Positions 1 through 64,000 of a stretch of 64,000 nt of DNA are shown here, one piece after another (position 1 is the first letter of the stretch; the number at the start of each line of letters is the position of its first letter). A program made the translations under genes and the position numbers. Below the pieces are notes generated by a model. That model made no database searches, had not been told where the DNA came from, and saw nothing but the letters and a program-made list of their open reading frames with translations. Origin of the DNA: Pseudeuparius sepicola (lineage: Eukaryota; Arthropoda; Insecta; Coleoptera; Anthribidae). The stretch is taken from NCBI GenBank assembly GCA_963920635.1, contig OY987301.1, positions 13,980,501 to 14,044,500 of the forward strand, read 5' to 3'.

Positions 1-97
1 TATATCAAAATAAACGCAATTATTATAATTTAATATTAATTTTAATAATAATTATTAATTTCAGCGGCCAGCGTATATATTTCCTCGATCTTCGATC

Positions 98-322
98 ATT
101 CTGCTGTCCTATTTCAAATTTCGCTATCGTTCGGCAATACTGGCGAAGTGCAATTCCGATTCACTTCGATTTCCCTAGAAAGAATTGGATATACGAACTT
201 AAAATGGGTGCGACAGAGACAACGAATCATGCAGACTCGATACTATTGGACAACACCTCCTATAGAGACTAATGTGCTCCTGGCGGAAAATCAGAAGTTT
301 GGTGCAAAAACGATCTAAGTCC
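98..322 (+). repeat. M1/M2 dispersed repeat, full copy (reference copy)
   Basis: This is the reference copy of the commonest repeat in the window. Its left module M1 (about 50 bp) opens with TTCTGCTGTCCTAT and runs through CGCTATCGTTCGGCAA. A core of about 100 bp follows, with GACAGAGAC near its end. The right module M2 (about 70 bp) runs from CTCCTATAGAGACT through AATCAGAAGTTTGG to a TAAGTSC end. No protein is encoded: reading frames across copies are open only by chance. I see no terminal inverted repeats and no target duplication. The family is unidentified; a non-autonomous transposon is the simplest guess. Confidence 0.7.
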
Positions 323-1146
323 ACGAGCTGGGGTTTTGCTTGGCTGTTTAATTAACAACGGTTTCCGTTATAAAAATAAAATCTGTTATTAAACAGTAAA
401 TTCCAATATTGCCCACAAATGCCAAATACTTTCAACGCCTCTTAAATACGCTAGTTTCTGCAAAATAATGTCAAAAGTGAATTCTTTGAAACCAAAAACA
501 TACCTAGAAAACGACAAATTAAAATCCACCCCTTTGTATTCCCTCTCAACCATCCTCTTTTTAGAATAAGAGTATTATAACCTTGGTTTTCTGCGTGAGA
601 AAAAAATGCTTAAAATTAAAGTTTTCTGAACCCTGAACCGCCAAAATCAGTCACCAGATGAAACTAAAGAATATAGCTAGCAAAGTTGAGAAAGGAAAGA
701 ATATACGCTCAGCGCTTAGATTTTTAAATAAAACACCTTTCAATATATTTTTACATTTTTGACCTCCTATTATCGCTTACCGTTTCGGAAATGTTGCATT
801 TTAAATTTTATACTAAAAAAATAAAAGAAAGTCTCTAACATTTTAAACTAAAACTAAATAGCGCAGTGCGAAATTGGCAAAACGTGCTCCAAACCAAAAC
901 ACCTGTCAATTCCAACGTTCGAAACATAAAATTGTCACTTACCGCTTTCAAGATTACAGATCAACTACTGTACATTCAAAATGAAGAAAAAAAAATCCAA
1001 ATGGACATTGGTCAAAACAACATTGTTTTTTTTTCTTGAAATAAGGTGTCCAAATGTTGTCACCTCGATCCTAGTGCCAGTGCCTAGTGTCAGAAGATAC
1101 TGACTGATGAGTGAAATCTTGTTATTTATATTCAGATGCCAGATGG

Positions 1147-1356
1147 TCTGTTCTCCTATCCCAATTTTCGAATTATTGTTAGACGAAAGTGACCTATCTC
1201 TATCTCCATCTCCAAGCGCTAGCGAAAATCGTGTGACAGAAACAAAAAAAAAACACAAATCGAGAATGTCCATTGTCCAATAAACAACATCTCCTATAGG
1301 AACTTATGTATTCCTAGTGAAGAATCAGAAGGTTGGGAGCTAAAACGACACAAGCC
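1147..1356 (+). repeat. M1/M2 repeat, divergent full copy
   Basis: M1 reads TTCTCCTATCCCAATTTTCG, and the core carries the subfamily motif AAGCGCTAGCG. M2 reads CTCCTATAGGAACTTATG and ends AAAACGACACAAG. It belongs to the same subfamily as the copies near 13,080 and 20,216. Confidence 0.6.
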
Positions 1357-2200
1357 ACAAGCGAGATTGCATGCATGGTGATTGGAAGGATATTTTGTTA
1401 TAGCTTTTTTTGAACTCAGGGTTATACAGAACTTGTGCTTGATATAAACCATCGGTTAAAGAGTTATTTGCTTGATTAAAAAGGGAGAACATATTCAGTC
1501 ACAATTTTTTTATTGGGCAAAAAAAGTCGTAGCAATATTATTTAAATATCCCGACACATTTTGGATCAATGAGAGTACGCCCCGATTTGCCTTGTTGTCA
1601 TAATTTTGATCGATATTTCCTATATTTAAAGTCAGCTGTTTGTCATCAATCAAAATGTGAAAAATGACTTTTTGGCAGCTCAAAGACGTGATATCAGATA
1701 TATAACATGTATCATGGTAGCAGGACGTTGACAACAATAATTATTATTCTAAAATTGAAGCAATCAGCGTTTTGAGGACGTCATTCCGCTAGAAAATTTG
1801 ACCTTAATTTTTAATTTTAGCGCCTTTTCCGGTCGGAAAAAAATATGTTGTGGTTTTTTTTCAACATACCTACTTCGTGGTGCACTATGGCACTTATAAG
1901 AAATAGTGTGAAAAAGCCCCACTCCTGGCCTGGACTAATAAGAAATTACTTTTGTAGATTAGCATGATATTTCTGTGGACTGATGATGTAACACGTAACT
2001 TGAAGATTAGTTAGGAAGCCGGTAAGCAAAAATAAACATAAACAGACATTACGAGAAAACGGAAAACGGTCTTATTTAACCTAAATTTTTGTTATCTGCA
2101 ATTATTAATAATTAATATTATTATTTTTCCTGTGCCTGTTGTGGTGTAGTTCTCCTATCTTACACATTACTGAAGTAATGTAAGTAATGTGTAATGTGTA

Positions 2201-2248
2201 GTTCTCCTATCTTCCACATTACTGAAGTAATGTGTAAGATAGGAGAAC
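2201..2248. repeat. 48-bp near-perfect hairpin
   Basis: Two 23-nt arms (GTTCTCCTATCTTCCACATT... and its complement) flank a GA loop with one mismatch. The same arm also occurs as a direct partial copy at about 2,149-2,182. The arm resembles the start of M1, so this looks like a local inverted duplication of an M1 end. I found no target duplication. Confidence 0.7.
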
Positions 2249-2298
2249 CACCATGATAGATGTCCCCATCTATGGTACTTTTATCACTCTTCGGTGGT

Positions 2299-2552
2299 TC
2301 TGTTTCTGCTATCCTAACTTAAATTTCCTAGGGTTCAGCAAAAGTGGCCAAGTCCAAAGAATAATTTTTAGATCGCGGTCACGGAAGAAACTCAGTTCTT
2401 ATTGGAGAACCAGATGATAGTCAGTCACCCATCACGTCATACACAGTCTAAAATATGTATACATAAGAATATCGAATACCCCAAACCCCTATAGACATTT
2501 ATGTATTCCTAATTGGAAATCAGAAGTTTGAAGCCTAAAACCACCTAAGTGC
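2299..2552 (+). repeat. M1/M2 repeat, full copy
   Basis: M1 is divergent (TTCTGCTATCCTAACTTAAATTTCC with TTCAGCAAAAGTGGCC). M2 is well kept (CCTATAGACATTTATG ... AATCAGAAGTTTGAAGCC, ending CACCTAAGTGC). The nearest relatives in the window are the copies near 13,928 and 21,436. Confidence 0.6.
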
Positions 2553-2746
2553 GAGCCGAGTGAGTTTGACTCAGACAATTTAACCTCAAAAACCGTCCAA
2601 AAACTAAACTGCAAATGATATGAGTAGTATCGAAAGGTAGAAATTTCACTTGTAATGTCAAGCCGAGAATATTAACAAATAGGTGTGGATTTTTGTACCT
2701 GTAACTATAAACACCAGGTAAAATCGGTTGAAAAAAAAAAAGAACT

Positions 2747-2815
2747 TCAACCGGGATGTGAACCTGGGACTCCTAATCGGGCCGTACGCGCTTTGAACCA
2801 ATTATCCAATTTTTC
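2747..2815 (-). repeat. tRNA-like SINE head fragment
   Basis: On the minus strand a B-box-like GGTTCACATCC lies inside a near-complete T-arm (2,754-2,764). It is preceded by D-arm-like TTGGTTCAAAGCGCG. An A-rich stretch lies on the plus strand just outside. The arrangement fits the head of a tRNA-derived SINE or a tRNA pseudogene. No complete cloverleaf can be drawn, so it is not called as a functional tRNA. Confidence 0.4.
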
Positions 2816-2940
2816 GTCATCGATCCGCAATAACGGCACAAGTTTCGACAGGGCTCTAGAGACTGTCCAAATGAGTGATTAACAAAAATCCAAATCTTGA
2901 TAAGTTCCCCGCAAACAGCTCACATGCGGTTGAGATAGAT

Positions 2941-3020
2941 GAATACCGAATACCTTCTAGAGAGGTTTATGCAATCCTAATCGAAAATCAGAAGGTTGGG
3001 GCAAGAAGGGTGTAAGTGCC
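2941..3020 (+). repeat. M2 module, M2-only subfamily
   Basis: Only the right module is present: ACCTTCTAGAGAGGTTTATG through AATCAGAAGGTTGGGGC to GTGTAAGTGCC. Copies of this subfamily start with a GTTGAGAT(A)GAT leader. Downstream they share ATGATTAAAGATGGGATTTTG and a TTTCC...GGTAG...CCC block. Confidence 0.6.
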
Positions 3021-3284
3021 AGCAAGCATGATTAAAGATGGGATTTTGTTTTTATTATTCAGTGCATGAGAGTTCCGTCCAGGTAGCTCCCGTTCCCTGG
3101 AAATACAAAGAGTAATGAAGCAAGTAGTTAAAATGCGAATGCGAAGAAGCTTTTAAATCCATATATATATATATGGGATATGAGTTAGTAAAAATATGAC
3201 TTTGTTATCGAAATAAATTAGATGATATCACTTTTGTGTTTATTAGCAGTTTTTCAACGATAAAGGTTAAAAAATTCTGCAGTT

Positions 3285-3465
3285 TGAGATGACCCAGAGA
3301 CAAACATCCTGTAACTACAGAATGGAACTCCCTGTATATGTTTTGTTCAAATTTGGTATATAGGGGTTTTGGCGTGTCCTGATTAACGCTGAAGGGTGAG
3401 ATAAAAAACTGCTAAATTGTTTTCGTGAAAATCGGGATTATGCAAATGGAGAAAGGTCAAAAAAG
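3285..3465 (+). repeat. Fragment of the 16.6-17.7 kb foldback family
   Basis: The stretch matches the right arm of the foldback element at 16.6-17.7 kb. It carries TTTGAGATGACCCAGAGA, TGGAACTCCCTGTATAT, TTTGGTATATAGGGG and CCTGATTAACGCTG in the same order. Only one arm is present. Confidence 0.55.
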
Positions 3466-3784
3466 CGGGTTTTGAAAGCTTTTCAAAGAAAAAAGTTCAG
3501 GCGATTATCTTAAAAAATAATGATTTTATGGATTTGTATATGTTTGAAAGTGGACACCCTTTATATTAAAATTACCTTACAATAATATTACACCTTCGAC
3601 TTTCAGCCATATACCTATTTGTGTAACACTTCACATTAATATTTTTAAAACCTACGATTTTATAAGGTAATAATTTAATCTATTTATAGAAGTGTATAAT
3701 TAGTAAGTAAATATTAATAAAATATAGTATTTGTGATAACATCTTTCTATATTTTAATCAGATACCTAATTATTGTCTCTGAAG

Positions 3785-3812
3785 CACCGAACATTAACAT
3801 TAATGTTCGGTG
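3785..3812. repeat. 28-bp perfect hairpin, no target duplication seen
   Basis: Two 12-nt arms, CACCGAACATTA and its complement, flank ACAT. The ends are CANNG/CNNTG, like the mini-hairpin insertions elsewhere in the window. The flanks (TCTGAAG and ACGTCAT) do not match, so the same origin is not established. Confidence 0.55.
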
Positions 3813-4160
3813 ACGTCATACAACTTCCACAAAGACGAAGCAAATAACAAAGAGTTTTTATTTTTTATCATTTTCCTAGCTATGCTCTCACTATTATTTC
3901 GTATAGTTCAAGGCCTCTGACCGTCTGCCGGGAAATAGATTTTGATGACCGACAGCCGCCGCCAGCACAGACAGCGTTTATGAAACCTTTATTCCTAAAC
4001 CACAAAACCACCGGCAACACGGTTAGGCTCTTCAGCTGACTGCTGGCGCCTCTAGCGGTGACTTTCAGTGGAGGGCATTTTACGGATTTAAAAACCGAAC
4101 GATTCTGCATCCGAGCCCTATCTGTTTTTTTATGAGCTTATGCGCCTACATGCTGTTGAG

Positions 4161-4242
4161 ATGAATAATGAATACCTTCTAAGGAGGTTTATGCAATCCT
4201 AATCGAAAATCAGAAGTTTGGAGGAAGAATGGCGTAAGTGCC
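4161..4242 (+). repeat. M2 module, M2-only subfamily
   Basis: Same layout as the copy near 2,941: TACCTTCTAAGGAGG, then AATCAGAAGTTTGGAGG, ending GGCGTAAGTGCC. The shared ATGATTAAAGATGGGG block follows. Confidence 0.6.
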
Positions 4243-4493
4243 AGCCAGCGAGCCAGCATGATTAAAGATGGGGATTTTGTTTTTATTAGTCAGTGCCACA
4301 GAATGTTTCCGTCCTGGTAGTTTCCATTTCTGGAAACACAAAGAGTAGGACGTCGCAATTTCCCTAAATTCGGGGAAAAACATTAAAAAATGCAAAGAAA
4401 CTCGTATCTCCAGATTGCGCGAGGATGATCTTTGCTATGGGTTAGGAAAAGTATGATTACTTTAATCAAATAATTACCGAAGCGCTGGAAGGA

Positions 4494-4769
4494 CCACATG
4501 GTGATTTTTTGTTCTGACCTCGGCCGACCGGCTTTGAAGACGAATCATTTTAAAATTAAAGAGTCGATATTGGACCTATAACGATATCGAAAAATAAATT
4601 GAAAATGGAAATTTCGTGTCTTCAGGGCAGCCGATATTCTGTCGATATCGAAAAAAAAAACGAAAAATGGAAATTTCCGATCTTCAAGGAACTCTTGACC
4701 ACCGGCAGAAACCAAGTTGACTGGCCAAGTTCAAAGTCGACCGGAACGAAAGAAAAAATCACCATGTGG
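4494..4769. mobile_element. 276-bp MITE-like element with TIRs
   Basis: The ends are inverted repeats, CCACATGGTGATTTTTT on the left and its complement on the right. Inside is a short direct duplication around CGATATCGAAAA...AAATGGAAATTTC. No target duplication could be recognised, so the superfamily is open. Confidence 0.5.
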
Positions 4770-5169
4770 TAAATATCAAATAAGTCACATTGCAATATAT
4801 ATGTTTGTCAGCATTTTATGAAGGAATCATTAGCTTTATCCACTACAACGTTTTGAAGTCTTCATGTTTTTAAGTTTCCAAAAGAAGATATGCTTTGGGG
4901 AAACGCAAAAAATATCTTGGAAGTAATGATTAAAGGACATTATATTCGAACCCTATATAGAATATATTATGACCTTTACTCAATGATAGAAGGAACATGG
5001 TACTTATGATAAAGATAAAGAGGTAATAGAAGAAATAGTGGAACTGAAGAGTCGGTCGTATCAACAATTACAAGTAATAATTAATTAAAAATATATAAAA
5101 TATTGTTATTATGACAATAGCTTCCCCAAAATTCAACCGATTTAAAAACACACTATCGCTGACTTATAT

Positions 5170-5204
5170 CACACACATATATAGCGAAGATATATAGGTC
5201 TGTG
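5170..5204. mobile_element. 35-bp mini-hairpin insertion, 7-bp TSD (one mismatch)
   Basis: The insert begins CACACACATATATAGC and ends TATATAGGTCTGTG, which are imperfect inverted repeats. The flanks are CTTATAT on the left and CTGATAT on the right. Its ends match the 27-bp insert at 6,522, and its right end matches a solitary 14-nt run at about 54,010. The related repeat at 18,531 runs from AAAAA into ATATCAAATTAAACG without this block. Confidence 0.6.
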
Positions 5205-5487
5205 CTGATATCAAATTAAACGCGCTTTAAAATGATGTAATACAAGGGAGAATTTAAGGTTTTAAAGTTGGGGTTGCTGGTGGTTATGGGATGAATCTTG
5301 CAGTGTAGAAAATACTGGGAATAGGGAATTTTCAAACGAACACTCTGTATAATATATACATATTCCTTTGTACCTACATACCACCTACAATCAAGAATCT
5401 ACAATTTTATTATAATTTAATATTAGTTTTAGTTTTACTAATAATTGATGTCAGCGGCCACTGCCCAGCATTGAAATTTCCTCGATC

Positions 5488-5709
5488 ATTCTGCTGTCCT
5501 ATTTCGAATTTCGCTATCGTTCGGCAATACTGGCCTAAGTGCGATTCCGATTCACATCGAGTTCGGTAGATAGAAAATACGAGCTTCACATGGGTGCGAC
5601 AGAGACAACGAAACATCCAGACTCGATACCATCCGGCAACACCTCCTATAGAGACTAATGTGCTCCTGGTCGAAACTCAGAAGTTTCGGTGCAAAAACGA
5701 GCCGAGTCC
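5488..5709 (+). repeat. M1/M2 repeat, full copy
   Basis: Close relative of the reference copy, in the subfamily with core CACATCGAGTTCGGTAGA and GGTGCGACAGAGACAACG. M2 runs CTCCTATAGAGACTAATG to GAGTCC. Confidence 0.65.
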
Positions 5710-6131
5710 ACGAGCTGTGATTTTGCTTGGCTGTTTAATTAAAAACGGTTTATGTTATAAATAATATAAAATCTCTTATTAAATCAATTACTTAACAGTA
5801 AATTCCAATATTGCCCACAAATGCCAAAATATATACTTAAAACAAACATGTTTTGTTTTTAAACTTTTTTATATTTTCAACACCTCTTAAATACTCTAGT
5901 TTCTGCACAATAATGTCAAAACTGAATTCCTTGGCACCAAAAACTTAGAAAACGATATATACAGATTCACCCCTTTGCACTCCCTCTCGACCACTCCCCT
6001 TTTTAAAATAATGTCAAAAAAGCGCATAGGTGACAAAGAATGACAGCCTCTTACTATGTTTTTATGTAATCGGGAGGGTCAAAAAGTGTATTGCTGGTTA
6101 TAATAATTTATAAGCTTGTCAGTTCACATGC

Positions 6132-6212
6132 CTTTGAGATGAATACCTTCTAAAGATGTTTATGCAATCCTAATCGAAAACCAGAAGTTTGAAGGAAGAA
6201 CGGCGTAAGTGC
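6132..6212 (+). repeat. M2 module, M2-only subfamily
   Basis: TTGAGATGAATACCTTCTAAAG ... AACCAGAAGTTTGAAGG, ending GGCGTAAGTGCC. With the block at 5,990-7,130 it forms one unit of the same kind as the tandem units at 21.8-26.9 kb. Confidence 0.6.
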
Positions 6213-6521
6213 CAGCCAGCATGATTAAAGACGGGATTTTGTTTTTATTAATCAGTGTCATAGAGTAGGTTTCCCTCCCGGTAGTTCCCATTCCCTATAG
6301 AAACACAAAAAGTAGGCCATCGCCATTTTCCCATAATTTGAAAAAAAAAACTGACAGATGCATCTTTCAATTAGAAAAAAATTTTCGTGGCCTTTCTACT
6401 TTCTACGCTTTTGTAGGAAATACGGGGGAAGGGAATTTTTAAATGAACACAGTATATATATTCTTAGGAACCTACATACCACCTACAATCTACAATTATT
6501 ATATTATATTGTAGGTAATAT

Positions 6522-6548
6522 CACAGACATATATAGCTTAGGTCTGTG
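6522..6548. mobile_element. 27-bp mini-hairpin insertion with perfect 7-bp TSD
   Basis: The insert is CACAGAC, a 13-nt middle, then GTCTGTG. GTAATAT lies directly on both sides (6,515-6,521 and 6,549-6,555). Sister copies of the host repeat at about 22,365 and 23,450 read TTGTAGGTAATATTAATTTT straight through, which is the empty site. No coding potential. Confidence 0.8.
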
Positions 6549-6600
6549 GTAATATTAATTTTAATATGTAATTGATTTCAGCGGCCAGATTTCCTCCATC

Positions 6601-6821
6601 ATTCTGCTGTCCTATTTCGGATTTTGCTATTGTTCGGCAATACTGGCCTAAGTGCGATTCCGATTCACATCCAGTTCGGTAGATAGAAAATACGAGCTTC
6701 ACATGGGTGCGACAGAGACAACGAAACATCCAGACTCGATACCATTCGACAACACCTCCTATAGAGACTAATGTGCTCCTGGTCGAAAATCAGAAGTTTG
6801 GTGCAAAAACGAGGTAAGTCC
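6601..6821 (+). repeat. M1/M2 repeat, full copy
   Basis: M1 is ATTCTGCTGTCCTATTTCGG; M2 is CTCCTATAGAGACTAATG to GAGGTAAGTCC. It is nearly the same as the copies at 22,416, 23,505 and 25,497. Confidence 0.65.
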
Positions 6822-7557
6822 ACAAGCTGGGGTTTTGCTTGTCTGTTTAATTAAAAACTGTTTCTGTTATAAATAATACAAAATCTCTTATTAAATCAAT
6901 TACTTAACAGTAAATTCCACTATTGCCCACAAATCCTAAAATATATCGTCATAGCCTTGTCATAGGTATTTTAATATTTTTTATACTTTCAACATGCGCT
7001 TTTTAAATAGTCTAGATTCTGTAAAATAATGTCAAAATTGAATTCCTGGGAACCAAAAACATAGAAAACGACTTATTAAAATCCACCCCTTTGGATTCCC
7101 TCTCAACCACCCCCTTTTTAGAATAATGTTAAAAAATAAATATTTTTTGGGGGTGAAAAAATGTTTCAAATAAAACTTTCCTGAACCCTGAACCGCCAAA
7201 ATCTGTCACCAGATAAAACTAAAGAATATAGCAAAGTTGTGAAAAAATATACCCTTAGGTTTTTGACTGAAACTCTCAACATATTTTATTTGTACATTCT
7301 TGAAATAATCTATTGTATCTCTATTCTCTATACCTAGAATTATCGCTTACCGTTTTAGAAATATTACATTTCAAATTTTATACTAAAAATAAAAAGGTTG
7401 GAATTTTAATATAATAATAAGAAGATCTCAACATTTTGAAATTTTAATGTTTTTTGTCCAAAACAAATATTTTTATTTTATCATAATTTTTTTATATGCT
7501 AAATCGGTTTAAAATGGTCTTAATTCTAAATTTTGGTGTCTGTTTCTCTGTGTTACT

Positions 7558-7588
7558 CACCGAACTATAGTTTGAATATAGTTCAGTG
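7558..7588. mobile_element. 31-bp mini-hairpin insertion with perfect 8-bp TSD
   Basis: Arms CACCGAACTATA and TATAGTTCAGTG (one mismatch in 12) flank a 7-nt loop. GTGTTACT is repeated exactly on both sides (7,550-7,557 and 7,589-7,596). It differs from most of the set in having 8 rather than 7 bp duplicated. Confidence 0.75.
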
Positions 7589-7645
7589 GTGTTACTACAT
7601 AGTGGAAGTAGTGATTCATTCCATCGGCACTATTGGCAAAATCTA

Positions 7646-8716
7646 GAGAATACTATAAGTCAGCTCACTTCTTTGTTCTCTCGGAGAAAACAACAATTTT
7701 TTGCGACTGGTCGTAAATCAGCCTCGAACCGCTCTCAGCTACATATAGACCGGGAGATATAGTGACAGATTTTTGGACGTGATTTTACTCAGTATGCCTC
7801 GCAAAGGGATTATGTGGCACATATTCTCACAATAATAAGGTATCAACCAGAGAGTCATCCTGGGTTCTTCATATGAAAAACTGAGTTTTCAATTATTCGA
7901 AAAATATGCGTTTTGATATGATTTTAGTCAGGCTGCCATGTGTTTTATAATGAAGTTCAAAATAGAAAATTCCTCGGAAAACCATAGGCCTACCGTTAGC
8001 GTGGGTTCAAAGGGCTATTATTGTCACGTGAACTTGTATTTTATAATTAATTTTTCCACGTTTCTGAACAGGCTGCCAAGGAGAAGTATGCAAGTGCTTG
8101 TTATGAAAATGCTGAAAAAAGGATGGCATACCTTTTACGCTTGTCCAAGTACTGTTTAAATTGAATGTTATTTAATAATTTAAACGATTTATTCGATGTT
8201 AAGTGTACTTGGATATGCGCAAACGGTATGCCATCTTTTCTTCAGCAGTTTCATAACAAGAACTTGCATACTTCTCATTGGCAGCCTGTTTAGAAACGTG
8301 GAAAAATTAATTATTAAAATACAAGATCACGTGGCAATAATAGCCCTTTGGACCCACCCTAACGGTATGCCTATGGTTTTCCGAGGAATTTTCTATTTGA
8401 ACTGTATAAAATCATATCAAAACGCATATTTTTCGAATAATTGAAAACTCAGTTTTTCACATGAAGAACCCAGGATGACTCTCTGATTCATACCTTATTA
8501 TTGTGAGAATATGTGCCACATAATGCCCTTTGCAAGGCATACTGAGTAAAATTACGTCCAAAAATCTGTCACTATCTCCCGGTCTATAAGCTTATTTTCT
8601 TATCAAATCAGATATCGATCGCCGTACTCCGATGACGGCGGGCCGAGGGAGCGGGAGACGGCAGGGGGGAAACGTTTGTTTACACAAGGCCGAGTGCGCC
8701 GACTTATAGTATTCTC
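7646..8716. mobile_element. 1.07-kb foldback MITE flanked by TA
   Basis: The ends are GAGAATACTATAAGTC and its complement, each next to TA. The two halves (about 7,740-8,170 and 8,185-8,590) are long imperfect inverted copies of each other; for example CCTCGGAAAACCATAGGC faces CCTATGGTTTTCCGAGG. The right outer part (8,600-8,700) is GC-rich and has no partner on the left. TA flanks and lack of coding fit a Tc1/mariner-type foldback MITE. Confidence 0.75.
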
Positions 8717-8790
8717 TAGACTTTGCTATTGGCAGAGATTTTATAACAGAAAACCATATTATTTAACGGTGAAATAAAAGCCTAGATTGT

Positions 8791-8989
8791 GACTTAACTC
8801 GTTCTTGCACCAAACTTCTGATTTTTGACCAGGAGCACACAAAGTCTCTATAGGTGATCTCCTTATCTCCATCGCACCCATGAGAACCTGTTATTTTCTA
8901 ATTCTTCCTACCGAATTCGATGTGAATCTGAATCGCACTTAGCCACTTTTGCCGAACGGCAGCGAAATTTGATATAGGACAACGGAATG
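8791..8989 (-). repeat. M1/M2 repeat, full copy, minus strand
   Basis: Read on the plus strand, inverted M2 comes first (CTTGCACCAAACTTCTGATTT, CTCTATAGG). Inverted M1 follows (CACTTTTGCCGAACGGCAGC, GATATAGGACAACGGAAT). Confidence 0.6.
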
Positions 8990-9388
8990 ACCGAGCATCA
9001 ATTTTTATAAAAATTCTTACTAAATTATATTTGTACATATGCAGATTGCATACTGCATGTACATACCTATATGTAGATATTAGATAAATATTATCCGGAA
9101 CAGAAAATACTTTTGAGTAATTGTTAGTGAACTTTGTAAAAAACATGATCTCAAAGAAAGAACAAAATCAATAATTGTCAAACTCAGTGAGAATTTTAAG
9201 TTTCTTTTAAAACTAAGGGAGCTTTTGTACTGTTCAGTACTACCATCACATTCGGCTATGGTATTATTTTACTTACACTTACTTCCTACTTTATAACAAA
9301 ATATTAAAACCAAAATTATTTTTTAACATAGTACTTAATATACATTACATACATATATATGTACTATGTACTACATTCAGCCTAAACC

Positions 9389-9570
9389 CGTTGACTGACG
9401 TATCAATAAAGACTGCTCACGGCTGGCATGTTTGACAGTTCTCTGGCTCACCATGCGCTTCCCGGAGACAAAATACAATGCGAAATACATTGTTGACCAT
9501 AGGCGCCATCTACTTTTTCCAGGACATGAAACTAAAGCCGTGAGAAGTCTTATTAATAAGTCAGTCAACG
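9389..9570. mobile_element. 182-bp TIR element with 7-bp TSD (one mismatch)
   Basis: The ends are inverted repeats of about 35 bp with a few mismatches, opening CGTTGACTGAC. The flanks are CTAAACC (9,382-9,388) and CCAAACC (9,571-9,577). A wider direct repeat (ACATACATATGTACTA...TTCAGCCTAAA) lies beyond both sides. The first nine bases of its end recur in the 26-bp insertion at 26,685, which also has a 7-bp duplication. It is non-coding and looks non-autonomous. Confidence 0.65.
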
Positions 9571-9650
9571 CCAAACCACATACATATGTACTAAATTCAG
9601 CCTAAATAAACCACAGTTAGTTTCATTTGTTTGGGAACTGTGTGCCCAAC

Positions 9651-9830
9651 ACTTACGTGGTTTTAGCTTTAACTTCTTTTTCAATTAGGAATACATAAAC
9701 CTCATCATATATCATACCGTTCTCGAATCCGAGCTGATTTTCTACAATCTAAATAATTATTTATTTATTTGTTCGGAGTTAGGTCAGTTTTGCTGAACAA
9801 TATGAAATTTAAGTCAGGATAGCAGAACCG
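9651..9830 (-). repeat. M1/M2 repeat, full copy, minus strand
   Basis: Inverted M2 begins ACTTACGTGGTTTTAGC. Inverted M1 ends TTTTGCTGAACAATATG ... AGGATAGCAGAAC. It is the same subfamily as the copy at 19,703. Confidence 0.6.
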
Positions 9831-10174
9831 CCGAAGAATGATAAGTAGTAGGTACCACATAAATGTGACAGTACTGCGTAGTGCGGGAGATTAGAGGCAG
9901 GAGAACTATACCATAGAAATATAAAAGTACACAGTATCCCTGAAGCACCCGATATTTTTTGGCATAAAATGAGTCCAAAAATAATTTTAAAAAAGCAAGA
10001 ATCCCAAAAAATATTCTAAAAAGATCTAAGTCGAAAATTTGGCGTTTGGAGAATGACAAACGTTTTCCTTTCCCCCAAATATACACACACCATTGGAGAT
10101 ATTAGAATGATTATTTCCCTCATACTGCTTGCATCCAATAAGGTAGCACCTTCCATAAAAATCCAACCAATGAT

Positions 10175-11105
10175 ATGCCTCTGCTAGCGATAATTTGCAC
10201 TAGTGCAATCACCGGTAATTGCACTTGTGCAAATTATCACTTCGTTGCTTAGCAACCGCGAATCTGTTGGATACAAACACGTACCTACTTAAAGTTTGTG
10301 TGTTTCACACTGTTCTAAATTATGCAGCTTATAAATTTTGTTGCGGTGTTATTAAGCATTGTATCAATGAATTTATATAACTTTTACATTGCTAAATTCT
10401 TGATATTTAGACCTCCGCCTCCGTTTAAATTTATGACACATTCAGAAAATAAACCAACGCCGAGCTTCGCTCTCGGGATTTTATCAGAAAATAAAAGCCC
10501 AATTTGTACGAGTGGTTTGGCTAATAGGCAAAATAGGGCTTGAGAATAAAATTATCTAGAAAAATTTCCGGCACGAGTGGTATTTGTCAAGATTATTTCA
10601 CGAATACGATTTAATAATTTCTGTATTATTTTTTTTTCTATGTTTACATTTCCAAAACGACTCATTTTGAACGAGTTTATTGACAGCTTCGACTGTAGCA
10701 TTCGAGCATTCGAGTAAACAAACATGACGAGAGCGAAGCTCGAGGGATTTTATCTCTCTGTACTCGTGATCTTTCTATAGGCAAAATAGCGCTTTCTAAA
10801 AAATTATCGATAAAATTTCCTGCACTAGTGATATTACATACGAAAATTCCATACCCTACCTTTTTTCACCAGAGGCTCGTTTTTGCTTCGTTGTCATGGC
10901 AACTCAAAAAATTTCCGGAAATATTCTCACTTGCTCTAGGCAGCATTTTGATAATAATTTCGTTTAATTTACTTGTAAGTCGTAGGTATGGAATTTTCTT
11001 ACCGAATCCCCACGTTATCCGGAAAATTTTCTCTAACACGATTTTTTTAAGAAAATTCGTGGACTCGAAAAATTTCCGGCAATAATTCAAGCACTAGGGC
11101 GATTA
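10175..11105 (+). repeat. GTTGCTTAGCAAC (X-box) repeat family, copy 1
   Basis: This non-coding repeat opens GCCTCTGCTAGCGATAATTTGCAC. It carries an AATTGCAC-type hairpin and GTTGCTTAGCAAC (10,244-10,256), then several TTTCCGGCA- or TTTCCTGCA-type boxes. Parts recur at 54,940-55,060, 57,945-58,143 and 59,261-59,830. It serves as the empty-site reference for the hAT insertion at 58,144, because AAAGCCCAATTTGTACGAG is uninterrupted here at about 10,496. Confidence 0.65.
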
Positions 11106-11206
11106 CTAGTAAAAATATCTTTACCCAATTTAAAATTTGAAAATAGGTATATCAATTTTTTCCTCCCAGTCGCCATGCAACAAGCTCTCTTTTGCCTGCT
11201 GACATT

Positions 11207-11293
11207 TACGACTTGTGTCGTTTTAGCACAAAACCTTCTGATTCTTTAGCAGGAGTACATAAGTTTCTATAAGAGGTATTGGGCAATCGACAG
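11207..11293 (-). repeat. M2 module, minus strand
   Basis: ACTTGTGTCGTTTTAGC, CCTTCTGATTCTTTAGCAGG and TTTCTATAAGAGG in inverted order. No M1 partner is found within the next 300 bp. Confidence 0.55.
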
Positions 11294-11346
11294 TCTTGAC
11301 AAATTCTCTAGACTTTGGTCTTGATATGCAGGGTGGTTTATATGGG

Positions 11347-11385
11347 CAAAGTTTACAGAATAAAATATTTATTCTGTAAACTTTG
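11347..11385. mobile_element. 39-bp perfect hairpin insertion with perfect 7-bp TSD
   Basis: Two perfect 18-nt arms, CAAAGTTTACAGAATAAA and its complement, flank ATA. ATATGGG is repeated exactly on both sides (11,340-11,346 and 11,386-11,392). The first 13 arm bases match the insert at 18,642, so two insertions share one end sequence at unrelated sites. Confidence 0.82.
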
Positions 11386-11759
11386 ATATGGGTAAGTGGC
11401 TCACTCAAAATATCAAGGCTATTTTTTAATAGAAACAAATCGGTGGCGGGTGCTATCGACTAGACTTTGCTATCGATAGCTTTTCTTCAAAAAAATGAAA
11501 AAATTTTAAACCGTGTAACTTTTTTACTTTTTTACTTTTTTACAATAAACAACACCGAATTCTTCAACATTTCATCTTTTCAGCTTCAGCATTTCATTTT
11601 TTAATATTACACATTTTGTGGAGCTGTCGAGTAGTTGAAAATTTTATTTTTCGAATGTCGGGGTTGGAGCACATTTTGCCAATTTCAACGCAACGGTTGA
11701 TTTTATCATTACAAAAATTAAAAAGTTAATGGAAGGGTAATGGAAGGCAGCGTTGGCTA

Positions 11760-11823
11760 CCTGTACACCTGTACACCTGTACACATGGGCACCGCTTCGG
11801 CATCTGCTAGGGGGGGGGGGGGC
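11760..11823. repeat. Simple repeats (CCTGTACA)n and poly-G
   Basis: Three near-perfect CCTGTACA units are followed by a run of about 13 G. No TIR is visible next to the G run. Confidence 0.7.
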
Positions 11824-11953
11824 TAATAATTCTGTCAAGTAATAATTCATATAATTTATGAAAATTAAATTTAATTGCCTGTACATGTAAGTATTGTTAA
11901 TTCTTAAAACCTCGATCCTAGCGCCAGTGCCCAGTGTCAGAAGACACTGATAC

Positions 11954-11985
11954 CAGTGACTATAGAAACCTTTCTATAGTCACTG
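11954..11985. mobile_element. 32-bp perfect hairpin insertion with perfect 7-bp TSD
   Basis: Arms CAGTGACTATAGAAA and complement (15 nt each) flank CC. CTGATAC is repeated on both sides (11,947-11,953 and 11,986-11,992). The related host stretch at 1,075-1,115 (CCTAGTGTCAGAAGATACTGACTG) has no such block. Confidence 0.82.
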
Positions 11986-12447
11986 CTGATACTGAAATAT
12001 AAACTATGGCGAAATCTTATTTTTATTATACTTCTTTGAAAACACCTTATTTTCATCTGTTTTAGCAATAATGAGAGATGGGGTTTTTCGGGCTAGCGCA
12101 CGGAAACAGCGCATGGAAAAACTTTTCGTGCGCTGAATAAAAATACCGAATATATATGGCTTTAAAATAGAAATATACAGCAAAGTAAACTAAATTTAAG
12201 AAACTCTATATGCTCTCTGATATTTAACATATACCTATTTTGTATTTTAATTCGTAAGTGTTTCAATATTTAGATACATTCATGTAATATTTTTGACGTT
12301 TTATTCACCCTATCTGACAATAACTAATTTACAACAAAGCACCTTTGAAATAATTTGAGAGTAACCATGGAAACGCATCATATACATACCAAACACTATA
12401 TTGTCTGCATTGTTTTTTTTTTGTCAATTAAATTTATTATAATATGC

Positions 12448-12879
12448 CAATGACGTCAAAACCTATAGACGTGGTGCCCCATTGTTAAAATGCCCTTTAT
12501 TTTGACTCCAAGATTAAATATATCCATACTACTCTAAAAACATGCTACAAACAAAGACAGAAAGTCAACCATCAACCAACTATACACCCGGTGATTCCCG
12601 GTTATAGTTCCTCCAGAATCACACTTAGATATCCATGTTTTTTCTTGTTTGGGGGCGCCGGAAGCATCGGAACCTCACCTGAAGACTCGGGGATGGTCTA
12701 ACGATGCCAGCCTCCGAGCCCAGAGTCGAAATAAGTTCGCTACGGCTCGACAAAAAGGGGCAATTTCTGACAATCTCGCGACATTTTCGGAATAATTTAA
12801 TGGAGCGCTTAGATTGTGATTAATTCTGGGCGTCAAGCGTTTATCAAAACAAACCTGTCTATAGGTTCTGACGTCATTG
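12448..12879. mobile_element. 432-bp TIR element with perfect 8-bp TSD
   Basis: The terminal inverted repeats are 23 bp with one mismatch and open CAATGACGTCA. TAATATGC is repeated on both sides (12,440-12,447 and 12,880-12,887). The interior is non-coding and GC-richer than its surroundings (about 12,650-12,780). An 8-bp duplication with CANNG ends fits the hAT or P superfamilies; nothing internal decides between them. Confidence 0.75.
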
Positions 12880-13079
12880 TAATATGCCGATAAAATGTTT
12901 TAAGTTTCCGTTTTCAAAGAAGTATAATAAAAAATATCGTTCATTACACGTCCAGAAATATATTTTTCTGTGCTTGCATGACTTCACGTGTTCGGCTGCG
13001 ACTCAGACGGGAATTTGTCACGCGCACACCGAAAAATCTTTATTTCTAGACTCGTAATGAAATATTATATTCAGATGTT

Positions 13080-13305
13080 ATGTTCTCCTATACCAATTTT
13101 CGTATCTTTCGACGAAAATGGCCTAACTCCAAGCGCTAGCCGAAAATCAGTCAGATAAACAGAAAGTACTAACCTGGATGAATGTGACAGAGACAAAACA
13201 TATATGGAGACTGTCGATTGTCCAATACCCATTAATATCTCCTATAGTAACTTATGCATTCCTCGTAAAAATTAGAAGGTTGGGAGCGAAAACGACACAA
13301 GTCAC
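13080..13305 (+). repeat. M1/M2 repeat, full copy
   Basis: M1 TTCTCCTATACCAATTTTCG, core CCAAGCGCTAGCCGAAAAT and GTGACAGAGACAAAAC, M2 ATCTCCTATAGTAACTTATG ending AAAACGACACAAG. Confidence 0.6.
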
Positions 13306-13927
13306 AGCCAGCCAGCAGGCAATGCGAGATTGCATCAGTGGCAGCTCGTCCATAGGGGCTCTGGGGCTAAATCCCCCCGGTAGAAAATGGGAAAAAAATA
13401 ATTTAGTTCTAAGTAGATGTAGGCGTAGAAAATGACAGCTACGCATGCGCTTTAAAGCGTTTTCGAACGTACGTTCCTTATGTGGACTTACGGTTGACGT
13501 AAACTTGCGTTTACCTACGTAATAATACTAATACACCCGAAACGCAAGTGTATCAAGCTGAAATCTTGGCGCGGAAACATCCGACTTGAGCCGAGTGATT
13601 AAAGTACACGTTACCGTAAAGTAGCAACTACTGCATTTTAAAAATATGTCAAACGTTTAAGAAGGTATTTTGAGCGATTTTGAGAGGAACAAAAAACCTT
13701 CAACAAAGGGATATAAACATGTATAAAGTCACCTTCGGGAGGCGTCTAAATTTTAAAACATGCTTCTGTGATATTTTTGTGGACTGACGATGTAGGTAAC
13801 TTAAAGTTAGTTACGAAGCCGGTGACCAAAAATAAACAGAAATTACGAGAAAACGGTGTTACTTACCTAACCTAAATTTTTGTTATCTGCAATTGGGTAT
13901 TTTCTTTATTATTCCTGTTGTGGTATA

Positions 13928-14225
13928 GTTCTGCTATCTCCCATATTACTTGGTGCAGTGGCGTAACCAGGGGGGCGGGCTTTGGGGGCTTTATCCCCAA
14001 AGATCTGTCGGTTGGTGCTTATTTCTAAATAAAATTTATTTTAAAACAGTAGTTTTGCCGCAAATATTACAGATTTTTTTAATAATTATCCCCCTTTCAA
14101 CTTTACATTATGGTTACGCCACTGCTTAATATCGAATACCCCATAACTCTATATGTATTATTTATTTATTAATTTTATTATTCCTCATTAGAAATCAGAA
14201 GTTTAAAGCTAAAACTACGTGCAAG
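13928..14225 (+). repeat. M1/M2 repeat interrupted by a hAT MITE
   Basis: M1 (TTCTGCTATCTCCCATATTACT) is cut by the element at 13,956-14,124. The remainder, with M2, resumes at ATATCGAATACCCC and ends AAAACTACGTGCAAG. Confidence 0.55.
13956..14124. mobile_element. hAT-type MITE, 169 bp
   Basis: The ends CAGTGGCGTAACCA are perfect 14-nt inverted repeats, a common hAT end sequence. The left end continues into a G-rich run. The flanks (ACTTGGTG and CTTAATAT) do not form a clear 8-bp duplication, so it is old or rearranged. Confidence 0.7.
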
Positions 14226-14599
14226 ACGAGTAAGTTTGCCTCCGAGCCTCCGACAATTTAACCATAAACACTACATTGCAAATGAAATCGAACAAAGTTT
14301 ATTTTGGAAGTAAAATTTTGATAACCAACTATCACCACAATTCGACGGACTCTAATAAGACAAATACAAATCTTGATAAGTTTGTAACGGTTAAAGGAAA
14401 ATAATAAATTCTAAAAATTCTATCTTTTAAATTGGTTTAATCTTTCTAGTGAACTTTCATTTCAAATTTTATTCCGCGGCTTCTTTGCGCCTGCGCGCAA
14501 ATGTTTCCGATAGGTGCTACCGCCCGTTAATTTCGAATTTCAAATTAACCTTAATTTTTATTTCTCATATTTCAAATTATTAAATAGTTTATCAAGGTA

Positions 14600-15660
14600 T
14601 CCATGTCCTTATTAGGTTGTACTCGTGTTATAGTGTCCAAATTGCCGTAATCTTACTTGGGGAGAGTTGTTTGGGTGACTTTGGGGTTTGAATTTGAATT
14701 GTGTACGCCAGTTTTTCGGTGAAACGTAATAAGTACCCAGGTGGGGAGGCACCCGGCCGTTGGTTCCCTTTTGAGATCCCGCCAGTACCACCAGACCGTG
14801 CATGGAGTGTGTTTGCTCGACCATATTTCCGTTTTGGCATTTTTTTCTTCCAAATTTTGGGATATTTTGGAAATATTTGGCCCAGTAGATTGGTGTTCAT
14901 CCGATAGTTGTTTTGAGTTGGAGTGGAACCCAGTTATCAGCTTTTTGCTGGATTTTTAGCAAAACCTCCTGCATTGGTAAGTGCGCCATTTTGTAGGGAA
15001 GTGAAATGTTCAACCGTTTTCGTTTTGTAGGAACTTAAATTCCTGTTCGACATCGTTTTTCTTGAAGTAAACCACGACCTATGTACTTTGGGAATACACA
15101 GAAGCCACCTACCATCATTGTAAGTTAAAATTACGTAACCTTTAGAACGAAGATTTCATAATTAGAGTTTTTAGGGCTTTTCTTTACAAGTCAGGAAATC
15201 GTCTTCCGAATTTTCGTCAATATTTTCCTTGGATCTGCGGGTTACCTAATGGCGGTGTGGAAGCTGTGCCCCAGGTCAATCTGGTCCAAAGTGCGAGAAC
15301 CAACAGCCCCGGCGAGAAATAGAGAGGAGAACCCTGTACCTGCGTCGAACTATTAGCTTTACTAACCTTTTGTGATAACGTGCTGAAGTGGCGTAAACCT
15401 TTTTTTATTATTAATTGTATTTTTAAAACTTTTATTTTAATGTGTGTTCGGTTTAGCTGATTAGCTAATATTGCGGTCATATTTATTATATAAAGGAACT
15501 CTGTTTGGGGTTTTCGCAATTTAGTGGGTAAATCCAGTAATTTTACCTTGTGCGCTGAGTGTGATCACACATAATTATTATTATTGTTCTTAAGTTACAC
15601 AATGGGATTAAAAACGCATAGAAACCTACTACTACAATAATCATCCTGTGATACTCCCAA
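14600..15660. other. About 1 kb without a recognised gene
   Basis: This is a relatively low-repeat block with mixed GC content. Several overlapping frames are open for 60-100 codons on both strands, which is typical of chance. No conserved protein motif could be read. It could be a solo LTR or an unrecognised transposon; I see no matching ends. Confidence 0.3.
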
Positions 15661-16040
15661 CGGGTAATAAATTTATACCTTTTTTTTTCCAAATCAATCA
15701 GACCTATTATTTCTCCTAAAAAGTTCGTTTTGATATAAATATTTTATACTCTAATTAATGAAGGTATTTGGGGTCTGCCCAGGTTTACATTTGATTATGT
15801 AAGTTTTCTGGCTTAAACTGCCTAAGTCAGTGGCGCTATAAAGTAGATAACTTTTATTTCTATTTAATTTTCTTTTTAATTGGAAACCCACTCCCCAATT
15901 CGACTGAGCTAGAAAGGGAGTTTTGCTACGCAACCTGGTCAGACCGTTGTTATACTTTTTTGTTTGTTCCCTATAAAAATTAATTTGTTGGAAGTCGTAG
16001 CAAGTTCCCCGCAAACAGCTCACATGCGGTTGAGATAGAT

Positions 16041-16123
16041 GAATGCCGAATACCTACCTTCTAGAGAAGTTTATGTAATCCTAATCGAAAACCAGAAGTT
16101 TGGAGGAAGAAGGGCGTAAGTGC
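16041..16123 (+). repeat. M2 module, M2-only subfamily
   Basis: ACCTTCTAGAGAAGTTTATG ... AACCAGAAGTTTGGAGG, ending GGCGTAAGTGCC. It is preceded by the leader TTCCCCGCAAACAGCTCACA shared with the copy at 2,941. Confidence 0.6.
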
Positions 16124-16638
16124 CAGCCGCATGATTAAAGATGGGATTTAATTTTCATTACTCAGTGTAGGAGTATATTTCCCTCCCGGTAGCTCCTTGT
16201 CCCTGGGAACACAAAGAGTAAGAAGCAAGAAATTAAAATGTGAATGTCAAGAAAATTTTTACATCCAGACTGTGAGATTTACAACAATTTGGCATTGAAT
16301 TATCACGGCTTAAATAAAAGTTTGTTTTTAAAAAGGTGGTTTTATATTTTTTTATTTTGTGCTTTTATTACCTATTTGATTCCTATGTCAGGAGGGTGGT
16401 AAAGAAAGTTATTCCGTCATCTTGGGGCATCCGTCATATTGGATTTAGTAAGACGTATGACGTTACTTATCTTACCATTTTGTACTCGTCAAACCCTTTC
16501 ATTGGGTACCCACATTGATTTTATTCAATGGTACCCATGTCGAGGACGTTGTGAAGGAATAGGTAATCCGCCATCTTGGATTGCATTGTCACCAGAACCA
16601 AATGTGTGTAAAATTTCGGTGCAATTGGCCGTTTTTTT

Positions 16639-17708
16639 TTTCTAAAGATAAGTCACAACAAATTCTTTTACTTTGGTGCAAAATGTCAGGTCTTAATCTC
16701 AATTTTCAAGGCCTACTACGAATTTTTTTTTCGAGTAAAAAATGACGAAAATCATTTAGCAATTTTTTTATTTAAAATCTGACACCACAGCATTAATCAG
16801 GACACCCTAAAACTCACACATACCAAATTTGAATAAAAATATACAGGTAGTTCCATTCTGCGCGTTGTCAAAGTTGAGCAAAATAGAAATTTTAGAGGCA
16901 TCTGGCAAGTCAAGTGTGCCATGGAACCCCTCAAAACAGTTGAATGGTCAACAGCACCACTCAAAGTGTTGCTGCGCAAAAATATAATTCAAAAATATAC
17001 AGAGTGTCTTTCTCTGTGCCAATATGAAATACCGAATTCTTTTCAACTTTAAATCGAGTAGGTGTACCAAAACCGCCCCAGCCACTATAAACGAACTAAG
17101 TCTAAAAATACAGAAGCCTGCCAGTCAGTAAGTCCATATGCGTTAAGGTGGCTGGTGTGCCACAACAGGAAACACACAGAAAATGTATCATCTTAGACAG
17201 TGGCTTTATTGAGTATGGTCCGATAATTTAAATTGTTTTTTATTTGTTGGTTGGCATTTTGTAAAGAAATAAATTAATTTTGTGTTTGTTAATGTTTTTT
17301 TCAATAATTCCAAAGCACTCATGACCAGAATAAAGTTTCATAAAAATTCAGCATTTTGAGATGGCCCAGAGAAAAATACCCTGTATATTTTTGTATTGAA
17401 TCTTTGCACACCAACACCTTGAGTGGTCCTGTTGAGTATTCAACTGTTTTGAGGGATTCCATGGCACACTTGACTTGCCAGATGCCTTTAAAATTCCTAC
17501 TTCGCTCAACTTTGACAACCTGCAAAATGGAACTCCCTGCATATTTTTTATTCAAATTTGGTATATGGGGGTATAAGGGTGTTCTGATTAACGCTGTGAT
17601 GTCATTTTTTATTTGAAAAAAAAAATTCGTAGTAGGCCTTGAAAATTGAGATTGAGACGTGAAATTTTGCACCAAAGTAGAATTTTTTGTGACCTATCTT
17701 TAGAAAAA
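16639..17708. mobile_element. Foldback element, about 1.07 kb
   Basis: The left arm (from TTTCTAAAGATAAGTCACAA, to about 17,060) and right arm (from about 17,300, ending CCTATCTTTAGAAA) are imperfect inverted copies over some 400 bp each. A spacer of about 240 bp lies between. Single-arm relatives occur at 3,285 and inside the big palindrome (27,660-28,140 and its mirror). No TIR with a target duplication was found. Confidence 0.6.
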
Positions 17709-18300
17709 AAACCCGGCTAAAAGAAAAAACCCGGCTAAAATCGGATGAAAAATAAAAATTTTACAGGGGTGGCCCCATTCCAAATGGGCCACACTGTATA
17801 AAGCTGTGTTAGAGATATTGGGGAATAAATAACTGTTTTTTTTGTTAAATATCAACACCCTGTATCTCAGAAATAAGGCGGTTGAGGACCTGTGTTCATA
17901 TAAAAAAATTCTTAAAATCCTTAAGAACCGTTAGGTACCTATTTCTCGAAATTTACTGTGTGTTATTTTAGCCGCAATTTATTTATGGCTTATTTTATTT
18001 ATGGTAACCTAATATGAACATAAAATAACAACTGTTACATTTTATTGTTGATTTTTAACCAACAAAAATTCAATTATTGTCAACCTAACCTAACACTGAA
18101 CACTTCTTACTGACATGGATGTAAAAATATTCAAGTATAATTTTTGCAAACATTTTTCTGACTAGTGTCGTAGAGGTAACTAAGAATTTTTTTTAAAGCG
18201 GGTATTAAACAAACTAGAAGAGGTGTCTCTTTACAAAATAGCATATCATCATCATGATATTCATGATGTCGTTTTCTTCCTTTTTTTCTCAATGGGGCAC

Positions 18301-18382
18301 TGAATAATGAATACCTTCTAAGGGGGGTTTATGCAATCCTAATCGAAAACCAGAAGTTTGGAGGAAGAACGGTGTAAGTGCC
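18301..18382 (+). repeat. M2 module, M2-only subfamily
   Basis: TACCTTCTAAGGGGGG ... AACCAGAAGTTTGGAGG, ending GGTGTAAGTGCC. Confidence 0.6.
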
Positions 18383-18641
18383 AGCCAGCGAGAGATGGGA
18401 TTGTGTTTTTATTAGTCAGTTTCAGAGTAGGTTTCCCTCCTGATAGGTCCCATTCCTTGGAAACATAAAGAATATGCCGTCGTAATGTTTAAAATGTTGC
18501 TATTTTGCGAATACATTTCCTAAAATTCAACCGATTTAAAAAATATATCAAATTAAACGCACTTTAAAATGACTATTACAAGAGGGGTGGTCGTATTTAA
18601 AATTTTAAAGTTGGAGTTGCTAGTGGTTAAGGTGGTTAAGG

Positions 18642-18673
18642 AAAGTTTACAGAAATTTTGTTCTGTAAACTTT
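18642..18673. mobile_element. 32-bp hairpin insertion with perfect 8-bp TSD
   Basis: Perfect 13-nt arms (AAAGTTTACAGAA and complement) flank ATTTTG. GGTTAAGG is repeated on both sides (18,634-18,641 and 18,674-18,681). Read against the 39-bp insert at 11,347, it can equally be a CAAAG...CTTTG insert with GTTAAGG duplicated and the first C lost. Confidence 0.8.
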
Positions 18674-18800
18674 GGTTAAGGTATAGCCATCACGTTTCTG
18701 TTTCCTATATTTTAAAAAATTTTTGCAGTGTAAAAAATACTAGGGGTAGGGAATTTTCAAATGAACACAGTATATTATATTCCTGGTACCTACATACAAC

Positions 18801-18822
18801 CAAAGATCATTCATGATCTTTG
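18801..18822. mobile_element. 22-bp perfect hairpin insertion with perfect 7-bp TSD
   Basis: Arms CAAAGATCAT and complement flank TC. ATACAAC is repeated on both sides (18,794-18,800 and 18,823-18,829). Sister repeats at about 5,385 and 6,475 read CCTACATACCACCTACAATC uninterrupted. Confidence 0.82.
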
Positions 18823-18904
18823 ATACAACCTAGAATCTGCAATTAATTATGATTTAATTTTAATAATATTGATTTCAGCTGCCTGCCTAGAAATTTCCTC
18901 GATC

Positions 18905-18977
18905 GTTCTGCTGTCCTACTTGAAATTTCGCTATCGTGGGGCAATGTAAATGCGATTCCTATTCATATCGAGTTCCG
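18905..18977 (+). repeat. M1 module, broken copy
   Basis: TTCTGCTGTCCTACTTGAAATTTCGCTATCG, then the core start ATATCGAGTTCCGTAGAAAG. The copy stops there; an inverted M1 half follows at 19,017, making a head-to-head pair. Confidence 0.55.
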
Positions 18978-19016
18978 TAGAAAGGATTAATTTGGAAAAT
19001 AACAGCGAAACAAAAG

Positions 19017-19152
19017 CCTAGATTGTCTCGAATAGCTGTTTCCTTGTCTCTATCGTCGATTGTCGAAGCTCGTATTTTCCAATTCTGTCTACCGAATTCA
19101 ATGCGAGTCTGAATCGCACTTGATAGCGAAATTTGATATAGGACAGCAGAAT
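19017..19152 (-). repeat. M1 half copy, minus strand
   Basis: Inverted core (TCTCTATCG ... CTACCGAATTCAATGCG) followed by inverted M1 (AGCGAAATTTGATATAGGAC, AGCAGAATGACCG). M2 is missing. Confidence 0.55.
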
Positions 19153-19702
19153 GACCGAGGATCAATTATTATAAAATCATACAAAATTATATTTGTAGAT
19201 ATGTAGATGTAGATTGCATGTTGCATGTGCTATTTACCTCCACATGTACATATATTTGTTAAATATTATCCATTCAAGGAATTATTGGATCAAGAAAAAT
19301 TTTGAGAAACAGAGAGCAGAGTTCAAACTTGAGAGGAACAAAAATTTTGGTTTTGATTTTATTTCTCAAACTATCTGAAACTTGAATTTTAGGACAGGTT
19401 ATCAATCAGCAAGTCGATTTCAAGACATAAACCATAACATAACACAATAAATAAATTGCCATTACAGGGATAGGAAATAGTTACGTAAAGTATACCTTAT
19501 AAATACCATAGAAGAATCTGTAGATTACTACATCTACCCCTACGAGTAAAAGTAACCGCCTCCTGCACAGAATTACCATATTCAGCTACTTTTTATAACA
19601 ACATTAATAAAATAAAATAAATATATTTTATACTTACAATTCAGCCTCAACCACAGTTTTATTTGTTCGTCTGCCTTGGCTCGGAGGCACCAAACTCTGC
19701 TT

Positions 19703-19851
19703 GCACTTACGTGGTTTTAGCTTTAGACTTCTGATTTCCGATTAGGAATACATAAACCTCCTTAGATTATATATCATGTAAATAAATTGTTTGTGGAGTT
19801 AGGCCACTTTTGCTGAACAATATGAAATGTAAGTTAGGATAGTAGAACCGC
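19703..19851 (-). repeat. M1/M2 repeat, shortened copy, minus strand
   Basis: Inverted M2 (CACTTACGTGGTTTTAGC) and inverted M1 (CACTTTTGCTGAACAATATG ... AGGATAGTAGAACC), with a short core. Confidence 0.6.
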
Positions 19852-20215
19852 CGAAGGATGATATGGCAGTGGTAAGTACTGGAGATAGAGAAAGAACTAT
19901 ATTATAAAAAATTTAAAAATACACAGTATTCTTGTATCACCTTATATTTTTTGGTACAAAATGAGTCTAAGAATAATTTAAAAAGTGTAAATCCCTGAAA
20001 TAAAAATGTTTTCTAAAAGTTTAGAGAAAGACGTGTAACATTTGGCGAACGAAAAGCTTGTGATAAACAATAAAAGTTTTCCTTCCCCCAGATCTGAAAT
20101 ATACACCACTGGAGACCTGGAGCTATTAGAATCTTTACCAAATTTAAAATTATGTATATCAAAATAAAAAAAATCCTTTTTCCTTCCAGTCACCAACCTC
20201 ACTTTGCCAGCTGAC

Positions 20216-20442
20216 ATTTACGACTTGTGTCGTTTTAGCTCAAAACCTTCTGATTCTTTAGCAGGAATACATAAGTTTCTATAAGAGGTGTTGCACAATC
20301 GACAGTCTCGATATATATTTGCTTCGTCTCTGTCACGTTCATGTTCCCGTTTCTCTCGCTCGTGAATACTGATTTTCGCTAGCGCTTGGAGTTACGCCAC
20401 TTTCGTCGAACGAATACGAAAATTGGGATAGGACAGCAGAAC
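20216..20442 (-). repeat. M1/M2 repeat, full copy, minus strand
   Basis: Inverted M2 (ATTTACGACTTGTGTCGTTT), core with GTCTCTGTCACGTTC and GATTTTCGCTAGCGCTTGG, inverted M1 (CGTCGAACGAATACG ... ATAGGACAGCAGAAC). Confidence 0.6.
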
Positions 20443-21006
20443 ATCGAACATCTACATCTAATAAGAAAAAGAAGATTTCACTACTTGACCATCAATATCA
20501 ATCATTGTTCAGATTTTTCTGTCGGACCGTTGAGTGGATTTATTTCTTCCAGGTCATTGATTTCTTCCCTCAACGGTCTGACACTATTCTAAAAAGAGCC
20601 TACTACACACACTTCGCATAATTATCTGTCTTCACTTGTTGGCATTTTTTACTAATGCGAGATTGCATCGTGATTGGAAGGAAAATTAAGATATGTTTGT
20701 TATTATTATTGGTCATACCTTTTTGTTATACAGAACTTGTGCTTGATGTGCTATCCAAGTATTTGGGTCTTGTTCATTAGGTTGAAGTTAGGTTAGATAA
20801 TTTGTTTGATTAAAAAGGGAGAACATGTTCAGTCATTCCTTTGAAATAAGAAATTTTTTTCACCGCCCAAAAACGTGAGGATCAGATATAGTAGCAAAAC
20901 AACAATGCTAAAATTGAAGCAATCAGCGTTTTGGGCACTCCCCTAAAAAGTTTGACCTTAATATTAATTTTAGCGCCTTTCCCGTTCCGAAAAAAATATG
21001 TTTAGG

Positions 21007-21043
21007 CATTGAGTAAAGGAATAATTTATTCCTTTACTCAATG
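21007..21043. mobile_element. 37-bp perfect hairpin insertion with perfect 7-bp TSD
   Basis: Perfect 17-nt arms (CATTGAGTAAAGGAATA and complement) flank ATT. GTTTAGG is repeated on both sides (21,000-21,006 and 21,044-21,050). The related host at 1,840-1,870 lacks the block. The last 13 bases, CCTTTACTCAATG, also occur alone at about 4,973, as if they were the end of a longer relative. Confidence 0.82.
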
Positions 21044-21435
21044 GTTTAGGGTTTATTTTCAACATACTTCATGGTGCACTGTTCACTTATAAAAAAAATA
21101 GTGTGAAAAGGCTCATTCCTGGCCTGGACTAATAGGAAAGTTACTTTTGGCGTGTGGTACATTGTCCAGGTTGCAAGTTTGATTAATAGGGTGATTGTTT
21201 ATAACCTTAGTAACTCAAAAGCATACCTACGCTTCTGTGATATTTACCGTGGACTGATAACTTGAAAGTTAGGTACGAAAATACACCAAAAATAAACAGA
21301 AATTACGAAAAAACGGTCTTATTTAACCTAAATTGTTTTCTGCAATTATGTATCTTGTCTATTATTAATGTGTCTGTTATTAGGGTATAAAACTACCAGA
21401 GATATGGCCATCTTATCTTGGTATTTTTATCACTC

Positions 21436-21662
21436 TTTCTGCAATCCTAACTTAAATTTCCTAGTGTTCAGCAAAAGTGACCAAGTCCAAAGAATAATTT
21501 TGGATTGGATTGGATTGGAGAACGAAATATTATGATAGTCATACGTCACGGGACACAGTCTCAAATCAAATATACATAAGATATGGAATACCCCATACCT
21601 CTATAGACATTTATGTATTCCTAATTAGAAATCAGAAGTTTAAAGCTAAAACCACGTAAGTG
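21436..21662 (+). repeat. M1/M2 repeat, full copy
   Basis: Divergent M1 (TTCTGCAATCCTAACTTAAATTTCC) and well-kept M2 (CTCTATAGACATTTATG ... AATCAGAAGTTTAAAGC, ending CCACGTAAGTGC). Confidence 0.6.
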
Positions 21663-21828
21663 CAAGCCGAGTGGTAACGGTGTTGCTTTCGTCAATTTAA
21701 AACCACACAAACTACATTGCAAATGAAAAGAATCAAAGTATACTTAACCACCGTTATTACTAATAAAGAGGTTTTTTTTGTCATGCTAGGGCCAGGTAAA
21801 GGACAATCAGTTGAAAATTCGCCAACCG

Positions 21829-21848
21829 GGATTAGAACCCGTTACTCC
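21829..21848 (-). repeat. tRNA-like T-arm, SINE fragment
   Basis: On the minus strand CGGGTTCTAATCCCG makes a good T-arm with a B-box-like GGTTCTAATCC. It lies downstream of CCAGGTAAA, as in the fragment at 2,747, so both may be remains of one tRNA-derived SINE. Confidence 0.35.
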
Positions 21849-21993
21849 TACAGTAGGAGTAATACTTGGCAAAAAAGCGCATAGGTGACAAAAAATGACA
21901 GCCTCTTACTATGTTTTTATGTAATCGGGAGGGTCAAAAACTGTATTGCTGGTTATAATAATTTATAAGCTTGTCAGTTCACATGCCGTTGAG

Positions 21994-22064
21994 ATGAATA
22001 CCTTCTAAACATGTTTATGCAATCCTAATCGAAAACCAGAAGTTTGAAGGAAGAACGGCGTAAG
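21994..22064 (+). repeat. M2 module in array unit 1
   Basis: ATACCTTCTAAACATGTTTATG ... AACCAGAAGTTTGAAGG, ending GGCGTAAGTGCC. Confidence 0.6.
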
Positions 22065-22415
22065 TGCCAGCCAGCATGATTAAAGATGGGATTTTGTTTT
22101 TAATAATCAGTGTCAGAGTAGGTTTCCCTCCAGGTAGTTCCCACTCCCTGTAGAAACACAAAAAGTAGGCCGTCGCCATTTTCCCAAAATTTGAAAAAAA
22201 AACTGACGGATGCATCTGTCAAATAGAAAAAAATTTCGTGCCTTTCTACTTTCTACGCTTTTGTAGGAAATACGGGGGAAGGGAATTTTTAAATGAACAC
22301 AGTATATATATTCCTAGGAACCTACATACCACCTACAATATACAATAATTATTATATTATATTGTAGGTAATATTAATTTTAATAATTGATTTCAGCGGC
22401 CAGATTGCCTCGATC

Positions 22416-22640
22416 ATTCTGCTGTCCTATTTCGGATTTTGCTATTGTTCGGCAATACTGGCCTAAGTGCGATTCCGATTCACATCGAGTTCGGTAGAAA
22501 GAAGTGGAAAATACCAGCTTTTCACATGGGTGCGATAGAGACAACGAAACATCCACACTCGATACCATTCGACAACACCTCCTATAGAGACTAATGTGCT
22601 CCTGGTCGAAAATCAGAAGTTTGGTGCAAAAACGAGTTAA
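22416..22640 (+). repeat. M1/M2 repeat in array unit 1
   Basis: M1 ATTCTGCTGTCCTATTTCGG; M2 CTCCTATAGAGACTAATG ending GAGTTAAGTCC. Confidence 0.65.
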
Positions 22641-23072
22641 GTCCACAAGCTGGGGTTTTGCTTGGCTGTTTAATTAATAACGGTTTCTGTTATAAATAAT
22701 ATAAAATCTCTTATTAAATCAATTACTCAACAGTAAATTACAATATTGCCCACAAATGCCAAAATATATACTTGAAATTGAAACAAACATGTTTTTAACT
22801 TTTTATATTTTCAACACCTCTTAAATACTCTAATTTCTGCACAATAATGTCAAAACTGAATTCCTTAGCACCAAAAACTTAGAAAACGACATATTATATA
22901 GATTCCCCCTTTGCACTCCCTCTCGACCACTCCCCTTTTTAAAATAATGTCAAAAAAGCGCATAGGTGACAAAAAATGACAGCCTCTTACTATGTTTTTA
23001 TGTAATCGGGAGGGTCAAAAACTGTATTGCTGGTTATAATAATTTATAAGCTTGTCAGTTCACATGCCGTTG

Positions 23073-23149
23073 AGATGAATACCTTCTAAAGATGTTTATG
23101 CAATCCTAATCGAAAACCAGAAGTTTGAAGGAAGAACGGCGTAAGTGCC
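23073..23149 (+). repeat. M2 module in array unit 2
   Basis: Same as the module at 21,994 apart from a few bases; ends GGCGTAAGTGCC. Confidence 0.6.
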
Positions 23150-23504
23150 AGCCAGCATGATTTTAAAGGTGGGATTTTGTTTTTATTAATCAGTGTCAGA
23201 GTAGGTTTCCCTCCCGGTAGTTCCCATTCCCTATAGAAACACAAAAAGTAGGCCGTCGCCATTTTCCCAAAATTTGAAAAAAAAAAAACTGACAGATGCA
23301 TCTTTCAATTAGAAAAAATTGTTCGTAGCCTTTCTACTTTCTACGCTTTTGTAGGAAATACGGGGGAAGGGAATTTTTAAATGAACACAGTATATATATT
23401 CTTAGGAACCTACATACCACCTACAATCTACAATTATTATATTATATTGTAGGTAATATTAATTTTAATATGTAATTGATTTCAGCGGCCAGATTTCCTC
23501 GATC

Positions 23505-23730
23505 ATTCTGCTGTCCTATTTCGGATTTTGCTATTGTTCGGCAATACTGGCCTAAGTGCGATTCCGATTCACATCGAGTTCGGTAGAAAGAAGTGGAAAA
23601 TACCAGCTTTCACATGGGTGCGACAGAGACAACGAAACATCCACACTCGATACCATTCGACAACACCTCCTATAGAGACTAATGTGCTCCTGGTCGAAAA
23701 TCAGAAGTTTGGTGCAAGAACGAGTTAAGT
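23505..23730 (+). repeat. M1/M2 repeat in array unit 2
   Basis: Very close to the copy at 22,416. Here the TTGTAGGTAATATTAATTTT stretch upstream is uninterrupted, giving the empty site for the insertion at 6,522. Confidence 0.65.
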
Positions 23731-23987
23731 CCACAAGCTGGGGTTTTGCTTGGCTGTTTAATCGGTTTCTGTTATAAATAATATAAAATCTCTTATTAAA
23801 TCAATTACTCAACAGTAAATTCCAATATTGTCCACCAATGCCAAAATATATACTTAGAACAGACATGTTTTTAAACTTTTTTATATTTTCAACACCTCTT
23901 AAATACTCTAGTTTCTGCACAATAATGTCAAAACTGAATTCCTTGGCACCAAAAACTTAGAAAACGACATATTAATATAGATTCACC

Positions 23988-24153
23988 CAGTGGCGCACCC
24001 AGAAAATATTGGGGGGGGGGGGCAACTCAGGGCCGTCAGACAGAAACTTCAGGCAGGGCAAATGACTTTCCAATCAGGGCAGTTAGTACACATTTGAGAA
24101 CTGAGGGAGAGGTACCTACAGGGCGATACTTTAATATTAAAAAAACCTCAAAA
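23988..24153 (+). mobile_element. One-ended hAT-type fragment
   Basis: The fragment begins with the hAT-type end CAGTGGCGCACCCAG and a run of about 14 G. It stops without a matching right end. After it the sequence jumps back to AATTGAAACAAACATG, which repeats part of the preceding unit. It is therefore a truncated insertion tied to a local duplication. Confidence 0.5.
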
Positions 24154-24457
24154 AATTGAAACAAACATGTTTTTAACTTTTTATATTTTCAACACCTCTT
24201 AAATACTCTAATTTCTGCACAATAATGTCAAAACTGAATTCCTTGGCACCGAAAACTTAGAAAACGACATATTATATAGATTCCCCCTTTGCACTCCCTC
24301 TCGATCACTCCCCTTTTTTAAAATAATGTCAAAAAAAGTGCATAGGTGGCAAAAAATGACAGCCTCTTATTATGTTTTTATGTAATCGTGAGGGTCAAAA
24401 ACTGTATTGCTGGTTATAATAATTTATAAGCTTATCAGTTCACATGCCGTTGGTTGA

Positions 24458-24534
24458 GATGAATACCTTCTAAAGAGGTTTATGCAATCCTAATCGAAAA
24501 CCAGAAGTTTGAAGGAAGGACGGCGTAAGTGCCA
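24458..24534 (+). repeat. M2 module in array unit 3
   Basis: ATACCTTCTAAAGAGGTTTATG ... AACCAGAAGTTTGAAGG, ending GGCGTAAGTGCC. Confidence 0.6.
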
Positions 24535-24766
24535 GCCAGCATGATTAAAGATGGGATTTTGTTTTTATTAATCAGTGTCAGAGTAGGTTTCCCCCCGGTA
24601 GTTCACATTCCTTATGAAAACACAAAAAGTAGGCAGTCGCAATTTCCCAAATTCGGAAAAAAACTGACTGATGCATCTCTCAAATAGAAAAAAAATTTCG
24701 TGGCCTTTCTACGCTTTTCTAGAAAATACTAAAATCTAGTGAATTTTTAAATGAACGCAGTGTATA

Positions 24767-25398
24767 CAGGTTGATTTTTTTAGGTCTACCACCGCGATTT
24801 TCTCGCTCATTTTGCGGCCTACAAAAAAAACGTAAGAAACAAAAATGTGGCAATTTTGGACAGCTAAGTGGTGCTGCAAAAGAAATCGGCATCCATGGCC
24901 AACTTGTCGCGCAATATTAAAAAAAGACAGAGACAAACTTTTATATTGAAAATTGATGCCACTAAGAAGCTTTATGCAAAAGGGTACTCACATAGTTTCA
25001 GAAAAGTACACAGGGTCTTCGGCTCTCTTGAGGCTATGAATTTTGTTTTGTTTATTTCTTATTAAGCGATTTTCTCGCTTATTTTGGGCCGCACGGAAAA
25101 TATGTAAGAAAACAAAATATGGCAATTTTGGTCAGCGAGGCGACATTAAAAAAGCAATGGGCCTCCATACCCAACTTTTCGCGGTGTACTAAAAAAACCT
25201 AAAATCGACAAAAATTTTCATGGTCTTAAGAGAGCCGAAGACCCTGTGTAATTTGTTGAAACTATCTGAGCACCTGGGTGGATAAAGCTTCTCAGAGCCA
25301 TCAATTTTCAATATAAAAGTTTTCCTCTGTCTCTTAAAATAAACATTCCAGGGCCATTAATAGTTTTGCTCAATTTGAGGTTTAAAAAAATCATCCTG
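24767..25398. mobile_element. 632-bp mariner-type MITE flanked by TA
   Basis: The ends are CAGGTTGATTTTTTTA and TAAAAAAATCATCCTG, each next to TA. The two halves are partly inverted copies: ACACAGGGTCTTCGGCTCTC near 25,010 faces GAGAGCCGAAGACCCTGTGT near 25,240. Sister units read AGTATATATATTCC across the site. Non-coding. Confidence 0.75.
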
Positions 25399-25496
25399 TA
25401 TATTCCCAGGAACCTACATACCACATACAATCTACAATTATTATATTGTAGGTGTATTAATTTTTATAATTGATTTCAGCGGCCAGATTGCCTCGA

Positions 25497-25724
25497 TCAT
25501 TCTGCTGCCCTATTTCGAATTTCGCTATTGTTCGGCAATACTGGCCTAAGTGCGATTCCGATTCACATCGAGTTCGGTAGAAAGAAGTGGCAAATACAGC
25601 TTTCACATGGGTGCGACAGAGACAACGAAACATCCAGACTCGATACCATTCGACAACACCTCCTATAGAGACTAATGTGCTCCTGGTCGAAAATCAGAAG
25701 TTTGGTGCAAAAGCGAGTTAAGTC
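25497..25724 (+). repeat. M1/M2 repeat in array unit 3
   Basis: M1 ATTCTGCTGCCCTATTTCG; M2 CTCCTATAGAGACTAATG, ending GAGTTAAGTCC. Confidence 0.65.
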
Positions 25725-26584
25725 CACAAGCTGGGGTTTTGCTTGGCTGTTTAATTAAAAACTGTTTCTGTTATAAATAATATAAAATCTCTTATTAAAT
25801 CAATTACTTAACAGTAAATTCTAATATTGCTCACAAATCCTAAAATATATCAACATTTTTTAAAACGTCTTTTATATTCAGCTCATCTGATCTACTGCAA
25901 AATAATGTCAAAATTGAATTCCTTGGAACCAAAAGCACAGAAGACGACATATAAATGGTGGAAAAAAAAACGGTTGAATCTAAAAACTTGAATTTTTGGA
26001 TAGGTTTACCAGCAAGTCGGAAGGCACTTTACGGTAGAATTACTCTTTGCACCCTATGTATTCGAAGGGTAGATACTAGAAACCTGAAACACCTAGGCAT
26101 TCGTATTTTTTACAAAACTTTTTTGTAAGTTAGTTTATTCAAAAAGAAAATCTCCTATCCTATGGTCCAATTAATTAAAGCCTGGTTCATGCAGCAACTT
26201 CATCTTTATCTTTATGCTTTTGCTTTATCTTTTAAAAGTTGAACATTTTGTAAAATAATGGAAGGGTTTAGGCAACACTTTTGCTTTATGTTTTGCTTTT
26301 TCTTTTATTTAAAAGTTGGGAAGTTTCAACTTTTTCTTTATAATCTTTATAATTCTGAAAGCAGTCAGAACTGCGCACGCGTCGTTTTGTCAAAATATAC
26401 AGATTCACCCCTTTGCACTCCCTCTCGACCACTCCCCTTTTTAAAATAATGTCAAAAAAGCGCATAGGTGACAAAAAATGACAGCCTTATAGGTACTATG
26501 TTTTTATGTAATCGTGAGGGTCAAAAACTGTATTGCTGGTTATAATAATTTATAAGCTTGTCAGTTCACATGCCGTTGGTTGAG

Positions 26585-26661
26585 ATGAATACCTTCTAAA
26601 GAGGTTTATGCAATCCTAATCGAAAACCAGAAGTTTGAAGGAAGAACGGCGTAAGTGCCAG
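26585..26661 (+). repeat. M2 module in array unit 4
   Basis: ATACCTTCTAAAGAGGTTTATG ... AACCAGAAGTTTGAAGG, ending GGCGTAAGTGCC. The ATGATTAAAG block that normally follows is split by the insertion at 26,685. Confidence 0.6.
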
Positions 26662-26684
26662 CCGGCAGCCAGCCAGCATTAAAG

Positions 26685-26710
26685 CGTTGACTGAAGGTTT
26701 TCACCCAACG
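26685..26710. mobile_element. 26-bp mini-insertion with perfect 7-bp TSD
   Basis: The insert starts CGTTGACTGAAGG and ends CACCCAACG; only the outer five bases are paired. ATTAAAG is repeated exactly on both sides (26,678-26,684 and 26,711-26,717). Many sister M2 copies read ATGATTAAAGATGGG without a break. Its first nine bases equal the end of the 182-bp element at 9,389, which links a tiny insert to a larger TIR element. Confidence 0.78.
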
Positions 26711-27282
26711 ATTAAAGCAGATTTTGTTAGTCCGTGTCAGAGTAGTTAGTTGTTTCCCTAGGTACACCAGTAGCTCCCTTTCCTGGAAACACAAAGATTA
26801 GACCGTCCCAATTTCCTGATTAAAGATAGGATTTTGTTTTTTTTTTTAGTCATCATCAGAGTAGGTTTAATTCAAAATTCCAATTCCTTAGAAACACAAA
26901 GAATAATCTGTCGCAATTTCCCAAAATTCGAAAAAAAAAACATTAAAGATCCCCCTGATTCCTGAACCGCCAAAATCTGTCACAAGAAGAGACTAAAGAA
27001 TATAGCAAAGTTGAGAAAAAATATCAACTTAGGACTTACTTAGGTTTTTAAATGAAATTCTCAACATATTTCTACATTTTTGAAATATATTATACCTGTA
27101 TCCCTTAACGTTTTAGAAATGTTGCATTTTCAAATTTTATACTAAAAAATAAAAAGATCTCAAACATTTTTAGCCAACGAAATTAGTACATAGTGAAAGT
27201 AGTGATTTCATTCCATTGGCACAATTGACTATTGGCTATTGGCAGCGATTTTATAACAGAAAACACTGCCTAGATTGTGACT

Positions 27283-27403
27283 TAACTCGTTCTTGCACCA
27301 AACTTCTGATTTTTGACCAGGAGCGCACAACGTCTCTAGAAAAGGTGATCAAAATGGCAAATGGTATCGAGTCTGACTGTTTCCTTGTCTCTATCGTACC
27401 GTG
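27283..27403 (-). repeat. M2 half copy, minus strand, broken at the palindrome edge
   Basis: Inverted M2 (TTCTTGCACCAAACTTCTG) and part of the core (GTTTCCTTGTCTCTATCG). M1 is missing; the repeat stops before the left edge of the large palindrome at 27,446. Confidence 0.55.
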
Positions 27404-27659
27404 ATCGTACGTACCTTTTTTTCTCCAATTATTTCTAGGGAATTTAAACGACAAAAAAGTTGTTTCAGATTCGCGAGCGAGAGAGAAATGGATGATAATA
27501 TTTTTATATTTTGACGGACATCTCAAGTCGAGATATCGAATATCTCCTATAGCAGTTTATGTTTTCCTGGTCGAAATTCAGAAGGTTGGAGCTAAAACGT
27601 CGTAAGTGCAGCCGCCAAGGCATCAGGAAGAATGAAGTGACCATAAAACATAAAATATT

Positions 27660-28140
27660 TGCCATTGCCCCCTTTATTTTTTTTTAACTATTACAAAAGA
27701 CCTTTTACCAAAGTCTATCTAGACTTTTCTTTTACTTTTAACTTTGATTATGGAGAGTAATTTTTAAGGTATTTCCACGAAAACCATTTAGTGATTTTTT
27801 TATTTAAAATCTGACATCAGAAACTCCAAAACCCCCATATACCAAATTTCAACAAAAAATATACAGGGACATCCGTCATCCGTTCTACATAAATATGAAG
27901 TCAAGCCATGAAATCCACTCAAATTGTTGGTGTGCAAAGATTCAAGACAAAAATATTCAGGCGATCTCAAAATGCTGTATTTTTCTGAAACTTTGTACGG
28001 GTCTTCAAGAGTTGGTCTAGAATCATTGAAAAAATATTAAAACACAAAAAGTAATTTATTTTTCATTTCTGTACGTACAAAATGCCAACCAACAAATAAA
28101 AAACAATTTAAATTATTAGACCTCCCTCAAGAAAGTTACT
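27660..28140 (-). repeat. Single arm of the foldback family
   Basis: This stretch holds CATATACCAAATTTC, ATATACAGGGACATCC, TCAAGACAAAAATATTCAGG and CAAAATGCCAACCAACAAAT, matching the 16.6-17.7 kb foldback element. Its mirror is at 37,175-37,655. Confidence 0.5.
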
Positions 28141-28212
28141 GTCTAATAAGTCCCGTTTGACTCCCCCATCCCCATTGATAAAGTCCAGCTAAGTACGACC
28201 CTACTAACTATA

Positions 28213-28569
28213 CTAAAATCGAGCAATCCGTACGCCTGGCGTAAATAAAACCACGTGTTCAATGACGTTCCGCGATTGGTCGGTAGACTATAAAATTTCA
28301 CCCGACTCGGCACCAGGGACGTACTCTATCGCAAAAGTGTAGTTATACGGTTTTATCTTGTTGTTTTCAGCTATTTAGACACTGCCACAAATAATTTTAT
28401 CGATGTTTTGAACCATTTTAATTAAGCCAATAATTCTTTTCCGAAATATTTTGATGTAAACAATTGTAAAACTAAAATTAAATACAGGTTCTGCCTCAGT
28501 GCGGCCCTGGCGAATATTTCAAATCACGTGCTCTTGTTTACGCCAGGCGTAAGAGTTGCTCGATTTTAG
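28213..28569. mobile_element. 357-bp TA-flanked MITE (left palindrome copy)
   Basis: The ends CTAAAATCGAGCAA and complement, next to TA, continue as inverted repeats through ACGCCTGGCGTAA and CACGTG. Non-coding. The mirror copy is at 36,746-37,102. It fits a Tc1/mariner-type MITE. Confidence 0.7.
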
Positions 28570-31500
28570 TATAGGTATACCCGCATCGAATATGGTGATT
28601 TATGTCAACTTAATTATATCACTGATTGTAATTTAAATAAATAATTAACTACTTTATTGTACTTTTTTGTAATAATTAATCACTTATAAATTTAAATATT
28701 TATATCGTTTATGCTTTGGATTTTCATCTGTCTTTTTCTCCTGAAATTCGTTTACATTTCTCATTTCGGCTTTTAATTTTTTGTTCTATGTAAAATACTA
28801 CTTCGGCAGGTCTGCTGTCCTATCCCAAAGTTCGCTATCGTTCAGCAAAAGTGTCCAAGCGCTAGCGATTGTGGTCGAATCCTATCCTAGAAAGATAAAT
28901 CGGTTCCTATTAATTCTCAAGCGAGAGAATGCGATGAATGCGACAGAGACAGAACTCTGCCGAATACCTCCTACTGAAGTGTATGTGGTCCTAATCGCCA
29001 ATCAGAAGTTTGATGCTAAAACCACGTATCTACAAATAAAAGGAAATTTTACATTTGATTTGAAATTGGAACAAAACATTTTGTATGTATGTATGTAATT
29101 TTTAAGTAGGTGCTTATGAATACTATTTTACATTGTGGAGGAAGGAAGGGGTGGTGAAAAAAAAATGCAATGCCCTCAATGCCCCTACATCTTTGGGCAA
29201 CACGGACGGACACGTAGTTTTTTTCATTTTGGGTGCCTATTATGTTTCTGCCCTAAATTGAGGGTGATTGAGGCCAGGGATTAAGGGCATGGAGGCACAT
29301 ATAGACTATAGACAGTTTTGACTTTTGACACATACTTTTAACTAGGTACTGCGTACTGCAACTGCAGCTGAAATTGTTTTTTTTTTTTAATAAACTTTGG
29401 TCGTTCAATTCCTGCCGTTTTCAGGTTACCTAGACCATAGCCGAACGAGTAAACTACCCAAACACTGCCTAGAGCTTATGACTTACTACTATTAGAAAAA
29501 CAACCATTTTTAAAATCAAGTGTCAGACTGACTCAAAAATCTGAACTATGGTAGTCAAACAATCTTCTTATTCACCTTCAGATATTCTGCTGTCCTATCA
29601 CAATTCTCGTTATCGTTCGGCAAAAGTGGCATAAGTCCAAGCGCTAACGAAAATCAGTTCTCATTCTCGAGAGAGAGAAACGGAAAATGGGAAAATGCTA
29701 CCTCGATGACGGTGACAGAGAACAAGACAAATACATTGACGCTTCCAAGGCGAAAACGACGTAAGCAACATTATGAGATATTATTGGTGTCATTTAAAAG
29801 ATCTAAGCGCCATCCATCTATACAAGTAATTGTATTCGGATTTGAGTTGAACGAGTTTAATTTGAAATCGGCAGTAAAGTGTCCCAAAATCGTCATTAAA
29901 AGCTCAGACGCGGAGCCATCGCCTGTCAAAAGTGACCAAATATTCAAAACCCGGCCAATAAAGCCCTTTTCGTATACATTGCGAAATAATTGTTATCTAT
30001 AGCAGCGCAATCTTTCAGTATGACATAACTATTTTCTATTTTGGTAGGTTTGAATAGCAATCTAGATTCTTGTGCAATATTTCTTATAGTATGTTCGCAA
30101 CTTAATAGGAGTTTTGTATTTGTTGCTATTTCTTAATAAAAAAAAAATTCTAGTTAAATTTTATTATTGTTAACAACATAACAGACAAACCAGCACCAGC
30201 AGTAAGAATTAAAAATCGCGAAATGACGTAAGTGTTTATAAACGCCATTTTTGATCACTTTTTGCCATAGATGTTTCGGATTATCCCACTTAGGTATGCA
30301 CTTTCTCATAAATAACTGAGAGACTCGAGCAGAATTTTTTGAAATAACAATTAATTAGGAAGATTAAAGGCTCAAACTTTATCATTATTTTCCATCCTTT
30401 TGTCGACTTTTATACCTAAAAGCATTTTACACGTTTATTACAATCCATTCATAAGAATCGGTTTTTCCTTCTCCTGAAAATTTTGTTAAATGGTGGTTAC
30501 ATCGTTTTGCCTTGGACTTGGTGGACGCGACATCATATCTTTCGATTGTCCGGTACCTCCTAAAGAAACTTATGTATTCCTGGTGAAGAATCAGACGGTT
30601 TGGAGCTAAAACGACACAACTCGAAAATGCCAGCAGGCAAAGCGAGTTAACAATTTGTACCTAATTGGAAGAAAAATGATATTTTTGTTTTTGCTACCTA
30701 TTTTTGTTGGGTCAAACTATTTATACATTACATGACAATATTGAAAAAAGTGAAGACAAGAAAGTTTTTTTATGTAAATTATGACATTTAGGCCTAAAGG
30801 CCACTAAAGAGGTTCATTTTTTGTCACAATTGAATTTGCGCCACTGAAAAAAATATTCTTTAAGCGCTTTTAATTACACCTATAAAATAGAAAAATGTTT
30901 AGCCGGCCCCATGAGCTTTAAAATGTTGAAAAATTTTCGTGCTTTAAGGCAGGCCCGGCCCCTAAGTAAATATGCAAATAACGATATAGGGCCATTTATA
31001 ATAATTAAACTTAGGTTTCTTAAAAAGAGAGAAATTTTGGCCCTTTTGAAAGGACTTAGCTAGCTGTTTTTTTATGTCAAATGTATCGACATTCACAACT
31101 TTTCCACAGTAGTGCAACAAAGAAAAAGTTATTTTGCCAGGACAAATTCAAATCAATCTAATCACACTTTTTTCTAAATTCAAAAACAAAAAAGCCAGCA
31201 GCTTTTCAGGTTATTATGGATAATTTATTGTATCTCCCGCCGTCTTTTCCCGCATTGCATATTTATCACTCTTAACATCTGCTGTCCTATCCCATATTTC
31301 GTCATCGCAAAAGCGGCACAAGTCTCAAGGCTCACCACAAATCGACTGGGGGGAACTCGAGAGAAGGTTAATGGAGAAGAGAAGATCGTAAGTAAATTGG
31401 ATGAGTTCGACGGAAAGTAACAGCGTTTATAGTAACAGCTCACCTCACGCAATGCTGTTGAGAATACCTTCTACAGAGGTTTATGTAATCCTAATCGAAA

Positions 31501-32625
31501 ATCAGAAGTTTGGAGCAAGAAGGGTCTAAGTGCCAGGTATGGTGCCAGTCAGCATGATTGTTTCGGATAGGATATAAAGGAAAATCAGATTTGTCGGGAA
31601 GTCAGCACATCAGACGAACTAGGTGAAGACGTAACCTACGGTACAACCTACATTTTTTAATATCCAGTGCGGAATATTTGAAAGTTTCACTAAAGTTTAC
31701 AAGTACACATCTTGACATTGACATTGACGCATTATTATTATTATTATCTTTGGTAAAATTGTTAGAACGGCAGGAAATCAAGACAGGGAAAGAGAAAAAC
31801 AATTTTTATCATACTTCTTTTAAAACCTAATTTTGATCTGTATTAATAATGTAAAATAGGCTTTTTCGATTTTCAGGTCATAGCGCACGGAAAAAGTTTT
31901 TCCGATCTCAAAACAAATTAAATTTAAGAAAGTATGGAAACGCATCATACATACCAAACATTGTATTGTGAGCGTTGCTTATTTTCGAAAATAAAAATGT
32001 TCCAAGTTTTCTTTCGTTTTATGTTTATGTTTTCAATTTAAAAAAATCGTTCATTACACGTCCAGGAAAATAGATTTTTCCAGACTCGTAATGAAATATA
32101 GATTCACCTACTGTTATCAAATAATTTAATAAATATCCTTATTTTATTGGTGATTTATTGTATTATATTATAGCAGTTAGGGCTAATTTCACCATACAGT
32201 ATAAAAAGGAATTATGCAATAATATTTAAACAATGTATCGATTGTTACAAAAGCTCCCTTAATTTTAAAAAAACTTGAATTTGTTTACATAGACAAGTTT
32301 GAAGTTATTGGTTTTTACATAGGTTGGTAATTTTAAAAATAATTTTTGAGTTTAACAATGCTTTGTTTTTCACAAAGTTCACTAACAATTTCTCAAATTT
32401 TTTTTGTTACAATTCCTTGAATGGGTAATATCTATCTAATATCTACATGTAGGTATAGGCACGTTACCTACATACAACATACAATCTACAATCTACATCC
32501 ACAGATCTACATAATCTACAAATAATTTAATGTGTATTTTTATAATAATTCGCGGTCATTCTGCTATCCTATCTCAAATTTCGCTACCGTTCGGCAAAAG
32601 TAGCGGATCGATTTTAAATAAATAA

Positions 32626-32689
<64 letters not shown>

Positions 32690-32708
32690 TTATTTATTTA
32701 AAATCGAT

Positions 32709-35700
32709 CCGCTACTTTTGCCGAACGGTAGCGAAATTTGAGATAGGATAGCAGAATGACCGCGAATTATTATAAAAATACACATTAAATTATTTGTAGA
32801 TTATGTAGATCTGTGGATGTAGATTGTAGATTGTATGTTGTATGTAGGTAACGTGCCTATACCTACATGTAGATATTAGATAGATATTACCCATTCAAGG
32901 AATTGTAACAAAAAAAATTTGAGAAATTGTTAGTGAACTTTGTGAAAAACAAAGCATTGTTAAACTCAAAAATTATTTTTAAAATTACCAACCTATGTAA
33001 AAACCAATAACTTCAAACTTGTCTATGTAAACAAATTCAAGTTTTTTTAAAATTAAGGGAGCTTTTGTAACAATCGATACATTGTTTAAATATTATTGCA
33101 TAATTCCTTTTTATACTGTATGGTGAAATTAGCCCTAACTGCTATAATATAATACAATAAATCACCAATAAAATAAGGATATTTATTAAATTATTTGATA
33201 ACAGTAGGTGAATCTATATTTCATTACGAGTCTGGAAAAATCTATTTTCCTGGACGTGTAATGAACGATTTTTTTAAATTGAAAACATAAACATAAAACG
33301 AAAGAAAACTTGGAACATTTTTATTTTCGAAAATAAGCAACGCTCACAATACAATGTTTGGTATGTATGATGCGTTTCCATACTTTCTTAAATTTAATTT
33401 GTTTTGAGATCGGAAAAACTTTTTCCGTGCGCTATGACCTGAAAATCGAAAAAGCCTATTTTACATTATTAATACAGATCAAAATTAGGTTTTAAAAGAA
33501 GTATGATAAAAATTGTTTTTCTCTTTCCCTGTCTTGATTTCCTGCCGTTCTAACAATTTTACCAAAGATAATAATAATAATAATGCGTCAATGTCAATGT
33601 CAAGATGTGTACTTGTAAACTTTAGTGAAACTTTCAAATATTCCGCACTGGATATTAAAAAATGTAGGTTGTACCGTAGGTTACGTCTTCACCTAGTTCG
33701 TCTGATGTGCTGACTTCCCGACAAATCTGATTTTCCTTTATATCCTATCCGAAACAATCATGCTGACTGGCACCATACCTGGCACTTAGACCCTTCTTGC
33801 TCCAAACTTCTGATTTTCGATTAGGATTACATAAACCTCTGTAGAAGGTATTCTCAACAGCATTGCGTGAGGTGAGCTGTTACTATAAACGCTGTTACTT
33901 TCCGTCGAACTCATCCAATTTACTTACGATCTTCTCTTCTCCATTAACCTTCTCTCGAGTTCCCCCCAGTCGATTTGTGGTGAGCCTTGAGACTTGTGCC
34001 GCTTTTGCGATGACGAAATATGGGATAGGACAGCAGATGTTAAGAGTGATAAATATGCAATGCGGGAAAAGACGGCGGGAGATACAATAAATTATCCATA
34101 ATAACCTGAAAAGCTGCTGGCTTTTTTGTTTTTGAATTTAGAAAAAAGTGTGATTAGATTGATTTGAATTTGTCCTGGCAAAATAACTTTTTCTTTGTTG
34201 CACTACTGTGGAAAAGTTGTGAATGTCGATACATTTGACATAAAAAAACAGCTAGCTAAGTCCTTTCAAAAGGGCCAAAATTTCTCTCTTTTTAAGAAAC
34301 CTAAGTTTAATTATTATAAATGGCCCTATATCGTTATTTGCATATTTACTTAGGGGCCGGGCCTGCCTTAAAGCACGAAAATTTTTCAACATTTTAAAGC
34401 TCATGGGGCCGGCTAAACATTTTTCTATTTTATAGGTGTAATTAAAAGCGCTTAAAGAATATTTTTTTCAGTGGCGCAAATTCAATTGTGACAAAAAATG
34501 AACCTCTTTAGTGGCCTTTAGGCCTAAATGTCATAATTTACATAAAAAAACTTTCTTGTCTTCACTTTTTTCAATATTGTCATGTAATGTATAAATAGTT
34601 TGACCCAACAAAAATAGGTAGCAAAAACAAAAATATCATTTTTCTTCCAATTAGGTACAAATTGTTAACTCGCTTTGCCTGCTGGCATTTTCGAGTTGTG
34701 TCGTTTTAGCTCCAAACCGTCTGATTCTTCACCAGGAATACATAAGTTTCTTTAGGAGGTACCGGACAATCGAAAGATATGATGTCGCGTCCACCAAGTC
34801 CAAGGCAAAACGATGTAACCACCATTTAACAAAATTTTCAGGAGAAGGAAAAACCGATTCTTATGAATGGATTGTAATAAACGTGTAAAATGCTTTTAGG
34901 TATAAAAGTCGACAAAAGGATGGAAAATAATGATAAAGTTTGAGCCTTTAATCTTCCTAATTAATTGTTATTTCAAAAAATTCTGCTCGAGTCTCTCAGT
35001 TATTTATGAGAAAGTGCATACCTAAGTGGGATAATCCGAAACATCTATGGCAAAAAGTGATCAAAAATGGCGTTTATAAACACTTACGTCATTTCGCGAT
35101 TTTTAATTCTTACTGCTGGTGCTGGTTTGTCTGTTATGTTGTTAACAATAATAAAATTTAACTAGAATTTTTTTTTTATTAAGAAATAGCAACAAATACA
35201 AAACTCCTATTAAGTTGCGAACATACTATAAGAAATATTGCACAAGAATCTAGATTGCTATTCAAACCTACCAAAATAGAAAATAGTTATGTCATACTGA
35301 AAGATTGCGCTGCTATAGATAACAATTATTTCGCAATGTATACGAAAAGGGCTTTATTGGCCGGGTTTTGAATATTTGGTCACTTTTGACAGGCGATGGC
35401 TCCGCGTCTGAGCTTTTAATGACGATTTTGGGACACTTTACTGCCGATTTCAAATTAAACTCGTTCAACTCAAATCCGAATACAATTACTTGTATAGATG
35501 GATGGCGCTTAGATCTTTTAAATGACACCAATAATATCTCATAATGTTGCTTACGTCGTTTTCGCCTTGGAAGCGTCAATGTATTTGTCTTGTTCTCTGT
35601 CACCGTCATCGAGGTAGCATTTTCCCATTTTCCGTTTCTCTCTCTCGAGAATGAGAACTGATTTTCGTTAGCGCTTGGACTTATGCCACTTTTGCCGAAC

Positions 35701-37924
35701 GATAACGAGAATTGTGATAGGACAGCAGAATATCTGAAGGTGAATAAGAAGATTGTTTGACTACCATAGTTCAGATTTTTGAGTCAGTCTGACACTTGAT
35801 TTTAAAAATGGTTGTTTTTCTAATAGTAGTAAGTCATAAGCTCTAGGCAGTGTTTGGGTAGTTTACTCGTTCGGCTATGGTCTAGGTAACCTGAAAACGG
35901 CAGGAATTGAACGACCAAAGTTTATTAAAAAAAAAAAACAATTTCAGCTGCAGTTGCAGTACGCAGTACCTAGTTAAAAGTATGTGTCAAAAGTCAAAAC
36001 TGTCTATAGTCTATATGTGCCTCCATGCCCTTAATCCCTGGCCTCAATCACCCTCAATTTAGGGCAGAAACATAATAGGCACCCAAAATGAAAAAAACTA
36101 CGTGTCCGTCCGTGTTGCCCAAAGATGTAGGGGCATTGAGGGCATTGCATTTTTTTTTCACCACCCCTTCCTTCCTCCACAATGTAAAATAGTATTCATA
36201 AGCACCTACTTAAAAATTACATACATACATACAAAATGTTTTGTTCCAATTTCAAATCAAATGTAAAATTTCCTTTTATTTGTAGATACGTGGTTTTAGC
36301 ATCAAACTTCTGATTGGCGATTAGGACCACATACACTTCAGTAGGAGGTATTCGGCAGAGTTCTGTCTCTGTCGCATTCATCGCATTCTCTCGCTTGAGA
36401 ATTAATAGGAACCGATTTATCTTTCTAGGATAGGATTCGACCACAATCGCTAGCGCTTGGACACTTTTGCTGAACGATAGCGAACTTTGGGATAGGACAG
36501 CAGACCTGCCGAAGTAGTATTTTACATAGAACAAAAAATTAAAAGCCGAAATGAGAAATGTAAACGAATTTCAGGAGAAAAAGACAGATGAAAATCCAAA
36601 GCATAAACGATATAAATATTTAAATTTATAAGTGATTAATTATTACAAAAAAGTACAATAAAGTAGTTAATTATTTATTTAAATTACAATCAGTGATATA
36701 ATTAAGTTGACATAAATCACCATATTCGATGCGGGTATACCTATACTAAAATCGAGCAACTCTTACGCCTGGCGTAAACAAGAGCACGTGATTTGAAATA
36801 TTCGCCAGGGCCGCACTGAGGCAGAACCTGTATTTAATTTTAGTTTTACAATTGTTTACATCAAAATATTTCGGAAAAGAATTATTGGCTTAATTAAAAT
36901 GGTTCAAAACATCGATAAAATTATTTGTGGCAGTGTCTAAATAGCTGAAAACAACAAGATAAAACCGTATAACTACACTTTTGCGATAGAGTACGTCCCT
37001 GGTGCCGAGTCGGGTGAAATTTTATAGTCTACCGACCAATCGCGGAACGTCATTGAACACGTGGTTTTATTTACGCCAGGCGTACGGATTGCTCGATTTT
37101 AGTATAGTTAGTAGGGTCGTACTTAGCTGGACTTTATCAATGGGGATGGGGGAGTCAAACGGGACTTATTAGACAGTAACTTTCTTGAGGGAGGTCTAAT
37201 AATTTAAATTGTTTTTTATTTGTTGGTTGGCATTTTGTACGTACAGAAATGAAAAATAAATTACTTTTTGTGTTTTAATATTTTTTCAATGATTCTAGAC
37301 CAACTCTTGAAGACCCGTACAAAGTTTCAGAAAAATACAGCATTTTGAGATCGCCTGAATATTTTTGTCTTGAATCTTTGCACACCAACAATTTGAGTGG
37401 ATTTCATGGCTTGACTTCATATTTATGTAGAACGGATGACGGATGTCCCTGTATATTTTTTGTTGAAATTTGGTATATGGGGGTTTTGGAGTTTCTGATG
37501 TCAGATTTTAAATAAAAAAATCACTAAATGGTTTTCGTGGAAATACCTTAAAAATTACTCTCCATAATCAAAGTTAAAAGTAAAAGAAAAGTCTAGATAG
37601 ACTTTGGTAAAAGGTCTTTTGTAATAGTTAAAAAAAAATAAAGGGGGCAATGGCAAATATTTTATGTTTTATGGTCACTTCATTCTTCCTGATGCCTTGG
37701 CGGCTGCACTTACGACGTTTTAGCTCCAACCTTCTGAATTTCGACCAGGAAAACATAAACTGCTATAGGAGATATTCGATATCTCGACTTGAGATGTCCG
37801 TCAAAATATAAAAATATTATCATCCATTTCTCTCTCGCTCGCGAATCTGAAACAACTTTTTTGTCGTTTCGATTATGCCACTACTGCCGAACAATAACAA
37901 AATTTAGAGTAAGGCCAGCAGAAT
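32709..37924 (-). repeat. M1/M2 repeats of the right palindrome arm
   Basis: These are the mirrors of the left-arm copies: M1 at 32,709-32,744, M2 at 33,780-33,851 and 34,690-34,770, full copies at 35,550-35,727 and 36,288-36,507. The outermost copy (37,707-37,924) runs intact across the palindrome edge: inverted M2, core, then M1 TACTGCCGAACAATAAC ... GCCAGCAGAAT. On the left side the same unit is cut at 27,446. Confidence 0.65.
36746..37102. mobile_element. 357-bp TA-flanked MITE (right palindrome copy)
   Basis: Mirror image of the element at 28,213-28,569 with the same ends and TA flanks. Confidence 0.7.
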
Positions 37925-38335
37925 AGCGGGAAGTGCTAGAAATACGAAAAAGGGAGGCAAGTGCGTTTTGTTTCTGCATAATTTAAAAAAAAGGTCAGTA
38001 TCTAGTACTTACCTATTGACCCTATTGTCATGGCATCATGACTTGTTCCGTTGTAAATTTCACCATTCATCATTTTGAATTACCACCAATTCACAAGTAG
38101 GCAGGTAGGTAGGTATATTGTTAATTTCACGAAATAGACGAATAAAATACATACGAAATACAGTCGTGGACAATCAATAATATTTTTGATATTCGTTCTC
38201 AGAAAAATAACAAAGATTTTCATGCTCTGTTATTTCTTACACAAAAAAAACATTGGTGTACACATATCATTACTGTATATGAAAAATCCTGACGACAACT
38301 ACTATGCCAATCAATCATTGTCCTCGTTCGGCTTT

Positions 38336-38564
38336 GGAGTTACGTGGTTTTAGCTTGAAACTTCTGCCTTTCGAACGGGAATCCAGAAACTTCTGTCGAC
38401 GTCTTAATGGGCACTGTCTCTGTTGCATTAACTGGAATGAGTATTTTCTATCCCTCTCGCGAATCCGCACCGATTTTCTTTCTGCGAAGGCTACAGACCG
38501 TTGCGGACTTAGGTCACTTTTGCTGAACGATAGCGAAATACGGGACAGGATACCAGAACCCAGA
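38336..38564 (-). repeat. M1/M2 repeat, full copy, minus strand
   Basis: Inverted M2 (GAGTTACGTGGTTTTAGC, AACTTCTGCCTTTCG), core with CTGTCTCTGTTGCATT, inverted M1 (CACTTTTGCTGAACGATAGC ... GACAGGATACCAGAAC). A 109-codon frame across it is open by chance. Confidence 0.6.
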
Positions 38565-38990
38565 ACCTACTCTCGAATCAACGGCACTAGTCGGCAAAAA
38601 TTAAATAAAAAAAGTGGGTATAATAATAATTAATAATTTTCCTCAAATCCTCAACCTCAATCTTTCCACATGCCAAACCAAATACCTACAAAGTTAAGTA
38701 CCTGTTGAACTGTGTAGTTTTTCCCAAATTAAATACCAAGTACCGAAACTTATTCACAGGTTTTAAATTAAAAAACTAGGATTTCAAATTTCATCGGTGG
38801 CTTCCCGCAATCATTTTCTTTGTCATAAGCATAAGTCATTATCATAAAGCATAAAGCACACGCACACAGATTATTTGCGCTAAAAACAAATTGAGAAAAA
38901 ATAATCTAATAACATTGAGTAAAATTGATCATTTTATTTTTAGATACCTACATAGATATAGATACATAATCATAATAATATAATAATAAT

Positions 38991-40434
38991 CAGTGGCGTA
39001 GCTAGCTTTGAGTGGGCCCTGTATCAAAGGCTAAGCCAAGGGCCCCTGAGCCGGGGGCGGGGGTAAAATAAAATCTATATACTCCAGAACAGCATATAAT
39101 TATTTATTTATAAATAATACCTACAAAAATAAAACTGCCCGCCGATTTTTAAATCCGAAAAATAAAAAGATAACAGCAGCCTTGTGCGTTATAACTGTAA
39201 TTAGATACTTACCGAATGTTAAAAGAAAATAATTTAATTTTAAGTTTGAAGTAGTAACCAAATCAAAGCGGAAATATTTTGATTTCTTTATTTTTTTATT
39301 AATTCTTCTAATTATCCTGGTCGTAACATTCGTTATTCAGTAATAATAATCCTGGGAATCGACCACAATCTTACATTAGTTTATTTTCCAAAACATACAG
39401 TGTGTCCCAGGATAAGTGAAACGAGAGGTGTAAAAGACCAAAAATTTTCGAGTTCTAATTTGGCCATTTGGGGTCCAATTCTGCTTGCCTAGAAAATAAT
39501 TTTCACCATATTTTTAATTTTGAAAAATAAAGTAGGCCCTGACAGGAACGATTTATTTATTTTCCGTGTAGGTTAAGTGCCCTTTCTCGACAATATATCG
39601 AAAAATTTAATTAGAAAAAGTTTCTTAGAATAATTCAAAATTATGTCCCTATGCCAATTTTCAAAATAATTGGCCTACTTTGATTTTTGTCCACTTTATT
39701 TCCTATAAGTAGGTGAACTATCCTTGTCGCTTAAAATATCGAAAAATTTCATTAGATAGAGTTATTTAGAATAAAAAAGCATGCAAGGCTGGGAAATTTG
39801 AGTCAATCGGCCTACTATGATTTGTTTGAAATAACAAATAAAATAATAATAAATCAAAGTAGGCCAATTATTTTGAAAATTGACACATGGTCATAGTTTT
39901 CAATTCTAAGCAACTTTTTCTAATGCAATTTTTCGATATTTTGTCGAGAAAGGGCACTTAACCTTCCCAGAAAATAAATAAATCGTTCCTGTCAGGGCCT
40001 ACTTTATTTTTCAAAATTAAAAACATGGTGAAAATTATTTTCTAGGCAAGCAGGCCTGGACCCCAAAAGGCCAAATACGAACTCGAAAATTTTTTGCCTT
40101 TTACACCTCTCGTTTCACTTACCCTGGGACACACTGTATGATAGATAGTTTACGCGTTTCGGCATAATGCCATCAGAACTATATATATTTAATTATTTAT
40201 AACATTACACATTTCACTGTAATTTATAAATAATACGTATCGAGATGTAAACGTTAAAATAATTCTTAGTTGTGTGCATGTAATAATAGAAAAATTTACA
40301 CAGAAAAATGTCTAACAAACATTTTAAAATATTTTAATGGCTAATACTGCAGTGACTGGAATGGTCGGTGTGCCCCTTAGGCCAGTGGGCCCTGTATCAT
40401 TGATACAGCTGATACAGCGGTAGTTACGCCCCTG
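38991..40434. mobile_element. 1.44-kb non-autonomous hAT-type element
   Basis: The ends CAGTGGCGTAGCTAG and (inverted) CAGGGGCGTAACTAC are typical of hAT elements. ATAATAAT is repeated exactly on both sides (38,983-38,990 and 40,435-40,442). No transposase remains. About half the length is a nested foldback MITE (39,398-40,136). It sits at the left edge of the 2.3-kb tandem array, inside the first unit. Confidence 0.82.
39398..40136. mobile_element. 739-bp foldback MITE nested in the hAT element
   Basis: The ends CAGTGTGTCCCAGG and complement lie next to TA on both sides. The halves are long inverted copies: AGTGAAACGAGAGGTGTAAA faces TTTACACCTCTCGTTTCACT. The hinge is AT-rich at about 39,800-39,850. 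It is younger than, or was carried by, the enclosing hAT element. Mariner-type by its TA flanks. Confidence 0.8.
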
Positions 40435-40496
40435 ATAATAATTCCTAACTCCCAGCAAATAGGTAATTTTAAACGCGACTACAACACTACTGTGAC

Positions 40497-40733
40497 TTAT
40501 GTCCTTTTAGCTCCAACCTTCTGATTTTCGATTAGGAAACCATAAAGTGCCTACTATAAGGAGATATCATTCGCTGGTCTCCATGTGTATTTGAGCTCTG
40601 TCTCCGTCACATTTATCAATTTATTATATTATTTACTATTTTCTGTTTCTCTCACTGGCGAATCCAGGTTCGGGGAACGTTTGGACTTATACCACTTTTA
40701 CCGAACGATATCGTAATTTGAGTTAGGACAGCA
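40497..40733 (-). repeat. M1/M2 repeat in tandem unit 1
   Basis: Inverted M2 (TTATGTCCTTTTAGCTCC) through inverted M1 (TTTTACCGAACGATATCG ... GGACAGCAGAAT). In units 2 to 4 the M1 half is lost and the repeat joins TTTGTTTAAACAAAAATCGC instead. Confidence 0.55.
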
Positions 40734-41256
40734 GAATTATTGTGTCGTTCAATCAAAGATTATCGTTGCGAGTTGCGAGCCACATAATTTGTTGTTTTAA
40801 CAAAAATTGCTCTTCATAAAAAGCTTAGATACAAATAAAATGTTTGTTTAAATACATTATTATATTTTTGGGGAAAAATTAATTAGGATTAAGCAATAAT
40901 TGTTATAACAATTTCGAAATGATATCATACATTATCATCTCAGATCTCAACGTTTATTTTTTTCGCGTGTTGTTTCTGGTTTTCTATTTTGTTTTTAAAT
41001 AATCCTGTTGTTTTATAAGCAGTAGAAATCCCACTTTTTGTGTTTTAGCTCCCCGTTACAAGTGACTTTCGAAGTCCCTTTTCCTGCCGCTGCTGTTTGT
41101 TATTGAGACATAAAATATAAAATGCCGAATTATTTTACTTTTAATGACTTTTGGAACAAACTTATTTTTATTTTACCTATGAACATGCCCAACGCCTTCC
41201 TAGGCCGTTTCAATGTTCTTACTTCCTCTCCTGGAACCAGAAAATGCTGCTTTGCA

Positions 41257-41488
41257 CATACGTGGTTTTACGTCCAAACTTCTAAATTCCAATTAGGAGC
41301 ACATAAAGTCCCATAGAAGATACCCGACTATCTTTTATCTCTGTCTTTCTCATTCGTGGCAATATTTTATATTTTTCTTGCCCGCCCAATTGCCTGGCGT
41401 ACACACCTGCGTATGGCGCTTGCTTCTTCTTTCCTTGCACCGGTTTTGCCGAACAACAGCGAAATTTGGAAAAGGATAGCAGAACGGC
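41257..41488 (-). repeat. M1/M2 repeat in tandem unit 1 (again near 43,570 and 45,890)
   Basis: Inverted M2 (ATACGTGGTTTTACG, AACTTCTAAATTCCAATTAGG) and inverted M1 (GGTTTTGCCGAACAACAGCG ... AGGATAGCAGAACGG). The same subfamily occurs at 52,434. A plus-strand M2 follows at 41,517-41,587. Confidence 0.6.
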
Positions 41489-44400
41489 CAATAAGAGAAA
41501 ACAGCCCCGGCACTCAATATCTCCCATAGAAGTTTACCTCTTCCTGATCAAAAATCAGAAGTTTGGAGCAACAAGGACCCAAGTGCCAATCGGTATGGAT
41601 GCTGAGGGAATAAATAGTTGAACATCGGCTTGGAATTGGAAACTGTTATAATCCAGTTATAAAGAAAATTCCAGGTGGAAACCTCCCTGGTAGAATAAAG
41701 ACAGAAGTTAAAAATATATAAAAAATAAAATGTTTCGAATTTCTGAATTTAGTAAAAAGTATTCACTACCATCCTGTAAATAAACTATTAAATAAAATTA
41801 TCACAACGATACCATGACCACAACCTTTTCAAACTTACAAGCCTTGTGCAAACATGTGGCAACGCCGCAGAGGGACGGTTCAACGAATCTATGCAGTCTA
41901 ACAGTCTGCACTTTGGCTTAGTTTATCTTTTCTAATAAATGTTGAACCCTCTTTTTAATTATAATTATTAGATACATTTGTGAATTTTGTTTCAATAATT
42001 AGGTAGGTACCTAAGTAAGTGGGTACGTTTGTTTAACCTACAACAAAAGCAGTAACAAAATATACACAGAAGTATAAGTATTTATAATAGGTACGATTCC
42101 TGGTGTAGATAGGTACATTTTCCACAAACAATATGGTAAATTTGGGCAAATAGAGGGGACTACATTTTGTTGTAAGTCGAATTCTTGTCATAATTTTTCA
42201 CAAAGTGCGCCGTCAGGCAAATGACGATTGTCTTCATTATGGTTAAATTTTCATCAAAATACACAAACAAGCGAACAGATAACTGCTTGTTGTGGTTGTG
42301 ATTGAAATGGCAGTTAGGGTTAATTTCATAATACATTCAACTAAAGTATCCTTTGACTTTAAAATTAGGTAAAGAAATTGATAGTAATATTTTCTCTGTT
42401 AAATATATGCCGGTTGAACCCCCAAAACTCCCCCGTTATCTACGCCCCTGAACCAATTAACCTCGAAACTAGCTAGGGTGCAAAAAATAATTATACCGTA
42501 AAGTATCTTCCAACTCCAACTTGATGGTAAGGTAAGTATCCCCCAATATTCAAGTTTCTAGATTTAACAGTTTCTGAGAAGAAAAAATTCTTTGGTCCTC
42601 TTTAAAATATTATTAAAACCACGTGTAAGAACACTGAACACTTCCTCCAAATATTTACGGACAATTAACAATTATTAGATATAGGAATCTATTTTTGTAA
42701 TTTGTAATTTCACAAATTGAAAGCTAAATAATAAAATTCCCTGTTCTAATTAATTGTTCATTTTATATTTTCATACATAGGTACATAATATGTAAATAAT
42801 ATTTAATAAATAATTCCTAATTCCCAGCAGTCCGATTTGACTGGCGGCACTTACGACGTTTTAGCTACAAACTTCTGATTTTCGATTAGGAAACCATAAA
42901 GTACTATAAGGAGATATTATTCGCTGGTCTCGGATGTGTATTTGAGCTTTGAGCTCTGTCTCTGTACATTTATCAATTTATTATAATATTTACTATTTTC
43001 TGTTTCTCTCACTGCAGAATGTTTGTTTAAACAAAAATCGCTCTTCATAAAAAAGCTTTGTTTGTCAGTTTATTTTTGGCAAAAAAGGTTGGTTATCTAA
43101 GTGATTTTTATATTTATAAAGTTTAAGTTTTGTTGTTTTTTGTTTTCTGTTTTGTTTTTAAACAATCCTGTTGTTTTATAAGCACTAATAAACAGTAAAA
43201 AAACCCATTCATTTTTATTTTATTCTACCATGTTTATATGTATATACATTATCATCTCAGATCTCAACGTCTATTTTTTCGCGTGTTGTTTCTGGTTTTC
43301 TATTTTGTTTTTAGATAATCCTGTTGTTTTATAAGCAGTAGAAATCCCACTTTTTTGTTTTAGCTCCCCGTTACAAGTGACTTCCGAAGTCCCTTTCCCT
43401 GCCGCTGCTGTTTGTTATTGAGACATAAAATATAAAATGCCGAATTATTTTATTTTTAGTGACTTTTGGAACAAACTTATTTTTATTTTACCTATGAACA
43501 TGCCCAACGCCTTCCTAGGCCGTTTCAATGTTCTTTCTTCCTCTCCTGGAACCAGAAAATGCTGCTTTGCACATACGTGGTTTTACTCCAAACTTCTAAA
43601 TTCCGATTAGGAGCACATAAAGTCCCATAGAAGATACCAGACTATCTTCTATCTCTGTCTTTCTCATTCGTGGCAATATTTTATATTTTTCTTGCCCGCC
43701 CAATTGCCTGGCGTACACACCTGCGTATGGCTCTTGCTTCTTCTTTCCTTGCACCGGTTTTGCCGAACAACAGCGAAATTTGGAAAAGGATAGCAGAACG
43801 GCCAATAATAAAAGAAAACGGCCCCGGCACTCAATCTCTTCCATAGAAGTTTATCTCTTCCTGATCAAAAATCAGAAGTTTGGAGCAACAAGGACCCAAG
43901 TGCCAATCGGTATGGATGCCGGAGGAATAAATAGTTGAACATCGGCTTGGAATTGGAAACTGTTATAATCCAGTTATAAAGAAAATTCGAGGTGGAAACC
44001 TCCCTGGTAGAATAAAGACAGAAGTTAAAAATATAATAAAAAATAAAATGTTTCGAATTTCTGAATTTAGGAAAAAGTATTCACTACCATCCTGTAAATA
44101 AACTAATAAATAAAATTATGACAACGATACTATGACCACAACCTTTTCAAACTTACAAGCCTTGTGCAAACATGTGGCAACGCCGCAGAGGGACGGTTCA
44201 ACGAATCTATGCAGTCTAACAGTCTGCACTTTGGCTTAGTTTATCTTTTCTAATAAATGTTGAACCCTCTTTTTAATTATAATTATTAGATACATTTGTG
44301 AATTTTGTTTCAATAATTAGGTAGGTACCTAAGTAAGTGGGTACGTTTGTTTAACCTACAACAAAAGCAGTAACAAAATATACACAGAAGTATAAGTATT

Positions 44401-47400
44401 TATAATAGGTACGATTCCTGGTGTAGATAGGTACATTTTCCACAAACAATATGGTAAATTTGGGCAAATAGAGGGGACTACATTTTGTTGTAAGTCGAAT
44501 TTTTGTCATAATTTTTCACAAAGTGCGCCGTCAGGCAAATGACGATTGTCTTCATTATGGTTAAATTTTCATCAAAATACACAAACAAGCGAACAGATAA
44601 CTGCTTGTTGTGGTTGTGATTGAAATGGCAGTTAGGGTTAATTTCATAATACATTCAACTAAAGTATCCTTTGACTTTAAAATTAGGTAAAGAAATTGAT
44701 AGTAATATTTTCTCTGTTAAATATATGCCGGTTGAACCCCCAAAACTCCCCCGTTATCTACGCCCCTGAACCAATTAACCTCGAAACTAGCTAGGGTGCA
44801 AAAAATAATTATACCGTAAAGTATCTTCCAACTCCAACTTGATGGTAAGGTAAGTATCCCCCAATATTCAAGTTTCTAGATTTAACAGTTTCTGAGAAGA
44901 AAAAATTCTTTGGTCCTCTTTAAAATATTATTAAAACCACGTGTAAGAACACTGAACACTTCCTCCAAATATTTACGGACAATTAACAATTATTAGATAT
45001 AGGAATATATTTTTGTAATTTGTAATTTCACAAATTGAAAGCTAAATAATAAAATTCCCTGTTCTAATTAATTGTTCATTTTATATTTTCATACATAGGT
45101 ACATAATATGTAAATAATATTTAATAAATAATTCCTAATTCCCAGCAGTCCGATTTGACTGGCGGCACTTACGACGTTTTAGCTACAAACTTCTGATTTT
45201 CGATTAGGAAACCATAAAGTACTATAAGGAGATATTATTCGCTGGTCTCGGATGTGTATTTGAGCTTTGAGCTCTGTCTCTGTACATTTATCAATTTATT
45301 ATAATATTTACTATTTTCTGTTTCTCTCACTGCAGAATGTTTGTTTAAACAAAAATCGCTCTTCATAAAAAAGCTTTGTTTGTCAGTTTATTTTTGGCAA
45401 AAAAGGTTGGTTATCTAAGTGATTTTTATATTTATAAAGTTTAAGTTTTGTTGTTTTTTGTTTTCTGTTTTGTTTTTAAACAATCCTGTTGTTTTATAAG
45501 CACTAATAAACAGTAAAAAAACCCATTCATTTTTATTTTATTCTACCATGTTTATATGTATATACATTATCATCTCAGATCTCAACGTCTATTTTTTCGC
45601 GTGTTGTTTCTGGTTTTCTATTTTGTTTTTAGATAATCCTGTTGTTTTATAAGCAGTAGAAATCCCACTTTTTTGTTTTAGCTCCCCGTTACAAGTGACT
45701 TCCGAAGTCCCTTTCCCTGCCGCTGCTGTTTGTTATTGAGACATAAAATATAAAATGCCGAATTATTTTATTTTTAGTGACTTTTGGAACAAACTTATTT
45801 TTATTTTACCTATGAACATGCCCAACGCCTTCCTAGGCCGTTTCAATGTTCTTTCTTCCTCTCCTGGAACCAGAAAATGCTGCTTTGCACATACGTGGTT
45901 TTACTCCAAACTTCTAAATTCCGATTAGGAGCACATAAAGTCCCATAGAAGATACCAGACTATCTTCTATCTCTGTCTTTCTCATTCGTGGCAATATTTT
46001 ATATTTTTCTTGCCCGCCCAATTGCCTGGCGTACACACCTGCGTATGGCTCTTGCTTCTTCTTTCCTTGCACCGGTTTTGCCGAACAACAGCGAAATTTG
46101 GAAAAGGATAGCAGAACGGCCAATAATAAAAGAAAACGGCCCCGGCACTCAATCTCTTCCATAGAAGTTTATCTCTTCCTGATCAAAAATCAGAAGTTTG
46201 GAGCAACAAGGACCCAAGTGCCAATCGGTATGGATGCCGGAGGAATAAATAGTTGAACATCGGCTTGGAATTGGAAACTGTTATAATCCAGTTATAAAGA
46301 AAATTCGAGGTGGAAACCTCCCTGGTAGAATAAAGACAGAAGTTAAAAATATAATAAAAAATAAAATGTTTCGAATTTCTGAATTTAGGAAAAAGTATTC
46401 ACTACCATCCTGTAAATAAACTAATAAATAAAATTATGACAACGATACTATGACCACAACCTTTTCAAACTTACAAGCCTTGTGCAAACATGTGGCAACG
46501 CCGCAGAGGGACGGTTCAACGAATCTATGCAGTCTAACAGTCTGCACTTTGGCTTAGTTTATCTTTTCTAATAAATGTTGAACCCTCTTTTTAATTATAA
46601 TTATTAGATACATTTGTGAATTTTGTTTCAATAATTAGGTAGGTACCTAAGTAAGTGGGTACGTTTGTTTAACCTACAACAAAAGCAGTAACAAAATATA
46701 CACAGAAGTATAAGTATTTATAATAGGTACGATTCCTGGTGTAGATAGGTACATTTTCCACAAACAATATGGTAAATTTGGGCAAATAGAGGGGACTACA
46801 TTTTGTTGTAAGTCGAATTTATTTTTGTCATAATTTTTCACAAAGTGCGCCGTCAGGCAAATGACGATTGTCTTCATTATGGTTAAATTTTCATAAAAAT
46901 ACACAAACAAGCGAACAGATAACTGCTTGTTGTGATTGAAATGGCAGTTAGGGTCAATTTCATAATACATTCAACTAAAGTATCCTTTGGCTTTAAAATT
47001 AGGTAAAGAAATTGATAGTAATATTTTTCTCTGTTAACTATATACGGGTTGAACCCCCAAAACTCCCTCGTTATCTACGCCCCTGAACCAACTAACCTCG
47101 AAACTAGCTAGGGTGCAAAAAATAATTATACCGTACAGTATCTTCCAACTCCAACTTGATGGTAAGGTAAGTATCCCCCAATATTCAAGTTTCTAGATTT
47201 AACAGTTTCTGAGAAGAAAAAATTCTTTGGTCCTCTTTAAAATATTATTAAAACCACGTGTAAGAACACTGAACACTTCCTCCAAATATTTACGGACAAT
47301 TAACAATTATTAGATATAGGAATCTATTTTTGTAATTTGTAATTTCACAAATTGAAAGCTAAATAATAAAATTCCCTGTTCTAATTAATTGTTCATTCAA

Positions 47401-47654
47401 ATAATATTTAATATATATATATATTATATCCGATTTGACTGGCACTTACGACGTTTTAGCTGCAAACTTCTGATTTTCGATTAGGAAACCATAAAGTACT
47501 ATAAGGAGATATTATTCGCTGGACTCGATGTGTATTTGAGCTCTGTCTCTGTCACATTTATCAATTTATTATAATATTTACTATTTTCTGTTTCTCTCAC
47601 TGCAGAATGTTTGTTTAAACAAAAATCGCTCTTCATAAAAAAAGCTTTGTTTTA

Positions 47655-48080
47655 AACATCGGTACATAAAAAACGCCTTTTGTTTAAAACATGTTTTAAA
47701 CAATAGTTTTAAACTGTTTTTCTGTTTAAAAATTAAAGAAAAGTACAAAAATAGAAACTTCACTTGGCTAAAATCAATGTAAAAAATATGTAACGCCATA
47801 GAAAATATTTTTTTACTACTAACCTGAGAAATCACCATTATTTACCTCATTCCTCTAATGAGAAGTAATATTTCTCTCCCTAGGTAAATAATGATAATAA
47901 AAAAATACCTAGGCAAATAATGAAAAATTTTCTATGGGTGTAACTTTGATAAGTACAGAAATTTTAAGGGCAGGTCGGGAAAAATGCACTTGTTACGCCT
48001 ATGCAATTAAAATTTTTCTAAAGTGCATATTAACGTCAGAAATAATTTTTTTTTAAAACGCTATTAAAACCCCTTTTTCC
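47655..48080. other. AT-rich block with a small hairpin element
   Basis: It holds a GTTTAAAACATGTTTTAAAC palindrome (about 47,680). A stretch of about 155 bp follows (47,793-47,947), whose ends GTAACGCCATAGAAAAT and ATTTTCTATGGGTGTAAC are inverted copies. No coding sequence is recognised. Confidence 0.45.
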
Positions 48081-49300
48081 GACGCTACGGCCATGGGTCC
48101 TTGACCTTGCCGGGACCAGCTGGAACCGAGGCCGGTTCCGGCGGATCCCCCCCAATTCCGCCGTGCAGCGTTGTCAGACGTATAGCTCTTTCACAGTATT
48201 TCAGGAATAGTCTTTCAACTAGTTTTTGAACAAATCTTTAATGGTTCTTTTAGCGAATAGCGTGCAAAAAAACTACCTTTCGGAAGCCTGGATGATTTTC
48301 CTTGCGGGTGTCGTACTCCTTTCTTATGTTATCAAAAAATCCTCTCGAAAATCACAAGAAGCACTAGGTAACTGGTTGCCAGTCGAATCGCTTTTTCCGA
48401 GGCTTTTTCGCAGTATTTGAAGAATATTGACGCAACCATGTATCATTTGGTGTATGTGGAGATTAAATAAATAAATAAATAATTTTTGGACAACTCCTTA
48501 AAGGTTCTTTTAGCGAATAGCTCGACGAATAGCATGAAAAAGCCTACCTTTGAGATGCATCGATTATTTTTACTATTTTCTTGTGTTTAGATACTATCCA
48601 AAAATCTTCATAAAATCACATAAAGCACTAAGTACCTACCTAACTAGTGCCACTGTTTTTATACGATGGTCGCGAAGGTATAACACTTCATAGTCTCTTT
48701 TTACGGAAATACGAACAAAACACTTGTTTTTTTTTCACTGCACACTTAAAGCGGCGCGATGCCAAATATTAGGGACGTCTCGGTTTCCCTCAGCTGATTT
48801 ATTCCAACGGGGACTCGACTAGGTGGATTGTACAATTAGATCCATACCGTATGCGTCTAATAAAACCCGAATTTTCGCGAACCCTTGAAGCTGCTTCTTT
48901 TATCCTCGCGCGTAATTGGGGTACCTAGTAGGAACCTATCTAGCACTGTTTTCATACGAAGGCCGCGAACGTTTAACACTGCATTTCTTAACGGAAATAT
49001 GAAAAAATCACTTGTTATTTCACTGCAAATTCGTAGCGGCAATTGCAACAGGTTTGGACATCACTGCTGGTCCAAAAAAATGGCGAACGGATCTGGAAAA
49101 ATGTACAGAAGCAGGTTCAGTTCCGACGACAGTTCGTAAAACAAAGCAAAGTAACGGAACAATATCGGTTAGCGAGACGCGACGTTTGCATACGCGTCCA
49201 CGTTTTGGAAACAGAATTGTTATACCACAGAATAGCCACACGTAAGGCATTCTGTATAATAATAAATTGCTTGTTGAAGCTGGCGCTCCCAAAAATTACA
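48080..49300. other. Low-copy block with diverged internal duplications
   Basis: TTTTTG(A/G)ACAA...GGTTCTTTTAGCGAATAGC occurs at about 48,220 and 48,485. AACTAGTGCCACTGTTTTTATACGA...GGAAATACGAA...CACTTGTT occurs at about 48,648 and, diverged, at 48,940. Frames of 60-96 codons lie on both strands but show no recognisable domain, so no gene is called. Confidence 0.4.
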
Positions 49301-50130
49301 GGCGGACGCGGATCGATATCAATCAGCTGTTAAATCCCAAAATCGGACGGACGATCTTCGACTAGCGCGTCGGCTACGGCGCGGCGGTACGGTGACGGAG
49401 ACGGCGTACGTGCGCACAAGCTTTCCCCCATACCATTCAATACCACTATTCGGTGTTGCCGTTTATGCCGACATGTCCCCAAACTGACTTAAAGTCCCTT
49501 AAATCCGATTTTTGATTTTCGCGGATTTATACGGGGTTTCATTCGTTATAAGTTAATCTAGTATCTCGTATAATTATTACGCACAAAAACGGGTAAATCC
49601 ATGTAAAAATCCACTACACAATTAAATTTATACGGAATTAAATTACTAAATCAGGTAAATTTTCAGCACACTTGGCAACATAGTAGCGCCGCCCCGAGAG
49701 AAGTAGGGGCCGCGAGCCGCGATTGGCTAATATCGCGCACTAGTTATGAGTAGTGGGGATCACCTGTAGTGTCGATGTCAAGTGGCGCCCCGCGCTTGCG
49801 CTCCTCGCCCAGCTGTAATTTAGTAGGTCGGCCGGGCCGGGCGGCGTGGAAATGGAGCAAAATCGAGTGAATCAGTGCCAGTGAATTCATTCGTAATTGT
49901 AATTATTGCGCGATTCGGCGCGGCGTCGTTTTTGTGTGAAGTTGGCGTCGGACGCCAGCGCCCGACGCCAACGTCATATGCCCGCGCCTGGCGAATCTCG
50001 GCGAAGGAATGTCGGGCAGTAGTCAAGGGCACGCAGAAGCTTAAATTCACCAGGAGGAGTCGCTGTTTTTCGGTTTTTGGGGACATTACGCGACATTTCG
50101 CCACCAAGTTTTTACGAAAAGTAAGAGGAA
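49300..50130 (+). promoter_or_regulatory. GC- and CpG-rich island, possible promoter or 5' exon
   Basis: This is the most CpG-dense stretch of the left 55 kb, for example 49,370-49,420, 49,680-49,720 and 49,790-49,990. A stretch without TATA ends in ACGAAAAGTAAGAGG (about 50,115), which resembles a splice donor. The layout fits a promoter with a non-coding first exon on the plus strand. No initiation motif or coding exon confirms it, so the call is tentative. Confidence 0.3.
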
Positions 50131-50204
50131 TGGTAAGGAATTAACTTGAGAGAGTTCCGAAACGGCAAAGGGTTAAAAAATGCGGAAATGATAAGCACGC
50201 CAAT

Positions 50205-50710
50205 TTGACAGTCTTCCCCAACTATTTTCGGAACCGAATAATTTTTTATTTACAACCATGTATGTAATATCGACATTTCTGACTTTTTAGAAGTTTGAAA
50301 GTGTCAATTTTTTTACTTTTACTTCCCGCCCTCCCGCCCGAGTGGAAAGTTTACTTTATCTCGAGACACCTCGGTGTGTAATATACTATTAAAAGTAGAC
50401 AATAGACAGGACAACAACCCTGAGGGGGTTTAAAAGTGGCGCACCATCAGGCAAGGGTAGAAAAATATTAAAAACGATGAACAAATCGGGGCCGCGCGTT
50501 AAATTCACATCAAATGACAGTCTTCCCCCACTTTTTTCGGAAACGAATAATTTTTTAAAAGTAGATAATACATAGGACCACAACCCTGAGGGGGTTTAAA
50601 GGTGGCGCACTATCGGGCAAGGGTTGAAAAATATTAAAAACTATGAACAAATCGAAGCCGCGCGTTAAATTCACGTCAAATTACAGTCTTCCCCCACTTT
50701 TTTCGAGATG
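50205..50710. repeat. Tandem repeat, 166-bp period, about two copies
   Basis: ACAACCCTGAGGGGGTTTAA begins at 50,414 and 50,580. ACAGTCTTCCCCCACTTTTT recurs with the same 166-bp step near 50,517 and 50,683. A diverged partial unit (GACAGTCTTCCCCAACTATT) lies at 50,207. Confidence 0.75.
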
Positions 50711-51636
50711 ATAGGGCTACAGGCGAACACTCGCTAAAAAAAAGTAACGCGCCGCTGCTCTACGCTCTACCCTATGGGTGGTTGTGGAAATTTGCAATTT
50801 TTACAGATAATTTGTATTTTAAAACAAATACTTTATTCAGTTGATTGCCGATCAGAAATTTATTATCCCAAGGTGTCCCAAGAGATGGCTAATTATTACT
50901 ATAAAAAAATTGCGGCCTGAAAATCAGTTGTAAAATAGGTAGGTAGGTAGATACCTACTCCACAAAAGACTTGTCAAAAAATTATGAGTGTGAAATCAGC
51001 AATGAGTTTTCTAGCAATGACTTCTCCGAGCGGCGCTCGGATACATTTCTGCTGCCTAGGGACTTAAAATAACAGTAAAGTGATAAAAACTGACGTGTTT
51101 GTTAAATTATTGTGTGCGCCTGTGAAGAAAGCAATAAACAGTTCGTCACAGCAACCGACATCATAAAAAAACGTGGATACCTACCAGCAGTAATTTTCAA
51201 AGGTACCTGGTACCTAATTCTGCAAGCAGATTTATTCCACTCTGACATGCGGCAACGTCGCGGTATTCCCCTTCCTAATCTAACGTTATTCCCCTCCATC
51301 TCCTATGGAGAGGTTAGACCTCCCCTCTAAGCGCTTCTAGTGACGATCCAGCGGCGTGCATTGAGCACGGATAAAGATTGATTTGCCCCATTTTCTAAAC
51401 ATCGATTAAAAAAATTTTTTTTTCATTTTTCGGTTTTATGAGCGTCCCCGATTACGTGGTTACAATTTCTGTACCTATCAAAGATACACCCTATAACATT
51501 ATTTAAAAATTAGTGTCATTTTATCACCTTTACAACTGAACTCCCAGGCTACTTGATATTTCGAAGTATTTGAAAAAAGCAAGAAATGACTCAAATATAG
51601 CAATATTTCAATGTTAGTAGTAAAAAAAATTCTATA
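50711..51636. other. About 0.9 kb with no recognised feature
   Basis: Mixed-composition DNA with a short (AGGT)n run at 50,937. The frame at 51,112-51,330 shows no known motif. No transposon ends were recognised. Confidence 0.3.
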
Positions 51637-51751
51637 TACACTTCGGCTGAGAAGGCCATTATTTACCTGGCATAATATATCCTTCGGCGCTACGTGCCTC
51701 AGGATATAAAAATGCTCGGTAGATAATGGCTCACTTCTCAACCTAAGTGTA
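51637..51751. mobile_element. 115-bp hairpin MITE
   Basis: The whole element folds back: TACACTTCGGCTGAGAAG at the left faces CTTCTCAACCTAAGTGTA at the right, with ATTATTTACC facing GGTAGATAAT. It is flanked by TA-rich sequence. A small-RNA precursor would look similar, but the MITE explanation is simpler. Confidence 0.6.
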
Positions 51752-52176
51752 TAATATACTATTTTCTTTTCAGCAACTGCCAGTCTTATCGTCAAAGATA
51801 AAGAAACATCACATGGGCCATTATTTTTGAAAAAATTGAAAGTGACTTTCACCACACTTGACACTTCATTTTGATTAGATTCATTTTTCCTCTTTCTCCC
51901 TTTATCATCACCTTCTTATGCAATTGTATGATGTATGTACCTACTGCCTAGAGTGTATAACTATCTGGTTGCCTAGCCAAGAAATTAAAAACAGTATATA
52001 GTCTAGATTTTTTCTTGTTAAAAACATGTTCCTAGCTAAAAAACATGTTTAAAACTGTTTAAAAGTAGGATAAAGGTAGGTTTTTAACTATTTTAAACTT
52101 GTTTTTAGCTAGAAAAAAAAAACAAGTTTTAAACAAAAAAACAGTTTTAAACAAAAAAACAAATTGTTTGTTTTAA

Positions 52177-52235
52177 ATTAGGAAAATTAGGAAAATTAGG
52201 AAAATTATGAAAATTATGAAAATTAGGAAAACTAA
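52177..52235. repeat. Nine-base tandem repeat (GAAAATTAG)n
   Basis: About six units of GGAAAATTA with small changes, next to a TTTTAAACAAAAAAACAG-rich stretch. Confidence 0.75.
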
Positions 52236-52433
52236 AAAAACACCAACCCTTCACCACTGCGTGACGTAGAAGCAGTGGAATATTCGTTAAAGACGTTCCA
52301 GCAAAAATATATTGTGTTTTTTCTTTACTCCCCCCAGAAAAAAAACATATCTACGCCGCTGAGCCTTCCTCCAGATTTCCTAGACCGTTTTCAATGTTCT
52401 TTCTTCCTCTTCTGGAACCAGAAAATGCTGCTT

Positions 52434-52660
52434 TGCACATACGTGGTTTTACTCCAAACTTCTAAATTCCGATTAGGAGCACATAAACTCCTATAGAAGA
52501 TACCCGACTATCTTCCATTTCCGTCTCTCTCATTCCTGGCAATATTTTGTATTTTGCTTGCTCTCGCCCGTCGTGCACACACTTTTCTTGCGCTGCTTCT
52601 TCTTTCCTTGCACCGATTTTGCCGAACAACAGCGAAGTTTGGAATAGGATAGTAGAACGG
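52434..52660 (-). repeat. M1/M2 repeat, full copy, minus strand
   Basis: Close to the copies in the 2.3-kb array: GCACATACGTGGTTTTACTC ... TTTGCCGAACAACAGCGAAG, ending AGGATAGTAGAACGG. A plus-strand M2 follows at 52,690-52,760 and ends GGCGTAAGTGCC. Confidence 0.6.
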
Positions 52661-53041
52661 CAAATAAGGGATAACGGCCCCGGCGCTCAACATCTCCTAT
52701 AGAAGTTCATCTGTTCCTGATCAAAAATCAGAAGTTTGAAGCAAGAAGGGCGTAAGTGCCAGTCGAGGAAATAAATAAATAGTTGAACCACAGAATTAAT
52801 TCTAAAAAATTCCAAGTGGAAATCCCCTGCTAGAATAAAGATAGAAGTTAAAAATATAATACATAATAATAATTCTCTCATAAATACTCCAAACTAGGAG
52901 TGCCCCAGAAGCAACCCAATGCTTGTGCGGGGGAGAGGGGCAATTACTATTATTTTGTTTTTGTTGCCAATAATAACTATGCATTTTCGCATTTCTTTTA
53001 TGAGAACTATACACACATACATTTATATAAATAAGATTTAT

Positions 53042-53070
53042 CACAGAAAATATACGCTATATTTTCTGTG
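53042..53070. repeat. 29-bp perfect hairpin, TSD unclear
   Basis: Perfect 13-nt arms (CACAGAAAATATA and complement) flank CGC. The ends are CANNG-type, like the mini-hairpin insertions. The flanks AGATTTAT and AGATAATA are only partly alike, so membership is doubtful. Confidence 0.55.
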
Positions 53071-53284
53071 AGATAATATATTCATCCAGCTGTTGATGGT
53101 TATTGAAGTATCTTTTAGATTACGTTAAGATTATCTCTTTTTTGTATAAAGTTTTATGTTGGCGGTTGTCGGGCTGATAAAAAATACCTAAATTCATCAC
53201 CCTGGATCCTGTATTTTTTCAGTTATTGTGCTGGCTCACTACTAAAGAATGAAATATAAACAAGAATAACAATGTTTGTATCTC

Positions 53285-53955
53285 ATTTTGCACTTTGTCG
53301 TTTTTGCTCCAAACTAGTCCAGTACAAACTTCTGCTTTTTTGTTTAGGAATACGGAATACATACTACATTATACGATCATAATATTATGTCAAAGAAAAA
53401 GTATTGGGCAGTTTTTCGAACGAACTTCGTACTCCTAATAAGGGTGAGAAAGCTGGTATTTTTTAAGCCCCAATCGATTTTCTCCCCACTTGTGACAGTT
53501 GGAACCGCAAACTGAAATCATTTTTTGCTCTTTGCAACTATAAAGGTTTATTAAATAGAGATAAACGACCATATAAATAAAAACCATATAATATCATAAT
53601 ATACATATAATACATGTATAATATATAATATAATATATAACCATATAATATCATAATGAGCCATTTGGTAATACCGTTATCTGTGTAATACAGACCTAAA
53701 CGTTTTGTTTTTTGTACCTTGTTTCTACTTACCTTTCAAGTATTTCCATAATCTACTTTTCATACTTCTACTTTTTTGAATCTGTACATGATTCTGATAG
53801 TTTTTTCTAAGTAATAAAGCCCAACAAAGGCAACAAAGAAAAATAAATAAAGCTTTATGGCAACGCCGCGCCTCCGGCCAAGATTTTTACCGCTCGCTGT
53901 TGCGGACTTAGCCGCTTTTGCCCCAACAATAGCGAAAGTTGGATTAGGATAGCAG
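53285..53955 (-). repeat. Decayed M2 and M1 modules
   Basis: An inverted M2 (TTTGTCGTTTTTGCTCC, CTTCTGCTTTTTTGTTTAGG) lies at 53,285-53,360. An inverted M1 (GCTTTTGCCCCAACAATAGCG ... TTAGGATAGCAGAAAG) lies at 53,905-53,955. AT-rich DNA with a duplicated ACCATATAATATCATAAT lies between. Confidence 0.45.
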
Positions 53956-54328
53956 AAAGTGACGAAGAAACTGGTACAATAGTATCACAAGGTGCTTTAG
54001 GGAAGCTATATAGGTCTGTGATAGTATGAAAATCTCTGAGGAAAATTTCTTTCTTGTTTCTTGATAGTTGTATTGTGTTTTCCTGGTAAGTGGTAGGTTT
54101 ATATTATAGGTACTCGTTTACTTTACTAACTTACCTATTTTAACATTAAATGTTTATGTTCGAATATCGTATATGGGAGGTCGGACAATATACGTTTAAG
54201 TCGGTTTAATTAAAAAATTATAATTTTCAATGTCTCCGATTTCCGATGCTTGCAAGGATTGCGAAATCTGTGTATTTTTTTTATTGTGATATACCTACCT
54301 ACAGGATAAGGATACAGGATTCAGTAGG

Positions 54329-54640
54329 GACACAAAACCTTTGTTTTTGTAATTATAAAAAATCCACTTCACTTGGTTAAAAATTAATAATAAAAATGTA
54401 GTATAAAACAAATCCTAGATATTTTCTAGAAATATTTAGGATTCTGGTGCTAATAAATAAAAGGTAAAATACCTACCTATTCATTCCTTTACTAGGACAC
54501 AAAACCTTTGTTTTTGTAATTGTTAAAAATCTACTTGGTTAAAAATTAATAATAAAAAATGTAGTAGGTGAATCCTAGTATATTTTCTAGAAATATTTAG
54601 GATTCTGGTCCCAATAATTAAAAGATAAATAAAATACGCT
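54329..54640. repeat. Tandem duplication, about 167-bp period
   Basis: GACACAAAACCTTTGTTTTT starts at 54,329 and 54,496. Both copies continue through TTGGTTAAAAATTAATAATA and TTTCTAGAAATATTTAGG. Confidence 0.75.
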
Positions 54641-54659
54641 TTGTTCCTTGCCTTGCAAA

Positions 54660-55060
54660 CAAACTTCTAGGCCCGGTCGGTCGTCCGGCAAGTGGACGGG
54701 ATAGGTACGGCGTTTTGTCGGAACATGAGTGACTTTCACAGCAGAGTATCAGAAGTCGGAGGAGGTAAAAGTTTACCTCGATTATTTCCCTCGTTCGCCT
54801 CGTTCTGCTTGCGAAAACAACCAAATCATATCATACATTATGCCTTTGTTAGGGATAAATTCCCCTGGGATGGGGCATACGGTAAAATCACAAGGGAGTT
54901 TATCACTTCGTTGCTTTGCAGCTTGCCAAAATTTGTATGTTCTAAAAAGTTCTAAATTATGCAGCTGAAAATTATAATGCGGTATTACTAGACATCATAC
55001 CAATACTAATAAATGAATTTATATAATTTTGTATGTACGAGTATGTACACATTCAGAAAA
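54660..55060. repeat. Mixed block with X-box family fragment
   Basis: From about 54,940 the sequence (TTCTAAATTATGCAGCT, AATGAATTTATATAA, CACATTCAGAAAATAAACCA) matches the repeat at 10,310-10,455. The preceding 280 bp has small open frames but nothing recognisable. Confidence 0.5.
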
Positions 55061-55642
55061 TAAACCAGTAAGCCAGTAAGTTGTAAGTACCTAGGTCTTC
55101 CAAACGTCATGAATGTTTGTTTAGATCTACTCCATCCAATGAATAAAGAACCCCAGGAAGGAGTCAAGGCTCTATCGATATTATAAAATAGGTATGTGCG
55201 GCGAAAATCGCCTTAACTGTGTAGAACACAATATAATATATAGGACATAATAGATAGGTGCCAGTAGGTATGTGGTATTTCGATACTTTTAGCTTAGCTG
55301 TGCGGCTTGTGGCTCTTTCCCGGCCTGCAAAACTGAATGTAAAATTAACGAAAGGTATTATCGATAACAGGCACACCCACGGGCGTAGCCAAGGGGAGGG
55401 TTTCGGGGGTTCAAACCCCCCCCCCCCCCGAAATAAGCAAAATATTACCTAATATTATACCGAAAAAATACGAGGAGTGAAGAGTTAAATTATTATTACG
55501 TTTGAATATATTATGTAGTAATAGTAGCGGCTAGCGCCATCTTTTGACGAGAGGCAGACGCAGTTGCAGCCGAACTATTTTGTATTGTAGGGACACTGCG
55601 TTGTTTCTCGATTATTCGCCACGCCCCTCGGTCCAAATGAGC

Positions 55643-55698
55643 GGAACTTTGTGGAAGTTCGTGGAAGTTTCTGGACGGCTACTGGGCTACTATATAAG
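55643..55698 (+). promoter_or_regulatory. Heat-shock-type promoter in hAT copy 1
   Basis: GGAACTTTGTGGAAGTTCG and TGGAAGTTTCTGG contain GAA/TTC repeats in alternating order, including one perfect nGAAnnTTCn unit (GGAAGTTTCT). Some 15 bp further lies TATATAAG (55,691-55,698). The leader after it is A-rich and purine-rich (GAAGCGAATAAAAGTGAAAA), in the style of insect heat-shock leaders. Binding by HSF is inferred from the motif only. Confidence 0.6.
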
Positions 55699-55886
55699 CG
55701 GCGTCGCGGCGCGTGACCGCGCTTACGGCAGTATTGTTCCATGCGAACTCGAAGCGAATAAAAGTGAAAAGTGGTGAACGAATAGTGAAGAGAATTAAGT
55801 GTACCGTGTAAGTGAGTAATTTTAGTGCACTGTTATTCGATGACCTTGTTAAGGATAGATACGTGAATCATTATTACTGTCGAAAA

Positions 55887-56054
55887 ATGGAGGGGAAAAA
55901 AAGGAAGGGTGATAAACTTAAAGGTATGGACTACTGGAAAAAGTGGTGTAGTCAAGGTCAAGGGGTTTCTAATAAAGAAACAAATTTGGATTTAGCTATC
56001 AAAGCTTCAGCTACCTTGCATGCTGATAAGAAGACTGCCTACCCCGAAATCTAG
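55887..56054 (+). pseudogene. hAT transposase N-terminal remnant, copy 1
   Basis: From an ATG the frame gives a 55-residue lysine-rich peptide (starts MEGKKRKGDKLKG, contains YWKKWC) that ends at a stop. It then continues out of frame into the C-terminal region at 56,023. No zinc finger or DDE residues remain. It is shared without visible change with copy 2, so the internal deletion predates their separation. Confidence 0.6.
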
Positions 56055-56229
56055 TTTGGAATGCCTAGATATGTGCGATAAAAACCTTTATCCTAATATT
56101 TACACATTACTACAAATCTTGGCTACCATTCCTGTATCCACTGCTACCCCAGAAAGGTCTTTGTCGAGCCTAAGGAGACTGAAAAACTATTTACGAAACA
56201 CTACAAGTGAAAACAGACTTAATGGTTAA
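56023..56229 (+). pseudogene. hAT transposase C-terminal dimerisation remnant, copy 1
   Basis: The frame carries the hAT C-terminal signature: ATIPVSTATPERSLSSLRR, then LRNTTSENRLNG. The motif TxxxERxFSxL with LR...L is what the family uses for dimerisation. It meets a stop after NG, where a few bases are lost compared with copy 2 (which continues LALINIHYG). Broken and non-functional. Confidence 0.8.
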
Positions 56230-56513
56230 TGAACATTCACTATGGAACAGAAAGTCATGCAGATGAAGTAGTGGATATATTTAAAAGAAAAAGCCGAAGA
56301 TTTCTTCTTTAATGGTGTTAGATTTAGCGCAGAGGAACGAAATTAATTTATCCATTTCATTTAAAGTTAAGAACTTTATAAATATGTCGTAGTTTTTCGG
56401 ATGAATATATAGATATTAAATTTCATGTAAGTATATTTTTGTTGTTTTATTTACTTCTCAAACTAAACCCCCCCCCCCCCCCCCAAAACTAAATCCTGGC
56501 TACGCCCGTGGCC

Positions 56514-56625
56514 CTATCGATATTATAAAATAGGTATGTGCGGCGAAAATCGCCCTTTCCCGGCCTGCAAAACTGAATGTAAAATTAACGAAAGGTATTA
56601 TCGATAACAGGCACACCACTTTGTT
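56514..56625 (+). repeat. Second copy of the DNA flanking hAT copy 1
   Basis: CTATCGATATTATAAAATAG ... GGCGAAAATCGCC, then CTTTCCCGGCCTGCAAAACT ... GATAACAGGCACACC repeats 55,171-55,377. About 100 bp from the middle of the left copy is missing here. Confidence 0.8.
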
Positions 56626-56948
56626 ATATTACCCCACCCCTGATAATATAACTTGCAGCGGGATTCGAGATGTAGGCAAATTGTTATACATCCTGTAATT
56701 CGTTGTAAGTGGTGCGGCAACCAGCCATACGCATTTCCATTGAAAATACAACAAATTTCAGAATAATTAGAATTGCTAGCTACTCTTACTCTAGCCACTA
56801 AATGTTTTCATTTTATTAAAAACACAAAACTTCATCAATTGTAAGCACCAGCCCAGCACATTCGGCTACTCCAATGCCGTATCGAACGGCAATAATGAAT
56901 TAATTCCATATTATCTGTGTAGAGTTGACGACAACAACAGTATAGAGT

Positions 56949-57022
56949 TGGAGTTACGATGTTTTCGCACCAAAACATCGATGTTCTTACCAGGAGAGCA
57001 TGCGGCTTTATAGGAGACTTCT
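56949..57022 (-). repeat. Decayed M2 module, minus strand
   Basis: GAGTTACGATGTTTTCGCAC, TTCTTACCAGGAGAGCATG and TTTATAGGAGAC match inverted M2. It is the last clear copy before the F-box gene. Confidence 0.45.
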
Positions 57023-57439
57023 CTGCTGTATCCAGTTCAATTTTTTTGCTTTGTTCGATCCAGCAATTTTTAATAACTTGGATCTGGACCCTGGACCAAA
57101 ATTGCCCACAGAGCACACCAGAGATGTGATAATACAAAAAAATAGAACATATTATGTACGTATATACCATAGAAGCCTTTAGACAAGGATAGAATAATAT
57201 AATAATATGACAAATTTATTACGTTTTTTAAAAAGAAAAAAGTACATCGTATTGCGGCAGTGGTAGTGGTGCGCTTGAGTGTTTTTTTTTGGTGGGGTGG
57301 CGAGCGCGGGAAAACCAGTAAGTACCCAAGTCACAGATTAACTACTTTATCTAGCTAGTGAAAATATTTTACTTAAAAGACAGATTATACTTCCTAAACG
57401 GCACTGTGACTCTACAACCTACCACATCAGTCAGAAAGG

Positions 57440-57795
57440 TTGATGGTTTTTAAAGTAGTGGTGAAAACGAAAATTTCCGTTGTGCGTTAACAGCTATTTT
57501 GGCGGCGTCCGGCATTCCTATAGTCATCTATTGCGAATCGTCTAGTGAAAAGTGTCGACGACGCTGACGACGCGTCCCTGGGACGTCGCCGTCGCCGTCG
57601 CGGCGCAAATTAGTTCCGCAAAACACCACTACGGCTAATTGCAGACGCGGACAAGCCGTGCCAGCCCGGCATTCCGTGTCCCGTACTATTTTCGGTGATC
57701 ATTTTATTATAACGGTAATTAGTGCTGATGCCGGCGGTGTGCTATGTGGCTGCCGGGTGGTTTGCAGACAAGGAGGAGTCTTTTCGTAATAAGAA
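57440..57795 (+). promoter_or_regulatory. GC-rich promoter and leader of the F-box gene (exon A)
   Basis: A CpG-dense stretch (GACGACGCTGACGACG, GTCGCCGTCGCCGTCGCGG) lies directly upstream of the ATG at 57,796. No TATA box is obvious. An in-frame TAA at 57,790 just before the ATG supports that start. The transcription start cannot be read from sequence. Confidence 0.45.
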
Positions 57796-57888
57796 ATGGA
57801 CTCGTGGGGGCAGCTGGATATAGGGGCTGCCGCTATAGTGAGAGACGACGGGCTGCACAGTAGCTTCAGGAGATCCAAGAAAACGACG
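57796..57888 (+). CDS. Alternative first coding exon A of the F-box/LRR gene
   Basis: The exon gives 31 codons, starting MDSWGQLDIG and ending RRSKKTT. It is followed by a perfect donor, GTAAGT, at 57,889. An in-frame stop lies two codons before the ATG. It ends in phase 0, which fits exon 2 at 62,411 (TIEKLPDK). The first intron would be 4,522 bp and would contain hAT copy 2. The WGQL motif is shared with exon B at 62,096, which supports both being true starts of one gene. Use of this exon is inferred, not shown. Confidence 0.7.
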
Positions 57889-58304
57889 GTAAGTGCGGCA
57901 GGCACTGCGTCTTTTATTATTTGCGCTTTTCCTTATGGAGGCCACAAATACCTTCAACATTAGAATACTCGGCAATAATTTAATACAGACAATACAGTCA
58001 ATAATCGTATGTAATATCACAAGTGCCGGAAATTGTATCGATAATTTTTTCGAAAGCGTTATTTTGCCTAGAAAGATCACGAGTATAAATTGGTCTTTTA
58101 TTTTCTGATATCTTTGAATCTTTGAAAATAAAAGTCCAATTTGCACGGGCGTAGCCAGGATTTAGTTTTGGGGGGGGGGGGGGTTTAGTTTGAGAAGTAA
58201 ATAAAACAACAAAAATATACTTACATGAAATTTAATATCTATATATTCATCCGAAAAACTACGACATATTTATAAAGTTCTTAACTTTAAATGAAATGAA
58301 TAAA

Positions 58305-58637
58305 TTAATTTCGTTCCTCTGCGCTAAATCTAAAACCATTAAAGAAGAAATCTTCGGCTTTTCTTTTAAATATATCCACTACTTCATCTGCATGAATTTC
58401 TGTTCCATAGTGAATGTTTATTAGAGCCAAACCATTAAGTCTGTTTTCACTTGTAGTGTTTCGTAAATAGTTTTTCAGTCTCCTTAGGCTCGAGAAAGAC
58501 CTTTCTGGGGTAGCAGTGGATACAGGAATGGTAGCCAAGATTTGTAGTAATGTGTAAATGTTAGGATAAAGGTTTTTATCGCACATATCTAGGCATTCCA
58601 AACTAGATTTCGGGGTAGGCAGTCTTCTTATCAGCAT
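58305..58637 (-). pseudogene. hAT transposase C-terminal dimerisation remnant, copy 2
   Basis: An open frame of 110 residues carries ATIPVSTATPERSFSSLRR, NTTSENRLNGLALINIHYG and a tail FKRKAEDFFFNGF. This is the intact-looking hAT dimerisation region, without any catalytic domain. It probably began as part of a frame of 600 or more codons. Lacking its catalytic part, it could at most make a dimerisation-only fragment; no evidence says it is expressed. Confidence 0.82.
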
Positions 58638-58770
58638 GCAAGGTAGCTGAAGCTTTGATAGCTAAATCCAAATTTGTTTCTTTATTAGAAACCCCTTGAC
58701 CTTGACTACACCACTTTTTCCAGTAGTCCATACCTTTAAGTTTATCACCCTTCCTTTTTTTCCCCTCCAT
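58603..58770 (-). pseudogene. hAT transposase N-terminal remnant, copy 2
   Basis: Same 55-residue lysine-rich frame as in copy 1, overlapping the C-terminal frame by some 35 bp in another phase. A frameshift separates it from the dimerisation region. Confidence 0.6.
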
Positions 58771-58958
58771 TTTTCGACAGTAATAATGATTCACGTATCT
58801 ATCCTTAACAAGGTCATCGAATAACAGCGCACTAAAATTACTCACTTACACGGTACACTTAATTCTCTTCACTATTCGTTCACCACTTTTCACTTTTATT
58901 CGCTTCGAGTTCGCATGGAACAATACTGCCGTAAGCGCGGTCACGCGCCGCGGCGCCG

Positions 58959-59016
58959 CTTATATAGCAGCCCAGTAGCCGTCCAGAAACTTCCACGAAC
59001 TTCCACAAAGTTCCGC
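58959..59016 (-). promoter_or_regulatory. Heat-shock-type promoter in hAT copy 2
   Basis: On the minus strand TATATAAG (58,959-58,966) is preceded by the same GAA/TTC blocks as copy 1. On the plus strand they read CAGAAACTTCCACGAACTTCC and AAAGTTCC. The TATA box and the GAA/TTC array are kept, though nearby bases differ between copies. Confidence 0.6.
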
Positions 59017-59519
59017 TCATTTCGACCGAGGGGCGTGGCGAATAATCGAGAAACAACGCAAAGTGTCCCTACAATACAAAATAGTTCGGCTGCAACTGCG
59101 TCTGCCTCTCGTCAAAAGATGGCGCTAGGCGCTACTATTACTACATATATTCAAACGTAATAATAATTTAACTCTTCACTCCTCGTATTTTTTCGGTATA
59201 ATATTAGGTAATATTTTGCTTATTTCGACCCCCGAAACCCCCCCCTTGGCTACGCCCGTGCCAATTTGTACGAGTGGCTTTGCTAATAGGCAAAATAGCG
59301 CTTGAGAATAAAATTATTTAGAAAAATTTCCGGCACGAGTGGTATTTGTCGAGATTATTTCACGAATACGATTTAATAATTTCTGTATTAATTTTTTCTA
59401 TGTTTACATTTCCAAAACGACTCATTTTGAACGAGTTTATTGACAGCTTCGACTGTAGCATTCGAGTAAATCAACATGACGCTTGGATATCCAAAGCAAA
59501 TGCGATTATATACCTACAC

Positions 59520-59548
59520 CACAGCTTACCCTAACATAGTAAGCTGTG
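59520..59548. mobile_element. 29-bp mini-hairpin insertion with perfect 7-bp TSD
   Basis: Arms CACAGCTTAC and complement flank a 9-nt middle. CCTACAC is repeated on both sides (59,513-59,519 and 59,549-59,555). It lies in the first intron used by exon A. Confidence 0.8.
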
Positions 59549-59830
59549 CCTACACCATGTCAGAGTTGGTTTATTTTCTGAATGTGTGTCATAAATTTAA
59601 ACGGAGACCGAGGTCTAATAAGAACAATTTAGCAGTGTAAAAGTTATATAAATTCATTGATACATGCTTAATAATACCGCAACAAAATTTATAAGCTGCA
59701 TAATTTAGAACAGTGTAAGTACGTGTTTGTATCGAACAGATTCGCGGTTGCTAAGCAACGAAGTGGTAATTGCACTAGTGGTATTACCGCGATAATTTGC
59801 ACAAGTGCAATTATCGCTAGCAGAGGCATA

Positions 59831-62095
59831 TTATGATTGTTTGGATTTTTATTTATGTTTTTCCGTTTTTGAAATATTCCGTTTTCAAATTGTACACTAA
59901 ATTTATTGAACTAGAATCTGTGGATAAAGATAGACGATCAATAACAAAAATATTTCTTTTAAGCAAGATCAAATAAATTAATATAAGATAATTAATAAAG
60001 GGGACAGTTACTGGTATATTATTTAGTGCTACTTGACCGAAAATCAAAAACAAGTTGGTGTCAGGTGAAGGGTGAACAGATTTTGGAGGTTGTTTTTGTT
60101 TCACTGCAACCATCCTCACGTCAGCAATTTCTACACCAAAAAAAAAGGTCAAATAAACCACTGCTATAGTTTTACCTCAAGGACTTACTAAACTCTAAGA
60201 AAGTAAGCTAAAAAAATTATTTTTATCAAGTAAAATGTAATTAATTCTTAATTTTTCGTGAAATCAGTACCTACCTAGGTAGATATAATATATAATACAT
60301 GCAAAACATTATAAGGCACGTTTATGTCTTTAAATTTAGGAATCCTCGATAACAGAGCAATTCTAATTATAAATTTCCAATTATGAAGAAGTAGCTACCT
60401 ACACAAACACGCCTATGCTACTTTGGTGCATGGCCCGATAGATTATTTATCCTCATACATTTTAGTTTCAGGAAAGTGCCAAAAGCCGCACAGCTAAGTA
60501 TTTTGTAATATATATAGAGCTTTGACTCCTTCCTGGGATTCTATATTCAAAGATTTTTATATTTGCCTAAAATTTAAATTATTTAAATTAACAAATTTAA
60601 ATTTAAGTTAAGAAAATATCCCATTTAATATCATTAAAATGATCATAATGTCTAACTGTATATGCAAAATTATTTTTTTTTGTTGGAAGAATATAATCGC
60701 AAAGAATATGATGTCAAGGTTATTGTATTGTGAGGATAATACTTTTTTACTTTGTATTAATACTTAGACCCACATCTGTTCCTCTTTGACTAGGACGTAG
60801 TTGAGTTGCATAATAATAGTAATCATGCTAGACTTTGTAACCTCAATAAATAATTTCTTATATTTAGTAGGTATTTTCTTTTAATCCTAAACCAAATAGG
60901 TAGTCAGTTTATTGTTATTATTAAAAGCAATTATTTATTAGGTGTAAAAATACTAATTACAGCTGTAAACTATCAAATTCCACAACTGGTACTTGGTGTC
61001 AGGTGTAGGGTATGCACATATTTATTTAACTAACCCTCATTTATATATGTAATATAAGCAATATAAAACCATTGCATTATTGAGTTTTACATATCCTAGC
61101 GCACTTTTCTTAAAAACGCTTGATTTTTCTTGAGCTTCAGTGTTCCTACCTCTTCGCTTATTCAGAATTTCGATTAAGAAATTTTGTAAGGGGAAATAGT
61201 TCACAAATTTGCTAGTCCTCTATTAAGAGCTTTTAAATAATGGATTTCTTCAAAGGAAAGGGCCTCACATAATTTATTGAATGGAAAAAAATTACATATT
61301 AAAATCAATAGCAAAAGAAAAAAAGTTTTGAGCTTATCCCCTTTAAGGGGCCCAATCCCGGCAGGGGGCATAATTTTAAGCGAGAAATATTTGGTACTGT
61401 TTTTATTTCCTCATTGTATTCGTCATAAATTCAACCTATCTTATATGCAAATAAAAAATCAATTTTATCCAATCAACCATTCCATTTATCATAAGATTGC
61501 AATTTCGAAAACTGAGATATAATTGCATCTTTGTTGGAGGAACTATTGTTAACAAGCGCCTACCGGCCCTGCCGAACCATAGGTGCTTGTTTTGAGCGAT
61601 TTGACCCTTTTTAGTTATAAATAGCGCAATAATATTGGCATATATCACTAAGTAAGAAGGTATAGGTTTATATGCAGTTTTTTTTGTACAAAAACAAACA
61701 AATGGAATCCAGAATTTTATGTACAAAATTAATGATGTAACTGGATCTAGAATAGCCTGGCCAGAGGGGCAATATTTTTTTTATTCCAGATATAACCAAA
61801 CCGAGTTCTGAGTTTATAGAGAAATCAGAATTCATAGATACTTAAAAGTAAGGCGCATCTCTCGAAAAAAGCCTTTTTTCAGATACTTCACATTAACAGT
61901 AACTTTAGCCTAGTCTCGTTTTTTTACCAAATCCTCCTGAAACGTTTTAAAATCCGCCCATGGAATTTGCTCGAGTCAAAGTATTTATAGAATGCTAAAG
62001 TTATTTCCCTGGTCCTATTTAGACTCGGCGTTATGTAAAGAGAAATGCGCCTGTAGAGTTAAATATTAGTTCTAAGTGTCGAATTTTGCGCGAAA
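59831..62095. other. 2.2 kb of intronic or upstream DNA, nothing recognised
   Basis: AT-rich DNA between the X-box repeat and exon B. Frames of up to 102 codons show no motif. A faint inverted-M2-like stretch (CAGAATTTCGATTAAGAAA) lies near 61,162. The promoter for exon B should be near the end of this block, but no core motif stands out. Confidence 0.4.
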
Positions 62096-62194
62096 ATGGA
62101 TGTAAATCCGGACATTTGGGGGCAGCTTGCCCTCGAGGCCTCTCAAGTTTACTTAACCGATGGTACTGCAGCCAGGAGCCCATTTGCTGGAACG
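62096..62194 (+). CDS. Alternative first coding exon B of the F-box/LRR gene
   Basis: The exon gives 33 codons, starting MDVNPDIWGQLALEA and ending RSPFAGT. A good donor GTATGT follows at 62,195. An in-frame TAA at 62,060 and the context CGAAAATGG support the ATG. It ends in phase 0 and fits exon 2 after a 216-bp intron. It shares WGQL with exon A but is otherwise different, so the two starts give different N-termini in front of the same F-box. Confidence 0.75.
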
Positions 62195-62410
62195 GTATGT
62201 CCCAAAATTCCAAAAATAAATCTGATCTCAAAGAAAGGTGTTTACAAACTGTCTAATAACTGTACGATAAACAATAATTATTACAACCGATTGTAGTTTT
62301 CGTTCTGAATCGATAATATACGTTTACGAAAATAGTACAAGCTGATTCAGAAATAAATAGGCTAAACAGTCTCGGATAGAACAATAATTTAAAGGTACTT
62401 TTTGTTTCAG

Positions 62411-64000
62411 ACAATAGAAAAACTCCCAGACAAAGTTTTGCTGCACATTTTCAGCTACTTGTCTCACAAAGAAATATCCAGAATGGCCAGAGTTTGTAAA
62501 AGATGGAGACTGATTGCTTATGACACAAAATTGTGGAAAAATGTATCCCTTCGACCTGAAATATCAGGCCTCCACGTTGGATCACTAGAATCTCTTCTAG
62601 GTAAGTTTTTCTTCTTAATTTTACATAAAACATTACCTTTTTAAACTTATAGCACTCATTAGTATTCGTTTCGGGCCCTCTCTGAGATACATCGAACTTC
62701 CAATAGAGCTGATCACACATACGGTCCTCCATGAATTGGCAAACAAATGCCCAAATTTGACTCACATGTTGCTGGATTTCTCTACAGCCATGCAACTTCA
62801 CGATTTCAGCGAACTCCAGGCGTTCCCAACGAAATTGAAGTATTTGTGCATCTGTTTATCAGAGGTCATCTTTATGGAAGGATTTATGAGGAAAATTTAC
62901 AACTTCATAAACGGTATGGTAATTCTAAAACTCCATAGACTTACGCTGATTTGGTTTGACTCTAGGATTGGAAATCTTACATTTAATTGGCACCTATGAG
63001 AAAGTCGAAGAAGAAGAAGAGGAAATTTATGAAGTTATTAATGTCCATAAACTAAAATCGGCCACTCCAAACTTGAGGGTTATAAACTTGTATGGAATAA
63101 ATTTTGTCGATGACAGCCACATCGATGCTTTCAGTTCTAATTGCATTCAGGTGAGACATTTTTTAATGTGTTAGATAGGTACATCTTTAAAATCTATGAT
63201 TAATTCTTCTAGCTCGAATGTTTGGCTGTAAATTATTGCAACAAGGTGACCGGTTCGACATTGAAGACGCTTTTGCAAAGAAGCAGGAGGCTGAAGTGCT
63301 TGTTAATGAACGGGACAAGTAAATTACACTAAAACTGCTGTATAGAGACATTAACTATTCGTTTCTAGACCTCCAAAGCGAACATCTCATGCAAGTAGAA
63401 TGGGAGAAGTGTTCCCTACAAGAATTTGATATTACCGCTACCGATTTATCTACGGAATGCCTCTGTGACATGCTGGCCAGACTACCAGGATTGAGGCTCT
63501 TGAGCGCTGGCCAAATAAATGGTTTCAACGATTCAGTTCTCAAAGCCTGGATGGAATCGGGAAATCCTAGAAATCTGGTGGGTTAGACACAAAGTGTATT
63601 TGCTCAATTATATATTTTCTTGTAGATAGCTCTTGATCTTGATAGTTCAGATAACTTATCTGAAGATGCTATATATAAATTTCTTTGCAAACATGGACAC
63701 CAATTATGGGGACTGGGACTTTCTGGAATGACGCACATTACGGATTCCCTCTGGCAGACCATTCTGCCTATTTTATCAAACTCAAAGTAAGTTCAGTGTT
63801 AGGAGTTGGCAAGAAATACGATGGTATTATTTTTAGGATTTTGGTCATGGGCACCCAAGAAAGACTAGGAGTAAATATTTTGGCTGATCAATTAATGGAT
63901 AGTATTGCCAAAAATTGCTTGCAACTAGAAAGACTAGAGCTTCGCTGGGATCCCGACAATCTTAGATTTTCTGATAAGAGTCAAAAGGCTATCGATACTT
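62411..64000 (+). CDS. F-box and leucine-rich-repeat protein, exons 2-8, 3'-incomplete
   Basis: This is the substrate-recognition subunit type of SCF (SKP1-cullin-F-box) ubiquitin ligases. Exons: 62,411-62,600; 62,653-62,913; 62,966-63,150; 63,213-63,318; 63,369-63,577; 63,626-63,786; 63,837-64,000 (runs off). All introns are GT-AG, 48-62 bp, and phases agree throughout. With exon B the visible product is 458 residues. The F-box is at residues 38-80 (LPDKVLLHIFSYLSHKEISR ... CKRWRLIAYDTKLW). Leucine-rich repeats follow, for example CPNLTHMLLDF, LRVINLYGINFVDDSHI, LECLAVNYCNKVTGSTL, LIALDLDSSDNLSEDAI and LERLELRWDPDNL. An acidic run (VEEEEEEIYEV) sits near residue 205. No stop or frameshift is seen. 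I recognise it as a conserved insect FBXL-type protein but cannot name the ortholog safely. Confidence 0.93.

Follow-up and report, generated by a model that had tools for sequence, protein, structure and literature searches.

Tiny hairpin insertions with the terminal inverted repeats of larger transposons that duplicate 7 bp of target, one family with a P-superfamily transposase: probable excision scars

Several tiny hairpin inserts in the window (the whole stretch of 64,000 nt that was analysed, C4:13980501-14044500, from a genome of 769 Mb) very probably carry the terminal inverted repeats (TIRs) of larger transposons with 7-bp target duplications, one family of which has a P-superfamily transposase, and are most likely the scars of their excision. 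Shared ends and shared duplication length were observed for families B, C and D, and from the form of their inserts we infer the same origin for families A, E, F, G and H. The best reading is that the scars are products of new 7-bp P-type families, cut approximately 20-23 nt inside the element and closed by end joining.

Inserts of the window

Thirteen tiny inserts of 18-39 bp were located in the window, flanked by an exact 7-bp duplication (11/13), a 7-bp duplication with one mismatch (1/13) or an 8-bp duplication (1/13; Table 1). An earlier note had listed nine palindromic inserts, all of which were located where it placed them, and each has the CANNG..CNNTG ends on at least one side that it described. 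Duplications of these nine are exact 7 bp (6522, 11347, 11954, 18642, 18801, 21007 and 59520), 8 bp (7558) and 7 bp with one mismatch (5170). The insert at 18642 does lack its first C, and because of this its duplication can also be read as 8 bp. Four further inserts (11300, 16513, 27709 and 53986) were absent from that first list, the last with one arm nearly gone.

Scars recur for families A, E and H: the arm of scar 5170 was found again at 6522, 53986, L004:2672 and L019:1562, a second family-E scar around 4013 of L021, and a second family-H scar at L024:9065. The sequence of scar 21007 is the commonest product among the family-D matches listed, and no family was found for the sequence of insert 16513. 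Paralogous sites without the scar, which served as a stand-in for sister strains, were found for two window scars (6522, family A, and 59520, family F).

Table 1 Probable scars, scar-free sites and larger elements (positions are those of the window unless C1 or a locus is named)
Feature	Position	Insert or element	Duplication	Remark
Scar, family A	5163..5211	5170-5204, 35 bp	CTTATAT/CTGATAT	one mismatch
Scar, family A	6515..6555	6522-6548, 27 bp	GTAATAT	
Scar-free paralog of 6522 site	23310..23592 (+)	no insert	single GTAATAT	
Second scar-free paralog of 6522 site	22227-22503			
Scar, family G	7550..7596	7558-7588, 31 bp	GTGTTACT	8 bp, exception
Larger non-autonomous element, family B	7630..8732	7637-8725, 1,089 bp	CTATTGG	33-bp inverted ends CAAARTCTAGAGAATA..
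Near-palindromic repeat	7744..8588	845 bp		nested within 7637-8725
Scar, family B	11293..11324	11300-11317, 18 bp	GTCTTGA	left end ~4 nt; newly found
Scar, family C	11340..11392	11347-11385, 39 bp	ATATGGG	end lengths retained 22 + 18 nt
Scar, family E	11947..11992	11954-11985, 32 bp	CTGATAC	
Scar	16506..16537	16513-16530, 18 bp, CATTGATTTTATTCAATG	GTACCCA	newly found
Scar, family C	18635..18681	18642-18674, 33 bp	GTTAAGG	first C gone
Scar, family H	18794..18829	18801-18822, 22 bp	ATACAAC	
Scar, family D	21000..21050	21007-21043, 37 bp	GTTTAGG	
Scar, family B	27702..27735	27709-27728, 20 bp	CTTTTAC	newly found
Mirror of scar 27709	37580..37613	37587		other arm of large inverted repeat; not independent
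Scar, family A	53979..54027	53986-54020, 35 bp	ATAGTAT	CACA + filler + 16 nt right end; newly found
Scar, family F	59513..59555	59520-59548, 29 bp	CCTACAC	
Scar-free paralog of 59520 site	L022:9154-9454			target itself less clean
Family-D element	C1:12106857-12119432		ATTGTAC	exact 7 bp
Family-D element	C1:10228621-10242533		CTCTACC	exact 7 bp
Family-D element	C1:7998700-8009767		GTTAAAAT	8 bp

A strict test was defined for inserts of 18-44 bp with CA..TG ends, 8-nt arms with at most one mismatch and an exact duplication. With a 7-bp duplication, eight inserts of the window passed (mean 0.01, maximum 1, in 200 dinucleotide shuffles), which is the strong excess over shuffled sequence that the earlier note had expected; one passed with 8 bp and none with 4, 5, 6 or 9-12 bp. 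When the palindrome demand was lifted, 14 inserts were counted in the window and nine once low-complexity duplications were removed, against a mean of 1.2 and a maximum of 3 in shuffles passed through the same filter (n = 100). The window was chosen for these inserts, so its insert density is not representative of the genome. Low-complexity duplications were also left out of the counts from a 200-kb sample, in which the strict test gave three inserts with 7 bp, two with 4 bp and none with 5, 6 or 8-11 bp; with the palindrome demand lifted, and self-complementary duplications of long elements dropped, the sample had no clear 7-bp peak (5 bp, 30; 6 bp, 18; 7 bp, 10; 8 bp, 1; 9 bp, 2). All 16 end dinucleotides were tried on the window and the sample together, outside low-complexity duplications and the AT array near 32650, and gave 11 inserts for CA, two for AA, one for CG and zero for the other 13.

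Larger elements with the same ends

Five of the 13 window inserts (families B, C and D) have arms that also terminate larger transposons; used as queries, these arms matched the ends of larger elements with 7-bp duplications, as the earlier note had proposed. Its broader claim, that each scar preserves the end sequence of a larger transposon, holds for these three families; families A, E, F, G and H and insert 16513 stay untied, no larger element with their arms having been found in the sequence examined. An apparent 945-bp family-H element in L027 was rejected because its inverted repeat extends beyond the supposed ends.

Families B and C, for which only short non-autonomous copies were read, have the inverted ends and 7-bp duplication of the P superfamily. 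Scars 11300 and 27709 share their ends with the family-B element at 7637-8725, a second family-B element is a 250-bp copy in L058 (duplication GTATTAC), and the 21-mer of the family-B end occurs 1,127 times genome-wide. Candidates for longer family-B copies lie at C1:34544754-34554513 and C1:39467103-39476114. The element at 7637-8725 was considered as Galileo-like and rejected, given that its long palindrome is a nested, separate repeat that also occurs alone, with two copies elsewhere in L015. Larger family-C elements measure 221-224 bp, and the four examined have an exact 7-bp duplication (3/4) or one mismatch (1/4).

The family-D arm of scar 21007 terminates three elements of 11-14 kb, full-length copies with inverted ends and a 7- or 8-bp duplication. 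Three shorter intervals (C1:7998700-8002253, 10240172-10242533 and 12106857-12111794) were rejected as complete elements because one side of each is an old scar inside a larger copy. The element C1:10228621-10242533 is predicted to encode a P-superfamily transposase whose three catalytic acids are all present. It contains a PF21788 match; its two ORFs, of 203 and 458 aa, into which the transposase frame is split, match PF12017 and PF21787, PF21788 and PF21789, and the larger matches the P transposase 6p5a (E 7.7e-23). A D, a D and an E of this ORF were aligned to the columns of D230, D303 and E531 of 6p5a, which are named as the catalytic residues of P transposase in PMC7776569. One copy of family D has between its ends a P-type transposase, an RNase H with a GTP-binding insertion; the check suggested in the earlier note, a look for such an enzyme inside full-length elements with scar ends, succeeded in this element of the scar 21007 family. 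This is the direct link to a transposase, in family D only and in one of three long copies; the remaining two were read over approximately 3.8 and 5.1 kb at the left and also at the right end, and no ORF there exceeds 100 aa.

Junctions and their probable origin

Facing family-D arms were found at 739 places genome-wide and facing family-C arms at 418, with zero in either reversed control; the patterns permit only 24 middle bases, so longer remnants lie outside the search. Among 100 family-D matches listed there were 18 pairs, of which 17 were examined with their flanks: 15/17 have an exact 7-bp duplication, 1/17 a mismatch and 1/17 (L053) no duplication. For family C the corresponding counts were 2/3 exact and 1/3 with a mismatch. 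Scar 7558 and C1:7998700-8009767 depart from the 7-bp length (8 bp), and hairpin L053 has no duplication.

Among the 50 of 739 family-D matches listed for their junctions, scar length is 28-50 bp and the retained end at most 21 nt. Fourteen of these 50 are 37 bp long, 13 of them identical in sequence in either orientation, and two (47 and 50 bp) come from a different subfamily, with arms that by eye seem to exceed 21 nt. Junctions show a 1-2-nt overlap in 31/50, filler in 11/50 and neither in 8/50; in AT-rich ends, however, overlaps as short as 1-2 bases often arise by chance. The right ends of family-D copies diverge past nt 18, so that retained lengths of 19-21 depend on the donor copy. The 50 of 418 family-C junctions listed comprise 29 distinct ones, with the longer side peaking at 21-23 and reaching a maximum of 24; one junction is repeated nine times among the 50 and is probably carried by an amplified repeat.

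The exact 7-bp duplications collected (n = 41, with 8-bp and mismatched duplications left out) show a symmetric preference for (G/C)TANTA(G/C), with T at position 2 in 88% and A at position 6 in 71%. Their mean fit to GTANTAC was 4.41/7, compared with 2.65 for random 7-mers and 3.24 for the best of 2,000 random sets.

In the proposed mechanism, insertion would duplicate 7 bp of target, and the transposase would later cut at the element border on one strand and approximately 20-23 nt inside on the other. Each flank would then retain a 3' single-stranded stub of the element end, and end joining would unite both stubs, often via 1-2 shared bases and sometimes after trimming or with the addition of copied filler. 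The product would be a left and a right stub lying side by side between the two copies of the duplication. The retained ends suggest, from sequence, a family-D cut approximately 20 nt inside the end. It is an even question whether a whole group of 7-bp P-type transposons cuts the non-transferred strand at a distance of 20-23 nt inside that is specific to each family, with the cuts preserved by host germline end joining as TIR-to-TIR hairpins at more than 1,000 places. If so, cut position and repair rules would be readable from one assembly.

It is exceedingly improbable that the hairpins arose by chance or by a mutational hairpin process without transposons. AT-rich DNA is indeed rich in palindromes (the 264 kb examined hold 48 of 18-44 bp with perfect 8-nt CA..TG arms), but six of those 48 have an exact 7-bp duplication and none has one of 4-6 or 8-12 bp; the rarity of such structures in the shuffles and the hundreds of recurrences of the arms, with empty reversed controls, point the same way, and the larger elements that share their ends already refute chance for families B, C and D. 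That the hairpins are hAT footprints or hAT end pairs is very unlikely. Their CA..TG ends, the single 8-bp case (7558) and ORFs that by eye resemble hAT remains within the window are compatible with hAT, but the duplications are mostly 7 bp rather than 8, as in 15 of the 17 family-D hairpins examined, and family D contains a P transposase. Moreover, in the sequence examined, CA..TG elements with 8-bp duplications are six long and one tiny whereas those with 7 bp are one long and 11 tiny, in counts that take long elements of any class but leave out low-complexity duplications and self-complementary duplications of long elements. hAT excision generally leaves little or nothing of the element. 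Of the earlier note's suggestion of scars from several P-like or hAT-like families, the P-like part is supported by the ends of families B, C and D and by the family-D transposase, and the hAT-like part found no support.

There is only a slim chance that the hairpin itself is mobile, as a minimal palindromic element of approximately 37 bp moved in trans by a P-type transposase. The recurrence of one identical 37-bp sequence in either orientation (13/50 of the family-D hairpins listed) would fit this, as would the fact that the examined 37-bp copies lie within their own 7-bp duplications. However, the junctions listed for a single family range between 28 and 50 bp and show trimming and filler, and the same ends are found on longer elements. 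The 37-bp form is what repair would be expected to give from stubs of 20 and 19 nt with AT in common. Drosophila P transposase also requires internal sites, according to a reference title in PMC7776569. The earlier note's other proposal, a new class of minimal palindromic element, is similarly improbable, and the junction diversity within families speaks against it. It also appears doubtful, to much the same degree, that the hairpins are extreme internal deletions from interrupted gap repair, by copying from the sister, and not products of direct joining: filler in some scars (L048, L004:2672) resembles copied end, but gap repair predicts any end length and the retained ends listed stop at 21 nt (family D) and 24 nt (family C) though the elements continue.

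Significance and known systems

P-element excision has long been a classic model for how double-strand breaks are repaired, mostly through experiments in Drosophila. One genome here offers, for each of two families, hundreds of places with natural products inherited through the germline, most of those examined flanked by their own 7-bp duplication, and no genome-wide survey of P-type scars was found in the open PMC library. As the hairpins are most likely stubs of excised elements, they would amount to a legible archive of past jumps. From it one could measure, without experiment, where elements were cut, how far their ends were trimmed, and how microhomology and filler synthesis contributed to repair. 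Such stubs would also expose the ends of transposon families with rare full copies, and hairpins of this form, which repeat finders likely miss, could be used as a key when other genomes are searched for P-type activity.

Within the same genome, four other P-type elements (L029, L030, L032 and L033) resemble family D in their PF21788 matches and inverted ends, but their ends are different, which led to their rejection as donors of the window scars, and their duplications are 8, 7, 8 and 9 bp, respectively; the ends of a fifth (L031) were not found. Zebrafish Pdre2/THAP9, as described in PMC10983969, is likewise of the P superfamily, with ends that start with CA and internally deleted derivatives, but has an 8-bp duplication and 13-bp ends of different sequence. 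Galileo, a P-superfamily element of Drosophila, has mostly 7-bp and a few 8-bp duplications with a preference for GTANTAC (PMC4168063), which resembles the (G/C)TANTA(G/C) observed here. Its inverted ends are very long and foldback-like according to published abstracts, whereas the matching ends here are approximately 17-33 bp, and no excision-scar series for Galileo was found in the open PMC literature accessible.

The Drosophila P element itself shares the domains and catalytic triad of the family-D transposase, and its staggered cut inside the end, repaired partly by end joining (PMC7776569), is like the model proposed for these scars. It differs in its end sequences, in its duplication (8 bp, against mostly 7 bp here), in its length (2.9 kb according to the same source, against 11-14 kb for the family-D elements) and in its cut, which lies 17 nt inside the end, compared with the 20-23 nt suggested by the scars.

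Tiny inserts with 7-bp target duplications

All nine palindromic inserts described in the earlier note, with CANNG..CNNTG-type ends on at least one side, were recovered from the window (C4:13980501-14044500), which has a GC content of 35% and many repeats and in which no ORF of 150 aa (ATG, GTG or TTG start) was found; these properties and the size of the genome indicate a eukaryote. Four further sites were identified at 11300, 16513, 27709 (plus a mirror copy) and 53986. Under a strict scan requiring a length of 18-44 bp, CA..TG ends and 8-nt arms with at most one mismatch, exact duplications of 7 bp flanked eight inserts and a duplication of 8 bp flanked one; duplications of 4, 5, 6 or 9-12 bp flanked none. 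The mean for 7 bp across 200 dinucleotide shuffles of the window was 0.01, a strong excess over shuffled sequence. Scanning without the palindrome demand gave 14 inserts with 7-bp duplications, nine after low-complexity duplications were removed, compared with 1.2 in shuffles. The strict scan of a 200-kb sample from contigs C1 and C2 found three inserts with 7-bp and two with 4-bp duplications and none with 5, 6 or 8-11 bp; without the palindrome demand, a clear 7-bp peak was not seen in this sample. When all 16 end dinucleotides were tried on window and sample together (264 kb), CA alone was prominent (CA 11, AA 2, CG 1).

Scar 6522 (scars are named by start position) sits in a repeat of which the copy at 23310-23592 has a single GTAATAT and no insert (97.9% identity, joined site ungapped); two further copies matched more poorly. 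A paralog of the scar 59520 site lacking the scar was found at another locus, L022 (95%), with the target itself altered. For the other 20 of 22 queries, a clean full-length empty site was not found, and three of these gave partial matches (79-88%).

The large inverted repeat listed in the table copies scar 27709 as 37587 and could be either biology or an assembly artefact. The shorter inverted pair belongs to a repeat with more than 30 copies at 97-99% among the genome-wide matches listed, and its ORFs presumably resemble the C-terminal part of a hAT transposase.

Elements and repeats in the window (bare positions) and elsewhere in the genome
Feature	Location	Length	Ends	Duplication	Remarks
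Family-B element	7637-8725	1,089 bp	inverted, CAAARTCTAGAGAATA	CTATTGG (7 bp)	
Family-D element	C1	11,068 bp		GTTAAAAT (8 bp)	
Family-D element	C1	12,576 bp		ATTGTAC	
Family-D element	C1	13,913 bp		CTCTACC	
P-type element	L030:144-5576		32 bp, CCCAGAAAAGGACG..	7 bp	718-aa transposase ORF
Element with PF21788 ORF	L033:351-5041		34 bp	9 bp	
Family-D hairpin	G000:C1:8009768-8009805	30 bp			immediately after right-hand duplication of a family-D element
Family-D double hairpin	L052	64 bp		one exact 7 bp	
Nearly palindromic repeat	7744-8588; L015:610-1466 and 8705-9545	~845 bp			found alone too
Large inverted repeat	at least 27553-37762, centre ~32657	arms ~5 kb			many exact matches, around AT array
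Tandem repeat	40919-47397	unit ~2.3 kb			97-99% identity
Inverted repeat copies	55429-56510 and 58144-59227				97.5% identity
Exons resembling F-box/leucine-rich-repeat gene	62393-63586				putative, by eye

Larger elements and the family-D transposase

Apart from 16513, the scars of the window were grouped by arm sequence into families A-H. The expectation that the arms are the ends of larger elements was borne out for families B, C and D, in which scars and larger elements were shown to have ends and duplication length in common; the inserts of A, E, F, G and H are probable scars, judged by their form and, in A, E and H, also by recurring scars. Across 769,049,646 bases (16 contigs), the 21-nt end of the family-B element occurred 1,127 times, the family-C arm (scars 11347 and 18642) 715 times and the family-D arm (scar 21007) 2,478 times, with zero occurrences of each reversed control. 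The family-B element has the same ends as tiny inserts 11300 and 27709. A 250-bp copy at another locus (duplication GTATTAC) corresponds to its outer part; the three examined copies of this shorter form represent a single insertion inside a repeated host. The family-C arm forms the ends of 221-224 bp elements, with an exact 7-bp duplication in three of four examined and a mismatch in the other. Family-B end pairs ~1.1 kb apart recur on C1, a spacing that reads as if the element had moved with the ~845-bp repeat inside.

The accompanying proposal of a P-type transposase within the larger elements held for family D only, in a single copy with a split frame, and no other family was tied to one. 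This 13,913-bp copy contains a match to the P-transposase GTP-binding domain, a 458-aa ORF matching Pfam PF21787, PF21788 and PF21789, and a 203-aa ORF matching PF12017. The 458-aa ORF aligned at E 7.7e-23 to Drosophila P transposase in its solved structure (6p5a), and D, D and E fell in the catalytic columns; as judged from these matches, a P transposase was shown in family D. No ORF longer than 100 aa was found within the parts read of the 11,068- and 12,576-bp copies.

P-type transposases are abundant in this genome, with at least 155 matches to PF21788 (150 of 976 candidates scored) and none in 14 control genomes. Five other P-type loci were examined; both ends were located in four. Their ends are not those of the window scars, and the flanking duplications measure 8, 7, 8 and 9 bp. 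The L030 element is probably young, because the same ORF length was present at five places among the matches listed. The 320-aa frame of the L033 element was present at more than 15 places among the matches listed; a 9-bp duplication is unusual for the P superfamily.

Family-D elements at three loci (L034, L035 and L036) contain an old family-D scar, CATTGAGTAAAGGAATATTACTCAATG flanked by two GTATCAC, and the excision scar was therefore amplified together with the transposon. The hairpin adjoining a family-D element on C1 suggests two insertions at one target.

Scar junctions, proposed mechanism and known systems

Two same-family arms facing each other with at most 24 bases between them were found genome-wide at 739 places for family D and 418 for family C (reversed controls 0); these are counts of places rather than excision events, because some listed scars are probably copies within amplified repeats. 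Among 100 family-D arm matches listed were 18 pairs, and 17 were examined: 15 had an exact 7-bp duplication (at different sites), one a mismatch and one none. Exact 7-bp duplications flanked two of three family-C hairpins examined, the third having a mismatch.

The 50 of 739 family-D scars listed measured 28-50 bp and retained at most 21 nt of an end, and their junctions showed a 1-2-nt overlap (31), filler (11) or neither (8); two of the 50 have longer arms and form a separate subfamily. A 37-bp product was the most frequent, with the same sequence, orientation ignored, in 13 of the 50; it corresponds to 20 nt of one end plus 19 nt of the other with AT in common, a split that depends on the donor because the right ends of copies diverge after nt 18. 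The 50 of 418 family-C scars listed contained 29 distinct junctions, and their longer kept side peaked at 21-23 nt with a maximum of 24. Diverse junctions and a ceiling on kept ends were thereby shown for both families among the listed scars.

Under the mechanism we propose, insertion would duplicate 7 bp of target, a subsequent one-strand cut would fall ~20-23 nt within the element, and the two 3' stubs would be joined via microhomology or with filler; the cut distance is inferred from kept end lengths. Among CA..TG elements in the 264 kb, 7-bp duplications flanked one long and 11 tiny copies, and 8-bp duplications six long and one tiny. Such a split would be expected were stubs left by the 7-bp group but for the most part not by the 8-bp group.

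The 41 exact 7-bp duplications of scars and elements showed a symmetric preference, (G/C)TANTA(G/C), with 14 matching GTANTAC at just three of seven positions, the free position counted. This preference is close to that of Galileo, a P-superfamily element with the preference GTANTAC and, as here, mostly 7-bp duplications (PMC4168063). Drosophila P is cut 17 nt inside the element (PMC7776569), whereas the ends retained here would place the cut at ~20-23 nt.
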